Source: Agrococcus lahaulensis DSM 17612
GTDB taxonomy: Bacteria > Actinomycetota > Actinomycetes > Actinomycetales > Microbacteriaceae
Reading direction: 5' to 3'
NCBI RefSeq assembly: GCF_000425105.1
Contig: NZ_AULD01000006.1
Coordinates: 558,001-622,000 of the forward strand
DNA: 64,000 nucleotides
The position numbers and the translations under genes were made by a program. Of the stretch, positions 1 through 64,000 are shown in pieces (the stretch's first letter is position 1; each line of letters opens with the position of its first letter). The notes beneath the pieces are model-generated. The model made no database searches, was not told the DNA's origin, and saw only the letters and a program-made list of their open reading frames with translations.

Positions 1-2
1 GG

Positions 3-158
3 TGCCGCGAGGTGTGCGGCGGCAACGGCATCGTCACCGACTACGACGTCGCGCGCTTCTTCGTCGACGCCGAGGCGCTCTACACGTACGAGGGCACGGC
101 GCAGATGAACTCGCTCATCGTCGGGAAGGCGATCACCGGAGCGTCGGCGTTCGCCTGA
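3..158 (+). CDS. Acyl-CoA dehydrogenase, C-terminal fragment (glutaryl-CoA dehydrogenase-like)
   Basis: Only the last 51 residues are in the window; the reading frame enters from the left edge and stops at TGA 156-158. The fragment reads [20 protein letters not shown], then a segment ending in [20 protein letters not shown] and a terminal ASAFA. This matches the C-terminal helical bundle of acyl-CoA dehydrogenases; the GGNGI stretch and YEGT helix help bind FAD and form the dimer. The ending resembles the glutaryl-CoA dehydrogenase branch, which usually ends YEGT..I.ALI.GRA.TG..AF, but the acyl specificity cannot be read from this piece. Its 3' end overlaps the convergent glycosyltransferase gene by 26 bases. 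Confidence 0.85.
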
Positions 159-891
159 CCGCCTCGGCGCTCGAGCGCAGCTGGCCGAACCGCCGGCCGA
201 TGCCCCACGCGGTCGTGCGCACGAGCGCCTCGACGATGATGCCGCTCGACATCTTCGAGCGGCCGAGCTCGCGCTCGCGGAACGTGATGGGCACCTCGGC
301 GATGCGCGCGCCGAGGTCGGCCGCGCGGCGCGTCATGTCGATCTGGAAGCAGTAGCCCTGGCTCGAGATCTCGCACGCGAGCATCTCGCGCAGCAGCTCC
401 GCGCGGTACACGCGGTAGCCGGCGGTCATGTCGGCGACATCGATCCCGAGCGCGAGCTGCGCGTAGCGGGTGCCGGCGCGGCTGATGAGCTGGCGGTGCA
501 GCGGCCAGTCGACGATCCCGCCCCCAGGCACCCAGCGCGAGCCGATCACGAGGTCGGCGTGCTCGGCGGCCGCGAGCATCGCGGGCAGCGCGTCCGCGGG
601 ATGCGAGCCGTCGGCATCCATCTCGACGATGAGGTCGAAGCCCTCGTCGATGGCGAGCCGCATGCCCGCGAGGTACGCGGCGCCGAGGCCCTGCTTGCTC
701 GATCGGTGCAGCACCCGCACGCGCGGGTCGGCCGCCGCCATCGCGTCGGCCACGTCGCCCGTGCCGTCGGGGCTGCCGTCGTCGATGACGAGCAGCGTGA
801 CGTCGGGGACGGCAGCGAGCAGGCGGTCGACCGTCACGGGCAGCGCTTCGCGCTCGTCGTACGTCGGCATGAGCACGATCGTTCTCGGCAT
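133..891 (-). CDS. Polyprenol monophosphomannose synthase-like GT2
   Basis: This 252-residue protein is a soluble family 2 glycosyltransferase of the dolichol/polyprenol-phosphate mannose synthase type, which moves mannose from GDP-mannose to polyprenyl phosphate at the inner membrane face. Visible motifs are the N-terminal nucleotide-binding DDGSPDGT (residues 37-44), the metal-binding DADG (about 91-94), GSRW (117-120) and the acceptor-loop stretch [11 protein letters not shown] (about 204-214). It has the length of the catalytic domain alone, with no C-terminal membrane domain, as in the actinobacterial Ppm1 D2 domain. A GGAG four bases upstream supports the ATG at 891, and a TACGAT -10 box lies at 919-924 on the minus strand. 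The mannose donor may come from ManC at 57.7-58.8 kb. Phosphoglucose or GlcNAc transfer is not excluded by motifs alone. Confidence 0.85.
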
Positions 892-967
892 GGATCTCCG
901 TCCAGGGGCAGGATGCCGATCGTAGTGGGCGTCGATGGGCGATTCCTGCCCGGCCTCTTCCGCGGGC

Positions 968-1342
968 TCAGTGCTCCTCGGCTGCCGTCGAGCTCGGCGC
1001 CGGCGGCTTCGCCTCGGCGATCGCCAGCTCGCGCGTGAGCTCAGAGATCTGCCGGTCGACCTTCCGCAGGTGTGCCGAGGTCGAGAGGCCGTAGCCGATG
1101 AAGACGATGATGAGTCCGTAGAGCAGCAGGTCGGCGCCGCGGCCGACCCCGACCGCGTTCGCGACGGCGTTCGCGAGCGACGGGAAGATCACCGCGATGA
1201 TGCCCACGATGAGCGCGGCGAGCATCGTCAGCCGACGGAGCGCAAGCCCGCGCGCGCCCCTGGTCGGCAGCAGCAGGATGATCGCGGGCACCGCGAGCCC
1301 GATGATGAGGATGATCTGGATGACGATCTTGCCGGTGTCCAT
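968..1342 (-). CDS. DUF2304 small membrane protein
   Basis: This 124-residue protein has three hydrophobic segments (about 7-26, 36-56 and 70-88) and a charged C-terminal tail, with a probable coiled coil around HLRKVDRQISELTRELA and a low-complexity proline/serine end. The size and layout match DUF2304 proteins, which occur in many bacteria directly after a family 2 glycosyltransferase; their biochemical role is unknown. Here it follows the GT2 at 1352-2068 by 9 bases on the same strand, so the two are almost certainly cotranscribed. A role as membrane partner or regulator of that transferase is inferred from context only. Confidence 0.75.
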   Translation of the reverse strand: MDTGKIVIQIILIIGLAVPAIILLLPTRGARGLALRRLTMLAALIVGIIAVIFPSLANAVANAVGVGRGADLLLYGLIIVFIGYGLSTSAHLRKVDRQISELTRELAIAEAKPPAPSSTAAEEH

Positions 1343-1351
1343 GCTCCCGCC

Positions 1352-2068
1352 CTACTTGAAGATCAGCTCGCTGAGGATGTTCACCGAGTTCCAGAGCGAC
1401 TGGCCCTTCGAACGCGAGTAGTCGGTGTAGATGACGTGCACGGGCTCCTCCGCGTAGCGCAGCTCGAGCTCGCCGAGCTGGTCGACGATCTCAGAGGCGT
1501 GCGCCATCCGGTTCTGCGTGATGCGGATGCGTCCGGCCGCCTCGCGCGTCATGGCACGCAGTCCGTTGTGGGCATCGGTGAGGCGCACGCCGCTCGTGAC
1601 CCGCTGGAAGATCACCGCGGCGCGCAGGACGAGCCGCTTGAGCAGGCCGGGCTTCGTGCGACCGTCGAGGAACCGCGAGCCGATCACGATGTCGAGCGGC
1701 TCGGCCTGCAGGCGCTCGACCATGCGGAGCGCGTCCTCGGTGCGATGCTGGCCGTCGGCGTCGAAGGTCACGATCCAGCGCGCGCCGGGATCCTGGAGCG
1801 CGTAGCGGATGCCCGTCTGCAGCGCGGCGCCCTGGCCGAGGTTGACCGCATGCTGCACGACGTGCGCGCCTCCGGCTCGCGCCTCCTCGGCCGAGCCGTC
1901 GGAGGAGCCGTCGTCGACGCACACGACGTTGGGGAAGGTGCGGCGCGTGTGCTCGACCACCTCGCGGATGACGGGCGCCTCGTTGTAGAGCGGGACGACG
2001 AGCCATGTGCCGCGAGCGATCTCTGGGGTCGCGACCGGCGCGCTCTCGGAGGTGCCTGCTGCTGTCAC
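1352..2068 (-). CDS. Family 2 glycosyltransferase paired with DUF2304
   Basis: This is a 238-residue GT-A transferase with VPLYNE near residue 26, the donor-binding DDGSSDGS (52-59), DADGQH (103-108), GSRFLDG and the NGLRAM segment after it. The set resembles polyprenyl-phosphate sugar transferases (DPM1/DPG synthase type), so a sugar nucleotide donor and a lipid phosphate acceptor are likely; the sugar is unknown. The first ~18 residues are low-complexity and precede the fold. The start is GTG at 2068, with no Shine-Dalgarno but with TAGACT six bases upstream, giving a leaderless start. DUF2304 follows in the same transcript. Confidence 0.85.
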   Translation of the reverse strand: MTAAGTSESAPVATPEIARGTWLVVPLYNEAPVIREVVEHTRRTFPNVVCVDDGSSDGSAEEARAGGAHVVQHAVNLGQGAALQTGIRYALQDPGARWIVTFDADGQHRTEDALRMVERLQAEPLDIVIGSRFLDGRTKPGLLKRLVLRAAVIFQRVTSGVRLTDAHNGLRAMTREAAGRIRITQNRMAHASEIVDQLGELELRYAEEPVHVIYTDYSRSKGQSLWNSVNILSELIFK

Positions 2069-2123
2069 CGTCGCAGTCTACCGGCGGCGAGCGCTCGAGC
2101 CGGGCGCCCATAGGCTGGCAGGC
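2069..2123. promoter_or_regulatory. Divergent leaderless promoters
   Basis: The 55 bases hold two -10 boxes back to back. TAGACT on the minus strand (2075-2080) ends six bases before the GTG of the glycosyltransferase at 2068. TAGGCT on the plus strand (2111-2116) ends seven bases before an ATG at 2124. Both spacings put the transcription start at or next to the start codon. No convincing -35 hexamers are visible. Confidence 0.6.
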
Positions 2124-2168
2124 ATGACGATCAGCGCCGCGCAGTCCGTCCGGGACGACACTGCATGA
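2124..2168 (+). CDS. Possible 14-residue leader peptide coupled to the flippase gene
   Basis: An ATG placed seven bases after a TAGGCT box opens a short frame, MTISAAQSVRDDTA, whose TGA overlaps the ATG of the next gene in an ATGA junction (2165-2168). The flippase start at 2165 has no good Shine-Dalgarno of its own, so translation of this leader could feed ribosomes to it by termination-reinitiation. No regulatory residue pattern such as a run of one amino acid is present. It may be only a 5' end artefact of start choice. Confidence 0.35.
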   Translation: MTISAAQSVRDDTA

Positions 2169-3403
2169 CCGGCGCGACCTCCGCGCGTGCCGGTCTCGGG
2201 GGCGTCGGCGCCGCGACGATCTTCTCCGCGCTCTCGGGGTACGCGGTGCTCTTCGTCGCGGCTCGATCGCTCGGGGCAGAGCGCTATGACATCTTCGCCG
2301 TCTACTGGGCGGCCTTCTTCGCCCTGACGGGGATCGTGAACGGGCTCATGCACGAGACGACGCGCGCGGTCCACGCTGCGCGCGCGGAGGGGCGCGGACC
2401 AGCGCAGGCAGGCGGAGCGCGACCGACGATCGCGGCGTGCCTCATCGGCGGAGCAGTCGCGGTCGTCGTCCTCGCGTCGTCTCCGCTCTGGGCCGAGGAT
2501 CTCGTCCCGCAGAGCACGGGGCTCGGCGTCGGCCTGCTCGCCCTCGCCATCGCGAGCTTCGCGCTGCAGGCCGCGTTGAGCGGGGCCCTCTCCGGCTCCG
2601 GCCGCTGGGGTCACTACGCCGTCTTGCTCGCGGTGGATGCGGGCCTCCGACTCGTCGTCGCGCTCGCCGCCGTGTGGCTCGGCGCTCCGGAGGTGGGCCT
2701 CCTCATCGCGACCGTCTGCGGCTCGCTCACCTGGCTCCTGCTCGTGTGCTCCTCCCCCGCCGCGCGCGCGGCCCTGCGGCTGCGCGCCGATGTCGCTCCC
2801 GGACCCTTCTTCGCGAGGATCGCGCAAGCGATGTTCGCTGCTTCCGCCACGGCCGCACTCGTCGTCGGCTTCCCGGTGCTGCTCAAGGCCGCGGCCACGG
2901 ACGAGGATCCGGCCATGCTGGGCGGTCTGATCCTCGCGGTGACGCTGACGCGAGCGCCGCTGCTCGTGCCGCTCACCTCGTTCCAGAACGCCATCGTGGT
3001 GCACTTCGCCGATCGGCGGGCTTCGGGCGCCAAGGCCCTCGCCCTGCCGGTGGCGGCGGTGCTCGGGGTCGCCGCTGCCGGCGCCGCCGCCGCGTGGGCC
3101 GTCGGACCCCCCATCCTCGCGTTCATGGGCGAAGGCTTCGAGGTGCCGGGCCCCGTCCTCGCACTGCTCACGATGGCGTCGGGCACGACGGCCGCGCTGT
3201 TCCTCTCGGGCTCGGCCGCGCTCGCGCACGAGGTCCACGGGAGCTATGTGCTCGGGTGGTGGGCGGCCACGCTCGCGTCGCTCGGGCTGCTGCTCGTCCC
3301 GCTCGACCTCACCTCTCGCACGGTGCTCGCGCTGAGCGCCGGACCGCTGCTCGGGCTAGGCTGGCACGCCGTGGCGATCGCGTGGACGAGGAGGAGCCGG
3401 TGA
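2165..3403 (+). CDS. Polytopic membrane protein, polysaccharide flippase-like
   Basis: This 412-residue protein is almost entirely hydrophobic, with about ten to twelve predicted membrane helices, and opens with a small-residue-rich helix around SALSGYAVLFVAARSLGAER. That N-terminus and helix spacing resemble the MOP/polysaccharide transport (Wzx-like) superfamily, which flips lipid-linked glycans across the membrane; similarity is general and no family-specific motif decides it. It is followed by a glycosyltransferase in a GTGA overlap, which supports a glycan transport role. The ATG at 2165 overlaps the stop of a short upstream frame, suggesting translational coupling. Confidence 0.6.
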   Translation: MTGATSARAGLGGVGAATIFSALSGYAVLFVAARSLGAERYDIFAVYWAAFFALTGIVNGLMHETTRAVHAARAEGRGPAQAGGARPTIAACLIGGAVAVVVLASSPLWAEDLVPQSTGLGVGLLALAIASFALQAALSGALSGSGRWGHYAVLLAVDAGLRLVVALAAVWLGAPEVGLLIATVCGSLTWLLLVCSSPAARAALRLRADVAPGPFFARIAQAMFAASATAALVVGFPVLLKAAATDEDPAMLGGLILAVTLTRAPLLVPLTSFQNAIVVHFADRRASGAKALALPVAAVLGVAAAGAAAAWAVGPPILAFMGEGFEVPGPVLALLTMASGTTAALFLSGSAALAHEVHGSYVLGWWAATLASLGLLLVPLDLTSRTVLALSAGPLLGLGWHAVAIAWTRRSR

Positions 3404-4224
3404 CGGAGGACTGGCGGACCTCCGTCGTGATGGCGGTCTACCACCGCGTCGACCCGGAGCACTTCGCGCGGGCGCTCGGCAGCATGATGGAGCAGACCCT
3501 CGCTCCTGACGAGGTGGTCGTCGTCGAGGACGGGCCCCTCGGCCCCGGGCTGCTCGCCGTGCTGGACGAGTTCGCTGGACACCGCGTGCCGCTCGTGCGC
3601 GTCGCGCTGCCGGAGAACCGAGGCTCGGCGATCGCGGCGCAGGCTGGCCTCGAGGTGGCTCAGTACCCGTGGATCGTGCGGATGGACTCCGACGACGTCG
3701 CCGTGCCCGAACGGCTCCAGGTGCAGATGGACGCGGTGCGGGCGGGCGACGTCGACGTGCTCGGTGCCGCGATGGAGGAGTTCGACGGCGAGGAGGACCG
3801 CGTCGTGGGCACGCGCGCGCTGCCGCTCGAGCACGACGAGATCGCGCGATACGCGCGCATCAACAGTCCGGTCAACAACCCGACGGCGGTGATCCGCCGC
3901 GAGCACCTCGTCGCCGTCGGCGGCTATCGGCCCGTGCCGCTCATGGAGGACTACGACGTCTTCGCGCGGCTCCTCGCGCACGGCTCCCGGTTCCGCAACC
4001 TGCCGCAGGCGCTCGTGCGCTTCCGCGCCGGCGAGGCGATGTTCGATCGGCGGTCCGGCCGCGGGATGCTCCGGGCGGAGCGCATGATGCAGCGGAACCT
4101 GGTGCGCTATGGCCTCGTCTCGCGCCCGCGCTCGTGGGGGAACTTCGTCGCCCGGAGCGCCTTCCGCGCCCTGCCTCGCACCGCGCTCCGTCGGGCGTAC
4201 GGCAGGCTCTTCCACCGTCGCTGA
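3400..4224 (+). CDS. Family 2 glycosyltransferase
   Basis: The protein has 274 residues and starts at a GTG (3400) inside the stop of the flippase gene, with GAGGAG just upstream in that gene. It carries a GT-A fold: VVMAVYHRVDPEHFARAL at the N-terminus, VVEDGP near residue 42, RMDSDDVAVPERL near 90-102, and the acceptor-side segment MEDYDVFARLLAHG. The pattern resembles WaaE/amylovoran-type and rhamnosyl- or galactosyltransferases of surface glycan clusters. Donor and acceptor cannot be named. It is coupled to the flippase and ends convergent to the repeat-protein gene. Confidence 0.85.
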   Translation: MTEDWRTSVVMAVYHRVDPEHFARALGSMMEQTLAPDEVVVVEDGPLGPGLLAVLDEFAGHRVPLVRVALPENRGSAIAAQAGLEVAQYPWIVRMDSDDVAVPERLQVQMDAVRAGDVDVLGAAMEEFDGEEDRVVGTRALPLEHDEIARYARINSPVNNPTAVIRREHLVAVGGYRPVPLMEDYDVFARLLAHGSRFRNLPQALVRFRAGEAMFDRRSGRGMLRAERMMQRNLVRYGLVSRPRSWGNFVARSAFRALPRTALRRAYGRLFHRR

Positions 4225-4258
4225 ACCGACGCCGCCGCGCGCCCGAGTGCGCTCAGCG

Positions 4259-4286
4259 GCCCGCCCCCGCCTGAGCGGGGACGGGC
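4259..4286. terminator. GC hairpin between convergent genes
   Basis: GCCCG-C-CCCCGC pairs with GCGGGG-A-CGGGC across a CTGA loop, giving an eleven-pair stem with one mismatch. It lies between the stops of the convergent genes at 4224 and 4293 and could end transcription from both sides. There is no U-tract, as is usual in high-GC actinobacteria. Confidence 0.55.
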
Positions 4287-4292
4287 ACGGCG

Positions 4293-6788
4293 CTATCGAC
4301 GAACGGTGCGGCAGCCGAGCCACACGGTCGCGCCACCGCCCTTGTTGACCGCGGCGACGCAGATCTCGTTGCTGCCCACGCCGATCGGCACGGTGACGCC
4401 GAATCCGTGCGCCGAGCCGTACGCGGGGTAGGCCCGGCCGACATCGGCACGCGGGAGGTTGGCCACGGTGGCGGTCCCCACGCGGCCGGTCGAGCTCGTG
4501 ACGTAGACGTGCACGTCGATGGGACCCTGGCCCGCGTCGGGATCGAGTGCCCAGCCCGAGACGGCCGCCGAGGCGCCCGAGACGGTCGCGGCCTCGAAGT
4601 TGCCGAACGGGTTGGCGCCGGCCGACGGCGACGGTGACGGTGCCGGCGCCGGCACCGGCGCCGCGACGGTGACGGTGCGGCAGCCGAGCATCACGTTGCC
4701 CCCGGGACCAGCGGTGTTGATCCCGTAGACGCAGACCTCATGCGTGCCGGGGGCGAGCGTGAGCGTCGTCGAGAAGCCGTGGTTCGGCCCGAAGACCGGG
4801 TAGGCGCGCGCCACGTCGGCCCGGGCACCGTCGGCACGGATCGCCACGCCGCGCCCGCCGGCGTAGACGTGCACGTCGGTCGGGGCGACCGTGTCGGGGT
4901 CGATCGCCCAGCCACTGACCGAAGCGCCGGTGGCGGTGGGCGTGACTGCTTCGAGGTTGCCGAAGGGAGGCCCGGAGCGCCCGGTCTCGACGGGCCCGGT
5001 GACCTGCTTGCACCCGAGCCAGACGTTCTGCCCCACGCGCTGGTTGATCGCCGCCACGCAGATCTCTGCCGCGCCGGGCGGGATCCGCACGTCGACGGAG
5101 AAGCCGTGCTGGGCACCGAAGACCGGGTACGCGCGACCGACGTCGGCGCGCGGCAGGTCTGCCATCGCGCTCGTGCCGATTCGGCCGTTGGAGCCCGACA
5201 CGTAGACGTGCACCTCGATGGGACGAGTCACGTCCGGGTCGATCGCCCAGCCGGACACCCGCGCCGTGTCGCCCGTGACCTGGGCCCCCTCGAAGCTGCC
5301 GAACGGCGGCCCGGACTGCCCCGTGCCGGGTTCGCCGACGACCGTCCGGCAGCCGAGCCAGACGTTCTGGCCGGCGCGCTGGTTGATGGCGGCCACGCAG
5401 ATCTCGCTCTGGCCAGCCGGCACCCGCACCTCGACCGAGAAGCCGTGGTTCGGCCCGAAGACCGGGTGCGCGCGCGCGACGTCGGGCCGCGGCTTGTCCG
5501 CGACCGTCGCGGTCCCGACACGACCGGATGCGTTGGAGACGTAGACGTGGACGTCGATGGGACCGAGGATGTCGGGGTCGATGGCCCAGCCGGACACCTC
5601 GACGAGGTCGGCGTCGACGCGCGCTCCCTCGAAGCTGCCGAACGGCGGCCCCGACTGACCGGTGCCGGCCGTGCCGATGACCGTGCGGCACCCCAGCCAG
5701 GTGTTCTGGCCCGCGCCGCGGTTGATCGCCGCGACGCAGATCTCGCTCTCGCCGGCGGGGATCGCGACCTGGATGGCGAAGCCGTGCTGCGCGCCGTAGG
5801 AAGGGTGCGCGTTGCCGACATCGGTGCGCGTCAGGTCGGCCACGCCGGCCGTGCCGACGCGCCCCTGCGCGCTCGCGACGTAGACGTGGATGTCGATCGG
5901 CTCCCGGACGTCGGGATCGATCGCCCAGCCGGAGACCTCAGCGACATCGCGGTCGACCTTGACCGCCTCGAGGCTGCCGAAGGGCGGCCCCGATGGGCCG
6001 GACGGGTTGCCGAACCAGTCCGTCCACATGCGCCAGAAGTTGCGGTTGCCGTAGGCCGAGCACGAGTCTCCCGTGCTGTACAGGTTCGAGAGCGCGGCTG
6101 CGTTGGGCTGGTACGGCGTGTAGTTGTAGAGGCCGGCGGTCGCCTGGTTCGCGATGAACACCGGCGACGATCCGCACGCGGCGTTGGGGTGGTACAGGAC
6201 CTGGTTCCAACGGCCGGCGACGTGGTTGTAGTTCGCCGGGAACGCGGCGTAGACCTTGAACTGCCGGGCCGCGTAGTACACCTGATAGAAGAAGCCCCCG
6301 AACGACGCGTCGCACGGAGCGGTGTCGGGGCACGCGAAGCCGGTCGCGCGGTCGAACTGGCGGCGGCTCGGCGCCGGATCGGTGACGAGGCTCTGCTCCT
6401 TCTGCAGCAGGACCAGCAGCACCTTCGGACTGATGCCGCACGCGGCGCCCACGCGCGCGATGATCGTCGCCGCGGACGCCGAGGACATCCCGGGGAGCGC
6501 CGAGCAGTGCGCGCTCGCGGCCATCGCCGGCGTCGCCTGCGAGTAGGCCTTCAGGCACGTGACGCCCGCGGAGCAGCTGCGCAGCTGCGCGTCGAGGAAC
6601 CCCTGCACCGCGGCGGCATCCATGGCGCCGCCGTCGAAGAAGTTCTCGTCGCTGATGAGGTTGCCGGGATCGAAGTCGCGAGCGACGGCCGCCTCCGCTC
6701 GCGGTGGTCCGCCTGGCGGCGCGACGAGCAGGGTTGTGGTCAGGGCGAAGATCGCCGCGAGAGCGCTCCAGAACCGGACGGACCGCAT
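4293..6788 (-). CDS. Secreted five-repeat protein with lysozyme-like N-terminal domain
   Basis: The 831-residue product begins with a Sec signal peptide (basic MRSVRFW, hydrophobic core, cleavage probably after AEA near 33). Residues about 38-261 form a Cys-containing domain with FDPGNLISDENFF, CLKAY, LLQKEQSLVT, FACPDTAPCD, YHPNAACGSS and YTPYQPNAAALSNLY. This domain recurs in actinobacterial proteins loosely annotated as hemagglutinins; E131 in QKEQ is where lysozyme-superfamily enzymes keep their catalytic glutamate (inference). Five repeats of about 113 residues follow. The ATG at 6788 has GGAG five bases upstream and a TACGTT -10 box at 6825-6830 on the minus strand. No LPXTG or membrane anchor is seen at the end, so it is probably released or held by the repeats. 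Its place after the polysaccharide export operon suggests a cell-envelope role. Confidence 0.7.
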   Translation of the reverse strand: MRSVRFWSALAAIFALTTTLLVAPPGGPPRAEAAVARDFDPGNLISDENFFDGGAMDAAAVQGFLDAQLRSCSAGVTCLKAYSQATPAMAASAHCSALPGMSSASAATIIARVGAACGISPKVLLVLLQKEQSLVTDPAPSRRQFDRATGFACPDTAPCDASFGGFFYQVYYAARQFKVYAAFPANYNHVAGRWNQVLYHPNAACGSSPVFIANQATAGLYNYTPYQPNAAALSNLYSTGDSCSAYGNRNFWRMWTDWFGNPSGPSGPPFGSLEAVKVDRDVAEVSGWAIDPDVREPIDIHVYVASAQGRVGTAGVADLTRTDVGNAHPSYGAQHGFAIQVAIPAGESEICVAAINRGAGQNTWLGCRTVIGTAGTGQSGPPFGSFEGARVDADLVEVSGWAIDPDILGPIDVHVYVSNASGRVGTATVADKPRPDVARAHPVFGPNHGFSVEVRVPAGQSEICVAAINQRAGQNVWLGCRTVVGEPGTGQSGPPFGSFEGAQVTGDTARVSGWAIDPDVTRPIEVHVYVSGSNGRIGTSAMADLPRADVGRAYPVFGAQHGFSVDVRIPPGAAEICVAAINQRVGQNVWLGCKQVTGPVETGRSGPPFGNLEAVTPTATGASVSGWAIDPDTVAPTDVHVYAGGRGVAIRADGARADVARAYPVFGPNHGFSTTLTLAPGTHEVCVYGINTAGPGGNVMLGCRTVTVAAPVPAPAPSPSPSAGANPFGNFEAATVSGASAAVSGWALDPDAGQGPIDVHVYVTSSTGRVGTATVANLPRADVGRAYPAYGSAHGFGVTVPIGVGSNEICVAAVNKGGGATVWLGCRTVRR
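4296..5990 (-). repeat. Five ~113-residue coding repeats
   Basis: The C-terminal two thirds of the preceding protein is made of five tandem units. Each runs PFGsfEa, VSGWAIDPD, PIDVHVYV, GRVGTA, RaDVaRAyPvfG, HGFsv, then a segment with EICVAAIN and WLGCRTV. The second, third and first units are the most alike; the fourth is shortened and the fifth is preceded by a proline-rich linker. Each unit has two conserved cysteines (ICV and GCR) and is probably a beta-sandwich. Confidence 0.85.
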
Positions 6789-6889
6789 ACGAACTCCATT
6801 TGACGTGACCCAATGAGCCCTCTGAACGTACCGGAAGGCCGCTCCTGCGCCCAGCCAGAAGCCGCGTGGCGCGCAAATCTCCGGATTCG

Positions 6890-8464
6890 CTAGGCGTGTC
6901 GGGCGTCGAGCGGTGTCGTGCTCCGGGGCTCGACCGACGCTTCGGCACCTGCCGCCGCTGTCGCCGGAGCACCGAGCTGCTGCCGAGGCGCGGCCGCCCG
7001 CCACGCGAGCGCGACCAGCAGCGCCGCCGCGACCGCGAAGGCGAGCGAACCGAGCGCCCAGACGGTCATCGGCGAGACCGGCGCGGTCCACCACCACTCG
7101 ATGCCGCGGTCCAGGTTGAAGCCCGGCACGTCGACGCCAGTCACGTAGCGGCGCAGGTTGGCGTGCAGGCCCATGCTGTTGGCGAGCGTGAGCGACACCG
7201 AGACCGCGACGAGCTGCGCCCTGGCCAACCCGATCGCTCGCCCCGGGGCGCCGAAGAGCGCGAGCCCGCCGACGAGGACGATCAAGGGGAAGACGTAGCG
7301 CGGCTGGACCCACTGCCCGACGCGCACGTCGTTGAGCAGCAGCATGTACATCGGCAGCGCGACGAGCGCGGCGCCCACCCCAGCGAGGGCCAGCCACTTC
7401 CTCACGCCGCCCCATCGCAGGCCCCAGAAGGCGACCGCGGCGAAGACCGCCGAGGCCGTCACCGCCGTCACGGCGGGCATGTCGGTGTCGAGCCAACCGA
7501 GCCCGCCCAGACCGAAGTCGCCGAACACGCCGTTCCAGAGGTCGGGCAGCTCGCGGAGGTTGTCGAAGGCCAGAGTCGTGCGCTCGAGGAAGCCGGCGTT
7601 GGAGCTCGCGTCGCCCGCGATGGAGCCGGAGAGCCCGGTCGAGAAGTACGCGACCACAGCCGCAGCGGAGAGGATGAGCGGCAGCACGAGGCGGACGGCG
7701 TAGCGCCGGGTCGGCTCGAAGGCGAGCACCGACGCCGCGGCGAGCCCCAGCACCGCGTAGACGGAGGCGTCAGAGCGCGCGCCGGCCCCTACGGCGAGCA
7801 GCACCGCGGCGAGGCCGGCGAGCGCCCAGCGCCGCCAGCCCTCCTGATGGAACCAGCCGAGCGTGGCGAGCCACAGACCCGAGGCGGAGATGAGCGCCCA
7901 CGAGCTCGGGTTGACGCTCGGCAGCAGGAACATCCCGAGTGGGACGATCGAGATCGCCGCGCTCCAGAGCACGAGCGGCCGCAGCGTTCGCGGCAGGAGC
8001 GCGAAGAGCGCGCCGAGGAGCCCCACGTAGAGCGCCGCGTTCGTCGCGCGCATGAGCAGCACGGAGGTCTGGACGTCGGGTCCGACGAGGGCCGACATGG
8101 TGGCGTAGAAGGCAGGAGGATAGGCACCGTCGACCCAGTTGCCGCGCTCGGTCGCCGTCATGAGCTCGTCCCGGACCGGGCAGGAGGCGGCGCGGGTCGG
8201 GTCGAACATGAAGCAGGACGACGAGGAGACGACCGCGTCGGGCACGATCCGCAGGTCACCGTCGCCCATCTCGCACCGGCCGTCCTGCGTTCCCTGGGCG
8301 CACCAGATGCTCGCCATGTGGTAGTCGTCGTCCGGGCTCGATCCCGTCGGCGAGGCGACGGACCACGTCAGCAGGGCGGCGAGCGCTGCGAGCGGCACCA
8401 GGATGGCGGCGGCGAGCCGCGCGAGGCGGGGGCGCGCGTCCGACCCGGCGCCGAGCCCCGTCAC
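6890..8464 (-). CDS. DUF2142 polytopic membrane protein
   Basis: This 524-residue protein has an N-terminal membrane helix, an extracytoplasmic loop with paired cysteines (about residues 45-90), and then about ten further membrane helices. Size, topology and motifs such as PPAFYATMSALVG and PSVNPSSWA match DUF2142, a family related to GT-C transferases that is common in actinobacterial polysaccharide loci; its activity is not established. The GTG start at 8464 overlaps the stop of the wzt gene (GTGA), so it is translated as the last gene of the rgpF-wzm-wzt operon. A role in modifying or extending the exported glycan outside the membrane is inferred. Confidence 0.75.
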   Translation of the reverse strand: MTGLGAGSDARPRLARLAAAILVPLAALAALLTWSVASPTGSSPDDDYHMASIWCAQGTQDGRCEMGDGDLRIVPDAVVSSSSCFMFDPTRAASCPVRDELMTATERGNWVDGAYPPAFYATMSALVGPDVQTSVLLMRATNAALYVGLLGALFALLPRTLRPLVLWSAAISIVPLGMFLLPSVNPSSWALISASGLWLATLGWFHQEGWRRWALAGLAAVLLAVGAGARSDASVYAVLGLAAASVLAFEPTRRYAVRLVLPLILSAAAVVAYFSTGLSGSIAGDASSNAGFLERTTLAFDNLRELPDLWNGVFGDFGLGGLGWLDTDMPAVTAVTASAVFAAVAFWGLRWGGVRKWLALAGVGAALVALPMYMLLLNDVRVGQWVQPRYVFPLIVLVGGLALFGAPGRAIGLARAQLVAVSVSLTLANSMGLHANLRRYVTGVDVPGFNLDRGIEWWWTAPVSPMTVWALGSLAFAVAAALLVALAWRAAAPRQQLGAPATAAAGAEASVEPRSTTPLDARHA

Positions 8465-9681
8465 GAAGCGGCCCGGTCCGACGTCAGGCCGGTGGAGAAG
8501 TCGACGAAGGCCGACTCGATCGCGAGCATCCCGCCGTAGGTCTCGGCGGCTCGGCGCATCGCGAACTTCGAGATCGCCTGCACGCTGTCCGCCGGCTCCG
8601 GCTCGTCGATGCCGCGCACCTCCACGCCGATCTCGTACTCCGCCGGCTGCAGCGGGAGGCCTGCGATCGCGATGTCGACGGTCCCCGAGCCCGGCTCGAG
8701 CCGGGTCGGCAGGAACCCGCGGTCCTGCGCGATGATCGCCCACATCCGCTGGCCGTGCATCGTGTTGATGGTGGCGGAGAAGTTCGGCGATTCGAAGCCG
8801 CGAGGCGCGTCGTAGTGCATCCGGAGCGTCACCGGCTGGTCGGGCCGGATCTCGGTCACCTCGCGGCCGTCCTCATCGAGCAGCGCCGCCTTCGTGAACC
8901 TCACCTCGCCGGTGCCGTGGCGCTTGCCGCCACCCTCGACGCCGTGGACGTGATGGTTGTCATCCGCGTACTTGTCGACGATCGTGGATGCCCGGCCGAC
9001 GGCCTGGAGCTCGCCGTGGTCGAGCCACGCCGCCCGGTCGCAGAAGGTGCGCATAGTGCCGAGATCGTGCGAGACGACGACGACCGTCTTGCCATCGCGC
9101 TTCAGCGCTGCGAACTTCTCCTGGCACTTCGCCTGGAACTCCATGTCCCCGACCGCCAGCACCTCATCGACGAGCAGCAGGTCGGGTTCGGTGTGGATCG
9201 AGACCGAGAAGCCCAGGCGCACGTACATGCCGGACGAGTAGTTCTTCACCGGGTGGTCGATGAAGCGCTCGACGCCCGAGAAGTCGACGATCGCGTCGAG
9301 CTTCCTGTCGACCTCCTGCTTCGTCATCCCCAGGATCGCGCCGTTGAGGTAGATGTTCTCGCGTCCCGACAGCTCGGGGTGGAACCCGGAGCCCACCTCG
9401 AGCATCGCCGCCACCCGGCCGCGCGTCGTGATGGAGCCCGTGTTGGGCGTGAGGATGCCGGCGATGCACTTCAGGAGCGTCGACTTGCCCGATCCGTTCC
9501 GGCCCAGCAGGCCGAACGTCTGACCCTCCGCGATGTCGAGGTCCACGCCCTTCAGCGCCCAGAACTCCTCGTACTTCGCACGCCCTCGCTTGAGGACGGT
9601 CGCCTTGAGCGACTGGTTGCGGTCGTGGTAGACGCGGAAGGTCTTCGAGACGTCGCGTACGGACACGGCGTTGGCCGGCAT
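8461..9681 (-). CDS. wzt: Polysaccharide ABC exporter ATPase (Wzt type)
   Basis: The 406-residue protein has a full ABC ATPase domain: Walker A GRNGSGKST (60-68), the signature YSSGMYVRLGFS (148-159), Walker B LLLVDEV (168-174) and the H-loop SHD (204-206). Residues from about 250 form a beta-rich C-terminal domain like the carbohydrate-binding domain of Wzt proteins that recognise the modified end of an exported glycan. With the permease immediately upstream it makes a Wzm/Wzt (TagGH-like) exporter for lipid-linked polysaccharide. The presence of the C-terminal domain suggests recognition of a capped chain rather than simple teichoic acid export. Confidence 0.92.
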   Translation of the reverse strand: MPANAVSVRDVSKTFRVYHDRNQSLKATVLKRGRAKYEEFWALKGVDLDIAEGQTFGLLGRNGSGKSTLLKCIAGILTPNTGSITTRGRVAAMLEVGSGFHPELSGRENIYLNGAILGMTKQEVDRKLDAIVDFSGVERFIDHPVKNYSSGMYVRLGFSVSIHTEPDLLLVDEVLAVGDMEFQAKCQEKFAALKRDGKTVVVVSHDLGTMRTFCDRAAWLDHGELQAVGRASTIVDKYADDNHHVHGVEGGGKRHGTGEVRFTKAALLDEDGREVTEIRPDQPVTLRMHYDAPRGFESPNFSATINTMHGQRMWAIIAQDRGFLPTRLEPGSGTVDIAIAGLPLQPAEYEIGVEVRGIDEPEPADSVQAISKFAMRRAAETYGGMLAIESAFVDFSTGLTSDRAAS

Positions 9682-10539
9682 TCAGAGCTCCTCGACGATG
9701 TTGCGTGAGAACCGACGGAAGACGAGCCCACCGACGACCAGGGCAGCGACCGCCCACAGGGACACCACGAGCCAATCGCCCATGGACGGCGCCGCGAAGT
9801 CGTACAGCACGTTCCTGTACATCGACAGCAGCACCTGCGCGGGGTTGTACTCGAAGACCGCCAGGAGCGGCACAGGCATGCCGAGCACCGTCACTCCCTG
9901 CGCGTCGAGCTCCGCTTGCTTGCTCGCGACGAGCGACACCGGGAACACCACGCCGGAGGCGTACATCCAGACCTGCACGACGATGCTCCACAGGTGCTCG
10001 ATGTCGCGGAAGTAGACCGTGGCGACCGAGAGCATCAGGCCGATGCCCAGGGTGAAGGCGGCGGTGACGAGCAGGAGCGGCAGCAGCAGGGGCAGCGTCA
10101 GGATGATCTGCCAGCCACCGACGAGCGCCATGACCACGCAGATCACGGCGAGCTCGATCAGGAAGGTGAAGACGAGTGCCAGCACCTTCGACAGCACGAG
10201 CACCCAGCGGGGCAGCGCGACCTTCTGCAGGAGCCCGGCGTTCGCCATGAGCGCGCCCATGCCGGCGCGGATGGAGCCTGAGATGAAGCCCCACACGATG
10301 ACGCCGATGCCGATCCAGATCGGGAAGGAGTGCACACCGGAGTTGATGCCCGGCTCCGCCTGCATCCCGAAGATGAGGCCGAACACGATGGAGAACACCG
10401 CGATCTGCGCGAGCGGGTTCACGAGCGACCACACCCGACCGAGCACGGTGCGCTTGTACTCGCTCCGCACCTCGCGCAGCGTGAGGTTCTTCAGCAGGTT
10501 GATCGTCACCCGGGCTGTCGGGGGTGTCGAGACGGTCAT
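9682..10539 (-). CDS. wzm: Polysaccharide ABC exporter permease (Wzm type)
   Basis: This 285-residue protein is an ABC-2 type permease with about six membrane helices and an N-terminal amphipathic stretch, KNLTLREVRSEYKRTVLGR, typical of Wzm/TagG/RfbA permeases. It starts one base after the stop of rgpF and its stop abuts the start of wzt, so the three are tightly coupled. It forms the channel through which the lipid-linked glycan leaves the cytoplasm. Confidence 0.92.
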   Translation of the reverse strand: MTVSTPPTARVTINLLKNLTLREVRSEYKRTVLGRVWSLVNPLAQIAVFSIVFGLIFGMQAEPGINSGVHSFPIWIGIGVIVWGFISGSIRAGMGALMANAGLLQKVALPRWVLVLSKVLALVFTFLIELAVICVVMALVGGWQIILTLPLLLPLLLVTAAFTLGIGLMLSVATVYFRDIEHLWSIVVQVWMYASGVVFPVSLVASKQAELDAQGVTVLGMPVPLLAVFEYNPAQVLLSMYRNVLYDFAAPSMGDWLVVSLWAVAALVVGGLVFRRFSRNIVEEL

Positions 10540-10540
10540 C

Positions 10541-12418
10541 TCAGGCTCCCCGGCCGATCCGTCGCTGGGACACCCGTCGCCGCGCGTCCCTCACCGAGTT
10601 CAGGACCCGGAAGGCGATGATCGCCGTGGTGTGGTTGCGCCCCACCACGCGACGGCCGAGCAGGCGGGCGCGCATGAGCACCGAGCGCGGAGCGGCGAGC
10701 GTGCCGCCGATCGCCCGCGCATAGCGCAGCTGGTCGGGGAGCTCGCCGGGCAGCGACGCGAGCGCCTCCTGCAGCTTGTACTCGAGCGCCGTGTGCGATG
10801 ACGCGGCCAGGGAGGTGTTCAGCACGGTCCGCACGTGATAGCCCTCATCGATCGCGGCGTAGGCGAACAGTCGCTCGAGCACATGCGTGAGCGCACCGTC
10901 GGCGTACTCCCCCTCGTCGGGGAAGTCTTCCCAGCGCCACGGCGCGGCCGCGAGCTTGCGGAGCGCTTCGGGACGCGCGAAGAACATCGATCCGTAGGGG
11001 GCGACGGGGCTCAGGTCGTCGAACGGCACGGCGATGCCGAGCGACTCCGCGAGCTCCTCCGCCGGCTCTCGATTGCTGAGCCACGCCCTGCCGAGCGTGG
11101 GGTAGCCGATGTGGATCATCGCGGGGAACACCATGCCGAGCGACGGATGCTGCGCGAACAGACGCAGCAGGTTCGCCGCGTACCCGGGACTGCTGAACAG
11201 GTTGCCGAACAGGTGATCCCGGAAGATGCGTGCCTGGTTGAAGTGCGCCTGCGGCGACTTCTTCGTGTGGACCTTCACGATCACGTCGAACCGATCCGAC
11301 CGCAGCACATCGCCGCACCCGAGCAGGAAGGCCGAGATGTCGCGCCCGCGATTCGACTCGACGACCCTCACCTCGTCGCCGGTACGGCCGCGCGTCGCGA
11401 GCACCGCCTTGATCGCCTCGGCCTTCTCCCGAGTCGGCGTGGTCGCGATCAGGGTGTAGTCGACGGGGAGGCGGTCCGCCAGGTCGAGGAGCTCGGCCGT
11501 CATGTCCTCGTAGAAGATGTGCGCCAGCACGCCGACCCTGATGCCCGTCAGCGCCGCTCCGCCTGCGTCCACGTCGGGCAGGATCTCGAGCATGCCCGCG
11601 TTCGACTGCACGTCTCGAGGCCGCGCCACGCGCGCGAGATCCTGCCAGACGAGCTCCATCGGGTAGCCGGAGCGCTCCATGCGCTCCCTCACGCCCCGCC
11701 CGATCAGCGCGTGCTGCTCGAAGTGGATCGGGTCGTGGAAGAACAGCCTCCGCTTCACGATCGGGCACCCGGCGTCGAGCAGCAGGTCGGGTGCCTCCAT
11801 CGTCGCGTTCTCCACCGGGAACGTCGAAGCGGGGAACACCGCCTGCGACCGGAAGCCGGCTGCCTCGAAGTACTCCGTGAAGCGGGTCTCGTTGTGGATC
11901 ACCGCGTCGTCGTACCCGCGGATCTCCGGCATGTCCGTCCAGTAGTCGTCCCACGCCTTCGACGCCAGCATCCGCTGCCGCACCCCGATCCAGTACGACT
12001 GGATGTGTCGCGGCATGACTCCGCTCCGGTGGTACGGGTGCGGGTCGACCTCCGGGTGCTCGGTGAGGCCCCAGAAGTCGATGTCCGGGTCGGCGACCGC
12101 GTCGAAGGATGGCGCGAAGTCGTGCACCGGCGCGTAGAACGTGGTGTTCAGGAGCAGCAGCTCGTCGAACTCGCCGGTGCGGTCCCGCTCGGCCCAGATC
12201 CCGTCGCGATAGGCGTAGACGTCGTACCCCGAGTTGTCCCGCACCAGCACGCGGTCGGCGATCCGCGCCGCGGTCTCGGACGCTGCAGGCGAGAGCTCGC
12301 CGTTGGACACCAGCACGACGCGCTCCACGAATGGCCGCAGCGCGTCGACGAAGTGCTCGACGTAGCCGCCGAGCTCGCCGTCCTTGTCGTAGTGGGCGAT
12401 GATCGCCAGTCGACGCAC
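10541..12418 (-). CDS. Rhamnan synthesis RgpF-family glycosyltransferase
   Basis: The 625-residue protein has two related halves. The first opens with RLAIIAHYDKDGELGGYVEH, followed by DNSGYDVYAYRDGIW and FYAPVHDFAPSF; the second opens with RVGVLAHIFYEDMTAELLD and carries ESNRGRDISAFLLGCGDVL and VKVHTKKSPQ. These are hallmarks of the RgpF family, glycosyltransferases that build or modify rhamnose polysaccharides in streptococci and others. GTG 12418 is preceded by GGGAG eight bases upstream. It heads the export operon, which points to a rhamnose-containing glycan; this agrees with rmlA next door. The exact linkage made is unknown. Confidence 0.85.
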   Translation of the reverse strand: MRRLAIIAHYDKDGELGGYVEHFVDALRPFVERVVLVSNGELSPAASETAARIADRVLVRDNSGYDVYAYRDGIWAERDRTGEFDELLLLNTTFYAPVHDFAPSFDAVADPDIDFWGLTEHPEVDPHPYHRSGVMPRHIQSYWIGVRQRMLASKAWDDYWTDMPEIRGYDDAVIHNETRFTEYFEAAGFRSQAVFPASTFPVENATMEAPDLLLDAGCPIVKRRLFFHDPIHFEQHALIGRGVRERMERSGYPMELVWQDLARVARPRDVQSNAGMLEILPDVDAGGAALTGIRVGVLAHIFYEDMTAELLDLADRLPVDYTLIATTPTREKAEAIKAVLATRGRTGDEVRVVESNRGRDISAFLLGCGDVLRSDRFDVIVKVHTKKSPQAHFNQARIFRDHLFGNLFSSPGYAANLLRLFAQHPSLGMVFPAMIHIGYPTLGRAWLSNREPAEELAESLGIAVPFDDLSPVAPYGSMFFARPEALRKLAAAPWRWEDFPDEGEYADGALTHVLERLFAYAAIDEGYHVRTVLNTSLAASSHTALEYKLQEALASLPGELPDQLRYARAIGGTLAAPRSVLMRARLLGRRVVGRNHTTAIIAFRVLNSVRDARRRVSQRRIGRGA

Positions 12419-12455
12419 GATGCGCGCTCCCTCTCCGCGGATCGGCTCGACCCGC

Positions 12456-12469
12456 AGCGCAACAGTCTA
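12456..12469 (-). promoter_or_regulatory. -10 region of the rgpF-wzm-wzt operon
   Basis: TAGACT on the minus strand (12464-12469) is followed by an untranslated leader of about 40 bases that ends in GGGAG and the GTG of rgpF. This differs from the leaderless promoters elsewhere in the window. Confidence 0.45.
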
Positions 12470-12545
12470 CCGGGGGCGTCCGCCGGGCCATGGGAGCGCC
12501 GACCTCGAGCGACGGAGCCTGGTCCCGCTCGCGGCGCCGCGGACC

Positions 12546-13412
12546 TCAGCGCCTCGAAGGGAGCGTCTGCAGGTAGCGGCCGTAGCCGCTCTTCACGAGC
12601 GGTGCTGCGAGCGCCGCGAGCTGCTCGTCGTCGATCCAGCCTGCTCGCCAGGCGATCTCCTCGATGCAGCCGATCTTGAAGCCCTGCCGGTCCTCGATCA
12701 CCCGCACGTACTCGCTCGCCTGCATCATCGACTCGAAGGTGCCGGTGTCGAGCCAGGCGACCCCCCGGTCGAGCACCTGCACCTGCAGCTTCCCCGCCTC
12801 GAGGTAGCGCTCGTTCACCGTCGAGATCTCGAGCTCGCCGCGCGCCGACGGCTCGATCGACTTCGCGATGTCGATGACGTCGTTGTCGTAGAAGTAGAGT
12901 CCCGGCACGGCGTAGTTGCTCTTGGGCGCCTTCGGCTTCTCCTCGATCGACAGCGCGCGCATGTCGGCGTCGAACTCCACGACGCCGTAGGCGCTCGGAT
13001 CGGCGACCTGGTAGGCGAAGATGAGCCCGCCGTCGATCTCGCTGTGGGCGCGCAGGCTCGACCCGAGGCCCGTACCGTGGAAGATGTTGTCCCCGAGCAC
13101 GAGCGCCACCGACTCGTCACCGATGAACTCCTCGCCGATGATGAACGCCTGCGCGAGCCCGTCGGGCGAGGGCTGCACCGCGTACCGGATGTCCATGCCG
13201 AGATCCGAGCCGTCGCCGAGCAGCGCGCGGAACTGCTCGTTGTACTCCGGCGTGGTGATGACGAGCACTTCTCGGATGTCAGCCATCATCAGCGTCGACA
13301 GCGGGTAGTAGACCATCGGCTTGTCGTAGATCGGCATCAGCTGCTTGGAGATGCCCTTCGTGATCGGCCACAGCCGCGTCCCGCTGCCGCCCGCAAGGAT
13401 GATTCCGCGCAT
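12546..13412 (-). CDS. rmlA: Glucose-1-phosphate thymidylyltransferase
   Basis: This 288-residue enzyme makes dTDP-glucose from dTTP and glucose 1-phosphate, the first step to dTDP-L-rhamnose. The N-terminal nucleotide-binding motif [20 protein letters not shown] (7-26) is complete, followed by [24 protein letters not shown] and [19 protein letters not shown]. Length is normal for RmlA. It is a monocistronic gene between rgpF and a divergent glycosyltransferase; rmlB, rmlC and rmlD are not in the window. A TAGACT box about 43 bases upstream on the minus strand is the likely promoter. Confidence 0.95.
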
Positions 13413-13556
13413 GCTCGATGCCGCCTTCTGTAGTCGCTGGCTCGGTCGGGGGCCAGTCTAGGCGGCGGCGCCCCTCGGGACGCCGGCTGGGCTCCGGGTA
13501 GGCTCGGTGGCTGGCGCGACGGCCGTGCCGTCACCGGCGCGAGGGGGAGGCAGCAC
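13413..13556. promoter_or_regulatory. Divergent promoter region, rmlA / glycosyltransferase
   Basis: The 144-base gap has TAGACT on the minus strand at 13455-13460, pointing to rmlA, and TAGGCT on the plus strand at 13499-13504, pointing to the transferase. The plus-strand leader carries a strong GAGGGGGAGG just before the TTG start at 13557. No other structure was seen. Confidence 0.45.
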
Positions 13557-14498
13557 TTGATCGAGCATGGGCGTGCTGCGGCCGAACCGCTCGTCACCGT
13601 GCTGATGACGACGCACAACGGCGCGGCATACGTCGGTGAGCAGACTCGCTCGATCCTGGATCAGGAGGATGTCCAGGTCCGACTGATCGTCTCCGACGAC
13701 GCGTCCGCGGACGACACCCCTGCGCTCCTCGCGGACATCGCGGCCGACGACCGGGTCGTGCTCCTTCCGCCCGACCGCTTCGGCTCGCCGCAGGCCAACT
13801 TCCTCCGCCTGATCCGAGATGCGGATGTCACCGGGGCGTCGGCGGTGGCGCTCGCCGATCAGGACGACATCTGGGCGCTCGACAAGCTCGCGAGGCAGGT
13901 CAAGCAGCTCGAGCGCCTCGGCGTGGACGCGGTCTCCTCGAACGTCACGGCGTTCTGGGAGACCGGCGACTCGCGGCGGACGAAGCTCATAGACAAGGCA
14001 CAGCCGCAGGTCGAGTTCGATTTCCTGCTGGAGTCGGCGGGTCCAGGCTGCACCTTCGTGCTCTCGACCGATGCGTTCCTGCGGGTTCGTGCGGCGCTCG
14101 AGCACGTCGTCGATGACGGCGCCGTGCCCCACGACTGGCTCATCTACGCGATCGTGCGCGCGACGGGCGGGCGCTGGCACATCGACCCCCGCTCGACCCT
14201 GCAGTATCGCCAGCACGGCGGCAACGCGACCGGGGCGAATGCCGGGCTGCAGCAGGCGCGCGCTCGGCTGCGGCAGCTCGCCTCCGGCGAGTACCGCGCG
14301 CGCTGCGCCGCCGTAGCACGCCTGTGCGTCGCCCTCGCGCCCCCCGAGCTGCGGCTCTCGCTCGAGCGGCTCGCACCGCTGTTCGACTCCGAGCGCCTCG
14401 GCTCCCGCATGGCGCTGTGGCGCCTGGCGCCGAAGCTCCGACGAGATCCCGCCGAGCGGCGCTTCTTCCGCGCTCTGCTCCTGCTCGGCATCTGGTAG
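13557..14498 (+). CDS. Family 2 glycosyltransferase, rhamnosyltransferase-like
   Basis: The 313-residue protein starts at TTG (13557), chosen because GGAGG lies six bases upstream and no later start keeps the beta-strand VTVLMTTHNG. It shows DDASADDTP near residue 42, ALADQDDIWALDKL near 100, and YRQHGGNATG near 220. This combination is typical of GT2 rhamnosyltransferases of O-antigen and rhamnan clusters. The transferase at 15608-16567 has the same motif set, so the two are paralogues. It is followed by a GT4 gene 12 bases downstream. Confidence 0.85.
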   Translation: MIEHGRAAAEPLVTVLMTTHNGAAYVGEQTRSILDQEDVQVRLIVSDDASADDTPALLADIAADDRVVLLPPDRFGSPQANFLRLIRDADVTGASAVALADQDDIWALDKLARQVKQLERLGVDAVSSNVTAFWETGDSRRTKLIDKAQPQVEFDFLLESAGPGCTFVLSTDAFLRVRAALEHVVDDGAVPHDWLIYAIVRATGGRWHIDPRSTLQYRQHGGNATGANAGLQQARARLRQLASGEYRARCAAVARLCVALAPPELRLSLERLAPLFDSERLGSRMALWRLAPKLRRDPAERRFFRALLLLGIW

Positions 14499-14510
14499 CG
14501 AGGTGTGGCG

Positions 14511-15611
14511 ATGAGCGATGGGCTGACGGTCGTGCTCGACGAGGTGGGCGAGCGCCATCCGACGATGGTGGGGAGGTACTCCGCCGAGCTGACGCGCGGC
14601 CTCATCGCGACGGCCCCCGATGGCTTCGGCGTCACGGCGATCTCCGCGAAGCTCAGCGACGGGCGCGCCGCGCGCGCCGACGCGCAGCTGCCCGGGCTCG
14701 CCGAGCTGCGCAGCACCGCGGTGCCCGCTCGCGAGCTGCGCGAGGCATGGCTGCACTCGCTCACGACGCTGCCAGTGCGCGGCCTCGTGCATGCGACGAG
14801 CCTCATGGCGCCGCTGCGACGGGACCCGTCGCCGGGCGACCAGGTCACCGTGACGCTGCACGGGCTGGAGCCGTTCTCGGACCGCTCGAAGCGCAAGCGG
14901 CAGTGGTTCGATCGCGCGCTGCGGCGAGCGCTGCAGCTCGCCGACGGGATCGTCGTCCCCTCGACCGCGATCGCCGAGGACCTCGCGCTCCTCGGCGACA
15001 CGGGCGACCGCGTGCGGGTGGTGCATCCCGCGCCGTCGTCGGCGCTCCTGCGCGCGGCGAGGTCGGAGGCGGCGCTGTCGCTGCCGGATGAGTTCGTGCT
15101 CGCGCTCACGAGCCCCGGCGCGCTCGGCCAGGCGCGTCGGCTCATCGAGACGCTCGCGAGCCCCAGGATGCCGGATGCGCGGGTCGTCGTCGCGGGACCG
15201 GTGCAGTGGGGCGAGACGCGGCTCGCCGGCCTCGCGGTCGAGGCGGGCATCCCGGCGGGCCGCCTCGTGATGCTCGGCCAGCTGGACGACGCCGAGCTCG
15301 CGCTCGCCCACCGCCGGGCGCTCGCGCACCTGCACGTCGCCGAGCAGGACGCGCTCGGCCTGTCGCTGCTCGACGCCGCGGCGCTCGGCACGCCGACGGT
15401 CCACCACGCCACCCGCTCGCTCGTCGAGATCGCCGGCGGTGCGAGCGTGGCCGTCGACGGCGGCCCGCACGAGCTCGCCGCTGCGCTCGCCGACCTGCTC
15501 GCCGACGACGACGAGCGCACCCGCCTGCGGCTGCTGGCGCAGGATCGGGCGCGCGCGTTCACGTGGGAGACAGCTGCCCGTCAGGTGTGGCAGCTGCACG
15601 CCGAGCTGTGA
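14511..15611 (+). CDS. GT-B (GT4-like) glycosyltransferase
   Basis: This 366-residue protein has the two-domain GT-B layout. The N-terminal half contains HPTMVGRYSAELTRG and VTVTLHGLEPFSDRSKRKR; the C-terminal half contains VVAGPVQWGETR, VMLGQLDDAELALAHRRA, HVAEQDALGLSLLDAAALGT and a closing helix, matching the donor-binding EX7E region of GT4 enzymes in degenerate form. ATG 14511 is preferred over GTG 14505 because GAGG at 14500-14503 is correctly spaced only for the ATG. It ends in a GTGA overlap with the next transferase. Donor and acceptor are unknown. Confidence 0.75.
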   Translation: MSDGLTVVLDEVGERHPTMVGRYSAELTRGLIATAPDGFGVTAISAKLSDGRAARADAQLPGLAELRSTAVPARELREAWLHSLTTLPVRGLVHATSLMAPLRRDPSPGDQVTVTLHGLEPFSDRSKRKRQWFDRALRRALQLADGIVVPSTAIAEDLALLGDTGDRVRVVHPAPSSALLRAARSEAALSLPDEFVLALTSPGALGQARRLIETLASPRMPDARVVVAGPVQWGETRLAGLAVEAGIPAGRLVMLGQLDDAELALAHRRALAHLHVAEQDALGLSLLDAAALGTPTVHHATRSLVEIAGGASVAVDGGPHELAAALADLLADDDERTRLRLLAQDRARAFTWETAARQVWQLHAEL

Positions 15612-16567
15612 GCACGCGCGTCAGCGTCGCCCTGTGCACCCACCAGGGCGAGCGGTGGATCGAGGAGCAGCTGCGCAGCATCCTCGCCCAGTCGCGGCCG
15701 GTGACCGAGATCGTCGTCGGCGACGATGCGTCGACCGACGGCACCCTCGACGTCGTGCGGCGCATGGCCTCCGAGACCGACGTGCCCGTCCGCATCCGTC
15801 GGCACGACGCACCGCTCGGCGTCGCCGGCAACTTCGCCGACGCGATCGCGGCGACGAGCGGCGACGTCGTCGCGCTGAGCGACCAGGACGACGTGTGGCA
15901 CCCGGACCGGCTCGAGCGCCTGCTGCCCCACCTCGAGGGCGTCGCGCTCGTGCACTCGAACGCGCGGCTCGTCGGACCGGACGGCGCGCCGCTCGGCTCG
16001 ACGCTCGAGGAGTCGCTCGAGATCTCCGCGTGGGAGCGCGCCGCGCTCGAGCAGGGCCGCGCGCTCGACGCGCTGCTGCGACGCAACCTCGTGACGGGCG
16101 CGACCGCGATCGTGCGGCGCGAGGCCGCCGTCGCGGCGCTCCCGGTGCCGTCCGCGTGGATCCACGACGAGTGGCTCGCGATGTGCGCCGCGCTCGGCGG
16201 CGGCGTCCGCTACGTGCCCGAGCCGACGATCGACTACCGCCAGCACGGCGGGAACGCGATCGGGGTGCAGCGGCTCAGCCTGGCCGGCAAGCTGCGGCGC
16301 GTGCTCGAGGCGGACTCGGGCAAGCACGCGCAGAAGGCCGCGCGGGCCGAGCAGCTCGCGACCGAGGCGGCGCGACGCGGCCTCGCGACCGGTGAGGCCC
16401 TCGAACGGCTCATCGAGAAGGCCCGCCATGAGCGCGCGCGGGCAGCACTGCCCGACGCCCGCGCGCTGCGCCTGCCCGGTGTGCTCCGCGGCATCGCGGC
16501 CGGGCGGTACCGGCGCTTCTCGCGCGGCGCCTACGACATCGCGCGCGATCTGCTCGAGCGCCACTGA
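15608..16567 (+). CDS. Family 2 glycosyltransferase, rhamnosyltransferase-like
   Basis: The 319-residue protein starts at a GTG inside the stop of the preceding gene. It has VALCTHQGERWIEEQLRSIL, GDDASTDGT, ALSDQDDVWHPDRLERLL and YRQHGGNAIG, the same order as the GT2 at 13557-14498. A charged helical C-terminus of about 90 residues follows the catalytic domain. With the two genes upstream it forms a three-gene glycosyltransferase operon that probably adds successive sugars of one repeat unit. It is convergent with the LCP gene, 11 bases apart. Confidence 0.85.
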   Translation: MSTRVSVALCTHQGERWIEEQLRSILAQSRPVTEIVVGDDASTDGTLDVVRRMASETDVPVRIRRHDAPLGVAGNFADAIAATSGDVVALSDQDDVWHPDRLERLLPHLEGVALVHSNARLVGPDGAPLGSTLEESLEISAWERAALEQGRALDALLRRNLVTGATAIVRREAAVAALPVPSAWIHDEWLAMCAALGGGVRYVPEPTIDYRQHGGNAIGVQRLSLAGKLRRVLEADSGKHAQKAARAEQLATEAARRGLATGEALERLIEKARHERARAALPDARALRLPGVLRGIAAGRYRRFSRGAYDIARDLLERH

Positions 16568-16578
16568 CACCCGACCGT

Positions 16579-17955
16579 CTACGGCTCGGGGGACTCGGCC
16601 GGTTCGCCGGTCGGCGGTGCGACCGCGTCGGCTTCGGCGAGCGCCGCCGCCACCATCGCGTGGATCGCGTCGTAGTCCGGGTCGCCCGTGTTCACCTGCG
16701 GCGGCACGAGCTCGAGGTTCGTGATCGGCAGTCGACGCGTCTCGAGGGCGAGCTCGGAGAGGCCGCCGATCATCGCCTGCGGGATGTCGGTCTGCACCAT
16801 GTCCTGGCCCGCGGCCGAGAGCTCGGTGTACTTCGTCAGCAGCGTCTGCGGCGTGAACTCGCGGATGAGCGCCTCCTGCACCTGCCGCTGCCGCTCCATG
16901 CGCGCGTAGTCGGAGGTCCCGGCGCGGCTGCGCGCGTACCAGAGGGCGTGGTAGCCGTCCATGCGCTGCGTGCCCGGCTCGATCCACTCCTCGACGGGCC
17001 CGCCCTCGATCGCGATCGGAACGCGCTCCGTCACCTCGAGCTCGAGGCCGCCGAGCGCGTCGACAAGCTTCTCGAAGCCCGACATGTCGACGAGCACGAA
17101 GAACTGGATCTCGAGCCCGGTGACGCCCTCGACCGCATCGCGCGTGGCTTCGATCCCCGGCGTGGAGCCGTTCGCCTCGGCGTTCGGGTAGAGCTCGGGG
17201 TGGGCCTCGCCGTAGGTGTACGTGCCGTTCAGGTAGCAGTCGCTCGAGGAGCAGTCGAGCCCGTCCGGCCACGGGCCCCACATGGGCGAGCCCTCGGAGA
17301 ACGGGGCGTTCCGCAGGTTCCGCGGCACCCCGATCATCGTCGCCGCCCCGGTCTCGGCGTTGACGGTCACGACCGTCATCGAGTCGGCTCGCCGCCCCTC
17401 GCGGTCGTCGCCGGCGTCGCCGCCGAGCAGCAGGAACGTGTAGCGGCCGTCGACCGGCTCCACCACGGGGCGCGCGAAGTCGAAGAGGTTGCTGACGAGG
17501 TCCCGGGATGCGTCGACGACGCTCGCGCCGTAGCCCGCGAGCGCGGCGGGCGCGATGGTCGCGAGCAGCGCCACGGCCGCGATCGCGGCCCGTGCTCTCC
17601 CTCGGACCTTCCTGAGCCGCGTGAGGCGCAGCGTGTCGAGGCCGAGCACGAGCCACAGCACGGCATAGGCGATCAGGAGCACCTCGACGACGAGCAGGCC
17701 GATCGAGTTGCCGACGAGCGTCAGCAGCGCAGAGCGCGAGGCGAACCACAGGATGGCGCCGAGGGCGAGCAGGGCGACGAGCGCGAGCGTCGCAGCGATC
17801 CCGATGCGGCCGAGTCGCCGGTTGCCGGCGAGCACCTGGGCGCTGCCGGGGAGCGCGAAGCCGAGCAGCACGAGCCACCAGCCGCGTCGCTCCATGACCT
17901 CCGGGCGACGTGCGTCGGGCTCGCGGATCGAGGTGGCTGCCTGCAGCAGCGTCAT
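16579..17955 (-). CDS. LytR-CpsA-Psr (LCP) glycopolymer transferase
   Basis: The 458-residue protein has four hydrophobic segments (about 26-46, 51-71, 77-105 and 122-142) and then an extracellular LCP domain from about 172. That domain begins [14 protein letters not shown] and contains [12 protein letters not shown] (R189, D191), [28 protein letters not shown] and a proline-rich tail. LCP proteins move lipid-linked glycopolymers onto peptidoglycan; the arginines and aspartates listed bind the pyrophosphate and metal. The ATG overlaps the stop of purE (ATGA), so it is translated from the purE transcript. The multi-helix N-terminus is longer than the single helix of typical LCP proteins. Confidence 0.9.
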
Positions 17956-18455
17956 GCGCTCGCGTCCACGCGGCCGCGGAGCGCGTGGGCCTTCTCGCCC
18001 ACCTGCCGCTCGAGGTCGGCGGCGAAGGCGTCGAGGCGGGCGGCGAGCGCCTCGTCGGTCGTCCCGAGGATGCGCGCGGCGAGGATGCCCGCGTTGCGGG
18101 CACCGCCGATCGAGACGGTCGCGACCGGGATGCCGGCGGGCATCTGCACGATCGAGAGCAGGCTGTCGAGGCCGTCGAGCCGCTCGAGCGGCACCGGCAC
18201 GCCGATGACGGGCAGTCGCGTCATGGAGGCGACCATGCCGGGCAGGTGCGCCGCGCCGCCGGCGCCAGCGATGATGACGCGCACGCCGCGGTCCGCGGCG
18301 CCGCGCGCGAACTCGACCATCTTGTCGGGCGTGCGGTGCGCCGAGACGACATCGACCTCGGAGGGGACGCCGAGCTCGTCGAGCACGGCCTTCGCCGCCT
18401 CCATGACCCGCCAGTCGGAGTCCGATCCCATGATGATGCTGACCTGCGAACGCAT
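17952..18455 (-). CDS. purE: N5-carboxyaminoimidazole ribonucleotide mutase
   Basis: PurE (167 residues here) converts N5-CAIR to CAIR in purine synthesis. It shows [10 protein letters not shown] (6-15), SAHRTPDKM and [14 protein letters not shown], which form the active site of class I PurE. The ATG at 18455 is chosen because a TACCCT box ends exactly seven bases upstream and GGAG lies within that spacer; an upstream in-frame ATG at 18482 would add nine unrelated residues. It sits 87 bases after purK, with its own promoter, and is coupled to the LCP gene. Confidence 0.95.
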
Positions 18456-18462
18456 GGGCTCC

Positions 18463-18468
18463 AGGGTA
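18463..18468 (-). promoter_or_regulatory. -10 box of purE
   Basis: TACCCT on the minus strand ends seven bases before the purE ATG, so purE-LCP can be transcribed separately from purK, as a leaderless or very short-leader mRNA. Confidence 0.5.
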
Positions 18469-18542
18469 CGCACGCTCGCCATGGACGGCCTATCGCCTCG
18501 CCGCCCCGACGCATCCTCCGCCCGGAGCGCTCGATGCGAGCG

Positions 18543-19664
18543 TCAGGCGTCGAAGTGCGCGGCGGCCGCGCGCGCCCGGTAGGCGACCTCGTCGAGGTCG
18601 TCGCCGATCGCGGTGACGTGGCCGACCTTGCGCCCCGGCCTCGTGGCCTTGGCGTAGGAGTGCACCTTGACGTCCGGATGCGCGTGGAGCGCCGCGCGGT
18701 AGCGGTCGGTCATGGAGCCCGACGCGGGCCCCCCGATGACGTTGATCATGACGCTCGCGGGCGCGAGCAGAGCCGTCGAGCCGAGCGGCAGGTCGAGCAC
18801 CGCGCGGAGGTGCTGCTCGAACTGGCTCGTGATGGCGCCGTCGATCGTCCAGTGGCCCGAGTTGTGGGGCCGCATCGCGAGCTCGTTGACGAGCACGCGG
18901 CCGTCGCTCGTCTCGAACAGCTCGACCGCGAGCACGCCCGTCACGCCGAGCCCCTCGGCGATGTCCCGCGCGATGTCGTCGACGAGGGGCTGGATGCGCG
19001 CGGCGTGGCGCGCGGGAGCGAGCACTTCGGCGCAGATCGAGTCGCGCTGCACGGTCTGCACGAGCGGCCACACGAGGGTCTCTCCCGAGGGGCGGCGTGC
19101 GACCAGCTGGGCGAGCTCGCGCGAGAACGGCACGAGCTCCTCGACGAGCAGCCGGGGGCCGCCCGCCGCCGAGCCGTCGAGCCAGTCGTCGGCCTCCGCC
19201 GCGGCGCGGACCACGCGCACGCCCTTGCCGTCGTAGCCGCCCGTCGCGGTCTTGACGACACCGACGCCGCCGTGGTCGGCGAGGAAGCGCTCGAGGTCAG
19301 CGCGGGAGTCGACCGGCGCCCAGTCGGGCTGCGGCGCCCCGAGCTCGGCCATGCGCTCGCGCATCGCGCGCTTGTCCTGCGCGAAGCGCAGCGCGTCGGG
19401 GCCGGGGTGCACGCGGTGCCCGGCATCGACGAGCGCGCGGAGCACGTCCTGCGGCACGTGCTCGTGGTCGAAGGTCACGACGTCGACGCCTTCCGCGAAG
19501 GCGAGCACGGTCGCGGCATCGCGGTAGTCGCCGACCGCGGTCGCCGCGAGCGCGGCCGACATGCCATCCGCCTCAGCGAGCACGCGCAGCTCGATGCCGA
19601 GCTCCACCGCCGCCGGGATCATCATGCGGGCTAGCTGCCCGCCGCCCACCACGCCCACGATCAT
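18543..19664 (-). CDS. purK: 5-(carboxyamino)imidazole ribonucleotide synthase
   Basis: PurK (373 residues) is the ATP-grasp enzyme that makes N5-CAIR from AIR, ATP and bicarbonate, feeding PurE. The N-terminus IVGVVGGGQLARMM is the family signature; VKTATGGYDGKGVRVV, VEELVPFSRELAQLVARR and NELAMRPHNSGHWTIDG are the ATP-grasp and AIR-binding segments. The ATG at 19664 overlaps the stop of ugd (ATGA). Translation coupling with ugd is odd in function but clear in sequence. Confidence 0.95.
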   Translation of the reverse strand: MIVGVVGGGQLARMMIPAAVELGIELRVLAEADGMSAALAATAVGDYRDAATVLAFAEGVDVVTFDHEHVPQDVLRALVDAGHRVHPGPDALRFAQDKRAMRERMAELGAPQPDWAPVDSRADLERFLADHGGVGVVKTATGGYDGKGVRVVRAAAEADDWLDGSAAGGPRLLVEELVPFSRELAQLVARRPSGETLVWPLVQTVQRDSICAEVLAPARHAARIQPLVDDIARDIAEGLGVTGVLAVELFETSDGRVLVNELAMRPHNSGHWTIDGAITSQFEQHLRAVLDLPLGSTALLAPASVMINVIGGPASGSMTDRYRAALHAHPDVKVHSYAKATRPGRKVGHVTAIGDDLDEVAYRARAAAAHFDA

Positions 19665-20974
19665 GCTGGCTGCACCTCCGGCTTGCCGAGCCCGACGACG
19701 CGGAAGCCGGCGGCGGACCACCGGGCGGCGTCGAGCGTGTTGCGCCCGTCGACGACGACGCGCGCTTGGGTCCAACGGGCGACCTCGACCGGGTCGAGCT
19801 CGCGGAACTCCCGCCACTCCGTGCCGAGCGCGAGGACGTCGGCATCCCGCACCGCGTCCTCGACGGAGCCGGCGATCTCGAGCGAGGGCAGCATGCGGCC
19901 GGCCGTCTCCCTCGCCTGCGGGTCGAAGCCGACGACGGAGCGGCCCGAGCGCTGCAGGAACCGGCAGACGTCGAGCGCGGGCGAGTCACGCACGTCGTCG
20001 CTGTCGGGCTTGAACGCGAGCCCGAGCATCGCGACGCGGTCGCCGCCGACGGCGTCGAGCTCGCGCTCGACGAGCGCGGCCATGCGATCGCGGCGGCGCA
20101 GGTTGATGCGGTCGACCTCGCCGAGGAAGGCGAGCGTGTCGGCGTGCCCGAGCTCGCTCGCGCGGGCCTGGAAGGCGCGGATGTCCTTCGGCAGGCACCC
20201 CCCGCCGAAGCCGAGGCCTGCGTTGAGGAAGCGCCGGCCGATGCGCGCGTCGAGCCCGATCGCGTCGGCGAGCAGCGTCACATCGGCACCGACCGTCTCG
20301 GCGAGCTCGGCCATCGCGTTGATGAACGAGATCTTGGTGGCGAGGAAGGCGTTCGCGCTCACCTTGACGAGCTCGGCGGTCGCGAAGTCGAGCACGAGCC
20401 GCTCGGTGCCGCGCTCGAGCACCGACGCGTACACCGCGTCGAGTCGCTCGACCGCCGCGTCGTCACCGGGCTCGACGCCGTAGACGAGCCGGTCCGGTGC
20501 GAGCGTATCCCGCACCGCGAAGCCCTCGCGCAGGAACTCCGGGTTCCACGCGAGGCTCGCCCCCGTGGGCCGCACGAGCTCGGCGAGCCGCGCGGCGGTG
20601 CCGACCGGCACCGTCGACTTGCCGACCACGAGCGTGCCAGCGCCGAGGTGCGGCTCGAGCGACGCGATCGCCGCGTCGACGAACGTGAGGTCGGCGGCGT
20701 CGGAGCCCGGCAGCTGCGGCGTGCCGACGGCGATGAAGACGACGTCGCTCCCGGCGGCCTCGGCGATGTCGGTCGTGAAGCGGAGGCGACCCGCCTCGAC
20801 GCCCGTCCGCAGCAGCTCGGGGAGCCCGGGCTCGAAGAACGGCGGCTCGCCGCGCCCGAGCCGCTCGACCTTCGACGCGTCGACGTCGACGCCCACGGTG
20901 TCGTAGCCGAGCGAGGCCATCGCGGCGGCGTGCACCGCGCCCAGGTAGCCGCAGCCGATCACGGCGATCTTCAT
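19661..20974 (-). CDS. ugd: UDP-glucose 6-dehydrogenase
   Basis: The 437-residue enzyme oxidises UDP-glucose to UDP-glucuronate with two NAD. It has the N-terminal Rossmann motif IGCGYLG (6-12), VGTPQLPG, STVPVGTA, the FLREGFAVRD segment, and the catalytic cysteine C260 in GFGGGCLPKD. The ATG at 20974 has GAGGAG five bases upstream; an in-frame start 15 bases earlier lacks this. Length is normal. The product could feed glucuronate-containing glycans or glycolipids. The gene lies between a PH-domain gene (30 bases upstream) and purK (4-base overlap). Confidence 0.93.
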   Translation of the reverse strand: MKIAVIGCGYLGAVHAAAMASLGYDTVGVDVDASKVERLGRGEPPFFEPGLPELLRTGVEAGRLRFTTDIAEAAGSDVVFIAVGTPQLPGSDAADLTFVDAAIASLEPHLGAGTLVVGKSTVPVGTAARLAELVRPTGASLAWNPEFLREGFAVRDTLAPDRLVYGVEPGDDAAVERLDAVYASVLERGTERLVLDFATAELVKVSANAFLATKISFINAMAELAETVGADVTLLADAIGLDARIGRRFLNAGLGFGGGCLPKDIRAFQARASELGHADTLAFLGEVDRINLRRRDRMAALVERELDAVGGDRVAMLGLAFKPDSDDVRDSPALDVCRFLQRSGRSVVGFDPQARETAGRMLPSLEIAGSVEDAVRDADVLALGTEWREFRELDPVEVARWTQARVVVDGRNTLDAARWSAAGFRVVGLGKPEVQPA

Positions 20975-21004
20975 GGAGCTCCTCGTCATCTCGTCAGCGG
21001 CGCG

Positions 21005-21505
21005 TCACGCCGCGTCGACCCGGTCGGGCTCCGCGAAGCCCCGCGCGCCCAGCAGCTCCGACAGCGTGCGCTGCACGAGCGACGCGCTCGGCACGTCGGC
21101 GAGCACGACCGCGCGGTCGCCCCCGGTCGAGAGCAGCACGTCGCCGGCGCCGAAGAGCGCCTGCAGCCCGCGCCGGCGCACGGTCACGTCGTGCACGCGC
21201 GAGAGCATCGTCTCGCGGCGCGTGCCGCCGAAGCCGCTGCGGATGATGACGCGCTCGGTCGTGAACACGAAGCCGCGCGAGAGCCAGGCGAGCGTCGGCA
21301 CGATCGTCAGCAGCGCGACGACGATGCCGGCGACGGTGAGCACCGCGACGTTCCAGAGCGGCCAGTCGACCCGATCGACGAGCAGCGTCGAGAGGCCGAC
21401 GCACGCCCACAGCACGAGCACGGGCACGACGAGCACGCGACCATGCGGTCGCATGCGCGCGATCACTCGCTCGTCGCCGGCTTGCACGCGACGATTCTCC
21501 CCCAT
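21005..21505 (-). CDS. PH-domain (YdbS-like) membrane protein
   Basis: This 166-residue protein has two closely spaced membrane helices (about 26-44 and 50-72), then a bacterial PH domain with RGFVFTTERVIIRSGFGGTRRETMLSRVHDVTVRRRG. The layout matches the DUF304/YdbS-YdbT family, whose function is not known in detail. The ATG overlaps the birA stop (TGATG), so the two are coupled. The position between birA and ugd gives no clear hint of its role. Confidence 0.75.
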   Translation of the reverse strand: MGENRRVQAGDERVIARMRPHGRVLVVPVLVLWACVGLSTLLVDRVDWPLWNVAVLTVAGIVVALLTIVPTLAWLSRGFVFTTERVIIRSGFGGTRRETMLSRVHDVTVRRRGLQALFGAGDVLLSTGGDRAVVLADVPSASLVQRTLSELLGARGFAEPDRVDAA

Positions 21506-22230
21506 CACCGCACGTGCACGACGTCGCCGGCCCGCACGTCGACGATCCCGTCGCCGGCGTCGACCTGCAGCTCGCCGCCCGGACCGAGGCCGACCGCGCG
21601 CCCGCGCAGCTCGCCGGCCGGCAGCGCGACCCGCACGTCGCGCCCGATCGTGGCGAGCTCCGCCGCGACCGCGGCGCGCAGCCGCTCGGTGCCGAGGGCC
21701 GGCAGCAGGCCGTCGAGCGAGCGCAGCACGTGGCACAGGATCGCGTCGGCGAGCACGGGGGCGGTGCCCTCCGCCCCCTCGAGCGTCAGCGAGGTCGCGT
21801 GCTCGGTGGGGAGCTCGTCGCGCGCGAGGGTGAGGTTGACGCCGAAGCCGACCGCGACGCCGGTCCGCCGCCGCTCGCACAGGATGCCCGCGACCTTGCG
21901 CCCCTCGATGAGCACGTCGTTGGGCCACTTGATCGACGCGCGGTCGGCGACGAGCACGTCGAGCGCGTCGGCGAGCGCGAGGCCGGCGGCGAGCGGCAGC
22001 CAGCCGATCTGCTGCTCGTGCATCCGCTTCGTGCGCACGAGCACCGTCGCCGCGAGGCACTTGCCGGCGGGCGAGACCCACTCCCGGCCGAGCCGACCGC
22101 GGCCGGCGCGCTGGTCGAGCGTCGCCCAGGTGGTGAGGTGCTCGGCGCGCTCGTCGACGGCGTCGAACGTCGAGCCGACCGTGCCGAGCTCGATCACGCT
22201 CGCGGCCCTCGCCGCGCCGGGGAAGAGCAT
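21505..22230 (-). CDS. birA: Biotin--[acetyl-CoA-carboxylase] ligase
   Basis: The 241-residue protein attaches biotin to the biotin carrier domain of acyl-CoA carboxylase. The biotinyl-AMP motif RAGRGRLGREW (41-51), KWPND (101-105) and GRKVAGIL (111-118) are present. There is no N-terminal winged-helix domain, so this is a monofunctional ligase rather than a repressor. It is divergent from the carboxylase beta-subunit gene, whose partner alpha subunit (40.5-42.3 kb) carries the target lysine. TAGGCT six bases before the ATG marks a leaderless start. Confidence 0.93.
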   Translation of the reverse strand: MLFPGAARAASVIELGTVGSTFDAVDERAEHLTTWATLDQRAGRGRLGREWVSPAGKCLAATVLVRTKRMHEQQIGWLPLAAGLALADALDVLVADRASIKWPNDVLIEGRKVAGILCERRRTGVAVGFGVNLTLARDELPTEHATSLTLEGAEGTAPVLADAILCHVLRSLDGLLPALGTERLRAAVAAELATIGRDVRVALPAGELRGRAVGLGPGGELQVDAGDGIVDVRAGDVVHVR

Positions 22231-22236
22231 GACCCC

Positions 22237-22242
22237 AGCCTA
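22237..22242 (-). promoter_or_regulatory. -10 box of birA
   Basis: TAGGCT on the minus strand ends six bases before the birA ATG at 22230. There is no Shine-Dalgarno between them, which supports a leaderless transcript. Confidence 0.5.
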
Positions 22243-22295
22243 TGCGGGCGAGCGAGCGGGCATGGAGGGGAGCGCCACCGCACTGGCGCGCATCG

Positions 22296-22311
22296 CTGTG
22301 GGAGTCCACAA
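22296..22311. promoter_or_regulatory. Candidate operator shared by acyl-CoA carboxylase genes
   Basis: CTGTGGGAGTCCACAA is a near-perfect inverted repeat (TGTGG and CCACA around GAGT). It ends 22 bases before the -10 box of the beta-subunit gene, over its expected -35. The same 16-mer with two changes recurs at 40463-40478 upstream of the alpha-subunit gene. A transcription factor controlling both is inferred. Confidence 0.5.
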
Positions 22312-22333
22312 AGGCGTGGCATGAGCGCCCGTC

Positions 22334-22339
22334 TAGAGT
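22334..22339 (+). promoter_or_regulatory. -10 box of the carboxylase beta/epsilon operon
   Basis: TAGAGT ends seven bases before the GTG at 22347. No Shine-Dalgarno is present, so translation is probably leaderless. Confidence 0.55.
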
Positions 22340-22346
22340 GGCATCC

Positions 22347-23948
22347 GTGACCCACGAGACGCCGGCTTCGAACGACCTCACGACGACCGCCGCGCGGATC
22401 GAGGATCTCCGCCGCCGCCACGGCGAGGCGGTGGTCGACAAGGAGGCCAGGGCCAAGGAGCGCCAGGGCGCGAAGGGCAAGAAGACCGCTCGCGAGCGCA
22501 TCGAGCAGTTCGTCGACCCGGGCTCGTTCGTCGAGTTCGACGCCTACGTGCGCCACCGCACGACCGCGTTCGGGATGGACGGCAACCGTCCCTACGGCGA
22601 CGCCGTCGTGACCGGCATCGGGACCGTCCACGGTCGCCGGGTCGCCGTCTACTCGCAGGACTTCACGACCTTCGGCGGCTCGCTCGGCGAGGTCGCGGGC
22701 GAGAAGATCATCAAGATCCAGGACTACGCGACGAAGGTCGGCGTGCCGATCGTGGGCATGCTCGACTCGGGCGGCGCGCGCATCCAGGAGGGCGTCGTCG
22801 CCCTCGGCAAGTACGGCGAGATCTTCAAGCGCAACACCGCCGCATCCGGGGTCATCCCGCAGATCTCGATCGTGATGGGCCCCGCCGCTGGCGGCGCCGT
22901 CTACTCCCCCGCGCTCACCGACTTCGTCGTCATGGTCGACAAGTCGAGCCACATGTTCGTCACCGGCCCCGACGTCATCAAGACCGTCACGGGCGAGGAG
23001 GTCGGCTTCGAGGAGCTCGGCGGCGGCCGCACCCACAACACCGTCTCGGGCGTCAGCCACTACCTCGCCGCCGACGAGGACGACGCCCTCGACTACGTCC
23101 GGGCGCTGCTCGCCTACCTGCCCGACAACAACCAGTCGGAGGTGCCCGCCTACGACCACACCGCCGAGCGGGTCGTCAACGACACCGACCGCCGCCTCGA
23201 CACGATCATCCCCGACTCCCCGAACCAGCCCTACGACGTGCTCGGGATCATCGAGACGATCATGGACGACCGCGAGTTCCTCGAGGTGCAGCCGCTCTAC
23301 GCGCCCAACATCGTCATCGGGTTCGGCCGGCTCGAGGGCCGCACGATCGGCGTGATCGCGAACCAGCCGAACCAGATGGCCGGCACCCTCAACATCGAGG
23401 CGGGCGAGAAGGCTGCGCGCTTCGTGCGCTTCTGCGACTCGTTCTCCATCCCGATCCTCACGATCGTCGACGTGCCCGGCTACCTGCCCGGCACCGACCA
23501 GGAGTGGTCGGGCGTCATCCGTCGCGGCGCGAAGCTGCTCTACGCCTACGCCGAGGCCACCGTCCCGATGGTGACGGTCATCACCCGCAAGGCCTACGGC
23601 GGCGCCTACATCGTCATGGGCTCGAAGCAGCTCGGCGCCGACGTCAACATCGCGTGGCCCTCCGCCGAGATCGCGGTGATGGGCGGGCAGGGCGCCGTCA
23701 ACATCCTCTACCGCAACGAGATCAAGCAGGCGGAGGCGGACGGGCACGACGTGGCGGAGGTGCGGTCGCGGCTCGCGAGCGAGTACACCTACAACGTCGC
23801 GTCGCCGTTCCTCGCGGCCGAGCGCGGCGAGCTCGACGGCATCATCGAGCCGGCCGAGACCCGCGTCATGGTCACGCGCGCCTTCCGTGCGCTGCGCACG
23901 AAGCGCGTGCACCGGCCCGAGAAGAAGCACGGGAACATCCCGCTGTGA
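22347..23948 (+). CDS. pccB: Acyl-CoA carboxylase carboxyltransferase (beta) subunit
   Basis: This 533-residue protein moves carboxyl from carboxybiotin to acetyl- or propionyl-CoA. It has two crotonase-like halves with [16 protein letters not shown] near the start, [11 protein letters not shown] and [13 protein letters not shown] for the acyl-CoA oxyanion hole, [16 protein letters not shown], and [21 protein letters not shown] plus [14 protein letters not shown] for the biotin side. GTG 22347 is chosen from the -10 box and the usual start of the family; the open frame extends upstream without homology. It is followed by the epsilon subunit in a GTGA overlap. Acetyl versus propionyl preference depends on a single active-site residue that I did not assign. 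Confidence 0.93.
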
Positions 23949-24142
23949 GCGACGCATCCGAGTCCGTCATGATCGTGGTCGCGGGCTCGCCGACGCCCGA
24001 GGAGCGGGCCGCCGTCGAGGCGGCGCTCACCGGGATGGCGGCGGAGTGGGCCGAGACGAAGCACCGCCGCGTGCTCGACAGCGAGAGCGAGTGGCAGTCG
24101 AAGTCGCGGCTCCCCGACGGCAGGCGCTGGCAGCAGGACTGA
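23945..24142 (+). CDS. Acyl-CoA carboxylase epsilon subunit
   Basis: This 65-residue protein starts at a GTG overlapping the beta-subunit stop. It contains [19 protein letters not shown] in the first half and ends [12 protein letters not shown]; a short SP-EE-AA-AAL helix followed by a C-terminal W is the pattern of the small epsilon subunits known only from actinobacterial acyl-CoA carboxylases, where they stabilise or activate the complex. Position and length agree with that family. It is convergent with the acyltransferase gene, 7 bases away. Confidence 0.85.
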
Positions 24143-24149
24143 CGGGCGC

Positions 24150-26264
24150 TCAGCCGCCGGGCGCGGCGTCGGGTGCCGGCGCGTCGACGACGTGCACCCC
24201 GCGACCCGCCTGCTCGGCCCGCAGTCGCGGCAGCAGCGCATCCTCGAGCAGCGCGACCCGCTGCACCGCGCCGGGCGCGCTGATGTGGTGCGGGTCGGCC
24301 CACGTGTAGACGCCGCCCGCGATGAGCGGGCACGCGCGGCGCTCGACGTCGCAGTACCAGCCGAGCGTGTCGACGAGGTCGCCGCCGCCGGCCGCGATCG
24401 TCTCGACCATGCGCTCGTGCCGCCGCAGCTCTTCCTCGTCGAGGGGCGCGATGCACGTCGCGAGGTCGTCGTCGGTCGCGACCGCGTCGAGGCACTCCTG
24501 CATCTCGGCGAACGGCGGCGCGCTGTCGAGCCACACCGAGCGCACCCCGAGCGCGTCGAGCTGCCGCATGAGGTCGAGCGTGCCCTCGGCGAGCCGCCGC
24601 CCGACGTCGAGGCCGAGGTGGCGGTAGCCGTCGCCGACCCACCACGCGCCGTAGGTGATCACGACGAGGTCGGGCCTCCGCTCCGCGGCGAGCTCGAGCA
24701 CGAGCGCGATGTGCTCCTCGCACGCAGCCGCCTCGTCCCCGAGCTCGCGCGCGACGACCGGAGCGCTCGAGAACGGGCACATCTCGCGGCCGAGCAGCTG
24801 CACGTCGGCGTGCCCCGCGAGCGCCGCGCGCACGCCCGGCGCGAGGGCGACCGCTTGCGAGTCGCCGACGAGCCACGCCTCGCGGCCGTGCGTCGCGGGC
24901 GGCGCCGGGTAGCGGCACGCGTCGAGCTCGAGCTCGTCGACCGTCGAGCACTCGTCGACGAGCCACTCCGACGACTGGCCCGCCTCCCCCGAGACCGCGC
25001 CGCGCATCGGCGCCGTCGGCTTCGACACCGATTGCGCGACCCACTCCTGCAGCTGCGCGGGCGACTCGGGCTGGGGCGCCGCGGCCGCCTGCGCCGCGAT
25101 CGCGCGCTCCTGGATGCCGGGCGCGATCGCGATCGCCACGGCCGCCGCGGTCGCGACCGCCGGCAGCAGCGGCACGAGCCGCGGCACCGATCGCGACTCG
25201 CGCGGTCGCGGCCGGCTCGCGAGCGCGATGAGCCTCGTCGAGCCCCACGCGAGCGCGATCGAGAGCGCGAGCACGAGGGTGCCCGGCACGAGCCCGACGC
25301 CGTCGCCCTGCGCCGGGTCGAGCGCGACGAGCCCCTTCAGCACCGGCCAGTGCCAGAGGTAGAGCCCGTAGGAGATGCCTCCGAGCCACACGAGCGGCCG
25401 CCAGGAGAGCACGCGGCCCACGGGCCCCGGGTCCGCGCCGTGCCCGGCGAGCAGCACGAGCAGCGCGCCGGTCACGGGCCACAGCGTGACCGCGCCCGGC
25501 TGCGCGAAGTGCTGCGGCAGCATGCCCGCGGTGAGCACGAGGGCGATGCCGACGACCGCCATGACCGCTCGCGCGATGGGCGCGAGGGGGATGCGCGTGA
25601 GCACGAGCGCCGCGAACCCGCCGAGGGCGAGCTCCCAGGACCTCGCGAGCGTGTCGTAGTAGGCGGGCACGGGATCGATCGCGATCTGCTGGTTGGCGTA
25701 GACGAACGATGCGACGGCGGCGGCGCCGAGCAGGGCGCCCGCGATCGAGCGCGCCCGCCGTGCAGCGCCGTCGCCGAGCGCGAAGGCGAGGAGCCCGATG
25801 AGCACGATGCACAGCGCCGTCCACTGCCCCTGCACGCTCATGGCCCAGAAGTGCTGGAACTCCGACTTCGCGAGGCCGGCGCCGAGGTAGTCGGTCGCCG
25901 TCGACGCGAGCCGCTCGTTCATGCGGTACGTCGCCGCCGCCGAGATGTCGTGCGCGACGCGGTTGAGCAGCAGCGGCCCCGAGGCGACGAGCGCGATCGA
26001 GCCCGCGACGACGAGCACGATGGCCGCCATCGGGAAGAGCCGCTTGGCCTGCCGCCAGAGCGCCGCGATGACGCCGACGCGTCCGCTGCGCTCGATCTCG
26101 CCGATGAGGCTCGACGCGAGCAGGAAGCCGCCGATCGCGAAGAACACGTCGACCCCGCCCGAGACGTTGCCGAACCAGATGTGCGAGGTCGCCACGAGCA
26201 GCGACGCGAGCGCGCGCAGACCCTGCAGGTCGGCGCGGCGGCGGTGCACGGGAGTCGTCGTCAT
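24150..26264 (-). CDS. OatA-like O-acyltransferase with SGNH domain (copy 1)
   Basis: The 704-residue protein fuses a membrane acyltransferase-3 domain (about 1-350, ten or so helices) to an extracytoplasmic SGNH esterase-like domain (about 430-670). The first domain has DLQGLRALASLLVATSHIWF with the conserved histidine (H28) and FFAIGGFLLASS. The second has WLVGDSQAV (S469), DLVVITYGAWW and WADPHHIS (D657, H660), a Ser-Asp-His set. Such proteins pass acetyl groups from cytoplasmic acetyl-CoA to wall polymers. ATG 26264 has no Shine-Dalgarno; a TAGCGT box lies upstream. A paralogue follows upstream in the same direction, 70 bases away. Confidence 0.88.
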   Translation of the reverse strand: MTTTPVHRRRADLQGLRALASLLVATSHIWFGNVSGGVDVFFAIGGFLLASSLIGEIERSGRVGVIAALWRQAKRLFPMAAIVLVVAGSIALVASGPLLLNRVAHDISAAATYRMNERLASTATDYLGAGLAKSEFQHFWAMSVQGQWTALCIVLIGLLAFALGDGAARRARSIAGALLGAAAVASFVYANQQIAIDPVPAYYDTLARSWELALGGFAALVLTRIPLAPIARAVMAVVGIALVLTAGMLPQHFAQPGAVTLWPVTGALLVLLAGHGADPGPVGRVLSWRPLVWLGGISYGLYLWHWPVLKGLVALDPAQGDGVGLVPGTLVLALSIALAWGSTRLIALASRPRPRESRSVPRLVPLLPAVATAAAVAIAIAPGIQERAIAAQAAAAPQPESPAQLQEWVAQSVSKPTAPMRGAVSGEAGQSSEWLVDECSTVDELELDACRYPAPPATHGREAWLVGDSQAVALAPGVRAALAGHADVQLLGREMCPFSSAPVVARELGDEAAACEEHIALVLELAAERRPDLVVITYGAWWVGDGYRHLGLDVGRRLAEGTLDLMRQLDALGVRSVWLDSAPPFAEMQECLDAVATDDDLATCIAPLDEEELRRHERMVETIAAGGGDLVDTLGWYCDVERRACPLIAGGVYTWADPHHISAPGAVQRVALLEDALLPRLRAEQAGRGVHVVDAPAPDAAPGG

Positions 26265-26334
26265 GGCAGGAGCGGACCGCGGCGCGCGCAACGGCCCAGG
26301 TTGCGCACGCTACGCCAGGATGCTGAGGACTGGA

Positions 26335-28371
26335 TCAGGCGATCCGCTCAGACAGCGCGACCGCGAGCACGACGACGCGCTGCATCGCGCCCGCCGCGCT
26401 GAGGTGCAGGTCGTCGGCCCACGTGGGGACGCCGTCGACGATCAGGGGGCACAGCATCCGCTCGACGTCGCAGTACCAGCCGATCGTCTCGATGACGTCG
26501 ACGCCACCGGCTCGGAGGAGCTCCACCATCTGCCGGTGCCGCTCGAGCTGCGCGGGCTCGAGCTCGAGGCTGCACAGCTCGGTCGGTCGCCCCTCCCCGT
26601 GCGCGGCCAGGCACTCCTCGATGAGGACGAGCGAGGCCGGCGGAGGCGAGTCAAGCCACACCGTCTCGATGCCGAGCGCATGCAGCTTCGCGGTGAGGGC
26701 GAGCGTGCCCTCGGCCAGTCGAGTCCCGAGCCCCTCGCCGACGCCCTCGAAGCCCTCGCCCGCCCACCATGCGCCGTACGTGATCACGACGAGCTCGGGG
26801 CGCCGCTCCTCGGCGAGCTCCATCACGTGCTGGATGTGCGCTTCGCACGCGGCCGCGTCCTCGCCCTTCTGCTCCCGCACGTCGGGGGCATCGGTGAAGG
26901 GGCACCCGCCCCGACCGAGGAGCTGCAGGTCGGCGATCCCCCGCAGCGCCGCGCGGAGCGGCGGCGCGAGCCCCACGACGTGCGAGTCGCCGACGACCCA
27001 GACCTCGCGGCCCGAGTCGCCGCCGCCGTCGTAGCGGCAGTCCGCCTCGCGGCCCACGGCGACCGTGGTGCAGCCGTCGACGACCCACTCCGACGGCTGG
27101 CCCGCGGCGCCCACCGCGCCCATCGTGAGCGCCGGCGGCGAGGCGACCGATCCGGCCACCCAGGCCTCGAGCTCCGCGGCGCTCGCGGCTGCCTGCACGG
27201 CGGTGGCCTCCTCGATGGCGCGCTTCTGGATCGCGGGCGCCACCACCAGGCCCAGCACGGCGGCGACGGCGATCGCCGGGACGAGCAGCGGGAACGATCG
27301 GCGAGCCAGCCTGCGGCTCGACGTCGCCGCGGCCCGGATCAGCCGGGCGCATCCCCAGGACAGCGCGATCGCGACGCCGATCACGGCCGCGCCCTGCAGG
27401 ATCCCGACGCGCTCCGTTTGCGAGGGGTCGAGCGCGATGAGCCCCTTCAGCAGCGGCCAGTGCCACAGGTAGACGCCGTAGGAGATGCCGCCGATCCAGA
27501 CGAGCGGCCGCCAGCGCAGCAGCGCGGCGACGGGACCGCCGTCGGCGCCGTGTCCGGCGAGCATGACGAGCAGCGCGCCTGCGACCGGCCAGAGCGAGAC
27601 GAGCCCGGGCTGCGTCCACTCCTGGGGCAGGAGGCCTGCGGTGAGCAGCAGGGCGAGGCCGACCACGCCGAGCACCGCCCGGGCGAGCGGCCCGAGCGGG
27701 ATGCGCGTGAGGACGAGCGCGGCGAAGCCGCCGAGCGCGAGCTCCCACGCCCTCGCGAAGGTGTCGTAGTACACCGGCACCGGGTTCGCGGACACCTGCA
27801 CGAGCGCATACGCGAAGGAGGCGACGACGGTCACGGCGAGGAACGCCGCGATCGCTGCGCGAGCCCCCTCCCGCGCGCGGCGCCCGAGCATGAGCGCGAT
27901 CACCGCGGCGATGAGGATGAGGAGCACCGTGAACTGGCCCTGCACGCCCATGGCCCAGAAGTGCTGGAGCGCCGACTTGTCGTGGCCCTCGTCGACGTAC
28001 GCGGTCGCCGATGCCGCGAGCCGCCAGTTCTCGCTGAAGGTCGCGGCGGCGAGGACGTCGCGGAGGGCCTCGCCGAACCGCAGCGGGCCGGCGACCAGCA
28101 CCGTCACGCAGCCCACCACCAGCACGACGATCCCCGCCATCGGGAACAGCCGCTTGAAGGTGCGCCTGAGCTGGCCGGGCACGTCGATGCCGCCGTTGCG
28201 CTCGATCTCGCCCGCGAGGCTCGTGGCGAGCAGGAAGCCGCCGATGGCGAAGAAGGCGTCGACGCCACCCGAGACGTTGCCGAACCACACGTGGTAGCTG
28301 GCGACGAGCAGCGAGGCGACCGCGCGCAGACCCTGGATGTCGTGGCGGCGCGGCGGACTGGGGACCTGCAT
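26335..28371 (-). CDS. OatA-like O-acyltransferase with SGNH domain (copy 2)
   Basis: This 678-residue paralogue of the preceding gene has the same two-domain plan: DIQGLRAVASLLVASYHVWF and FFAIGGFLLATS at the N-terminus, YGVYLWHWPLLKG in the membrane domain, then WVVGDSHVVGL, LVVITYGAWW and WADDLHLS (D653, H656) in the SGNH domain. ATG 28371 has AGGAG three bases upstream, and a TATGCT -10 box lies at 28421-28426 on the minus strand. The two copies are alike over their whole length, so a tandem duplication is likely, with divergence of the linker and of the sequence around the nucleophile. Substrates may differ between peptidoglycan and the surface glycan. Confidence 0.88.
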   Translation of the reverse strand: MQVPSPPRRHDIQGLRAVASLLVASYHVWFGNVSGGVDAFFAIGGFLLATSLAGEIERNGGIDVPGQLRRTFKRLFPMAGIVVLVVGCVTVLVAGPLRFGEALRDVLAAATFSENWRLAASATAYVDEGHDKSALQHFWAMGVQGQFTVLLILIAAVIALMLGRRAREGARAAIAAFLAVTVVASFAYALVQVSANPVPVYYDTFARAWELALGGFAALVLTRIPLGPLARAVLGVVGLALLLTAGLLPQEWTQPGLVSLWPVAGALLVMLAGHGADGGPVAALLRWRPLVWIGGISYGVYLWHWPLLKGLIALDPSQTERVGILQGAAVIGVAIALSWGCARLIRAAATSSRRLARRSFPLLVPAIAVAAVLGLVVAPAIQKRAIEEATAVQAAASAAELEAWVAGSVASPPALTMGAVGAAGQPSEWVVDGCTTVAVGREADCRYDGGGDSGREVWVVGDSHVVGLAPPLRAALRGIADLQLLGRGGCPFTDAPDVREQKGEDAAACEAHIQHVMELAEERRPELVVITYGAWWAGEGFEGVGEGLGTRLAEGTLALTAKLHALGIETVWLDSPPPASLVLIEECLAAHGEGRPTELCSLELEPAQLERHRQMVELLRAGGVDVIETIGWYCDVERMLCPLIVDGVPTWADDLHLSAAGAMQRVVVLAVALSERIA

Positions 28372-28420
28372 GGGCTCCTGGATGGACGTGACGGGCGGGC
28401 GCCGTGGACCGCAAAGGGCC

Positions 28421-28468
28421 AGCATACCGAAGACGACTCAGGTTCGTGCTCGTCCCTGGGGCTACGAT
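28421..28468. promoter_or_regulatory. Divergent -10 boxes, acyltransferase 2 / topoisomerase IB
   Basis: TATGCT on the minus strand (28421-28426) gives the acyltransferase an untranslated leader of about 43 bases. TACGAT on the plus strand (28463-28468) ends seven bases before the topoisomerase ATG at 28476, a leaderless arrangement. Confidence 0.5.
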
Positions 28469-28475
28469 CGCGCGC

Positions 28476-29438
28476 ATGGCGAGGCTGCGCAGGGCGAAGC
28501 CCGGCACGGATGCGGGCATCCGGCGCCGTCGATCGGGGCGCGGCTGGGCGTACGTGCACGACAACGGCCGGAAGGTCTCGGCGGAGGACCGCGAGCGGGC
28601 GGAGTCGCTCGCGGTGCCGCCGGCCTGGACCGACGTGTGGATCGCCGCCGACCCCCGCGCGCACATCCAGGCGATCGGCGTCGACGACGCGGGCCGCACG
28701 CAGTACCGCTACCACCCCGAGTGGCGCGAGCGCCGCGACCGGGTCAAGCACGAGCGGGCGCTCGACCTCGCCGAGTCGCTGCCCTCGATGAGGCGACGGG
28801 TCACGCGCGACCTCGCGCTCGAGGGCCTGCCGCGCGAGCGCGTGCTCGCGGCGGCGCTCCGCATGCTCGACGCCGTCGCGATCCGCGCGGGCGGCGACGC
28901 GTACGCCGAGGAGCGCGGCACGCGAGGGCTCATGACCCTGCTGTGCCGGCACGCGAAGGTGACGGGCGACGCGGTGCGGCTGCGCTTCCCCGCGAAGTCC
29001 GGCCAGCGCTTCGACGTGACGATCGAGGACCCGGCGCTCGCGCGCTGCGTCGAGGAGCTCCTGACGCGGCGCTCGGGCCGCTCGCGGCTGCTCGCGTGGC
29101 GCGACGAGGAGGGCGCGCACGCGCTGCGCGACGCCGACCTCAACGCGGCGGTGCGGGAGGCGACCGGCGGGGAATTCACGGCGAAGGACTTCCGCACCCT
29201 GCACGGGACCCTCGTCGCGGCCGAGTCGCTCGCGCAGGCGCGCGACGTCGCCACGAAGACCGCGCGCGACCGGGCCATCCGCGAGGCGATCAAGGCCGTC
29301 TCGGAGGCGCTCGGCAACACCCCCTCGGTCGCCAAGTCGAGCTACATCGACCCGGAGGTCTTCGCGCGCTTCGAGCAGGGCGCGACGATGGGGTTGAAGG
29401 GCTCGCGCGAGCGGGCGCTGCTCGACCTGCTGCGCTGA
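28476..29438 (+). CDS. Type IB DNA topoisomerase
   Basis: This 320-residue enzyme relaxes supercoils through a 3'-phosphotyrosine intermediate. It has the N-terminal segment RGWAYVHDNGRKV, VPPAWTDVWIAADPRAHIQA and GRTQYRYHPEWR, then a catalytic domain with RGLMTLLCRH, AKDFRTLHGTLVAA and the nucleophile Y290 in VAKSSYIDP. Length is normal for bacterial (poxvirus-like) TopIB. ATG 28476 follows a TACGAT box by seven bases with no Shine-Dalgarno. It stands between divergent and unrelated genes. Confidence 0.93.
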   Translation: MARLRRAKPGTDAGIRRRRSGRGWAYVHDNGRKVSAEDRERAESLAVPPAWTDVWIAADPRAHIQAIGVDDAGRTQYRYHPEWRERRDRVKHERALDLAESLPSMRRRVTRDLALEGLPRERVLAAALRMLDAVAIRAGGDAYAEERGTRGLMTLLCRHAKVTGDAVRLRFPAKSGQRFDVTIEDPALARCVEELLTRRSGRSRLLAWRDEEGAHALRDADLNAAVREATGGEFTAKDFRTLHGTLVAAESLAQARDVATKTARDRAIREAIKAVSEALGNTPSVAKSSYIDPEVFARFEQGATMGLKGSRERALLDLLR

Positions 29439-29460
29439 GGCCGCTCACCGCTCCAGGCGG

Positions 29461-29466
29461 TACCGT
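29461..29466 (+). promoter_or_regulatory. -10 box of the flavin monooxygenase gene
   Basis: TACCGT ends six bases before the ATG at 29473, with no Shine-Dalgarno between, again a leaderless pattern. Confidence 0.45.
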
Positions 29467-29472
29467 CTGCAG

Positions 29473-30612
29473 ATGCACGCGATCGTCTCCGGAGCCGGCG
29501 TCGCCGGGCTCGCCCTCGCGGGCCGGCTCGCGCTCGACGGCTGGAGCGTCGACGTGCTCGAGCGCGCGCCCGCGCCCCGCCGCGCCGGCTACCTCGTCGA
29601 CTTCTTCGGCCTGGGCTTCGATGCCGCCGATCGCCTGGGCCTGCTGCCGGCGCTGCGCGAGCGCGCGGAGTCGTACCCCGAGGTGCGTGCGGTCGACGCG
29701 ACGGGGCGCGTGCGCTCCCGGCTGCCGCTCTCGGTCGTCGAGCAGGCGGCGGGCGGCCGCTACCTCACCATCCTCCGGCCGCAGATCATCGAGGCGCTGC
29801 TCGCAGCCCTCCCCGACGGCGTGCGGATGCGCTGGGGCGCGCAGGTCGAGACGGTGCACGACGCGGGCGGCGGGGTGAGCGTGCTGCTCTCGAGCGGCGA
29901 TCGGCTCGAGGGCGACGTGCTCGTCGGGGCGGACGGCGTCGGCTCGCGCGTGCGGCAGCTCGTGTGGGGTCCGCACGAGCGCTTCGTGCGGCCGATCGCC
30001 GACCTCATCGCGGCCGCGTGGACGGGCGAGGACCCCGAGCTCGCGGCCGACCTCGGCGGTCGCGTCGCGATGCAGGTCGAGCTCGACCGGCAGCTTGTCG
30101 TCGCGCCGCTCGGCGCGACGGGCGTGACGGGCTTCGCGGTGCTGCGCGGCGTGGCCGAGCGCGATGCGCGTGCCGCGGTGATCGGCATGGGGGTGCTCGG
30201 CCGGCGCGCGGTGCGGAGCGCGACCGAGCCCTACCTCGACCGGGTCGCGCAGACGGTCGTCGAGCCGTGGGTGCGGGGCCGCGTCGTGCTGCTCGGCGAT
30301 GCGGCAGGCGCCGTCTCGCTGCTCGCCGGCCAGGGGGCGTCGATGGCGATCGCGGGCGCCGAGCGGCTCGCTGAGGAGCTCGCGTTCGCGCGGCACGCGA
30401 CGGACGTCGCGCGCGGGCTCGCCGCCTTCGAGCGCGAGTGGCGGCCGGTCGTCGAGCGCGAGCAGGCGCGCGGTCGACGGCTGGCCGCCGCGTTCGCGCC
30501 CCACTCGCGCATCGAGCTCGAGGCGCAGCGCGCGATGTGGCGAGCGACGGCGATCCCGGGCGTCGCGCACGTCGTGGCGCGCGCCGCGGGCGGCGTCGCG
30601 AAGGGCGGCTGA
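29473..30612 (+). CDS. FAD-dependent monooxygenase (PHBH fold)
   Basis: The 379-residue flavoprotein has the FAD motif GAGVAG (7-12) at the N-terminus, GADGVGSRVR (the DG motif) in the middle and LLGDAAGAVSLLAGQGASMA (the GD motif) late, the three signatures of class A flavin monooxygenases. AGYLVDFFGLGFDAADRLGLL resembles the TetX/aromatic hydroxylase branch. It probably hydroxylates a small aromatic or a drug-like substrate with NAD(P)H and oxygen; the substrate cannot be told. No partner genes are adjacent. It converges on the broken DinB-family gene with no gap. Confidence 0.85.
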   Translation: MHAIVSGAGVAGLALAGRLALDGWSVDVLERAPAPRRAGYLVDFFGLGFDAADRLGLLPALRERAESYPEVRAVDATGRVRSRLPLSVVEQAAGGRYLTILRPQIIEALLAALPDGVRMRWGAQVETVHDAGGGVSVLLSSGDRLEGDVLVGADGVGSRVRQLVWGPHERFVRPIADLIAAAWTGEDPELAADLGGRVAMQVELDRQLVVAPLGATGVTGFAVLRGVAERDARAAVIGMGVLGRRAVRSATEPYLDRVAQTVVEPWVRGRVVLLGDAAGAVSLLAGQGASMAIAGAERLAEELAFARHATDVARGLAAFEREWRPVVEREQARGRRLAAAFAPHSRIELEAQRAMWRATAIPGVAHVVARAAGGVAKGG

Positions 30613-31094
30613 CTACGCGCCGTCGTGGTCGAGCGCGTACTGCCGCTGCCACGACTCGGGCCGCGGGATGCCGAGCCCGTAGAGGTAGCGGATGAGCTGC
30701 CCGTGGTGCTGCGTCTCGTGCTCCAGGAGCGCGAGGGCGCGCTGGAGCTGAGGGTGACGGCCCTTTCGGGCCGTCACCGCGACGCCAGCGCCGACGCCCG
30801 TCCCGGGCGTCGGTCGGCCGTACCGAGAGCAGAAGCCGCCGACTGGGCCTGTCGCGCATCCGTCATCTCCGCCTCGTCCAACGGACCGCTGAAGCCCTGC
30901 CACGACCCCGCGCGAGCGGCGCGCGGGTAGCTCTCGCGAGCGCCGAGCACGCACCACAGCTGCCCCGCGATCGTGCTGGAGGGCAGGCCCGGCAGCCGCG
31001 AGCCGAGCTGCTCGGGCGAGAGCCCGTCGATGAGCTCGAGGTAGAGGAGGTTCGCGCGCTCGAAGCGGCTCGCGAGGACGTCGTCGAAGGCCAT
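30613..31094 (-). pseudogene. DinB-family (DUF664-like) gene interrupted by structured repeat A
   Basis: The N-terminal part (from ATG 31094) reads MAFDDVLASRFERANLLYLE, then SSTIAGQLWCVLGARESY and AARAGSWQGFSGPL, as in DinB-superfamily four-helix proteins. The C-terminal part, in another frame, reads RALALLEHETQHHGQLIRYL, YGLGIPRPESWQRQYAL, with the metal-binding histidines of HETQHHGQ. Between them lies the 75-bp repeat at 30739-30813, which shifts the frame; the N-terminal frame stops inside it at 30774. Intact family members carry some 25 further residues at this junction, so native sequence was probably lost too. The product is presumably inactive. A TAGCAT box lies five bases before the ATG. 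Confidence 0.75.
30739..30813 (-). repeat. Structured repeat, copy A (in the DinB-family gene)
   Basis: On the plus strand GCGCTGG (30739-30745) pairs with CCAGCGC (30785-30791) and encloses an internal loop (AGCTGA / GCGACG) and an 11-pair stem, GGTGACGGCCC (30753-30763) with its complement at 30768-30778, closed by TTTC. A second hairpin, CCGACGCCCG-TCC-CGGGCGTCGG (30791-30813), abuts it. Read on the minus strand, the large stem ends in a GAAA loop. It differs from copy B at only two bases, which pair with each other. Three other copies are in this window. Confidence 0.85.
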
Positions 31095-31119
31095 GCCGGA
31101 TGCTACTGCGCGCGCCAGC

Positions 31120-31179
31120 GCAGAGTGTCGGCACTCTGCTGTTCCCCGGCCCGCGAATCGCAGAGTGTCGGCACTCTGC
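31120..31179. repeat. Two copies of a 20-bp inverted repeat
   Basis: GCAGAGTG-TCGG-CACTCTGC occurs at 31120-31139 and again, identical, at 31160-31179; the centres are 40 bp apart, about four helical turns. The right arm of the first overlaps the expected -35 region of the DinB-family gene. They could be tandem operators for that gene or hairpins at the old end of the methyltransferase transcript. No third copy was seen in the window. Confidence 0.6.
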
Positions 31180-31188
31180 GATGGGCTA

Positions 31189-31228
31189 GCGGCGGAAGGA
31201 GGCCACCGCCTCGACGTGGTGGGTGTGC
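31189..31228 (-). repeat. Duplicated 3' end of the RNA methyltransferase gene
   Basis: These 40 bases match 31314-31353, the end of the methyltransferase gene, at 38 positions. On the minus strand they encode the same peptide HTHHVEAVASFRR followed by TAG instead of TGA. Both mismatches are synonymous. The two copies flank structured repeat B. Confidence 0.8.
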
Positions 31229-31303
31229 GCGCTGGAGCTGAGGGTGACGACCCTTTCGGGTCGTCACCGCGACGCCAGCGCCGACGCCCGTCCCGGGCGT
31301 CGG
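31229..31303 (-). repeat. Structured repeat, copy B (after the RNA methyltransferase gene)
   Basis: It is identical to copy A except for A at 31250 and T at 31261, which replace a G-C pair of the large stem by A-T. The small hairpin (31281-31303) ends seven bases from the stop codon of the methyltransferase gene (31311) on the minus strand. The element is bracketed by a duplication of that gene's last 40 bases. Confidence 0.85.
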
Positions 31304-31310
31304 GAATCGC

Positions 31311-32573
31311 TCAGCGGCGGAAGGACGCCACCGCCTCGACGTGGTGGGTATGCGGGAACAGGTCGAACGCCTCGAGCGAGTCGACGCTCCAGCCGCGCTC
31401 CGCGAGCAGCTTCGCATCGCGCGCGAGCGCGACCGGGTCGCACGCGACGTAGACGATCTGCGCCGGCTCGAGCCTGACGAGCTGCTCGACGACCTCGCGG
31501 CCCGCGCCCGCGCGCGGCGGGTCGAGCACGACGACGCCGCGCGAGAGCCGCTCGCGCTCCGCCTTGCTCGCGCGCTTCGCGAGCTCGCGCAGCCAGCGGT
31601 CGACCCGGCCCGTCTCGGCGCTCGCGCCGATCCACTCGGCGAGGTTCTCGCTCGCGTGGTCGGTCGCGACCTCGTCGGCCTCGACGCTCGTCACGCGCGT
31701 CCGCTCCCCCAGCACTTCGGCGATCGTCGCCGCGAACAGCCCGACGCCGCCGTAGAGGTCGAGCGACCAGCCCGCCGCGTCGACCGCGTCGGCGTCGATC
31801 GCGCGACGCACCGCATCCGTCAGCACGCCGGGCGCCTCGCGGTGCACCTGCCAGAAGCCCGAGCGGTCGAGCTCGAACTCGCGCCCGCCGACCGTCTCGA
31901 CGATCGTGTCGGTGCGCCCGCGCTCGGGCGCGCCCTCCATCGCGATGACGTCGACCTCGTCGCCGTGCTGCACGTAGTCGACCGCGGTGACGCCCGGCAG
32001 ACGCTGGTCGAGCTGGGCGGAGAGGCGGATGCCCTCGGTCGCGAGCGGCAGATCGGTCACCGGCACGACCTCGTGGCTGCGCGGCGCGAACGGTCCCTGG
32101 CGGCCGCGGTCGTCGACGTGGAGGCGCACGCGCGTGCGCCAGCCGAGGCCGCCGCGCTCGTCGTCGCCGGGCGCCGCGGCGACCGGCACCTCGCGCGTCA
32201 TGCCGCCGGTGCGCTCGAGGGCGTCCTCGATGACGCGCTGCTTGAGCTCGCGCTGGCGCGGGAGCGCGATGTGGCCGAACTCCGCGCCGCCGGCCCGCTC
32301 GAGCGGGGCGCGATCGATGGATGCCTCGGTCCACACATGCGGGACGCGGTCGGGCGACGCCGACACGACGTCGAGCGCCACGGCGGTCGCGAACGACTTC
32401 TTCACCTCGACGACCTGCGCGCGCACCGTCTCGCCGGGCATCGTGTCGGGCACGAAGACGACCCGCCCGCGCTCATCGGAGTCGGTGCGGTGGCGGCCGA
32501 CGAAGCGGCCTCCGTGCGCGACGTTGTCGATCGTCAGCTCGACGATCCGGCCCTCTGCGATGTCCTGCGGCAT
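31311..32573 (-). CDS. TrmA/RumA-family RNA (uracil-C5) methyltransferase
   Basis: The 420-residue protein starts with a TRAM/OB domain (VELTIDNVAHGGRFVGRH, VRAQVVEVKKSFATA) and has a SAM-binding C-terminal domain with LDLYGGVGLFAATIAEV, VVLDPPRAGAGREVV and the catalytic-loop cysteine in YVACDPVALARDA; most relatives read SCNP there, so ACDP is a mild variant. The ending FPHTHHVEAVASF is the family's C-terminal signature and contains the general base region. It probably makes 5-methyluridine in 23S rRNA or tRNA; the four cysteines of the iron-sulfur cluster of RumA are not evident. ATG 32573 has GGAGG upstream. Its last 40 bases are duplicated downstream around repeat B. Confidence 0.88.
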   Translation of the reverse strand: MPQDIAEGRIVELTIDNVAHGGRFVGRHRTDSDERGRVVFVPDTMPGETVRAQVVEVKKSFATAVALDVVSASPDRVPHVWTEASIDRAPLERAGGAEFGHIALPRQRELKQRVIEDALERTGGMTREVPVAAAPGDDERGGLGWRTRVRLHVDDRGRQGPFAPRSHEVVPVTDLPLATEGIRLSAQLDQRLPGVTAVDYVQHGDEVDVIAMEGAPERGRTDTIVETVGGREFELDRSGFWQVHREAPGVLTDAVRRAIDADAVDAAGWSLDLYGGVGLFAATIAEVLGERTRVTSVEADEVATDHASENLAEWIGASAETGRVDRWLRELAKRASKAERERLSRGVVVLDPPRAGAGREVVEQLVRLEPAQIVYVACDPVALARDAKLLAERGWSVDSLEAFDLFPHTHHVEAVASFRR

Positions 32574-32605
32574 GGCTCCATCCTCCCGCATCGCGGCGGC
32601 CGGGC

Positions 32606-33556
32606 TCAGCCGAGCGAGCGCAGCGTGCTCGCGATCGCCTCGGCGCTGCGCTCGAGCCCCGTGCGCTCCGCGGGCTCCATCGGCACCTCGAGCACGCGCT
32701 CGACGCCCCCGCGGCCGAGCACGGTCGGGAGCGAGAGCGCGACGCCCTCGAGGCCGAGCTCGCCCTGCAGCACGCTCGAGACCGGCAGCACCGCGCGCTC
32801 GTCGCGCAGGATCGCCTCGACGATGCGGGCGGTCGAGACGCCGATCGCGCTCGAGGTCGCGCCCTTGCCCTCGATGATGCGGTACGCGGCGCGCACGACC
32901 TCGTCGGCGATGCGGTCGAGCTCGGCTTGCGGGAACCGCAGCTCGCCGCCCTCGCGCCACTCGCGCACGAGCACAGGGCCGATCTTCGCGCGCGACCACA
33001 GCGGCAGCTCGCTGTCGCCGTGCTCGCCGACGATGAGCGCATGTACGCTGCGCGGGTGCACGCCGACGAGCTCGGAGAGCCGCCAGCGCAGCCGCGACGT
33101 GTCGAGGACGGTGCCCGACGACAGCACCCGCGCGCGATCGACCCCGCTCTCGCGCTGGGCGACGACGGTGAGCACGTCGCACGGGTTCGTCACGATGAGG
33201 ACGATGGCGTCGGGCGCGTGCTCGCGGATGCCGGGCATGAGCGCGCGTACGATGTCGGCGTTGCGGGCGGCGAGCGCGAGCCGCGGCTCGCCGGGGCGCT
33301 GCTTGGCGCCGGCGGTGATGACGACGATGTCGCTCCCGGCTATGACCCGCAGGTCGCTGCCGCCCTCGACGCGCTTCGCGGCGAGGAACGGCATCGCGTG
33401 GGCGAGGTCGAGCACCTCCGCCTCGACCTTCGCGGCGGCGAGGTCGTGCAGCGCGACGACGTCGGCCGAGCCGCGGATGAGCGCCGCGTAGGCGATCGCG
33501 ACGCCCACGCCGCCGGCGCCGATGATGGACAGCTTCGTCGGTCGGCTCTGCTCCAT
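32606..33556 (-). CDS. ldh: L-lactate dehydrogenase
   Basis: This 316-residue enzyme interconverts pyruvate and L-lactate with NADH. The Rossmann motif IIGAGGVGVAIAYA, the VTNPCDVLTVVA segment and the catalytic IVGEHGDSELPLW are present, and the active-site loop contains QRPGEPRLALAARN: the residue after Q is that expected for lactate rather than malate dehydrogenases. A TAGCGT box ends six bases before ATG 33556, giving a leaderless start. The gene is followed 32 bases later by the methyltransferase gene. Confidence 0.88.
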   Translation of the reverse strand: MEQSRPTKLSIIGAGGVGVAIAYAALIRGSADVVALHDLAAAKVEAEVLDLAHAMPFLAAKRVEGGSDLRVIAGSDIVVITAGAKQRPGEPRLALAARNADIVRALMPGIREHAPDAIVLIVTNPCDVLTVVAQRESGVDRARVLSSGTVLDTSRLRWRLSELVGVHPRSVHALIVGEHGDSELPLWSRAKIGPVLVREWREGGELRFPQAELDRIADEVVRAAYRIIEGKGATSSAIGVSTARIVEAILRDERAVLPVSSVLQGELGLEGVALSLPTVLGRGGVERVLEVPMEPAERTGLERSAEAIASTLRSLG

Positions 33557-33562
33557 GGCTCG

Positions 33563-33568
33563 ACGCTA
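33563..33568 (-). promoter_or_regulatory. -10 box of ldh
   Basis: TAGCGT on the minus strand ends six bases before the ldh ATG; no Shine-Dalgarno is seen. Confidence 0.45.
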
Positions 33569-33650
33569 GGGGAGCCGCCCGCTCGCGCGCCACTGCCGCA
33601 GCGCCGATCGCCCGGCGCCGAGGCTCAGCCGCCGATGCGAGGATCGTGGC

Positions 33651-34283
33651 GTGCAGCTCATCCTCGCCTCCGCCTCCCCCGCCCGGCTCGCGCTCTTGCG
33701 GCAAGCGGGCATCGAGCCGATCGTGCGGCCGACCGACCTCGACGAGGAGCTGCTCATCGCTGCGCACGAGGCGGCGCACGGGCCGCTCTCGCCCGAGCGG
33801 TACGTGCTCGTGCTCGCGCGCGCGAAGGCCGAGGCGCTCCTCGACGAGGACCCGCTCGACGACTTCGACGGGCTCGTGCTCGGCGGCGACTCGTCGCTCG
33901 AGCTCGACGGCGCGATGCTCGGCAAGCCGCACACCCCCGAGCGCGCGCGCGAGCGCTGGCTCGCGCAGCGCGGCCGCTCGGCGACCCTGCACTCGGGGCA
34001 CTGGCTGCTGCGCGTGCGCTTCGGCGAGGTGATCGGATCGACGGGCACGGCGACGGCGACGCGCATCGACTTCGCCAGCGACATCGACGAGGCGGAGATC
34101 GACGCCTACGTCGCGACCGGCGAGCCGCTCGAGGTCGCGGGCGCGTTCACGATCGACGGACGCGGCGCCGCGTTCATCGACCGCATCGACGGCGACCCCT
34201 CGACGGTCGTCGGCATGAGCATCCCGGCCCTCCGGCGCCTCGCGCGCGAGCTCGGCGTCGCCTGGCCGGCGCTCACCGCCTGA
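33651..34283 (+). CDS. Maf-family nucleotide pyrophosphatase
   Basis: The 210-residue protein begins MQLILASASPARLALLRQAG, the Maf signature, and continues with VLARAKAEAL, VLGGDSSLELDG, GKPHTPERARERW, GEPLEVAGAFTIDGRGAAFI and VVGMSIPALRRL. Maf proteins hydrolyse non-canonical or m5U/m5C/dTTP-type nucleotides to monophosphates. The second motif reads GGDSSLEL where many have ADTVV, a moderate variation. GTG 33651 is the only start keeping the N-terminal strand. It is divergent from ldh. Confidence 0.88.
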   Translation: MQLILASASPARLALLRQAGIEPIVRPTDLDEELLIAAHEAAHGPLSPERYVLVLARAKAEALLDEDPLDDFDGLVLGGDSSLELDGAMLGKPHTPERARERWLAQRGRSATLHSGHWLLRVRFGEVIGSTGTATATRIDFASDIDEAEIDAYVATGEPLEVAGAFTIDGRGAAFIDRIDGDPSTVVGMSIPALRRLARELGVAWPALTA

Positions 34284-34375
34284 CCGCGACCGCATCGCGG
34301 TGCCCCAGCGCCCACTCTGCGATCTTGCAGGCGGCGCCAATAGCGTCGCCAGTCCGAGCGGGAGGAGGCACGAGC

Positions 34376-35116
34376 ATGGCGAATCGAGCGATGTGGGTGT
34401 GGATGCACGACGCTGCGCCGCCCGATCCGGCCGCAGTCGCCGCCTTCGCCGCGCAGCAGCGCGTCACCGAGGCGTTCGTGAGCGTGCCGTGGGGCGGGCC
34501 GACGCCCGCGACGCATCAGCAGGTCGCGGCGCTGCGCGGTCAGGGCGTGCGCGTCTCGGCGCTCGGCGGCGACCCGTCGTGGACGACCGGCGCCGACGCC
34601 GTCACGTGGATGCAGCGGGCGACCGCGGCGTTCCTCTTCCAGGGCGTCCACCTCGACATCGAGCCGTGGACCCGGCGCGACTGGCCGGGGCGCGAGCGCG
34701 AGCTGCTCGACGGTCTCGCGCGCACCGTGCGGGACGTGGCGGCGCGCACGGGCCTGCCGGTGGAGGTCGACCTCGCGCCGTGGCTCGCGGAAGCGCATCC
34801 GCGCCCGTTCGGCGACATCGTCGCGCGCGCGGACGCCGTCACCCTCATGGCCTACCGCGACCGGGCATCCGACATCCTGGCGTCGAGCGCAGCCGCTCGG
34901 CGCGCGATCGTCGGCGCTCGCAAGCCCTACCGGCTCGGGGTCGAGACGGGTCCGGTGGCCGAGCCGGAGCCGACCGCGGCGCAGACCTTCGCCGACGACG
35001 GGCGCGCCGTGCTCGAGCGCGAGCTCGCGGCGGTCACCGCGTCGCTCGCAGGCGATGCGCGCTTCGCGGGCATCGCCGTGCACGACGTCGAGAGCTGGCG
35101 CACGCTGGGCGCGTGA
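34376..35116 (+). CDS. Cytosolic glycoside-hydrolase-like TIM-barrel protein
   Basis: This 246-residue protein has no signal peptide or membrane segment. It opens with MANRAMWVWMHDAAPPDP and shows barrel strands typical of GH18-like or putative glycosidase folds: EAFVSVPWGG, GVRVSALGGD, FLFQGVHLDIEPW, PVEVDLAPW, AVTLMAYRD and FAGIAVHDVESW. The HLDIEPW strand puts an acid pair where family 18 enzymes keep DxxDxDxE, but the motif is incomplete. GGAGGAGG seven bases before ATG 34376 gives a strong ribosome site. Substrate and pathway are unknown; it stands between the Maf gene and an unrelated exporter. Confidence 0.6.
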   Translation: MANRAMWVWMHDAAPPDPAAVAAFAAQQRVTEAFVSVPWGGPTPATHQQVAALRGQGVRVSALGGDPSWTTGADAVTWMQRATAAFLFQGVHLDIEPWTRRDWPGRERELLDGLARTVRDVAARTGLPVEVDLAPWLAEAHPRPFGDIVARADAVTLMAYRDRASDILASSAAARRAIVGARKPYRLGVETGPVAEPEPTAAQTFADDGRAVLERELAAVTASLAGDARFAGIAVHDVESWRTLGA

Positions 35117-35120
35117 GCGC

Positions 35121-37175
35121 CTACGTCGACTGCTGCGTCGGCACCGCGCCCGTCTCGGTGAGCCCGCCGTCGGCCTCGAAGTCGACCGCGGCCTGCTCGA
35201 ACTGCGAGTTGAGCAGCCGCCAGTAGGCGCCTCGAGCGGCGACGAGCTCGTCGTGCGTGCCCTGCTCGACGATCGCGCCCTGCTCCATCACGAGGATGAG
35301 GTCGGCGTCGCGGATCGTCGAGAGCCGGTGCGCGATGACGAACGACGTGCGGTCGGTGCGCAGCGCCGCCATCGCGTGCTGCAGCAGCAGCTCGGTGCGC
35401 GTGTCGACCGAGGAGGTCGCTTCGTCGAGGATGAGCACGCTCGGCTGCGCGAGGAACGCGCGCGCGATCGTGACGAGCTGCTTCTCGCCCGCCGACAGGT
35501 TCGTCGCGTCCTCGTCGATGACCGTGTCGTAGCCCTCGGGCAGCGCGTGCACGAAGCGATCGACGTACGTCGCGCGCGCCGCCTCGAGGATCTGCTCCTC
35601 GGTCGCGTCGGGACGGCCGTACGCGATGTTGTCGCGGATCGTGCCGCCGAAGAGCCACGTGTCCTGCAGCACCATGCCCGTCTGCGAGCGGAGCGCATCC
35701 CTCGTCATCGCCCGGATGTCGACGCCGTCGAGCGCGATGCGGCCGCCGTCGACCTCGTAGAAGCGCATGAGCAGGTTGACGAGCGTCGTCTTGCCCGCGC
35801 CGGTCGGGCCGACGATCGCGACCGTCTGGCCGGGCTCGACCTCGAGCGAGAGGTCGTCGATGAGCGGCTTGTCGGGCGAGTACGAGAAGCGCACGCGCTC
35901 GAACGAGACGCGGCCCGAGCCGGGCGCGGGCGTCGCGCCGCCCTCGTCGGGCTCCTCCTCCTCGGCGTCGAGCACCTCGAAGACGCGCTCGGCGCTCGCG
36001 ACGCCCGACTGCACCATCGTGACCGTCTGGCCGATCTGGCCGAGGTTCTGCGAGAACTGCTGCGAGTACTGGATGAACGCCTGCACGTCGCCGACGAGGA
36101 TCTGGCCCGCCGCGACGAAGAGGCCGCCCGCGACGGCGACGAGCACGTAGCCGATGTTGCCGACGAAGGTCATGAGCGGGAAGACGAGGCCCGAGATGAA
36201 CTGCGCCTTGAACGCCGCGTCGAAGACGCCGTCGTTCTCCTCCTCGAAGCGCGCCCGCACTGCCTGCTCGCGGCCGAAGACCTTGACGAGCGCGTGGCCC
36301 GTGAAGGCTTCCTCGACGATCGCGTTCATGCGACCCGTGCGGCGCCACTGCTCCTTGAACAGGCCCTGCGCCGGACCCATGACGGCGCCGAGGATGATGC
36401 CGGTGAGCGGTACGGCGATGAGCGCGATGAGCGCGAGCCAGACGTTGATCGTCAGCATCATGACGAGCACGCCGATGACGCTCAGGATGCCCGTGACGAT
36501 CTGCGACATCGTCTGCGAGACGGTCTGCGAGACGTTGTCGAGGTCGTTCGTGACGCGCGAGAGCAGCTCGCCGCGCTGCGTGCGGTCGTAGTACGACAGC
36601 GGGAGCCGATGCACCTTCTCCTCGACGTCGCGCCGCAGCCCCTGCACCGTGCGCTGCACGACGCGGTTGACGACGAAGCCCTGCAGCCACTGGAAGAGGC
36701 TGCCCGCGAGGTAGACGGCGAGCACGACGAGCAGGATGCCCCCGAGCCGCTCGAAGTCGATGCCCGCGCCCGGCACGAGGTCGGGCATGCGCTCGACCAT
36801 GTTGGCGAAGTCGTCCTGACCGCCGGCGCGGAGCCCCTCGACGACCTGCGCCTGCGTCGCGCCCGGCGGCATCTGCCGCTGCACGAGGCCCTGCACGATG
36901 ACGTTCGTCGCCTCGCCGAGGATGCGCGGGCCGAGCACGACCAGCACGACGCCGACCGAGCCGAGCGCGAACACGAGCGCGAGCAGCCAGCGGTAGGGGT
37001 GCATGAGGCGCAGCAGCCGCAGCGCGGACGCGCCGAACGACTTCGCCTTGCCGGGCGGCGGCTCCCAGTCGCCCGCGCCGATGCGGGCGGCCTCGGCCTG
37101 CTCGGCCTCGATCCGCTCCTCCTCGGTGAGCTCGGGCTCCGGCGCCGCCGGCCGCTGCTTCTTCACGCGCGCCAT
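35121..37175 (-). CDS. ABC exporter half-transporter, catalytic-Glu subunit
   Basis: The 684-residue protein has a charged N-terminal extension of about 50 residues, six membrane helices, and an ABC domain with Walker A VGPTGAGKTT, Walker B LILDEATSS with the catalytic glutamate, and a divergent signature LSAGEKQ. ATG 37175 has GGAGG six bases upstream and lies one base after the stop of its partner gene. With that partner it makes a heterodimeric type IV exporter (TM287/288, LmrCD class), in which one ATP site is degenerate. Substrates are probably hydrophobic drugs or lipids; the TetR gene at the head of the operon supports an efflux role. Confidence 0.9.
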   Translation of the reverse strand: MARVKKQRPAAPEPELTEEERIEAEQAEAARIGAGDWEPPPGKAKSFGASALRLLRLMHPYRWLLALVFALGSVGVVLVVLGPRILGEATNVIVQGLVQRQMPPGATQAQVVEGLRAGGQDDFANMVERMPDLVPGAGIDFERLGGILLVVLAVYLAGSLFQWLQGFVVNRVVQRTVQGLRRDVEEKVHRLPLSYYDRTQRGELLSRVTNDLDNVSQTVSQTMSQIVTGILSVIGVLVMMLTINVWLALIALIAVPLTGIILGAVMGPAQGLFKEQWRRTGRMNAIVEEAFTGHALVKVFGREQAVRARFEEENDGVFDAAFKAQFISGLVFPLMTFVGNIGYVLVAVAGGLFVAAGQILVGDVQAFIQYSQQFSQNLGQIGQTVTMVQSGVASAERVFEVLDAEEEEPDEGGATPAPGSGRVSFERVRFSYSPDKPLIDDLSLEVEPGQTVAIVGPTGAGKTTLVNLLMRFYEVDGGRIALDGVDIRAMTRDALRSQTGMVLQDTWLFGGTIRDNIAYGRPDATEEQILEAARATYVDRFVHALPEGYDTVIDEDATNLSAGEKQLVTIARAFLAQPSVLILDEATSSVDTRTELLLQHAMAALRTDRTSFVIAHRLSTIRDADLILVMEQGAIVEQGTHDELVAARGAYWRLLNSQFEQAAVDFEADGGLTETGAVPTQQST

Positions 37176-37176
37176 C

Positions 37177-38901
37177 TCAGGCCTCCACTGCCATCTGCGA
37201 CTCGACGATCTCGCGGTACGTGTCGTTGCCCGCGAGCAGCTCCTCGTGCGTGCCCGAGCCGACCACGCGGCCGCGGTCGAGGACGATGATCCGGTCGGCG
37301 TCGACGATCGTCGAGACCCGCTGCGCGACGACGATCTGGGTGGTCTCGCCCACCGCGTCCCGCAGCGCCGCCCGCAGGCGCGCATCCGTCGTGAGGTCGA
37401 GCGCCGAGAACGAGTCGTCGAAGACGAGCACGTCGGGCTCGGCGACGAGGGCGCGGGCGATCGAGAGCCGCTGGCGCTGGCCGCCGGAGACGTTCGTGCC
37501 GCCCTGCGCGATGCGCGACTCGAGCTGCTTCGGCATCTGCTGCACGAAGCCCGCGGCCTGCGCGATCTCGAGCGCCCGCCACAGCTGCTCGTCGGTCGCG
37601 TCCTCGTTGCCGTAGCGGAGGTTCGAGGCCACCGTGCCGGCGAAGAGGTAGGGGCGCTGCGGCACGAGCGCGATGCCGCGCCAGAGCGCCTCGGCGTCGA
37701 GCTCGCGCACGTCGACGCCGCCGACGAGCACCGCGCCGCCCGTCGCGTCGAAGAGCCGCGGGATGAGGTTCACGAGGGTCGTCTTGCCCGCACCGGTCGA
37801 GCCGATGATCGCGAGCGTCTCGCCGCGCTCCGCGCGCAGGCTCACGCCGTCGAGCACGGGGTGCTCGGCGCCCGGGTAGCGGAAGACGACGTCGCGCAGC
37901 TCGATCGTGCCGGGCGAGACCTGCGCGCGGCCGGCGACGACGCGCTCGATCGTCGGCTCGGTCTCGAGCACCTCGCCGATGCGTCGGGCGGAGACCGCGG
38001 CCCTCGGGATCATGATCGTCATGAAGGTGGCCATGAGCACGCCCATGAGGATCTGCATGAGGTACTGCAGGAAGGCCATCATCGTGCCGATCTCGAGCTC
38101 GCCCTGATCGACGAGTCCCGCGCCGAACCAGATGACCGCGACGCTCGAGACCTCGACGATGAGCATGATGACGGGGAACATCAGCACGAAGAGGTTGCCG
38201 GTGCGGATCATCGCGTCGGTGACGTCGTCGTTCGCGACCGCGAAGCGCGCCTTCTCGCGCCGCTCCTGCACGAACGCGCGGATGACGCGGATGCCCGTGA
38301 GCTGCTCGCGCAGCACCTTGTTGATGCGGTCGATGCGCTCCTGCAGCTGCCGGAAGATCGGCACGAGGCGCGAGACGAGGAAGCCGAGCACGACGAGCAT
38401 GAGCGGCACGGAGACCGCGATGAGCCACGAGAGGGTCGCATCCGCCCGGATCGCCATGACGACGCCGCCGACCGCCATCATCGGCGCCGACAGCAGCATC
38501 GTGCACGACATGAGGATGAGCATCTGCACCTGCTGCACGTCGTTCGTGTTGCGGGTGATGAGGCTCGCGGCTCCGAAGCGCTGCACGTCCTGCTCGCTGA
38601 AGTCGCCGACCTTGCCGAAGAGGTCGGCGCGCAGGTCGCGGCCGGCGCGCATCGCGAGGCGCGCGCCGAAGAGGATCGCGAGCACGTTCGCGGCGACCTG
38701 CCCGAGGCTCAGCGCGAGCATGAGCACTCCGAGCCGCCACACCGTGCCGGTGTCGCCGCGCAGCACGCCCTCGTCGATGATGTCGGCGTTGATCGTCGGC
38801 AGCATGAGGGTGAGCACCGACTGCACGAACTGGAACAGCACGACGAGCAGGAGCGACAGCATCGAGGGCCGCACGGAGCGCACGATGAGCTTCCACAGCA
38901 T
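37177..38901 (-). CDS. ABC exporter half-transporter, degenerate-site subunit
   Basis: The 574-residue protein has six membrane helices and an ABC domain with Walker A IGSTGAGKTT, a canonical signature VSGGQRQRLSIARAL, and Walker B VLVFDDSFSALD in which aspartate replaces the catalytic glutamate. That change, matched by the divergent signature of the partner, marks the degenerate nucleotide site of heterodimeric exporters. It follows the TetR gene by three bases and precedes its partner by one, so the three form one operon. Confidence 0.9.
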   Translation of the reverse strand: MLWKLIVRSVRPSMLSLLLVVLFQFVQSVLTLMLPTINADIIDEGVLRGDTGTVWRLGVLMLALSLGQVAANVLAILFGARLAMRAGRDLRADLFGKVGDFSEQDVQRFGAASLITRNTNDVQQVQMLILMSCTMLLSAPMMAVGGVVMAIRADATLSWLIAVSVPLMLVVLGFLVSRLVPIFRQLQERIDRINKVLREQLTGIRVIRAFVQERREKARFAVANDDVTDAMIRTGNLFVLMFPVIMLIVEVSSVAVIWFGAGLVDQGELEIGTMMAFLQYLMQILMGVLMATFMTIMIPRAAVSARRIGEVLETEPTIERVVAGRAQVSPGTIELRDVVFRYPGAEHPVLDGVSLRAERGETLAIIGSTGAGKTTLVNLIPRLFDATGGAVLVGGVDVRELDAEALWRGIALVPQRPYLFAGTVASNLRYGNEDATDEQLWRALEIAQAAGFVQQMPKQLESRIAQGGTNVSGGQRQRLSIARALVAEPDVLVFDDSFSALDLTTDARLRAALRDAVGETTQIVVAQRVSTIVDADRIIVLDRGRVVGSGTHEELLAGNDTYREIVESQMAVEA

Positions 38902-38904
38902 GGG

Positions 38905-39531
38905 TCAGGCCTCCACGGGCTCGAGGGCGGATGCGTCGGGTCGGCGACCCTGCGCGGGCTCGGCACCGGACTCGGCACCCGGGGCGCCGACGATGCCGTG
39001 CAGGAGCACCTGCATGATGTCGTCGACCGATGACACGGGCTCGTCCTCCCCCCAGCTCGCGGCCGCAGCCCACGCGAGGGTGCGCAGCACGTCGGCCGCG
39101 ACGAGCGGCGTGACGCGCAGCTCGTGGGCGAAGGGCTCGAAGCGCGCGGCGATCCAGCGCTTCGAGCGTTCGAAGTCGTCGCGGCGCTCGGCCGCGACGC
39201 GCTGGGCGATGGGACCGAGCGCGATCACGAGTCTGAACATGAAGCGCATCCGCTCGACGACCACGGGCACGAGGCTCGCCACGACGTCGGCGACCGAGTC
39301 GGCGCGCGGGTCGAGATCGGGCTCGGCGTCGGTCATGTGGTGCTCGACGAGCGCGGCGAGCAGCGACTCCTTGTCGCCGAACGCCTTGAAGAGCGTGCCC
39401 TCTGCGACGCCCGCCGCGTCGGCGAGCTGCCGCGACGTGATCGTCGCGCCGAGCTCGAGCACGGCGGGCGTGACGGCGTCGATGATCTGCGCGCGCCGGT
39501 CGTCAGCGCTCAAGCGAGGTGGGGGCGACAC
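38905..39531 (-). CDS. TetR-family repressor of the ABC exporter operon
   Basis: This protein of 208 residues has the TetR N-terminal helix-turn-helix: RRAQIIDAVTPAVLELG, then ITSRQLADAAGVAEGTLFKA and FGDKESLLAAL. The C-terminal ligand domain is unspecific. GTG 39531 is chosen because a TACGCT box ends seven bases before it; a frame extension to GTG 39561 would place the start inside an 18-bp palindrome lying within the promoter. It is first in an operon with the two exporter genes, so it most likely represses them and itself until an exported compound binds. Confidence 0.85.
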   Translation of the reverse strand: MSPPPRLSADDRRAQIIDAVTPAVLELGATITSRQLADAAGVAEGTLFKAFGDKESLLAALVEHHMTDAEPDLDPRADSVADVVASLVPVVVERMRFMFRLVIALGPIAQRVAAERRDDFERSKRWIAARFEPFAHELRVTPLVAADVLRTLAWAAAASWGEDEPVSSVDDIMQVLLHGIVGAPGAESGAEPAQGRRPDASALEPVEA

Positions 39532-39538
39532 GACGATC

Positions 39539-39567
39539 AGCGTAGATGAGTGAGCGCTCACTCACAA
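39539..39567 (-). promoter_or_regulatory. Promoter of the tetR-exporter operon with embedded operator
   Basis: On the minus strand TTGTGA (39562-39567) and TACGCT (39539-39544) are separated by 17 bases, and the start codon follows the -10 by seven. The spacer is filled by the perfect 18-bp palindrome TGAGTGAGCGCTCACTCA (39547-39564), which overlaps the -35. Binding of a TetR dimer there would exclude RNA polymerase. Confidence 0.75.
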
Positions 39568-39576
39568 GCGCGGATC

Positions 39577-40386
39577 TCAGATGCCCGGGCGCCGCCTCCG
39601 GTCGCGCTGCCACGCTTCGGCGGAGCGGGCGATCGCGCCCTGCGCGGTCTCGAGCAGCTCTTGCGCGAGCGCGCTCCAGTCGGTGCTGCCGGCGACGCTC
39701 GGGGGCCGGTCGCCGGCGCCGCGGCGTGCCGCGTGCTCGGCGGCGTCGAACGCGTGGGTCGCCCGTCGCACGGCGTCGCGGTAGGCCGCGAAGTCGGCGG
39801 GAGCCATGCGGGTGTCGAGGCTCGCTGGCCGCAGCTCGAGCGCGAGCCGCTGCTCGCGCAGGAACTCCTGCAGCGCGGGGCTCGACGCGTCGCTCATCGC
39901 GGGGTAGTCGATGGCCTTGGCCGGATCGGTCTCGTACGCGATCCAGCGCGCCGTGAGGCGGTCGTGCTCGTCGCGGAGCCGCGCGAGCGGCATCGCCTCG
40001 AGCGGCGCCCGGCTCGCGGGCAGGGTCGCGCGCGCCGCGTGCACCGACGCGCGCCGGGCCTTGAGGTCGGCGACCGCGACCTTCACCGCGCGCTCGGCCG
40101 CCTGCACGCGGCGCTTCGACTCGAGCACCGCGCCGAGCCCGACGCGACCGGCGGACTGCTCCGCCTGCGTGCGCAGCAGCTCGGCGCGCGCGACCTTGAG
40201 GTACGCGCGCGAGCGCGTCACGGCATCCGTCGCCTGCCGCACGTCGTGCATCGCGGCGTCGAGCTCGAGGCGGCGGCCGGCCGGGCGGCCGCGCCGCGCG
40301 CCGATGACGCCGAGGGCGCCCGCTCCCGCACCGGCGGGGGCGATCCACCACCACTCGGCCACGAGCGCCAGCACCACGGGGTCCAC
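39577..40386 (-). CDS. Hypothetical membrane-anchored helical protein
   Basis: I do not recognise a family. The 269-residue protein has one N-terminal hydrophobic segment (about 2-30, with EWWWIAPAGAGAGALGVIG) and then a long, charged, alanine- and arginine-rich stretch likely to be helical or coiled coil (about 40-140). The C-terminal part, ARWIAYETDPAKAIDYPAM, then FLREQRLALELRPA, is the best-conserved-looking segment. GTG 40386 is the first in-frame start. It lies 45 bases upstream of tetR in the same direction, with the tetR promoter partly in its 3' end, and shares no obvious function with it. Confidence 0.6.
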   Translation of the reverse strand: MDPVVLALVAEWWWIAPAGAGAGALGVIGARRGRPAGRRLELDAAMHDVRQATDAVTRSRAYLKVARAELLRTQAEQSAGRVGLGAVLESKRRVQAAERAVKVAVADLKARRASVHAARATLPASRAPLEAMPLARLRDEHDRLTARWIAYETDPAKAIDYPAMSDASSPALQEFLREQRLALELRPASLDTRMAPADFAAYRDAVRRATHAFDAAEHAARRGAGDRPPSVAGSTDWSALAQELLETAQGAIARSAEAWQRDRRRRPGI

Positions 40387-40462
40387 GCGTCCATGCTAAG
40401 CGCGCCCGGCCGCCGGGCACAGGGCGCTGCGGCCCCTCCGCACGCCGACCGCGCGGCGGCGA

Positions 40463-40478
40463 CTGTGGGAATCCGCAA
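40463..40478. promoter_or_regulatory. Second copy of the carboxylase operator candidate
   Basis: CTGTGGGAATCCGCAA differs from the 16-mer at 22296-22311 by G to A and A to G. It lies 68 bases before the ATG of the carboxylase alpha subunit and 54 before its -10 box. Apart from this 16-mer the surrounding sequences are unrelated. Confidence 0.5.
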
Positions 40479-40532
40479 CCGAACCAGGCATTCCTGTGTG
40501 GCGTGCGCACGCATCCGCCATGTCCTCCCGCT

Positions 40533-40538
40533 TAGGCT
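40533..40538 (+). promoter_or_regulatory. -10 box of the carboxylase alpha subunit
   Basis: TAGGCT ends eight bases before ATG 40547; no Shine-Dalgarno is present in the interval CTAGAACC, so translation is probably leaderless. Confidence 0.5.
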
Positions 40539-40546
40539 CTAGAACC

Positions 40547-42313
40547 ATGCGCCGCATCACCAAGGTCCTCATCGCCAATCGCGGCGAGATCGCCGTCCGC
40601 ATCATCCGGGCGGCGCGCGACGCCGGCATCGGCTCGGTCGCCGTCTACGCCGAGCCCGACCGCGACGCGCAGCACGCGCAGCTCGCCGACGAGGCCTTCG
40701 CGCTGCACGGCTCGACGAGCGCCGAGAGCTACCTCGTGATCGACAAGCTGCTCTCGGTCGCGCGCCGCTCGGGCGCCGACGCCGTGCACCCGGGCTACGG
40801 CTTCCTGGCCGAGAACGCCGACTTCGCGCGCGCCGTCATCGACGCGGGCCTCATCTGGATCGGCCCGAGCCCCGACGCGATCGAGCAGCTCGGCGACAAG
40901 GTCTCGGCCCGCCACATCGCCGAGTCGGTCGGCGCACCGCTCGCGCCCGGCACGATCAACCCCGTCGCGGGCGCGGCCGAGGTGCTCGAGTTCGTCGACG
41001 AGCACGGGCTGCCAGTCGCGATCAAGGCCGCCTTCGGCGGTGGCGGCCGCGGCCTCAAGGTCGCCCGCACGCGCGAGGAGGTCGAGGAGCAGTTCGACTC
41101 CGCGACTCGCGAGGCGGTCGCGGCGTTCGGCCGCGGCGAGTGCTTCGTCGAGAAGTACCTCGACAGGCCGCGCCACGTCGAGACGCAGTGCCTCGCCGAC
41201 GCGCACGGCAACGTGGTCGTCGTCTCGACGCGCGACTGCTCGCTGCAGCGCCGCCACCAGAAGCTCGTCGAGGAGGCGCCCGCGCCCTTCATCACCGCCG
41301 AGCAGGACGCCGAGCTGCGCCGCGCGTCGAAGGCGATCCTGCGCGCCGCCGGCTACGTCGGCGCCGGCACGTGCGAGTTCCTCATCGGCGCCGACGGCAC
41401 GATCTCGTTCCTCGAGGTCAACACGCGCCTGCAGGTCGAGCACCCGGTCTCGGAGGAGGTCACCGGCATCGACCTCGTGCGCGAGCAGTTCCGCATCGCC
41501 GAGGGCGAGGCGCTCGGCTACGACGACCCCGAGGTGCGCGGCCACTCGATCGAGTTCCGCATCAACGGCGAGGACGCCGGTAGCGGCTTCATCCCCCAGC
41601 CCGGCCCCGTGCGCGTGTTCCGCGCCCCGAGCGGCCCCGGCATCCGCGTCGACTCCGGCGTCGTCGCCGGCGACGTCATCGGCGGCAGCTTCGACTCGAT
41701 GCTCGCGAAGCTCATCGTCACCGGCCGCGACCGCGCCGAGGCGCTCGCCCGCGCTCGGCGGGCGCTCGCGGAGTTCGAGGTCGAGGGGCTGCCGACGGTG
41801 CTGCCCTTCCATCGCCGCATCGTCGACCACCCGGCGTTCGCGCCCGAGGGCGACGCGCCCTTCTCGATCTACACCTCGTGGATCGAGACGGAGTTCGAGA
41901 ACGACATCCCCGCGTGGGGTGGCGAGCCCTCGGAGCTCGGCGGCCCCGAGCCGCGCCGCACCGTCGTCGTCGAGGCCGACGGCAAGCGCATCGCGGTGTC
42001 GATGCCCAAGCGCCTCTTCTCCGACACGAAGGACGCGAAGGGCCCCGCACCGCGCCGGATGCGCACGGCGCTCGCGGGCGGCGTCGGCTCGGGCACGATC
42101 GTCTCGCCCATGCAGGCGACGGTCGTGAAGGCGGCGGTCGCCGAGGGCGACCGGGTCGTCGCGGGCGACCTGCTCGTCGTGCTCGAGGCGATGAAGATGG
42201 AGCAGCCGCTCTCCTCCCCCGTCGACGGCGTCGTCACGGCGATCGACGCGCCGGTGGGCGCGACGGTGCCTTCGGGCCACCGCCTCGTCTCGATCACGCC
42301 TGACGAGGCCTGA
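40547..42313 (+). CDS. accA: Acyl-CoA carboxylase alpha subunit (biotin carboxylase + BCCP)
   Basis: The 588-residue protein joins a biotin carboxylase (about 1-450) to a C-terminal biotin carrier domain (about 515-588). It shows [30 protein letters not shown], the ATP-grasp loop [31 protein letters not shown] and the biotin site EAMKMEQ with K550. This is the AccA3/AccBC type shared by acetyl- and propionyl-CoA carboxylases. Its carboxyltransferase and epsilon partners are 16 kb upstream, and BirA beside them biotinylates K550. The start follows a TAGGCT box; an upstream frame extension lacks homology. Confidence 0.95.
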
Positions 42314-42337
42314 CCCGCGCGGCGGCCCGCGCGGGTC
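42312..42337. terminator. Bidirectional terminator hairpin
   Basis: GACCCGCGCG (42312-42321) pairs perfectly with CGCGCGGGTC (42328-42337) around a six-base loop, filling almost all of the gap between the convergent alpha-subunit and lpdA genes. There is no U-tract. Confidence 0.65.
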
Positions 42338-42339
42338 GC

Positions 42340-43797
42340 TCAGAGCTCGAGCTGCTCCTGCGCCACGTGCATCGAGCGGGCGACGTCGGTGACCGAGCCC
42401 GAGAGCGAGGGGTAGACGGCCCACGCACGGGCGAACTGGTCGACCGTGAGGCGCTGCTCGATCGCGAGCGAGAGCGGCAGGATGAGCTCGGATGCGCGGG
42501 GGGCGACGACGACGCCGCCCACGATCGTGCCGAGGTCGGTGCCCGCGATGAGCTTCACGAAGCCGTCCTGCACGCCCTGCATCTTCGCGCGCGGGTTGTG
42601 GCTGAGCGGCAGCTTCACGATGCGCGCCTCGCGCTCGCCCGCGTCGATCGACGCCTGCTGCCAGCCGACGGTCGCGATCTCGGGGTAGGTGAAGATGTTC
42701 GACGCGACGTTGCGGAGCGTGATCGGCCGCACCTCGTCGCCGAGCGCGTGGAAGATCGCCGTGCGCCCCTGCACGGAGGCGACCGACGCGAGCGGGAAGA
42801 ACGCGGTGCAGTCGCCCGCGGCGTAGATGTGCGGCACCGAGGTGCGCGCGACGCGGTTGACGCGGATGTGGCCGGAGTCGGTCGTCTGCACACCCGCGGC
42901 ATCGAGGCCGATCCCCTCGGTGTTCGGCACCGCGCCGACCGCCATGAGGCAATGGCTGCCGCGGATCTCGCGGCCGTCGGAGAGCGTCACGACGACCTCG
43001 TCGCCGTCGCGCACGACGCTCGTCGCCCGCTGCTTGTTGAGCACGTGCATCCCGCCGCGACGGAAGACCTCCTCGATCACGTCAGCGGCGTCGGTGTCCT
43101 CACCGGGCAGCACGCGCTCGCGGCTCGAGACGAGCGTCACCTCCGAGCCGAGCAGCCGGTAGGCGGAGGCGAACTCGGCGCCCGTGACGCCCGAGCCGAC
43201 GACGATGAGGTGCGAGGGCATCTCGTTGAGGTCGTAGAGCTGCGTCCAGGTGAGGATGCGCTCGCCGTCGGGCTGCGCGCTCGGCAGCACGCGCGGGCGC
43301 GCGCCGACCGAGACGACCGCGGTGTCGAGCTCGAACGAGTCGAAGTCCTTCGCGTTCGCGCCGCCGGTCGAGACGGCGACGGTCGTCGGGCTCGTGAAGC
43401 GGCCCTCGCCCTCGACGACCTGCACGCCGAGCGCCTCGAGCGTCTGGCGCATGTCGTCGGACTGGCTGTGCGCGAGCCGGCGGATGCGCTTGTTGAGCTT
43501 CGTGAAGTTGACCGCGACCTCGGGGCGGAGCGGCCGGTCGCGGTCGCCGCGCGCGAAGAACTGCACGCCGAGCTCGTCGGCCTGCTCGATCGCGGCGGCC
43601 GACTCGGCGGATGCGATGAGCGTCTTCGAGGGGACGACGTCGGTGAGCACCGCGCTGCCGCCGACGCCGGCGCGCTCGATGAGCGTCACCTCCGCGCCGA
43701 GCTGGGCTCCCGCGAGCGCCGCCTCGTAGCCGCCAGGTCCGCCGCCGATGATCACCACGCGCTGCCTGCGCTCGAATGCACTCACGTGCTCCATCAT
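42340..43797 (-). CDS. lpdA: LpdA-type NAD(P)H-quinone dehydrogenase
   Basis: The protein (485 residues from ATG 43797) belongs to the flavoprotein disulfide reductase superfamily: VVIIGGGPGGYEAALAGAQL, GSGVTGAEFASAYRLLGSEV for NAD, and HIYAAGDCTAF. The redox motif is GGSAVLTDVVPSK, in which A49 and V54 replace both active-site cysteines, so it cannot act as lipoamide dehydrogenase. This matches mycobacterial LpdA (Rv3303c), a cysteine-less quinone reductase. A GTG at 43785 with GGAG close by is an alternative start. Structured repeat C lies just upstream, between this gene and yaeQ. Confidence 0.88.
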   Translation of the reverse strand: MMEHVSAFERRQRVVIIGGGPGGYEAALAGAQLGAEVTLIERAGVGGSAVLTDVVPSKTLIASAESAAAIEQADELGVQFFARGDRDRPLRPEVAVNFTKLNKRIRRLAHSQSDDMRQTLEALGVQVVEGEGRFTSPTTVAVSTGGANAKDFDSFELDTAVVSVGARPRVLPSAQPDGERILTWTQLYDLNEMPSHLIVVGSGVTGAEFASAYRLLGSEVTLVSSRERVLPGEDTDAADVIEEVFRRGGMHVLNKQRATSVVRDGDEVVVTLSDGREIRGSHCLMAVGAVPNTEGIGLDAAGVQTTDSGHIRVNRVARTSVPHIYAAGDCTAFFPLASVASVQGRTAIFHALGDEVRPITLRNVASNIFTYPEIATVGWQQASIDAGEREARIVKLPLSHNPRAKMQGVQDGFVKLIAGTDLGTIVGGVVVAPRASELILPLSLAIEQRLTVDQFARAWAVYPSLSGSVTDVARSMHVAQEQLEL

Positions 43798-43808
43798 CGC
43801 GCATCCGC

Positions 43809-43881
43809 GCGGTGGAGCTGAAAGCCGAGGGCCTTTCGGCCCTCGGCCGCGACCCCAGCGCCGGGCCCGTCCCGGGCCCGG
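43809..43881 (-). repeat. Structured repeat, copy C (after yaeQ)
   Basis: It shares with A and B the GGAGCTGA segment, the TTTC loop, GCGACC, CCAGCGCC and CCCGTCCCGGG, but the stems are different sequences: GCCGAGGGCC (43824-43833) with its complement at 43838-43847, and CCGGGCCCG-TCC-CGGGCCCGG (43861-43881). All of these pairs are perfect. The outer stem has one G.G mismatch (43812 and 43858). The small hairpin ends 14 bases from the yaeQ stop on the minus strand. Confidence 0.8.
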
Positions 43882-43895
43882 TCTTCCCCGAGCGC

Positions 43896-44435
43896 TCAGC
43901 CCGCCCGACGCTCGTGGATCGCCGTCGAGAGCGCGGCGCCGTTCACCTCGGCGTAGAGCACGCCCTCGGTCACCGAGACCGTCATCGACGTGCGGCGCGC
44001 GACGGCGTCGGCGACCGCGTCGACGAATCCGGGGTCGAACGAGACGAGCCGCACGTCCTCGGGTCGGTGGATGCGCTTGCCCGCCCAGCGCGCGGCGACC
44101 CTCTCGGGGTCGCGGTGCGTGTAGACGGCGCAGCGATCGGCAGCCATGCTGCCGCGGTGCACGCGCTCGGCCTCGGGCGCGCCCACCTCGATCCACGCGA
44201 CGAGCGAACCGGTGCGGTCGCGGACGAGCACCGCGGGCTCGTCGCCGCCCGAGAGCCCGTCGCCGAACGCGATGCCCTCCTCGTGCTCGAGGCACAGCGC
44301 GAGCACGCGCGTCACCATGAACGCGGCGGTCTCGGAGGGGTGCTGGGCGACCTTGAGCGAGAGCTCCTCGTAGACGCCGCGGTCGACGTCGGAGAGCTGC
44401 ACCTCGAAGGTGTGCACGGTCGCGCCGATGGCCAT
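43896..44435 (-). CDS. yaeQ: YaeQ family protein
   Basis: The 179-residue protein matches YaeQ along its length: ATVHTFEVQLSDVDRGVYEE, LSLKVAQHPSETAAFMVTRV, FGDGLSGGDEPAVLVRDR, WIEVGAPEAERVHRGSMAAD and a VSVTEGVLYAEVNGAAL ending. YaeQ has a nuclease-related (PD-(D/E)XK) fold with the acidic DEPA and WIE residues retained here; its biological role is unclear. TAGGCT eight bases before ATG 44435 marks the promoter. It is divergent from the purine nucleoside phosphorylase gene and is followed by repeat C. Confidence 0.9.
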   Translation of the reverse strand: MAIGATVHTFEVQLSDVDRGVYEELSLKVAQHPSETAAFMVTRVLALCLEHEEGIAFGDGLSGGDEPAVLVRDRTGSLVAWIEVGAPEAERVHRGSMAADRCAVYTHRDPERVAARWAGKRIHRPEDVRLVSFDPGFVDAVADAVARRTSMTVSVTEGVLYAEVNGAALSTAIHERRAG

Positions 44436-44443
44436 GGTGCTCC

Positions 44444-44497
44444 AGCCTAGGCGTGCGAGCGCGCCGGGGCTGCCGAGCCCGCCCTCGCCCCTAGAGT
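44444..44497. promoter_or_regulatory. Divergent leaderless promoters, yaeQ / purine nucleoside phosphorylase
   Basis: TAGGCT on the minus strand (44444-44449) ends eight bases before the yaeQ ATG, and TAGAGT on the plus strand (44492-44497) ends seven bases before the phosphorylase ATG. The gap is only 69 bases. Confidence 0.55.
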
Positions 44498-44504
44498 GGG
44501 CGCC

Positions 44505-45335
44505 ATGACGCACCCGCTCGATGCCCCCGCAGATCCGCGCGAGGTCGCGCGCCAGGCCGCCGACGACATCCGCCGCATCACCGGCGTCGAGTCGCACGAC
44601 ATCGCCCTCACGCTCGGCTCCGGCTGGGCGCGCGCGGCCGACCTGCTCGGCGAGACGACGCACACGATCCCCGCGACCGAGGTGACGGGCTTCTCGAAGC
44701 CCGCGCTCGAGGGCCACGTCGGCACCATCCGCTCGGTGCTCACCGACGACGGGCGCCGCGCGCTCGTCATCGGCGCGCGCACCCACTACTACGAGGGGCA
44801 CGGGGTGCGCCGCGTCGTCCACTCCGTCCGCACCGCCGCGCAGGCCGGCGCATCCGTCATGGTGCTCACGAACGGCGCCGGCGGCATCAAGCCGCACTGG
44901 AGCCCGGGCCAGCCCGTGCTCATCAGCGACCACATCAACCTCACCGCCGACTCGCCGCTCGAGGGCGCGACGTTCGTCGACCTCACCGACCTCTACTCGC
45001 CGCGGCTGCGCGACATCGCGCGCGAGGTCGACGGCAGCCTCGACGAGGGCGTCTACGTGCAGTTCCGCGGGCCCCACTACGAGACGCCCGCCGAGGTGCA
45101 GATGGCGAAGGCGATCGGCGGCCACATCTGCGGCATGTCGACGGCGCTCGAGGCGATCGCCGCGCGCGAGGCGGGCATGGAGGTGCTCGGCCTGAGCCTC
45201 ATCACGAACCTCGCCGCGGGCATCCAGACCACGCCCCTCTCGCATGAGGAGGTCATCGAGGCCGGCCGCGAGGCCGAGGGCCGCATCTCGCGCCTGCTCG
45301 CCGACGTCGTCGCCGCGATCGGCGCCCGAGCATGA
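44505..45335 (+). CDS. punA: Purine nucleoside phosphorylase
   Basis: This 276-residue trimeric-type phosphorylase splits purine (deoxy)nucleosides with phosphate into base and (deoxy)ribose 1-phosphate. It has IALTLGSGWARAA for phosphate binding, YYEGHGVRRVVHSVR, VLTNGAGGI, ISDHINLTADSPLEG, YVQFRGPHYETPAEVQM and LSLITNLAAGI with the N in the base site. ATG 44505 follows a TAGAGT box by seven bases. It is translationally coupled (ATGA) to the phosphosugar mutase. Confidence 0.93.
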   Translation: MTHPLDAPADPREVARQAADDIRRITGVESHDIALTLGSGWARAADLLGETTHTIPATEVTGFSKPALEGHVGTIRSVLTDDGRRALVIGARTHYYEGHGVRRVVHSVRTAAQAGASVMVLTNGAGGIKPHWSPGQPVLISDHINLTADSPLEGATFVDLTDLYSPRLRDIAREVDGSLDEGVYVQFRGPHYETPAEVQMAKAIGGHICGMSTALEAIAAREAGMEVLGLSLITNLAAGIQTTPLSHEEVIEAGREAEGRISRLLADVVAAIGARA

Positions 45336-46999
45336 GCCTCGACGCCGCCCGCGCCTGGGCCGCGGCCGACCCCGACCCCGAGACCCGCGCGGAGCTCGAG
45401 GCGACGATCGCTGCCGCCGAGGCGGGCGACGAGGCCGCGATGGCCGAGGTGACGGATGCGTTCCGCGGCCGCTTGCAGTTCGGCACGGCGGGGCTGCGGG
45501 GCCGCATCGCCCCGGGCCCGAACCGCATGAACACGGTCGTCGTGCAGCAGGCCTCCGCGGGGCTCGCGCGCTACCTCGTCGATCGGGAGCCCTACCCCTC
45601 GGTCGTGATCGGCTGGGACGGGCGGCGCGGCTCGGAGCGCTTCGCGCGGGACGCCGCCGAGGTCTTCGCTGGCGCTGGCGTGCGGGCGATCCTGCTGCCG
45701 CGGCTGCTGCCGACGCCCGTCACCGCCTTCGCCGTGCGCCACCTCGGCGCGAGCGCGGGCGTCATGGTGACCGCGAGCCACAACCCGCCCGCCGACAACG
45801 GCTACAAGGTGTACCTCGGCGGCGCCGACGAGGGCAGCCAGATCGTGCCGCCCGCCGACGCCGAGATCGCCGCCCGCATCGTCGAGGCGGCCGCCGTGCC
45901 CGTGACCGAGTACCCGCGCGGCGAGCCGGAGGTCGCGGGCGAGGGCGTCTGGGAGTCGTACGTCGCGGCGACCGCTGCGATCGGCCAGCCCGACCAGGGC
46001 ATGCCGGGCGCCGGCGGCCCCCGCGTCGTCTACACGCCGCTGCACGGCGTCGGCCTCGAGACGGTGCGCGCGGTGCTCGACGCCGCGGGCTTCCCGCCGG
46101 TGACGGTCGTGCCCGAGCAGGCCGAGCCCGACGGCGCGTTCCCGACCGTCGACTTCCCGAACCCGGAGGAGCCGGGCGCGCTCGACCTCGCGATGGCGCT
46201 CGCCACGGCGGAGGGCGCCGAGCTCATCCTCGCGAACGACCCCGACGCCGACCGGCTCGCGGTCGCGGCGCCGGATGCGTCGGCGCCGGCCGGCTGGCGG
46301 ATGCTCACGGGCAACGAGGTCGGCCTGCTGCTCGGCTGGGACGCCGCGCGCGCGGCGCGCGGGCACGGCGTGCTCGCCGCCTCGATCGTCTCCTCCCCCG
46401 GCCTCGGCGTCATCGCCGAGGCGCACGGGCTCGAGTTCGTGCAGACCCTTACGGGCTTCAAGTGGGTCTCGCGCGTGCCCGGGCTCGTCTACGGCTACGA
46501 GGAGGCGCTCGGCTACCTCGTGAACCCGGGCACCGTGCGCGACAAGGACGGCATCTCGGCGCTCGTGCGCATCCTCACGCTCGCGAGCGAGCTGCACGAG
46601 CGGGGCTCGTCGCTCGCCGAGGAGCTGCTCGCGCTCGCGGCCGAGTTCGGCGCGTTCGAGTCGGGTCAGGTGAGCGTGCGGGTCACCGACCTCGCGCGCA
46701 TCCCCGCGCTCATGGCCGCGCTGCGCCAGGCGCCGCCGACCGAGCTCGCCGGCGCGGCCGTGGTCGCGGCCGACGACCTCGCGCTGCCCGAGCACGGCTC
46801 GATCGGCGACATCCTGCGCTTCACGCTCGACGACGGCTCGCGCGTCATGGTGCGGCCGAGCGGCACCGAGCCGAAGCTCAAGGTCTACATCGACGCGACG
46901 TCGACCGACGGCCCGCCCGCGGCGCGCGTGCGCGCGGCGCGCGAGCGGGTCGCGGCGATCGCCGATGCGGTGCGGCCGCTGCTGGCGCGCTGGAGCTGA
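45332..46999 (+). CDS. Phospho-sugar mutase (phosphoglucomutase/phosphopentomutase-like)
   Basis: The 555-residue alpha-D-phosphohexomutase has LQFGTAGLRGRI, the phosphoserine loop VMVTASHNPPADNGYKVY, the metal loop ANDPDADRLAVA, GNEVGLLLG, LTGFKWVSR and the phosphate-binding MVRPSGTEPKLKVYID. Being coupled to the purine nucleoside phosphorylase gene suggests that it turns ribose 1-phosphate into ribose 5-phosphate, besides any hexose activity. Its last codons, LARWS and the TGA at 46997-46999, lie inside structured repeat D, so the repeat supplies the C-terminus. Confidence 0.88.
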   Translation: MSLDAARAWAAADPDPETRAELEATIAAAEAGDEAAMAEVTDAFRGRLQFGTAGLRGRIAPGPNRMNTVVVQQASAGLARYLVDREPYPSVVIGWDGRRGSERFARDAAEVFAGAGVRAILLPRLLPTPVTAFAVRHLGASAGVMVTASHNPPADNGYKVYLGGADEGSQIVPPADAEIAARIVEAAAVPVTEYPRGEPEVAGEGVWESYVAATAAIGQPDQGMPGAGGPRVVYTPLHGVGLETVRAVLDAAGFPPVTVVPEQAEPDGAFPTVDFPNPEEPGALDLAMALATAEGAELILANDPDADRLAVAAPDASAPAGWRMLTGNEVGLLLGWDAARAARGHGVLAASIVSSPGLGVIAEAHGLEFVQTLTGFKWVSRVPGLVYGYEEALGYLVNPGTVRDKDGISALVRILTLASELHERGSSLAEELLALAAEFGAFESGQVSVRVTDLARIPALMAALRQAPPTELAGAAVVAADDLALPEHGSIGDILRFTLDDGSRVMVRPSGTEPKLKVYIDATSTDGPPAARVRAARERVAAIADAVRPLLARWS

Positions 47000-47060
47000 A
47001 GCCGGAGACCCTCTCGGGTCTCCGGCGCGACGCCAGCGCCCCGGCCCGTCCCGGGCCGGG
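46987..47060 (-). repeat. Structured repeat, copy D (between the mutase and EIIA genes)
   Basis: The outer stem GCGCTGG (46987-46993) with CCAGCGC (47033-47039) is the same as in A and B. The inner stem is GCCGGAGACCC (47001-47011) with its complement at 47016-47026, closed by TCTC (GAGA on the minus strand). The small hairpin is CCCGGCCCG-TCC-CGGGCCGGG (47040-47060). All pairs are perfect although the stem sequences differ from A-C. It carries the mutase stop codon and ends four bases from the EIIA stop. Confidence 0.85.
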
Positions 47061-47064
47061 TTCC

Positions 47065-47502
47065 CTACCGGCGCAGCGCCGCGATCGCCTCGTCGCGGGT
47101 CGACGCAGCCGCGACGGCGTCCGCCACCCCGTCGCCGTCGAGCGCGTTCGCGAGCTCGGCGAGCATCCGCAAGTGGCGCTTGGGGCTCGTCGCGGCGATC
47201 CCGATGACGACTCGCACGGGGTCGTGGTGCGGATGGCCGAACGCGACCGGCTCGTCGAGCACGACGATCGCCAGCGCATCGCGGCGCACGACCGCGCTCG
47301 GCCGCGCGTGCGGCACGGCGACCCCGGGCGCGACGACGCAGTACGGTCCGGCCTGCTCGATCTGCTGCACGAGCTCGTCGACGTAGGCGCGACCCACGGA
47401 TCGCGCGGTCACGAGGTCGACCCCCGCGGCGCGCACGGCGGCGCGCCAGTCGGCGGCGTGCACCCCGGGCGAGAACGTCGCCTCGTCGAGCGGCAGCGTC
47501 AT
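47065..47502 (-). CDS. PTS EIIA domain protein (fructose/mannitol type)
   Basis: The 145-residue protein is a single EIIA domain with the phosphorylatable histidine H65 in APGVAVPHARPS and the supporting histidine segment VAFGHPHHDPVRVVIGIAA. No EIIB or EIIC gene is near. Its ATG overlaps the stop of the adenosine deaminase gene (ATGA). It may be a regulatory phospho-acceptor rather than a transporter part; that is a guess from the lack of partners. Confidence 0.85.
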   Translation of the reverse strand: MTLPLDEATFSPGVHAADWRAAVRAAGVDLVTARSVGRAYVDELVQQIEQAGPYCVVAPGVAVPHARPSAVVRRDALAIVVLDEPVAFGHPHHDPVRVVIGIAATSPKRHLRMLAELANALDGDGVADAVAAASTRDEAIAALRR

Positions 47503-48605
47503 CGGAGGTCGTCGAAGCCGTCGGCGATCTCGTCCGCGAGCTCCTCCCGCTCCTCGAGCGAGCAGAAGGCGCCGGCGACGGCGTTCTGCGTCACCTCCTC
47601 GAGGTCGTCGAGGTCCCACTCGAACGTCTCGACCATGAGCCCGAGCTCGCGCGTGAGCGTCGTGCCCGACTGCAGGCGGTTGTCGGGGTTGACGGTGACG
47701 GCGAAGCCGAGCTGCAGGAGCAGGTCGATCGGGTGGTCCTCGAGCGAGTCGCCCCACTGCGCGATCGTGCCGGTCTGCAGGTTGGAGCTCGGGCTCAGCT
47801 CGAGCGGGATCTGCCGGTCCTTCACCCACTCGGCGAGCTCGCCGAGCCGCACGACGATCGCGTCGTCCCGCTCCTGCTCGACCTCGATGTCCTCCGCGAT
47901 GCGCGTGCCGTGCCCGAGCCGCAGCGCGCGCCCGGCGAAGAGCGCGTCGGCGATGCTCGCGAGGCCGTCGCCCTCGCCCGCGTGCACCGTCGCCGGGAAG
48001 TGCGCCCTCGCGAGCCGGTCGAAGGCCGAGGCGAGCCGCGACGGCGGGAAGCCCGCCTCGGGCCCGGCGATGTCGAAGCCGACCGCCCCCTTGTCGCGAT
48101 GCCGGAGCGCGAGCTCGGCGATCTCGTCGGCGCGGTCGAGGTGCCGCATCGCGCTGATGAGCTGGCCGACGCGGATCCCGCGGCCGTGCGACTCGACGAG
48201 CTCGATCGCCTCGTCGATGCCGGCCTGCACCGCCTCGACCGCCTGGTCGAGCGAGAGCCCGCGCTGCAGGTGCTGCTCGGGCGCCCAGCGGATCTCGCCG
48301 TAGACGACGCCGTCCTCCGCGAGGTCGAGCACGAACTCCTTCGCGACCCGGTGCAGCCCGTGCTCGGTCTGCATGACGGCGGTCGTGATGTCGAAGGTCT
48401 TGAGGTACTCGGGCAGCGATCCCGAGTTCGACTGCGCGGCGAACCACGCGGCGAGCGCATCCGCATCGGACGCGGGGAGCTCGAGGCCGATCTCGTCGGC
48501 GAGCTCGAGCACCGTCGGCGGCCGGAGTCCCCCGTCGAGGTGGTCGTGCAGGCTGACCTTGGGCAGCGTCTGGATGTCGACGCCGTCGACCTCGTACCGG
48601 CTCAT
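47499..48605 (-). CDS. add: Adenosine deaminase
   Basis: This 368-residue enzyme deaminates adenosine and deoxyadenosine to inosine forms. The zinc and catalytic motifs are LHDHLDG, HAGEG, LGHGTRI and SPSSNLQTG, followed by TVNPDNRLQSGTTL. ATG 48605 is preferred because GGAGG lies five bases upstream, with a TACGAT -10 box about 32 bases further up; an ATG at 48629 would add eight residues. Its product feeds the purine nucleoside phosphorylase across the divergent unit. Confidence 0.93.
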   Translation of the reverse strand: MSRYEVDGVDIQTLPKVSLHDHLDGGLRPPTVLELADEIGLELPASDADALAAWFAAQSNSGSLPEYLKTFDITTAVMQTEHGLHRVAKEFVLDLAEDGVVYGEIRWAPEQHLQRGLSLDQAVEAVQAGIDEAIELVESHGRGIRVGQLISAMRHLDRADEIAELALRHRDKGAVGFDIAGPEAGFPPSRLASAFDRLARAHFPATVHAGEGDGLASIADALFAGRALRLGHGTRIAEDIEVEQERDDAIVVRLGELAEWVKDRQIPLELSPSSNLQTGTIAQWGDSLEDHPIDLLLQLGFAVTVNPDNRLQSGTTLTRELGLMVETFEWDLDDLEEVTQNAVAGAFCSLEEREELADEIADGFDDLR

Positions 48606-48696
48606 TCCGCCTCCGTCATCGGGGTGCATTGAGCCTCGATCGTATCGGCCGGGGCCGCGCCGCGGCATGCCGCCGCGATCCGCGCTCGCGGCAGCG

Positions 48697-49032
48697 TCAG
48701 GCGCCCGACGCGGCGAGCCCGATCGCGGCGAGGATGAGGCCGCCCGCGACGATCCACAGCAGCGCCCACAGGACGAGCATCGCGACGCTCAGCCAGATGC
48801 CCCACAGCGCCATCGCGCGTCCCGCCGGCTCCCGCTTGCGCGCGAGGACGCCGACGATGATGCCCGCGATCGGCACGAGGATCGAGCCGCCGATGAAGAT
48901 CGACGCGAGGCCGAGCACGAGCGCGACGACGCTGAGCGTCTTCGGCTGCGACGTGCCGTAGGCGGCGCCCGCGGGCTGCGTGGTGTCGCCGACGTAGGCG
49001 CTGCTCGGGCGGTTCAGCTGGGGATCGGTCAC
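48697..49032 (-). CDS. Small DUF4190-like membrane protein
   Basis: The 111-residue protein has a polar, proline-rich N-terminus (about 1-28), two closely spaced membrane helices from about 32 to 66 with the GLASIFIGGSILVPIAGIIV and GVLARKREPAGRAMA turn typical of DUF4190, and a third helix to the end. Function is unknown. GTG 49032 has GAGGAG six bases upstream. The 147 bases before it, up to thymidine phosphorylase, hold no clear promoter or hairpin. Confidence 0.65.
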   Translation of the reverse strand: MTDPQLNRPSSAYVGDTTQPAGAAYGTSQPKTLSVVALVLGLASIFIGGSILVPIAGIIVGVLARKREPAGRAMALWGIWLSVAMLVLWALLWIVAGGLILAAIGLAASGA

Positions 49033-49179
49033 GACTGGCTCCTCACGGCGTGGTGACAGGTGCGGATGCGTCGAGCCAAGCAGGGCGCCCGGCGCGCGGC
49101 CTGGACGGCGGCTGGGTGCCGCCTCGGCGCCAGTCTCGCCGCCCTCGGGGAGCCGCGCAAGGTGCGGCGACCGCTGCCG

Positions 49180-50469
49180 TCAGGCGATGCGCTCCCGCAC
49201 GATCGGCGGCACGTCGACGACCGTGCCCGGGGCGGCGAGCTCCCACGCGCCCTCGAGTGCCTCGAGCGCCCGCGGGATGCGGGTCTCGTCGTCGGCCGAG
49301 ATCGTCCAGAGCGGATCGCCCTTGCGCACCGCGTCGCCCGGCTTGACGTGCAGGTCGATGCCGGCGGCGTGCACGACGGGGTCGCTCGCGCGGGCCCGCC
49401 CCGCGCCGAGCCGCCACGCGGCGATGCCGAACGGCAGCGCCTCCTGCCGCGCGAGCACGCCGTCGCGCTCGGCGACGACCGTGTGCGTCTCGTTCGCGAC
49501 CGGGAGCGGGGCGTCGGGGTCGCCGTCCTGCGCGAGCACGAAGCGGCGCCAGACGTCCATCGCCCGGCCGTCGGCGAGCGCGGCCTCGACGTCCGCGTCG
49601 GGCTGGCCCACCGCATCCAGCATCTCGCGCGCGAGCGCGACCGTGAGCTCGACGACGTCGGCGGGCCCGCCGCCCGCGAGCACCTCGACCGACTCGCGCA
49701 CCTCGTTCGCGTTGCCGATCGCGAGGCCGAGCGGCACGTCCATCGTCGTGAGCAGCGCGCGGGTCTCGACGCCCGCGTCGCGGCCGAGCGCGACCATCGT
49801 CTCGGCGAGCTCCTTCGCGCGCTCGAACTCCTGCATGAACGCGCCCGAGCCGAACTTCACGTCGAGCACGAGCGCGCCGGTGCCCTCGGCGATCTTCTTC
49901 GACATGATCGAGGATGCGATGAGCGGGATGGCCTCGACGGTGCCGGTGATGTCGCGGAGCGCGTAGAGCCGCTTGTCGGCGGGCGCGAGCCCGGAGCCGG
50001 CCGCGCAGATCACGCCGCCGACGGTGCGGAGCTGTTCGAGCATCTCGTCGTTCGAGAGGTCTGCTCGCCAGCCGGGGATCGACTCGAGCTTGTCGAGCGT
50101 GCCACCCGTGTGGCCGAGGCCGCGGCCCGAGAGCTGCGGCACCGCGACGCCGAAGGCCGCGACGAGCGGCATGAGCGGGAGGGTGATCTTGTCGCCGACG
50201 CCGCCCGTGGAGTGCTTGTCGACCGTCGGCTTGTCGAGCGACGAGAAGTCCATGCGCTCGCCGGAGGCGATCATCGCGGTCGTGAGGTCGTGGATCTCGC
50301 GCCGCTCCATGCCGTTGAGCAGGATCGCCATCGTGAGCGCGGCCATCTGCGCGTCCTCGACGTAGCCGCGCGTATAGGCGTCGATGAGCCAGTCGATCTG
50401 CGCGGTCGAGAGCGCTCCCCCGTCGCGCTTCGTGCGGATGATGTCGACGGCGTCGAAGGCCTCAGCCAC
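49180..50469 (-). CDS. deoA: Thymidine phosphorylase
   Basis: The 429-residue enzyme phosphorolyses thymidine and deoxyuridine to base and deoxyribose 1-phosphate. Signature segments are KHSTGGVGDKITLPL, SGRGLGHTGGTLDKLESIPG, and ASSIMSKKIAEGTGALVLDV; the C-terminal domain with VKPGDAVRKGDPLW is also intact. GTG 50469 has GGGAG four bases upstream and overlaps the end of cdd by eight bases. It completes the salvage set with cdd and the importer upstream. Confidence 0.95.
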   Translation of the reverse strand: MAEAFDAVDIIRTKRDGGALSTAQIDWLIDAYTRGYVEDAQMAALTMAILLNGMERREIHDLTTAMIASGERMDFSSLDKPTVDKHSTGGVGDKITLPLMPLVAAFGVAVPQLSGRGLGHTGGTLDKLESIPGWRADLSNDEMLEQLRTVGGVICAAGSGLAPADKRLYALRDITGTVEAIPLIASSIMSKKIAEGTGALVLDVKFGSGAFMQEFERAKELAETMVALGRDAGVETRALLTTMDVPLGLAIGNANEVRESVEVLAGGGPADVVELTVALAREMLDAVGQPDADVEAALADGRAMDVWRRFVLAQDGDPDAPLPVANETHTVVAERDGVLARQEALPFGIAAWRLGAGRARASDPVVHAAGIDLHVKPGDAVRKGDPLWTISADDETRIPRALEALEGAWELAAPGTVVDVPPIVRERIA

Positions 50470-50887
50470 GGTGCTCCCTCTCCTCGTGCTCTGCGTACTC
50501 GTCGAGCTGTGCCGGGCCGAACGCATCCGGCAGCACCTCGGCCATCGTCCGGATGCCGCTCACGGTGTCGAGCAGCATGCCGGGCGCGGCGTGCTCGAAG
50601 AGCAGCTGCCGGCAGCGGCCGCACGGCATGAGCCGCTCGCCCGCGCCGTTGACGCATGCGAACGCGACGATCCGCCCGCCGCCGCCCATGACCATCGCGC
50701 TCACGAGCGAGCACTCCGCGCACAGCGTGACGCCGTAGGCGGCGTTCTCGATGTTCGCGCCCGCGACGATGCGGCCGTCGTCGACGAGCGCCGCGGCGCC
50801 CACCGGGAACCTCGAGTAGGGCACGTAGGCCCTCGCCGTCGCCGCGACCGCCGCGTCGTGCAGCGCCTGCCAGTCGATCTCAGCCAT
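50462..50887 (-). CDS. cdd: Cytidine deaminase
   Basis: This 141-residue tetrameric-type enzyme turns cytidine and deoxycytidine into uridine forms. It has YSRFPVGAAAL, GANIENAAYGVTLCAECSLV with the catalytic glutamate and first zinc cysteine, and MPCGRCRQLLFE with the other two zinc cysteines. It follows the ABC permease gene by six bases and overlaps deoA. Confidence 0.95.
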   Translation of the reverse strand: MAEIDWQALHDAAVAATARAYVPYSRFPVGAAALVDDGRIVAGANIENAAYGVTLCAECSLVSAMVMGGGGRIVAFACVNGAGERLMPCGRCRQLLFEHAAPGMLLDTVSGIRTMAEVLPDAFGPAQLDEYAEHEEREHRG

Positions 50888-50893
50888 GGCCGC

Positions 50894-52182
50894 CTACTGC
50901 TTCACGTATGGCTTGCCGCTCGCCGCAGGCGCTCTCGACTGGCCGATGAAGCCGGCGACCGCGAGCAGCGTGATGACGTACGGGAGCATGAGCATGAACT
51001 CGCTCGGCACCGGCGAGCCGATCGCGCCGAGCGTCTGCTGCAGCGCCGAGGCGAAGCCGAACAGCAGCGCCGCCGCGGTCGCCTTGACGGGGTGCCACTG
51101 GCCGAAGATGACGGCCGCGAGGGCGATGTAGCCGAGGCCTGCGGTCATCTCGCGCGTGAAGGAGCCGTTCGAGTCGAGCGTGAAGTACGCGCCGCCGAGG
51201 CCGGCGACCGCGCCGGCGAGCGCGACGTTCCAGAATCGCAGGCGGTTGACCTTGATGCCGACGGTGTCGGCGGCGAGCGGGTGCTCGCCGATCGCGCGCA
51301 GCCGCAGCCCCCACGTGGTCTTGAACAGGCCCCACGCGATGAGCGGCACGATGATGTACATCGCGTAGACGATGATCGACTGCTTGAACAGGGCCGGGCC
51401 GAGGAGCGGGATGCTCTCGAGCACGGGGATCGGGAGCTTCGGGAGCCGCGCGGGCGAGTTGAGCGCCGGGTTGTCGGTGAGCAGCGAGGAGTAGAGGAAG
51501 TTCGTCAGGCCCGCGACGAGCACGTTGAGCACGACGCCGACGATGACCTGCTCGACGAAGTAGCGGATCGCGAACACCGCGAGCACCATCGAGACGAGCA
51601 CGCTCGCGAGCATCGCCGCGACGACGCCGACGATCGTCGAGCCGGTCGCCGAGGCGACGACCGCGCCGGTGAAGGCGCCGCCGAGCAGCTGCGCCTCGAT
51701 CGCGATGTTGACGACGCCGGCGCGCTCGGAGAGCACGCCGCCCATGGCGCCGAAGATGAGCGGCACCGAGAGGCCGACGGTCGCGAACAGCAGACCCGCG
51801 ATCGGGATCATGGAGCCGGCGCCGGCCCAGGTGAGGAAGCCGACGACGAACAGCACGCCGAACACGATCGGCAGCCACGCGCCGAGCCGCCGCACGGTCG
51901 CGACCGCCCAGAACGAGAGCGCGGTGAGCGCCGCGAGCAGCACGACGACGACGACGCCGGTCGCGCGTGCCGGGAGCACCGCATCCGGGATCGCGAAGAA
52001 GTCCCCGCCCGATGCGAGCCGGAGCGTCGCGCTGCCGTCGCGGCCGAGCACGACGAGCAGCACGAGCGCGACGAGCGTGAGCACCGCGTAGGAGATCGGC
52101 GCCTTCCAGTGCTTGACGACGGCGCGCTCGAGCTCGACCGTCTCGACCGTCGTGCCGTGAGCGGACGTGGTCTGCTGCGCGG

Positions 52183-52186
<4 letters not shown>
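50894..52186 (-). CDS. Nucleoside ABC importer permease 2
   Basis: The 430-residue protein is a BPD_transp_2-type permease with about ten membrane helices and the family stretch MGGVLSERAGVVNIAIEAQL, where GxxNIxxEG-type sequence is typical of the second permease of BMP-dependent nucleoside importers. GTG 52186 overlaps the stop of the first permease (GTGA). It forms the channel with permease 1. Confidence 0.9.
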
Positions 52187-53585
<1,399 letters not shown>

Positions 53586-53589
<4 letters not shown>

Positions 53590-55130
53590 GCTGCGGCTCC
53601 CTTCACGGGGTCGGCGGTTCGGAGTCCGGCGGGGCGCTCGCCCGCCATCATGAGCCCGAGCGTGTCGCGGCTCGTGTCGGCGGGGACGATGCCGACGATC
53701 CCGCCGCGGTACATGACCGCGATGCGATCGGCGAGCCCGACGACCTCGTCGAGCTCGGTCGAGACGACGATGACCGGGATGCCGGCGTCGCGCGTCGCGA
53801 TGATCTGGCTGTGCACGAACTCGATCGAGCCGACGTCGAGGCCGCGGGTGGGCTGGGAGGCGACGAAGAGCGCGAGCGGGCGGCCGAGCTCGCGCGCGAG
53901 CACGACCTTCTGCTGGTTGCCGCCGGAGAGGGTGCCGACGGGCGTCTCGATGCTCTGCGCGCGGATGTCGAAGGCCGAGAGCTTCTCGCGCGCGAAGTCG
54001 TCGCGCGCGGCGCGGTCGATCGTGCCGCCGCGCACGAACGGCTCGCCGCGGTAGCGGTCGAGCATGAGGTTCTCGGCGATCGAGTACTCGCCGACGAGGC
54101 CGTCGACCTTGCGGTCCTCGGGGACGAAGCCGACGCCGGCGTCGAGCACCTCGCGCACGGAGTCGCCGAGCAGCTCGTTGCCGTTGAGGTCGATCGATCC
54201 GGTCGCGCGGTGCTGCAGGCCGAGGATCGCCTCGGTGAGCTCCGTCTGCCCGTTGCCCTGCACGCCGGCGATGCAGAGCACCTCGCCGCCCTGCACCGTG
54301 AACGAGACGTCGTTGACGACCTTCTGGCCGATCGCATCGAGCACCGTGAGGTTCGAGACCTGCAGTCGGTTGTCGGTGAGCACCGGCGGCTGCTTCTGCA
54401 CGGTCAGCTCGACCGGGCGGCCGACCATCATCGAGGCGAGCTCGGTGCTCGAGGAGTCGGGGCTCGCCTCGCCGACGACCTTGCCGAGCCGGATGACCGT
54501 GATGCGGTCGGCGATCGCGCGCACCTCGCGCAGCTTGTGGGTGATGAAGACGATCGCGGTGCCCTCGTCGCGGAGCTGCTGCATGATCGCCATGAGCTCG
54601 TCGGTCTCCTGCGGAGTGAGCACGGCGGTCGGCTCGTCGAAGACGAGCACCTTGGCGTCCTGCGAGAGGGCCTTGATGATCTCGACGCGCTGCTGCACGC
54701 CGACCGGGAGGTCCTCGATGCGCGCGTCGGGGTCGATGTGGAAGCCGAAGCGCTGCGAGATCTCGCGCACCTTCTCGCGCGCGCCGCCGAGGCCGCCGAG
54801 CGCGCGCTCGTGGCCGAGCAGCACGTTCTCGGCGACGGTGAAGACGGGGATGAGCATGAAGTGCTGGTGCACCATGCCGATGCCCGCGCGCATCGCGTCG
54901 CCCGGGCCGGCGAAGCGCTGCACCTCTCCGTCGAGCACGATCTCGCCCTCGTCGGCCTGGTAGAGGCCGTAGAGCACGTTCATGAGGGTCGACTTGCCCG
55001 CGCCGTTCTCGCCGAGCAGGCAGTGGATCTCGCCGGCGCGCACCTCGAGGTCGATGTGATCGTTGGCGGTGAGCGCGCCGAAGCGCTTGGTGATCCCCCG
55101 CAGGGCGAGGGTCGGGTGCTCGAGGGTCAT
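53586..55130 (-). CDS. Nucleoside ABC importer ATPase (two ABC domains)
   Basis: The 514-residue protein has two ABC domains, as in RbsA and the BMP-dependent nucleoside importers. The first has GENGAGKSTLMN, LPVGVQQRVEI and VLVFDEPTAVLT; the second has VQGNGQTELTEAI in place of a normal Walker A, LSGGNQQKVVLARELG and the degenerate LFVASQPTRGLD, so only one ATP site is likely active. It starts 114 bases after the lipoprotein gene, with a stable hairpin between. Confidence 0.92.
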
Positions 55131-55196
55131 GTGCCTTCCTCCGACGACGCTGACGACGAGTCGAATGTACTGGGGTGCGGGCGGGCCCGCTCACGC

Positions 55197-55228
55197 GCAT
55201 GGGGGCCGACGAGAGCCGGCCCCCATGC
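55197..55228. terminator. 12-bp hairpin between the receptor and ATPase genes
   Basis: GCATGGGGGCCG (55197-55208) pairs perfectly with CGGCCCCCATGC (55217-55228) over an eight-base loop. It lies 16 bases after the stop of the lipoprotein gene and 66 before the ATPase start, in the middle of the presumed operon. It may partly stop transcription so that the receptor is made in excess over the transporter; the sequence has no U-tract. Confidence 0.6.
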
Positions 55229-55244
55229 TCGTGCGGAGCGAGTC

Positions 55245-56342
55245 CTACGGGCTCGCGGGCGACGTGACCTCGATCTCGCCGGCGATGATCGCCGCCTCGA
55301 CCTCGTCGAGCTGCGACTGCAGCTCCGGGTCGACCGAGCCCTCGAAGTCGTGGAACGGGGCGAGCCCCACGCCGCCGTTCTCGAGCGTGCCGACGTACGG
55401 CTCGTTCGAGAACTCACCGGCGGCGGCCTCCTCGACGACCGTCTGGACGCCCGTCGACATGCCCTTCAGCACCGAGGTGAGGAAGAGGTCGGCGTAGTCG
55501 GGCGCGGTCTCGTACAGGTCGGCGTCGACGCCGACCATCGCGATGCCCGAGTCGGCGCCCTGGTCGCGGATCGCCTCGGCCGCCGACAGGAAGATCGGGC
55601 CGCCGACCGGCATGAGCACGTCAGCGCCCTGGCCGATGAACGTCTCCGCCATCGACTTCGCCTCCACGCCCGCGGCGAAGCCGCCGGTGAACGAGCCGGT
55701 CTGCGCGTCGACGTCCCAGCCGAGCACCTGCACGTCGGTGCCGTTCTGCTCGTTGTAGTACTCCGCGCCCTGCACGAAGCCGTCCATGAAGATCGTCACC
55801 GGCGGGATCTGGATGCCGCCCCAGGTGGCGATGATGCCTGACTCGGAGTACGAGGCGGCGGCGTAGCCGGCGAGGAACGCGGCCTGCGCCGTGTCGTAGA
55901 CGATCGGGCGCACGTTCTCGGCCTCGACCGAGTTGTCGTCGATGATCGCGAAGTTGACGTCGGGGTTGGCCTCGGCGGCGGCACCCGTCGCCTCGGCGAG
56001 GTTGAAGCCGACGGAGACGACCATGTTGCAGCCCTGGTCGATGACGCTCGACAGGTTGGGCGCGTAGTCGGCGGGCGAGGCCGACTCGACCTCGATGGCC
56101 TCGACGCCGAGCGTCTCGGCGGCGGCGCGGAGGCCCTCGGCGCCGAGCTGGTTGAACGAGCGGTCGTCGAAGCCGCCCTCGTCCGAGACGATGCAGGGCG
56201 TGATGTCGACGGCCGCGGCGGCGTCCTCGGACGCGCCGGTCGTGCCGGACGGAGCCTCGGGTGCTGCGGCACAGCCGACGAGCAGGAGCGCGGCGCCGAG
56301 GGCGACGGCGCCGCCGCGCGCGGCAGAACGGGTGAACTTCAA
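55245..56342 (-). CDS. BMP-family nucleoside-binding lipoprotein 1
   Basis: The 365-residue protein has a lipoprotein signal: KFTRSAARGG, a hydrophobic stretch and LLVGC as the lipobox. The mature part is a PnrA/BMP fold with GGFDDRSFNQLGAEGL, DQGCNMVVSVGFNLAEAT, FLAGYAAASYSESGIIATWG and ADVLMPVGGP. It would bind nucleosides outside the membrane for the ABC importer. TTG 56342 is chosen because GGAGG is five bases upstream and a run of basic residues follows. A TATGCT box lies at 56399-56404 and an inverted repeat further up. Confidence 0.9.
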   Translation of the reverse strand: MKFTRSAARGGAVALGAALLLVGCAAAPEAPSGTTGASEDAAAAVDITPCIVSDEGGFDDRSFNQLGAEGLRAAAETLGVEAIEVESASPADYAPNLSSVIDQGCNMVVSVGFNLAEATGAAAEANPDVNFAIIDDNSVEAENVRPIVYDTAQAAFLAGYAAASYSESGIIATWGGIQIPPVTIFMDGFVQGAEYYNEQNGTDVQVLGWDVDAQTGSFTGGFAAGVEAKSMAETFIGQGADVLMPVGGPIFLSAAEAIRDQGADSGIAMVGVDADLYETAPDYADLFLTSVLKGMSTGVQTVVEEAAAGEFSNEPYVGTLENGGVGLAPFHDFEGSVDPELQSQLDEVEAAIIAGEIEVTSPASP

Positions 56343-56398
56343 GAGATCCTCCAGTGCAAAGGATGCTCGCCGCGACGCGGCGGAGCGCATGATGGTCG

Positions 56399-56459
56399 AG
56401 CATAGGCCCGCGACGACGCCCGCAATCGCCGCGGGAGGGCACCGCAACGCAATCGTTGC
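56399..56459 (-). promoter_or_regulatory. Promoter and operator candidate of receptor 1
   Basis: TATGCT on the minus strand (56399-56404) is a likely -10 box. About 40 bases upstream lies the inverted repeat GCAACG-CAAT-CGTTGC (56444-56459), with a second overlapping half-site GCAA-CGA-TTGC. Such sites resemble LacI-type operators with a central CG, but no regulator gene is near, so this is tentative. Confidence 0.35.
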
Positions 56460-56475
56460 AAACCCTGAGCCTCCG

Positions 56476-57549
56476 TCAGGGGCTCGAGGGCGAGTCCACG
56501 GTGATCTCCCCCGCGATGATCTGCTCGCGCAGCGCCTCGAGCTCGGACTTCGTCTCGTCGCTCACGCGCGCGTCGAGGTCGTGGAACGGGGCGATGTCGA
56601 CGCCGCCGTTCTCGAGCGTGCCGATGATCGGCTCGTCCGAGATCGTGCCGTCGGCCGCGTCCTGCACAGCAGCGACCACCGCATCCTCGGTGTTCTTCAG
56701 CACGCTCGTGAGCAGCAGCGGGCGGAACTCGGCCGGGAGCGTCTCGTAGCCGTCGTTGTCGACCCAGAGGACGAGCGCGGCGCCGCCCGCGTCGAGCGAG
56801 GCGCGGAAGGCGCCCTCGCCGACCTGGCCCGCGACCGGCAGGATGACATCGGCGCCCTGCGCGATGAAGGCCTGCGTCTGCGTCTGGCCGAGGTTGACGT
56901 TCTCGAAGTCGCCGGTGAAGGTGCCGTCCTGCGACTCGGGGTCCCAGCCGAGCAGCTGCACGTCGGCGCCCTTCGCCTCGTTGTAGGCGTCGATGCCGGC
57001 GGCGAAGCCGTCCATGAAGAGCGTCACGGGAGGCTGGTTGCCGCCGCCGAAGGTCGCGACGACGCCCGTCTGGCTCACGGATGCGGCGGCGTAGCCGGCG
57101 AGGAACGCCGCTTGCGCGGTGTCGAAGACGATCGAGCGGACGTTGGGCGCCTCGACGATCTCGTCGACGATCGCGAACTGCACGTCGGGGTTCGCGGCGG
57201 CCTGCTCGGCCGTCGCGGCGGCGAGCTCGTAGCCGACCGTGAGGACGAAGCCGCAGCCGGTGTCGACGGCGGCCTGGACGTTCGGCGCGAGGTCGCTCTC
57301 GGTCGTCGAGACGAGCACGTTGGCCTCGACGCCGAGCTCGGCCTCGGCGCGCTCCATGCCGGCCCAGCTCGTCTCGTTGAAGGAGCGGTCGTTGAGGCCG
57401 CCGGAGTTCGTGACCATCTGCGCGCACTCGAGCGACTGCTCCGCATCGCCGGACGCGCCCGGCGCGGCGGTCTCCGCGGGCGGCGGTGCCGAGCAGCCGG
57501 CGAGCAGCAGCAGGGCGGCGAGCGCGGGGATGGCGAGCGAGCGGGCCAC
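56476..57549 (-). CDS. BMP-family nucleoside-binding lipoprotein 2
   Basis: The 357-residue protein has a short signal ending LLLLAGC (lipobox), a low-complexity linker, and the same BMP fold as receptor 1: GGLNDRSFNETSWAGMERAE, DTGCGFVLTVGYELAAAT, FLAGYAAASVSQTGVVATFG and ADVILPVAGQVGEGAF. It is a paralogue of the neighbour. GTG 57549 has AAGGAG five bases upstream and a TACGAT -10 box at 57577-57582. The two receptors probably serve one importer with different affinities. Confidence 0.9.
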   Translation of the reverse strand: MARSLAIPALAALLLLAGCSAPPPAETAAPGASGDAEQSLECAQMVTNSGGLNDRSFNETSWAGMERAEAELGVEANVLVSTTESDLAPNVQAAVDTGCGFVLTVGYELAAATAEQAAANPDVQFAIVDEIVEAPNVRSIVFDTAQAAFLAGYAAASVSQTGVVATFGGGNQPPVTLFMDGFAAGIDAYNEAKGADVQLLGWDPESQDGTFTGDFENVNLGQTQTQAFIAQGADVILPVAGQVGEGAFRASLDAGGAALVLWVDNDGYETLPAEFRPLLLTSVLKNTEDAVVAAVQDAADGTISDEPIIGTLENGGVDIAPFHDLDARVSDETKSELEALREQIIAGEITVDSPSSP

Positions 57550-57661
57550 GGTGTCTCCTTCGAGCGGGTCGGCGCCATCGTAACCGGCGCGCGAGGCGCG
57601 CGGTGCCGCCCCGTCGCGCGAGCGCGCTCGCCGGCGCCGAGCGGGGCGGATGCGCCCACGA

Positions 57662-57681
57662 GGGGCCGGCACGCCGGCCCC
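57662..57681. terminator. GC hairpin between receptor 2 and manC
   Basis: GGGGCCGGC and GCCGGCCCC pair across a two-base turn. The hairpin lies 50 bases after the manC stop on the minus strand and before the receptor 2 promoter, so it could end the manC transcript. It is followed by more GC-rich sequence without a U-tract. Confidence 0.45.
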
Positions 57682-57730
57682 GGTCGGGCGCGGCCGCCCC
57701 GGTCGAGCGCGGGAGCGCGGCGGCGGCCGC

Positions 57731-58843
57731 TCAGAGCACGTCGGTGTTGCCCGAGAGTCGCACCGCGTCGACGACCTTCTTCACGCGCTGCGCGTTGGCG
57801 GTCGTCGTCACGAGGAGGGCGTCGGGGGTGTCGACGACCACGACGTCCTTGATGCCGACCACCGACACGATGCGGTTCGACTGCGACACGACGATGCCGC
57901 TCGCCGAGTCGGCGAGCACCGTGCCGGCGCTGCCGAGGATCGCGAGCCGGCCGCGCCGGCCGCCGTTGTGGAGCTTCGCGACCGCGGAGAAGTCGCCCAC
58001 GTCGTCCCAGTCGAAGTGGCCCGGGACGACGACCATGTTGCCGCGCGCGGCGGCCGGCTCGGCGACCGAGTAGTCGATCGCGATCTTCTTGAGCTGCGGC
58101 CACAGCCGGTCGACCGCGGGGCCGCGCTTCGCGGGCTCGTCCCACACCTCGGCGAGCTCGTCGATGTGCGCCGCGAGCTCGGGCTCCTCGCGCGCGAGCT
58201 CCTCGAGCAGCACGTCGGCCCGCGCGATGAACATGCCGGCGTTCCAGAAATACTCGCCGCTCTCGACGTAGCGCCGCGCCCGGTCGGCGGAGGGCTTCTC
58301 GACGAACTCGCGCACGATCGCCGCGCTCGGGGCGCCCTCGATCTCGGCCGGCCCGTTCGTGCGGATGTAGCCGAAGCCGATCGCCGGCTCCGTCGGGGTG
58401 ATGCCGATCGTCGCGACTCTGCCCGATCGCGCCGCCGCGACCCCCTCGGCGACGGCGCGCCGGAACGATCGCTCGTCGTCGATGACGTGGTCGGCCGCGA
58501 ACGAGCCGACGACGACGTCGGGCTCCCGCCGGCGCAGGATCGCGGCCGCGAGCGCGATCGCGACCGTCGAGTCGCGCGGCTCCGCCTCGAGCACGATGCT
58601 CGCGTCGTCGAGCTCCGGGATCTGCGCCTCGACCGCCGCCCGGTGCGCGCGCCCGGTGACGACGACCGTGCGGCCGGGGCCCGCGAGCGGCTGCAGCCGA
58701 TCGAAGGTCGCGCGCAGGAGCGTCTTGCCGCTGCCGGTGAGGTCGTGGAGGAACTTCGGGGCGTCCGCGCGGGAGAGCGGCCACAGCCGCGATCCGACGC
58801 CGCCGGCGGGGATGATGCTGCAGAAGTCGTCGAGGGCGGGCAT
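57731..58843 (-). CDS. manC: Mannose-1-phosphate guanylyltransferase
   Basis: This 370-residue enzyme makes GDP-mannose from GTP and mannose 1-phosphate. The nucleotide motif IIPAGGVGSRLWPLSRADAPK opens the protein, followed by VVGSFAADHVI, GFGYIRTNGPAE, FVEKPSADRA, YFWNAGMFIARADVLL and HFDWDDVGDFSAV. It has the nucleotidyltransferase part only, without the isomerase domain of bifunctional ManC. ATG 58843 follows a TAGAGT box by seven bases. It is divergent from the mannosyltransferase gene that presumably uses its product. Confidence 0.92.
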   Translation of the reverse strand: MPALDDFCSIIPAGGVGSRLWPLSRADAPKFLHDLTGSGKTLLRATFDRLQPLAGPGRTVVVTGRAHRAAVEAQIPELDDASIVLEAEPRDSTVAIALAAAILRRREPDVVVGSFAADHVIDDERSFRRAVAEGVAAARSGRVATIGITPTEPAIGFGYIRTNGPAEIEGAPSAAIVREFVEKPSADRARRYVESGEYFWNAGMFIARADVLLEELAREEPELAAHIDELAEVWDEPAKRGPAVDRLWPQLKKIAIDYSVAEPAAARGNMVVVPGHFDWDDVGDFSAVAKLHNGGRRGRLAILGSAGTVLADSASGIVVSQSNRIVSVVGIKDVVVVDTPDALLVTTTANAQRVKKVVDAVRLSGNTDVL

Positions 58844-58850
58844 GCCGACG

Positions 58851-58935
58851 ACTCTAGGGGCCGAGCGCACGGGAGCCGGAGTTCACCCGCCGTTCACCGC
58901 TTCCGCGTGACGCGGTCAGGCATCCGCCCTACCGT
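58851..58935. promoter_or_regulatory. manC / mannosyltransferase divergent promoters with PHO-box-like repeat
   Basis: TAGAGT (minus strand, 58851-58856) serves manC and TACCGT (plus strand, 58930-58935) serves the transferase, each seven bases from its start codon. Between them lie GTTCACCCGCC and GTTCACCGCTT (58881-58902), two 11-base direct repeat units, each starting GTTCACC. That is the unit and spacing of PhoP binding sites (PHO boxes) of actinobacteria. Confidence 0.6.
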
Positions 58936-58942
58936 GGGCCTC

Positions 58943-60094
58943 GTGCGCATCGAGCGGGTGGCCATCGTGACGGAGAGCTTCCTCCCCACCGTCAACGGCG
59001 TGACGACGTCGGTGTGCCGGGTGCTCGACCACCTCGTCGACACCGGCCGCGAGGCGATCGTCATCGCTCCGCGCTGCGGCGCGCCGCTGCACTACCGGGG
59101 CGTGCCGGTGCACGAGGTGCCCTCGGTCGCGTACCGGCAGTTCCCCGTCGGGCTCCCGAGCCCGCAGGTCGCCGCGCTCCTCGCGCGCTTCCAGCCCGAC
59201 GTGCTCCACGCCGCGAGCCCCTTCATGCTCGGCGGCCAGGCGATCGCCGAGGCCGCCCGCATCGGGCTGCCGAGCGTCGCGGTCTACCAGACCGACGTCG
59301 CGGGCTTCGCGCGCCGCAACCGGCTCGGCGCGGGCGCCGCCTTCGCGTGGCACGTCATCCGCCTCATCCACAACGCCGCCGACCGCACGCTCGCCCCCTC
59401 GAGCGCCGCGATCGCCGACCTCCGGGACGCGGGCGTCAAGCGCGTGCACGCGTGGGTGCGCGGCGTCGACCTCGCCGGCTTCCACCCCGACAACCGCCTC
59501 GGTCCCGCCGCGGCGAGCCTCCGTCGCCGGATCGCGCCGGACGGCGAGACGATCGTCGGCTACGTCGGCCGCGTCGCCCCCGAGAAGGGGCTCGAGCGCC
59601 TGCGCGCGCTCGAGGGGCTCGACGGCATCCGGCTCGTGATCGTGGGCGACGGCCCCGGCATGGCCGACACCCGGCGGCAGCTCGCTCCCCTCGCGCCGGT
59701 CTTCCTCGGCCAGCTGCAGGGCGCGCCGCTCCGCGCCGCGTACGCGGCGATGGATGCGTTCGTCCACACCGGCGCGGAGGAGACGTTCGGGCAGACCCTG
59801 CAGGAGGCCGCCGCGAGCGGCCTGCCGGTCGTCGCGCCGCGCGCGGGAGGCCCCATCGACCTCGTCGACCACGCCACGACCGGCTTCCTCTTCGAGCCCG
59901 ACGACGCATCCGAGCTCCGGAGCGCGATCCGGGCGCTCGTCGAGGACCCGGCGATGCGGTCCCGGATGGGCGAGGCCGGTCGGCGACGCGTGCTCGGCCG
60001 GTCGTGGTCGGCGGTGTGCGACCAGCTGCTCGACCACTACCGAGCGGCGGCCCGGCGCGCGCTGCGCGGCGCCGACGGCCTCGTGGACGCCTAG
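58943..60094 (+). CDS. GT4 glycosyltransferase, GDP-mannose-dependent type
   Basis: The 383-residue GT-B enzyme has VTESFLPTVNGVTTSVCRVL at the N-terminus and, in the donor domain, VGYVGRVAPEKGLERL, VIVGDGPGMADTRRQL and the EX7E segment GAEETFGQTLQEAAASGLP. The layout matches PimB/MgtA-like mannosyltransferases that act on membrane lipids; MgtA in corynebacteria adds mannose to glucuronosyl-diacylglycerol. The sugar is inferred from the adjacent manC. GTG 58943 follows a TACCGT box by seven bases. Confidence 0.85.
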   Translation: MRIERVAIVTESFLPTVNGVTTSVCRVLDHLVDTGREAIVIAPRCGAPLHYRGVPVHEVPSVAYRQFPVGLPSPQVAALLARFQPDVLHAASPFMLGGQAIAEAARIGLPSVAVYQTDVAGFARRNRLGAGAAFAWHVIRLIHNAADRTLAPSSAAIADLRDAGVKRVHAWVRGVDLAGFHPDNRLGPAAASLRRRIAPDGETIVGYVGRVAPEKGLERLRALEGLDGIRLVIVGDGPGMADTRRQLAPLAPVFLGQLQGAPLRAAYAAMDAFVHTGAEETFGQTLQEAAASGLPVVAPRAGGPIDLVDHATTGFLFEPDDASELRSAIRALVEDPAMRSRMGEAGRRRVLGRSWSAVCDQLLDHYRAAARRALRGADGLVDA

Positions 60095-60130
60095 GACGCT
60101 CGGGCCCGCGACCGTCCGCCGAGAGCGTCC
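60094..60130 (+). terminator. Possible hairpin after the mannosyltransferase gene
   Basis: GGACGCTC (from the last base of the stop codon) pairs with GAGCGTCC (60123-60130) over a 21-base GC-rich loop. It lies in the 132-base gap before sdhC and may separate the two units. Confidence 0.35.
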
Positions 60131-60182
60131 GCGCCGTCGACCCCGGATGGGGAGCGGACCGGAGCAGCGTGCCCCGCGGGCA

Positions 60183-60188
60183 TAGGAT
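60183..60188 (+). promoter_or_regulatory. -10 box of the sdhCDAB operon
   Basis: TAGGAT lies 39 bases before the GTG of sdhC, giving an untranslated leader of about 30 bases that carries GGAGGGA. This is one of the few transcripts here with a normal leader. Confidence 0.4.
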
Positions 60189-60226
60189 GGAGGCACTAGC
60201 CCGGTCAATCCTTGGAGGGAACGCGC

Positions 60227-60664
60227 GTGTCTGAGACATCGAGCAGCCTCACCCTCCCCGACCCCGCGCCCCAGAAGACCTCGTTCAGCGGCACGCTGTA
60301 TCGCGGCAACGAGGGCATGTGGTCGTGGGTGCTGCACCGCATCACCGGTGTGGCGATCTACTTCTTCCTGCTGGTGCACGTGCTCGACACGGCACTCATC
60401 CGCGTGAGCCCCGAGGCGTACAACGCCGTCATGGCCACCTACAAGAACCCCATCATGGGGCTCGGCGAGACGGTGCTCGTCGGCGCCGTCGTGCTCCACG
60501 CGCTCAACGGCCTGCGCGTCATCATGGTCGACGTCTGGCCGTGGGCGACGCGCAACCAGCGCCCGCTGTTCTGGATCGTCATGGGGCTCGTCGTCGTGCT
60601 CATGGCGTACTTCGTGCCGAACCACCTCATCAACGTCTTCTCGCCGATGGAGGGTGGCCACTGA
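60227..60664 (+). CDS. sdhC: Succinate dehydrogenase cytochrome b556 subunit
   Basis: The 145-residue membrane subunit has three helices; WSWVLHRITGVAIYFFLLVH begins the first and carries the heme-region HRxTG motif, and VVLHALNGLRVIMVD contains the second heme-side histidine. GTG 60227 is chosen because GGAGGGA lies about eight bases upstream; a TTG at 60212 would start inside that site. Its stop overlaps the sdhD ATG (TGATG). Confidence 0.92.
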   Translation: MSETSSSLTLPDPAPQKTSFSGTLYRGNEGMWSWVLHRITGVAIYFFLLVHVLDTALIRVSPEAYNAVMATYKNPIMGLGETVLVGAVVLHALNGLRVIMVDVWPWATRNQRPLFWIVMGLVVVLMAYFVPNHLINVFSPMEGGH

Positions 60665-61116
60665 TGACCGCCACGATCGAGAACCCGAACTACGCCTACC
60701 CCGCGCGCTCGAAGCGCGGCCCGAGCTTCGAGAAGGCCGGCTGGATCTTCATGCGCGCCTCGGGCGTCGTGCTGGTCGTGCTGATCTTCGGCCACCTCGC
60801 CTACAACCTCATCTGGACGCCGGGCGGCATCCACGCCATCGACTTCGGCTTCGTGGGCGGCAAGCTCGCCGACCCGTTCTGGCAGTGGTGGGACGTCACG
60901 ATGCTCTGGCTCGCGATCCTGCACGGCTCGAACGGCATGCGCACCATCGTGAACGACTACGTGCACAAGCCGCGCATCCGCCAGATCGCGCTCGGCGCGA
61001 TCGCGGTCGCCGCAGTGATCCTCATCCTGCTCGGCACGCTCATCACGTTCACGTTCGACCCCTGCCCGCCGACCGCAGACCCCTCGCTGCTGCCGTCGTT
61101 CTGCGCAGACCTCTAA
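60664..61116 (+). CDS. sdhD: Succinate dehydrogenase membrane anchor subunit
   Basis: This 150-residue protein has three membrane helices (about 27-48, 72-92 and 106-128) and the histidine HLAYNLIW in the first plus LAILHGSNGMRTIVNDY in the second, which hold the heme and quinone site. The C-terminal tail has two cysteines, CPPTADPSLLPSFC, an uncommon extracytoplasmic end. It is coupled to sdhC. Confidence 0.9.
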   Translation: MTATIENPNYAYPARSKRGPSFEKAGWIFMRASGVVLVVLIFGHLAYNLIWTPGGIHAIDFGFVGGKLADPFWQWWDVTMLWLAILHGSNGMRTIVNDYVHKPRIRQIALGAIAVAAVILILLGTLITFTFDPCPPTADPSLLPSFCADL

Positions 61117-61143
61117 GCACGAGATCCGGAGATCCCCAGGTAC

Positions 61144-62931
61144 ATGGCTGAGACGAGTTCCGTCACCGACGGCATCCACTACCACCAGCACGACGTCCTC
61201 ATCATCGGCGGCGGCGGCGCGGGCATGCGCGCCGCGATCGAAGCCGCCCCGAAGGCGTCGACCGCCGTCATCACGAAGCTCTACCCGACCCGCTCCCACA
61301 CGGGCGCGGCGCAGGGCGGCATGGCCGCCGCGCTCGCGAACGTCGAGGAGGACAGCAACGAGTGGCACACCTACGACACGGTCAAGGGCGGTGACTACCT
61401 CACCGACCAGGACTCGGCCGAGATCCTGACGCGCGAGGCCATCGACGCGGTCTACGACCTCGAGAACATGGGCCTGCCGTTCAACCGAACGCCGGACGGC
61501 AAGATCGACCAGCGCCGCTTCGGCGGCCACACGCGCGACCACGGCAAGGCGCCCGTGCGCCGCGCGTGCTACGCCGCCGACCGCACCGGCCACATGATCC
61601 TGCAGACGCTGTACCAGAACTGCGTCAAGCACGGCGTCGAGTTCTTCAACGAGTTCTACGCGCTCGACCTCATCATGACCGAGACGCCCGAGGGCAAGCG
61701 CGTCGCGGGCGTCGTCGCCTACGAGCTCGCGACGGGCGAGATCCACGTCTTCCAGGGCAAGGCGGTCGTCTTCGCGACCGGCGGCTTCGGCAAGATCTAC
61801 AAGACCACCTCGAACGCCCACACCCTCACGGGCGACGGCGTCGGCATCATCTGGCGCAAGGGCCTGCCGCTCGAGGACATGGAGTTCTACCAGTTCCACC
61901 CGACGGGCCTCGCGGGCCTCGGCATCCTCCTCACCGAGGGTGCGCGCGGCGAGGGCGCGATCCTCCGCAACGCCTCGGGCGAGCGCTTCATGGAGCGCTA
62001 CGCGCCGACCATCAAGGACCTCGCGCCGCGCGACATCGTCGCGCGCTCGATGGTGCAGGAGGTGCTCGACGGCCGCGGCGCCGGTCCGAACAAGGACTAC
62101 GTCTACCTCGACTGCACCCACCTCGGCGCCGAGGTGCTCGAGACGAAGCTGCCCGACATCACCGAGTTCGCCCGCACCTACCTCGGCGTCGACCCGGTCG
62201 TCGAGCGCGTGCCCGTCTACCCGACCGCGCACTACGCGATGGGCGGCATCCCGACGAACAACGACGCCGAGGTGCTCGCCGACAACGAGACGGTCATCCC
62301 CGGCCTGTACGCGGCCGGCGAATGCGCGTGCGTCTCGGTGCACGGCGCGAACCGCCTCGGCACGAACTCGCTGCTCGACATCAACGTGTTCGGCAAGCGC
62401 GCCGGCAACAACGCCGTCGCCTACGCGAAGACGGCCGACTTCGTCGACCTGCCGGCGGATGCGGCCGACGGCGTCGTGAAGATGCTCGCGCAGCTGCGCG
62501 AGGGCACGGGCACCGAGTCGGTCGCCGAGATCCGCAAGGCCCTGCAGGAGACGATGGACCGCAACGCCCAGGTCTTCCGCACCGAGGAGACGCTGCAGAC
62601 GGCGCTCGCCGACATCGCGAAGCTCCGCTCCCGCTACCCGAACGTGCGCATCCACGACCGCGGGCGGCGCTTCAACACCGACCTGCTCGAGGCCGTCGAG
62701 CTCGGCTTCCTGCTCGACCTCGCGGAGGTCGTCGTCGTCTCGGCGATCAACCGCAAGGAGTCGCGCGGCGCGCACATGCGCGACGACTACCCCACGCGCG
62801 ACGACGTGAACTTCATGCAGCACACGATGGCGTACCGGACGGCCGCCGAGACGGGCGCCAGCCAGGGCATCCGCCTCGACTGGAAGCCGGTGCGCGTGAC
62901 CCACTACCAGCCGACGGAGCGGAAGTACTGA
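61144..62931 (+). CDS. sdhA: Succinate dehydrogenase flavoprotein subunit
   Basis: The 595-residue subunit carries covalent FAD and oxidises succinate. It shows DVLIIGGGGAGMRAAIEA, the flavin-histidine segment TRSHTGAAQGGMAAAL, GGHTRDHGKAPVRRACYA, YQFHPTGLAGLGIL, TEGARGEGA, YAMGGIPTN and GECACVSVHGANRLGTNSL. Length and motif order are canonical. Its TGA shares its last base with the sdhB ATG. Confidence 0.96.
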   Translation: MAETSSVTDGIHYHQHDVLIIGGGGAGMRAAIEAAPKASTAVITKLYPTRSHTGAAQGGMAAALANVEEDSNEWHTYDTVKGGDYLTDQDSAEILTREAIDAVYDLENMGLPFNRTPDGKIDQRRFGGHTRDHGKAPVRRACYAADRTGHMILQTLYQNCVKHGVEFFNEFYALDLIMTETPEGKRVAGVVAYELATGEIHVFQGKAVVFATGGFGKIYKTTSNAHTLTGDGVGIIWRKGLPLEDMEFYQFHPTGLAGLGILLTEGARGEGAILRNASGERFMERYAPTIKDLAPRDIVARSMVQEVLDGRGAGPNKDYVYLDCTHLGAEVLETKLPDITEFARTYLGVDPVVERVPVYPTAHYAMGGIPTNNDAEVLADNETVIPGLYAAGECACVSVHGANRLGTNSLLDINVFGKRAGNNAVAYAKTADFVDLPADAADGVVKMLAQLREGTGTESVAEIRKALQETMDRNAQVFRTEETLQTALADIAKLRSRYPNVRIHDRGRRFNTDLLEAVELGFLLDLAEVVVVSAINRKESRGAHMRDDYPTRDDVNFMQHTMAYRTAAETGASQGIRLDWKPVRVTHYQPTERKY

Positions 62932-63893
62932 TGAGCGACACCCAGCTGCCACAGGGCGACCCGAAGGGCCAGGACTCGGGCGTGCACCCCGCGCACAGCG
63001 GCCCGACCGGCGCGCCGACGCCGATGGCCGACCGCCCCGACACCGCCTCGACCGACGACCAGTCGAGCGCGCACCAGGTCGCCGAGGCCGCCGCGCAGTC
63101 GTCGACCGAGCCGAAGCCGGTCGAGAACGAGTACGACGGCGCCGACCGCGAGACGCAGCCCGCCCCGTCGCACGACGTGCCCGAGTCGTTCAACGTGACC
63201 GTGATCGTGCGCCGCTACGACCCCGAGGTCGACGACGAGCCGCGCTGGGTCGACTACGACGTCCAGATGTACCCGACCGAGCGCATCCTCGACGCCCTCC
63301 ACCGCATCAAGTGGGAGCAGGACCCGAGCCTCGCGTTCCGCCGCTCGTGCGCGCACGGCATCTGCGGCTCCGACGCCATGCGCATCAACGGCAAGAACCG
63401 CCTCGCCTGCAAGGCGCTCGTGAAGGACTTCGACATCTCGAAGCCCATCTACGTCGAGGCGATCAAGGGCCTGCCGCTCGAGAAGGACCTCATCGTCAAC
63501 ATGGAGCCGTTCTTCGACTCCTACCGCGAGATCCAGCCCTTCCTCCAGGCGGCCTCGAAGCCCGAGAAGGAGCGCCACCAGACGATCGCCCAGCGCGAGC
63601 GCTTCGACGACACCACGAAGTGCATCCTGTGCGCGGCGTGCACGACCTCGTGCCCCGTGTTCTGGACCGACGGGCAGTACTTCGGCCCGGCCGCGATCGT
63701 GAACGCGCACCGCTTCATCTTCGACTCGCGCGACGAGGCGAGCCAGGTGCGCCTCGACATCCTCAACGACAAGGAGGGCGTGTGGCGCTGCCGCACGACC
63801 TTCAACTGCACGGATGCGTGCCCGCGCGGCATCCAGGTCACCAAGGCGATCGCAGAGGTCAAGCAGGCGCTCATCTCGGGCGTCAAGCTCTAG
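62931..63893 (+). CDS. sdhB: Succinate dehydrogenase iron-sulfur subunit with long N-terminal extension
   Basis: The 320-residue protein has the three cluster motifs: CAHGICGSDAM with the later C for 2Fe-2S, CILCAACTTSCP for 4Fe-4S, and CTDACPRGI for 3Fe-4S. The conserved domain starts near residue 85 (SFNVTVIVRRYDPE). The first 84 residues are polar and rich in Asp, Pro, Ser and Thr, and most SdhB proteins lack them. ATG 62931 is coupled to sdhA (TGATG); an internal ATG at residue 32 would shorten but not remove the extension. Confidence 0.95.
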   Translation: MSDTQLPQGDPKGQDSGVHPAHSGPTGAPTPMADRPDTASTDDQSSAHQVAEAAAQSSTEPKPVENEYDGADRETQPAPSHDVPESFNVTVIVRRYDPEVDDEPRWVDYDVQMYPTERILDALHRIKWEQDPSLAFRRSCAHGICGSDAMRINGKNRLACKALVKDFDISKPIYVEAIKGLPLEKDLIVNMEPFFDSYREIQPFLQAASKPEKERHQTIAQRERFDDTTKCILCAACTTSCPVFWTDGQYFGPAAIVNAHRFIFDSRDEASQVRLDILNDKEGVWRCRTTFNCTDACPRGIQVTKAIAEVKQALISGVKL

Positions 63894-63938
63894 CGAGCCT
63901 GCCTTCGAAGGGCCCAGGAGATTGTTAGCCTGGCAACG

Positions 63939-63944
63939 TATCGT
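63939..63944 (+). promoter_or_regulatory. -10 box of the last gene
   Basis: TATCGT ends seven bases before ATG 63952, the same leaderless spacing as at many other genes here. Confidence 0.4.
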
Positions 63945-63951
63945 CGCGGCC

Positions 63952-64000
63952 ATGGCTACCGCATCCGAGACCAGGGCCGCGCACTCGAGGAACGGCGCGC
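63952..64000 (+). CDS. N-terminal fragment of an unidentified protein
   Basis: Sixteen codons are visible (MATASETRAAHSRNGA) before the window ends. The start is supported only by its position seven bases after TATCGT. The residues are polar and basic and give no family hint. Confidence 0.4.
   Translation, partial: MATASETRAAHSRNGA

Follow-up and report, generated by a model that had tools for sequence, protein, structure and literature searches.

Two-hairpin palindromic repeats with signs of mobility in Agrococcus and other Microbacteriaceae

Introduction

Several families of short bacterial repeats resemble the element described here. The MIRU of mycobacteria are units of 77–101 bp that lie on stop codons (DTGA sites) and occur in tandem copies; to our knowledge, they have no two-hairpin plan. 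The YPAL or RU-2 elements of Yersinia and Erwinia are around 168 bp long and are flanked by target duplications of 3–26 bp, the agent that moves them being unknown in the account drawn on here (PMC2229807). The CGTC REPs are shorter (20–40 bp), with one stem of 8–9 bp, A/T pairs first, an unpaired CGTC tag, a loop of 4–5 nucleotides and a CCA tail, and actinobacteria are not among the hosts given in the part of the description used here (PMC3733652).

Results

The window, a stretch of 64,000 nucleotides of Agrococcus lahaulensis DSM 17612, contains four copies of an element of about 77 bp, all on the plus strand. With the extents given by the covariance model, these are copy A (30737..30813), copy B (31227..31303), copy C (43807..43882) and copy D (46985..47061). 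An earlier reading, made from the sequence only, had placed four copies here in a single orientation, which is confirmed. Copy A lies inside a broken gene, copy B adjoins a tRNA uracil-methyltransferase-like gene (31311-32573, minus strand) and copy C is conserved in position across five species. The first 15 bases of copy D contain the last codons and the TGA stop of a phosphoglucomutase gene (45332-46999, plus strand). Copies A and B differ at two of their 77 positions, which are both halves of one stem pair, and they therefore count as nearly one sequence. A pattern of loop letters and spacings matched copies A, B and C, with 0 matches in 100 shuffles, while copy D was missed because its loop reads TCTC. 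All four copies fold far better than their shuffles, both as DNA (z from -4.35 to -6.26) and as RNA (z from -4.46 to -6.67).

That the four copies form one family is borne out by the covariance model, which gives 301 matches in 20 of the 24 Agrococcus genomes. Further copies are present in the source genome, which has 13 in all, and in the Microbacteriaceae, where 85 of 398 genomes have matches, representing 29 of 85 genera. Positions are scattered and partly species-specific. In genome contigs, a letter pattern retrieved 62 stretches, 57 from Agrococcus records, three from Pseudolysinimonas kribbensis and two from metagenome-assembled genomes; this pattern requires TTTCG, so most copies of other genera are missed by it. 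The latter two genomes are labelled only as Actinomycetales bacterium and uncultured Microbacteriaceae. Among 31 genomes of the order outside the family, a strict pattern had one match (G064), in which the stems are absent; reversed, as a control, it had three matches in 80 genomes, and we do not claim that the element is confined to the family. No pattern match was found on plasmids, phages or viral contigs, including with a pattern allowing ATTTC loops.

The sequence-only reading knew of no named element with this plan, and no family of Rfam 15 reached its gathering score within the 64-kb window. When E-values were considered, the only families overlapping copy B were Scr5676 (E 0.93; 17.8 bits against a cut-off of 56) and MIR918 (E 3.8; 15.8 bits against a cut-off of 268), and elements of six other loci were matched by none. 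Searches of an open-licence literature library turned up no description of the element. GC skew, with 20 samples each from two genomes (G012 and G016), provided no usable origin with which to assess replication-strand bias.

The element has constant ends (GCGC...GG) and two adjoining hairpins, whose stems are freely variable yet matched, while the loop letters (TGGAGCT, GCGAC, CCA, TTTC and GTCYC) are fixed. GGAGC and GCGAC are located inside the internal loop; of the AGCTGA previously assigned to that loop, the part belonging to GGAGC(T) is constant and the bases that follow vary. The inner stem is G+C-rich and 11 bp long, with G-C pairs first. Columns are numbered from the first G of GCGCTGG as column 1, and the start of the element lies two bases before it. 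In this numbering, covariation pairs columns -1 to 2 with columns 50 to 53, column 3 with 47 and column 4 with 46, and does not back the register proposed earlier (GCGCTGG with CCAGCGC), to which energy folding of copies A, B and D, both as DNA and as RNA, also leads. In 219 places selected by their loop letters only, pair 4-50 of that register is C-G in 119 but G-G in 73, whereas pair 4-46 is C-G in 119 and G-C in 70; pair 0-52 is C-G in 168, A-T in 14, G-C in 4 and T-A in 1. Stem covariation exceeds both shuffled and slid controls in a set of 26 copies picked from 31 for good pairing, and the set chosen by loop letters agrees, which supports the proposal that the stems change while remaining paired. 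Read from the minus strand, the tag takes the form CGTC only in copies with G in column 46, which are 87 of 151 copies of the genus and 35 of 45 others.

The apparent mobility of the elements, indicated by target duplications and empty sites, had not been foreseen by the earlier reading. Flanking direct repeats occur at 22 of 214 copies, compared with 2 of 639 mismatched pairs, and the remaining 192 copies have no significant flanking repeat. The repeats are variable in length (about 16–50 bp) and, abutting the left end at this minority of copies, stop 0–5 bases from it in 22 of 22. The right repeat is usually separated from the element by 0–29 extra bases, with 43 and 52 in two cases. These 22 copies represent about 16 sites, three of which are tandem elements or another repeat. 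At the cleanest site (L011), a target of 33–37 bp is doubled around the element and present only once at 11 of 15 loci of relatives. At another (L134), the target lies in dyad symmetry and occurs once in G000 and twice in G014. The window itself holds an empty target site at 128..163 (G000:C2:558128-558163, with the window starting at C2:558001), a stretch that is single here and doubled around an element in G006.

The direct repeats flanking copy B are 95.2% identical over 42 bp: the right one (31313..31354) is the 3' end native to the tRNA uracil-methyltransferase-like gene, and the left one (31188..31229) is its duplicate. Tandem growth and apparent loss are seen at this site. The gene containing copy A (remains at 30613..31094, minus strand, about 146–152 codons when intact) is broken here and open in five relatives, and copy A plus about 34 further bases stand in for about 90 bases of it. 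The protein of an intact relative has no match in Pfam; it may resemble DinB-type enzymes. Identical copies in one genome (G331) sit inside a different repeat, and recombination may account for their spread. Movement is needed to explain the target duplications and empty sites, and the copies look mobile as judged from these comparisons.

The left end of an element often coincides exactly with a native stop codon: of 89 upstream genes on the same strand, 36 have their stop at position +1 or +2 relative to the element. The flanking genes are convergent in 61 cases and divergent in 13, and are arranged (-,-) in 50 and (+,+) in 25, the element being mostly antisense to its upstream gene in the last two arrangements. 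The comparisons indicate that elements were inserted at new places, often exactly at gene ends. Most copies are found at gene 3' ends, with stops coinciding with the element start, which would also be expected of an RNA structure selected at mRNA 3' ends (as terminator, or for processing or stability) and inherited mainly by vertical descent. Site C fits this explanation too, its loops being unchanged across five species while its stems have altered in step. We nevertheless consider it unlikely, given the antisense orientation, the movement required by duplications and empty sites, and the composition of the stems. Folded RNA normally tolerates many G.U pairs, but G.T occupies only 33 of 4326 stem cells, slightly more than A.C with 19 (p 0.07). 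This scarcity, despite the slight excess over A.C, favours folding as a DNA hairpin rather than as RNA, so that of the selected RNA or single-stranded DNA structure suggested earlier, the DNA form is favoured and the RNA form disfavoured.

The fixed letters kept at site C suggest either a role in the host or exchange between copies. The stem changes there include flips from C-G to G-C between orthologous copies, and these, like the single pair in which copies A and B differ, could be produced by template switching during replication, in which palindrome correction keeps stems matched and covariation is mutational, with no sign of function. As the source of the covariation this is quite unlikely, since the loop letters are constant across genera as well, and pair 4-46, which adjoins the internal loop, covaries outside any long perfect palindrome. 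Template switching and mobility are compatible and not mutually exclusive.

Two enzyme families were searched for as movers, within the genus, and no mobilising gene was found. Reverse transcriptase (PF00078) was found in only 2 of the 24 Agrococcus genomes, the same search being positive in 3 of 14 controls, and sequence shared after the element is not in excess (flank-match pairs are right-only in 45 and left-only in 48), so there is no common tail. A SINE-like retroposon copied from RNA, to which long and variable target duplications would be suited, is thus very improbable. Least credible is that the element is a REP sequence moved by a Y1 tyrosine transposase (RAYT), despite the short palindromes, the many copies at gene ends and the GGAG next to the hairpin, as PF01797 was found in 0 of 24 genomes of the genus, with 5 of 14 controls positive. 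The left end GCGCGCTGG and the right end ...GGGCGTCGG are not inverted repeats of each other, so the terminal inverted repeats of a MITE of a DDE transposon are absent. In G331 and G325, which have paired copies, an autonomous transposon lying between them was also considered, but the open frames there look by eye like ordinary host genes.

Discussion

The family probably consists of small (about 77 bp), palindromic, non-autonomous mobile DNA repeats that behave like YPAL. Points against this reading are the many copies with no significant flanking repeat, the extra bases before the right repeat, the G331 copies that recombination may have spread, the letters conserved at site C, and the absence of a mobilising gene among the two families searched for within the genus. 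One DNA strand of the element would fold, and a putative trans-acting enzyme would recognise the constant loops together with the shape of the folded strand. The target would be opened by staggered nicks about 16–50 nucleotides apart, the element would be joined in there, and filling-in would generate the flanking repeats. Where the repeated stretch holds the last codons of a gene, the gene would survive, so that copies would accumulate at gene 3' ends, exact stop-codon starts aside. Some of them may later have gained a role as terminator or mRNA end. A more specific proposal, for the family as a whole, is put forward tentatively: the folded DNA might be recognised through its fixed loop letters while the stems drift freely, with insertion at stop codons and long, variable target duplications brought about by an undescribed enzyme or host process.

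The family bears on how short palindromic repeats without a known mover, such as CGTC REPs and YPAL, spread. It has hundreds of copies, empty sites that are clean, cases of tandem growth and of loss, and strong covariation, and its hosts belong to a bacterial family with many cultured members, so that both the agent of movement and the function of the fold become testable. Covarying stems with fixed loops do not necessarily imply a functional RNA.

Among known systems, the MIRU likewise lie on stop codons, as our element does at 36 of the 89 upstream genes mentioned above; going by their general description, it differs from them in its two-hairpin plan. GTAG REPs and REPINs with a RAYT are, as far as their description was drawn on, also palindromes dispersed at gene ends (PMC3733652), but our element has no GTAG-type tag at the foot of its hairpin, and no Y1 transposase was found in the 24 Agrococcus genomes. 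The CGTC REPs, in the same partial account, share more with it: they are palindromic, often lie 3' of genes, lack a known dedicated transposase and have CCA beside the hairpin, and part of our copies have CGTC on the other strand (PMC3733652). Here, however, there are two hairpins and an inner stem of 11 bp that is G+C-rich, and in CGTC a G often takes the place of the C. YPAL/RU-2, to which our element is likened by description only, differ in length (about 168 bp versus about 77 bp), in host phylum and in target duplications (3–26 bp versus about 16–50 bp, with 33–37 bp at the cleanest site). In the features covered by the account used here, both are small, not A+T-rich and have internal but no terminal inverted repeats, both have target duplications of variable length with empty and filled sites, and both have targets at or beside dyad symmetry, as at our L134 target (PMC2229807).

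Structure and covariation of the repeat

Copies A (30737–30813), B (31227–31303), C (43807–43882) and D (46985–47061) are found on the plus strand, where the sequence-only reading had placed them and in the form described there. Relative to dinucleotide shuffles, their folds have z-scores from -4.35 to -6.26 as DNA and from -4.46 to -6.67 as RNA. Columns are numbered from the first G of GCGCTGG, two bases after the element start. The outer stem originally proposed (GCGCTGG / CCAGCGC) shows no covariation across copies. Energy folding prefers this register in copies A, B and D, so that both it and the covarying register may form.

In an alignment of 26 copies, 98.2% of the cells are paired and the covariation score is 0.353, versus 0.103 for shuffled and at most 0.090 for slid controls. 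As these copies had been picked out of 31 for good pairing, the test was redone on places selected solely by their loop letters (222 found, 219 evaluated). The inner stem forms 10 or 11 of its 11 pairs in 178 of the 219 and hairpin 2 forms 8 or 9 of its 9 pairs in 168; a separate low-pairing group consists of chance matches. Pair 4–46 is C-G in 119 places and G-C in 70, while pair 0–52 is C-G in 168, A-T in 14, G-C in 4 and T-A in 1. The covariation claimed from the four window copies is thus borne out, by the score above both controls and by the loop-letter set.

At site C the element occupies one place in five species, among which neither GCGGTGGAGC nor the block GCGACCCCAGCGCC varies and the stems differ by matched changes; in the same alignment, a remnant is present in G022 and the element is absent from six others. 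This retention may reflect selection by the host or exchange between copies.

Distribution of the family

The palindromic repeat family is real and widespread. An exact pattern finds 6 copies in the window's genome. Among 80 genomes, a looser pattern has matches in 13 of 24 Agrococcus genomes and 1 of 56 others (reversed control, three matches); the stems are missing from the match in that sole non-genus genome, G064, and from one of seven matches in the window's genome. The further copies expected from a covariance-model search were obtained with a model made from the 26 copies: at E 0.01 or better it gives 301 matches (per-genome counts summed) in 20 of the 24 congeners, 13 in the window's genome and up to 33 elsewhere, with none at this threshold in G009, G010, G021 and G023. 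Across Microbacteriaceae (E 1e-4, stricter filters, scoring limited to 12 candidates per genome), at least 85 of 398 sampled genomes and at least 29 of 85 genera have matches. In named records the host genus is Agrococcus, with additional copies in Pseudolysinimonas kribbensis. Two weaker model matches (L055:1501–1577 and L056:1501–1573; 50 and 44 bits) keep the two-hairpin plan and the TTTC and GTCYC loops, without GGAGC/GCGAC, and are possibly a sister family.

Open-licence literature searches gave no description of the family, and Rfam, a check suggested at the outset, returned no family at cut-off and only weak sub-threshold matches. Those to microRNAs arise because copies of GCAGAGTGTCGGCACTCTGC form a long hairpin. 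This 20-base palindrome represents a second short repeat family. It occurs twice at 31116–31183, adjoining copy B, and once in the G022 locus, and it has further matches at G000:C2:323537 (the window's genome) and G016:C1:183.

Insertion sites and probable mobility

Comparison of flanks and related loci makes mobility of the element well supported. A left-right flank repeat scoring at least 16 is present in 22 of 214 copies (4 of 218 had flanks too short to include) versus 2 of 639 mismatched pairs. The repeat lies 0–5 bases from the left end in all 22 and 0–29 bases from the right end, except for two rows with gaps of 52 and 43. About 16 sites account for these 22 copies, as the B site contributes six rows, from different species, and the L134 site two. 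Three further rows (L312, L196 and L185) reflect tandem elements or another repeat; with these set aside the repeats are 16–50 bp long.

At the L011 site the target is single (33–37 bp) in 11 of 15 relatives' loci, including the window's genome (128–163), and doubled in G006; of the remaining four, three have no clean target and one no left match. At the L134 site (G014:C19:32324–32400) the target occurs once in the window's genome (20-bp overlap) and twice around the element in G014, while G022 has two elements; among 11 loci, the left match is absent in 7 and two others carry different DNA there. This target sits within GAGAGCCCCGC...GCGGGGCTCTC, a native dyad that is probably a terminator hairpin.

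Elements stand in tandem in L196 (three copies) and in L201, L083 and L077 (two copies each), with a duplicated flank or nearly nothing between them. In G331, the copies at L311–L314 and L316–L318 lie within or adjoining another palindromic repeat, GGTTGAGTA...GAAACC; six identical 77-bp copies inside it may have spread together with this host repeat.

At the copy A site, an open frame of 146–152 codons is intact in five relatives; its protein has no Pfam matches. The element breaks this frame in the window's genome and G016, with roughly 90 gene bases replaced. In G016 copy A (L225, G016:C1:2428000–2430200) is itself split by about 1.46 kb containing a Transposase_mut (PF00872) gene, its two matching pieces overlapping by 8 bases. 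Copy B is flanked by 42-bp repeats, 95.2% identical, which are the 3' end of a tRNA uracil-methyltransferase-like gene. At this site G012 has the element without the left repeat, G005 two copies in tandem and G006 a remnant between the repeats; the single repeat in G016 has the letters of the left copy, as would follow from a loss of B between its repeats. Histories of the B site in these four genomes are read from such arrangements.

Relation to gene ends

Gene calls were based on codon usage, trained on 23 window ORFs. The flanking genes of 172 copies are oriented (+,-) in 61, (-,-) in 50, (+,+) in 25 and (-,+) in 13; the other 23 either lack a gene call on one side or sit inside a called gene. 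An upstream gene on the same strand is present at 89 copies, not all independent as some are orthologous. The stop codon of this gene ends at +1 for 19 copies and at +2 for 17; for 29 it ends within the element, between +14 and +23, and for the remaining 24 it precedes the element. Two stop-codon sites were compared with relatives. At the first, GGCGACTGA is present in 15 of 20 loci and also in the element's copy, which then continues as element; at the second, 13 of 14 element-free loci have a stop codon there, exactly CTCGAGTAG in three. At TGA stops the second base of the element is A, and its stem partner is usually T (exception L202), from which we infer that the stem adapts to the insertion target.

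Nature of the fold and comparison with known systems

Watson-Crick pairs fill 4230 of the 4326 stem cells in 177 distinct copies; the rest are 33 G.T, 19 A.C and 44 other. This set excludes copies whose inner stem pairs poorly, as well as any poorly paired hairpin 2, and the filter treated G.T as a pair. Selection at the RNA level normally leaves many G.U pairs, so the scarcity of G.T makes a DNA hairpin the better reading, and the fold likely acts as DNA rather than RNA. G.T is slightly commoner than A.C (p 0.07), however, which points the opposite way. Of the RNA or single-stranded DNA structure first suggested, the DNA side is therefore favoured and the RNA side less so.

Genome-wide searches of the 24 Agrococcus genomes for two families of candidate movers found Y1 transposases in none and reverse transcriptases in two. 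The element ends are not inverted repeats, and the element belongs to neither the GTAG REP nor the CGTC REP class. CGTC REPs are likewise without a known mover (PMC3733652). By behaviour, YPAL of Yersinia (PMC2229807) is nearest to the element.
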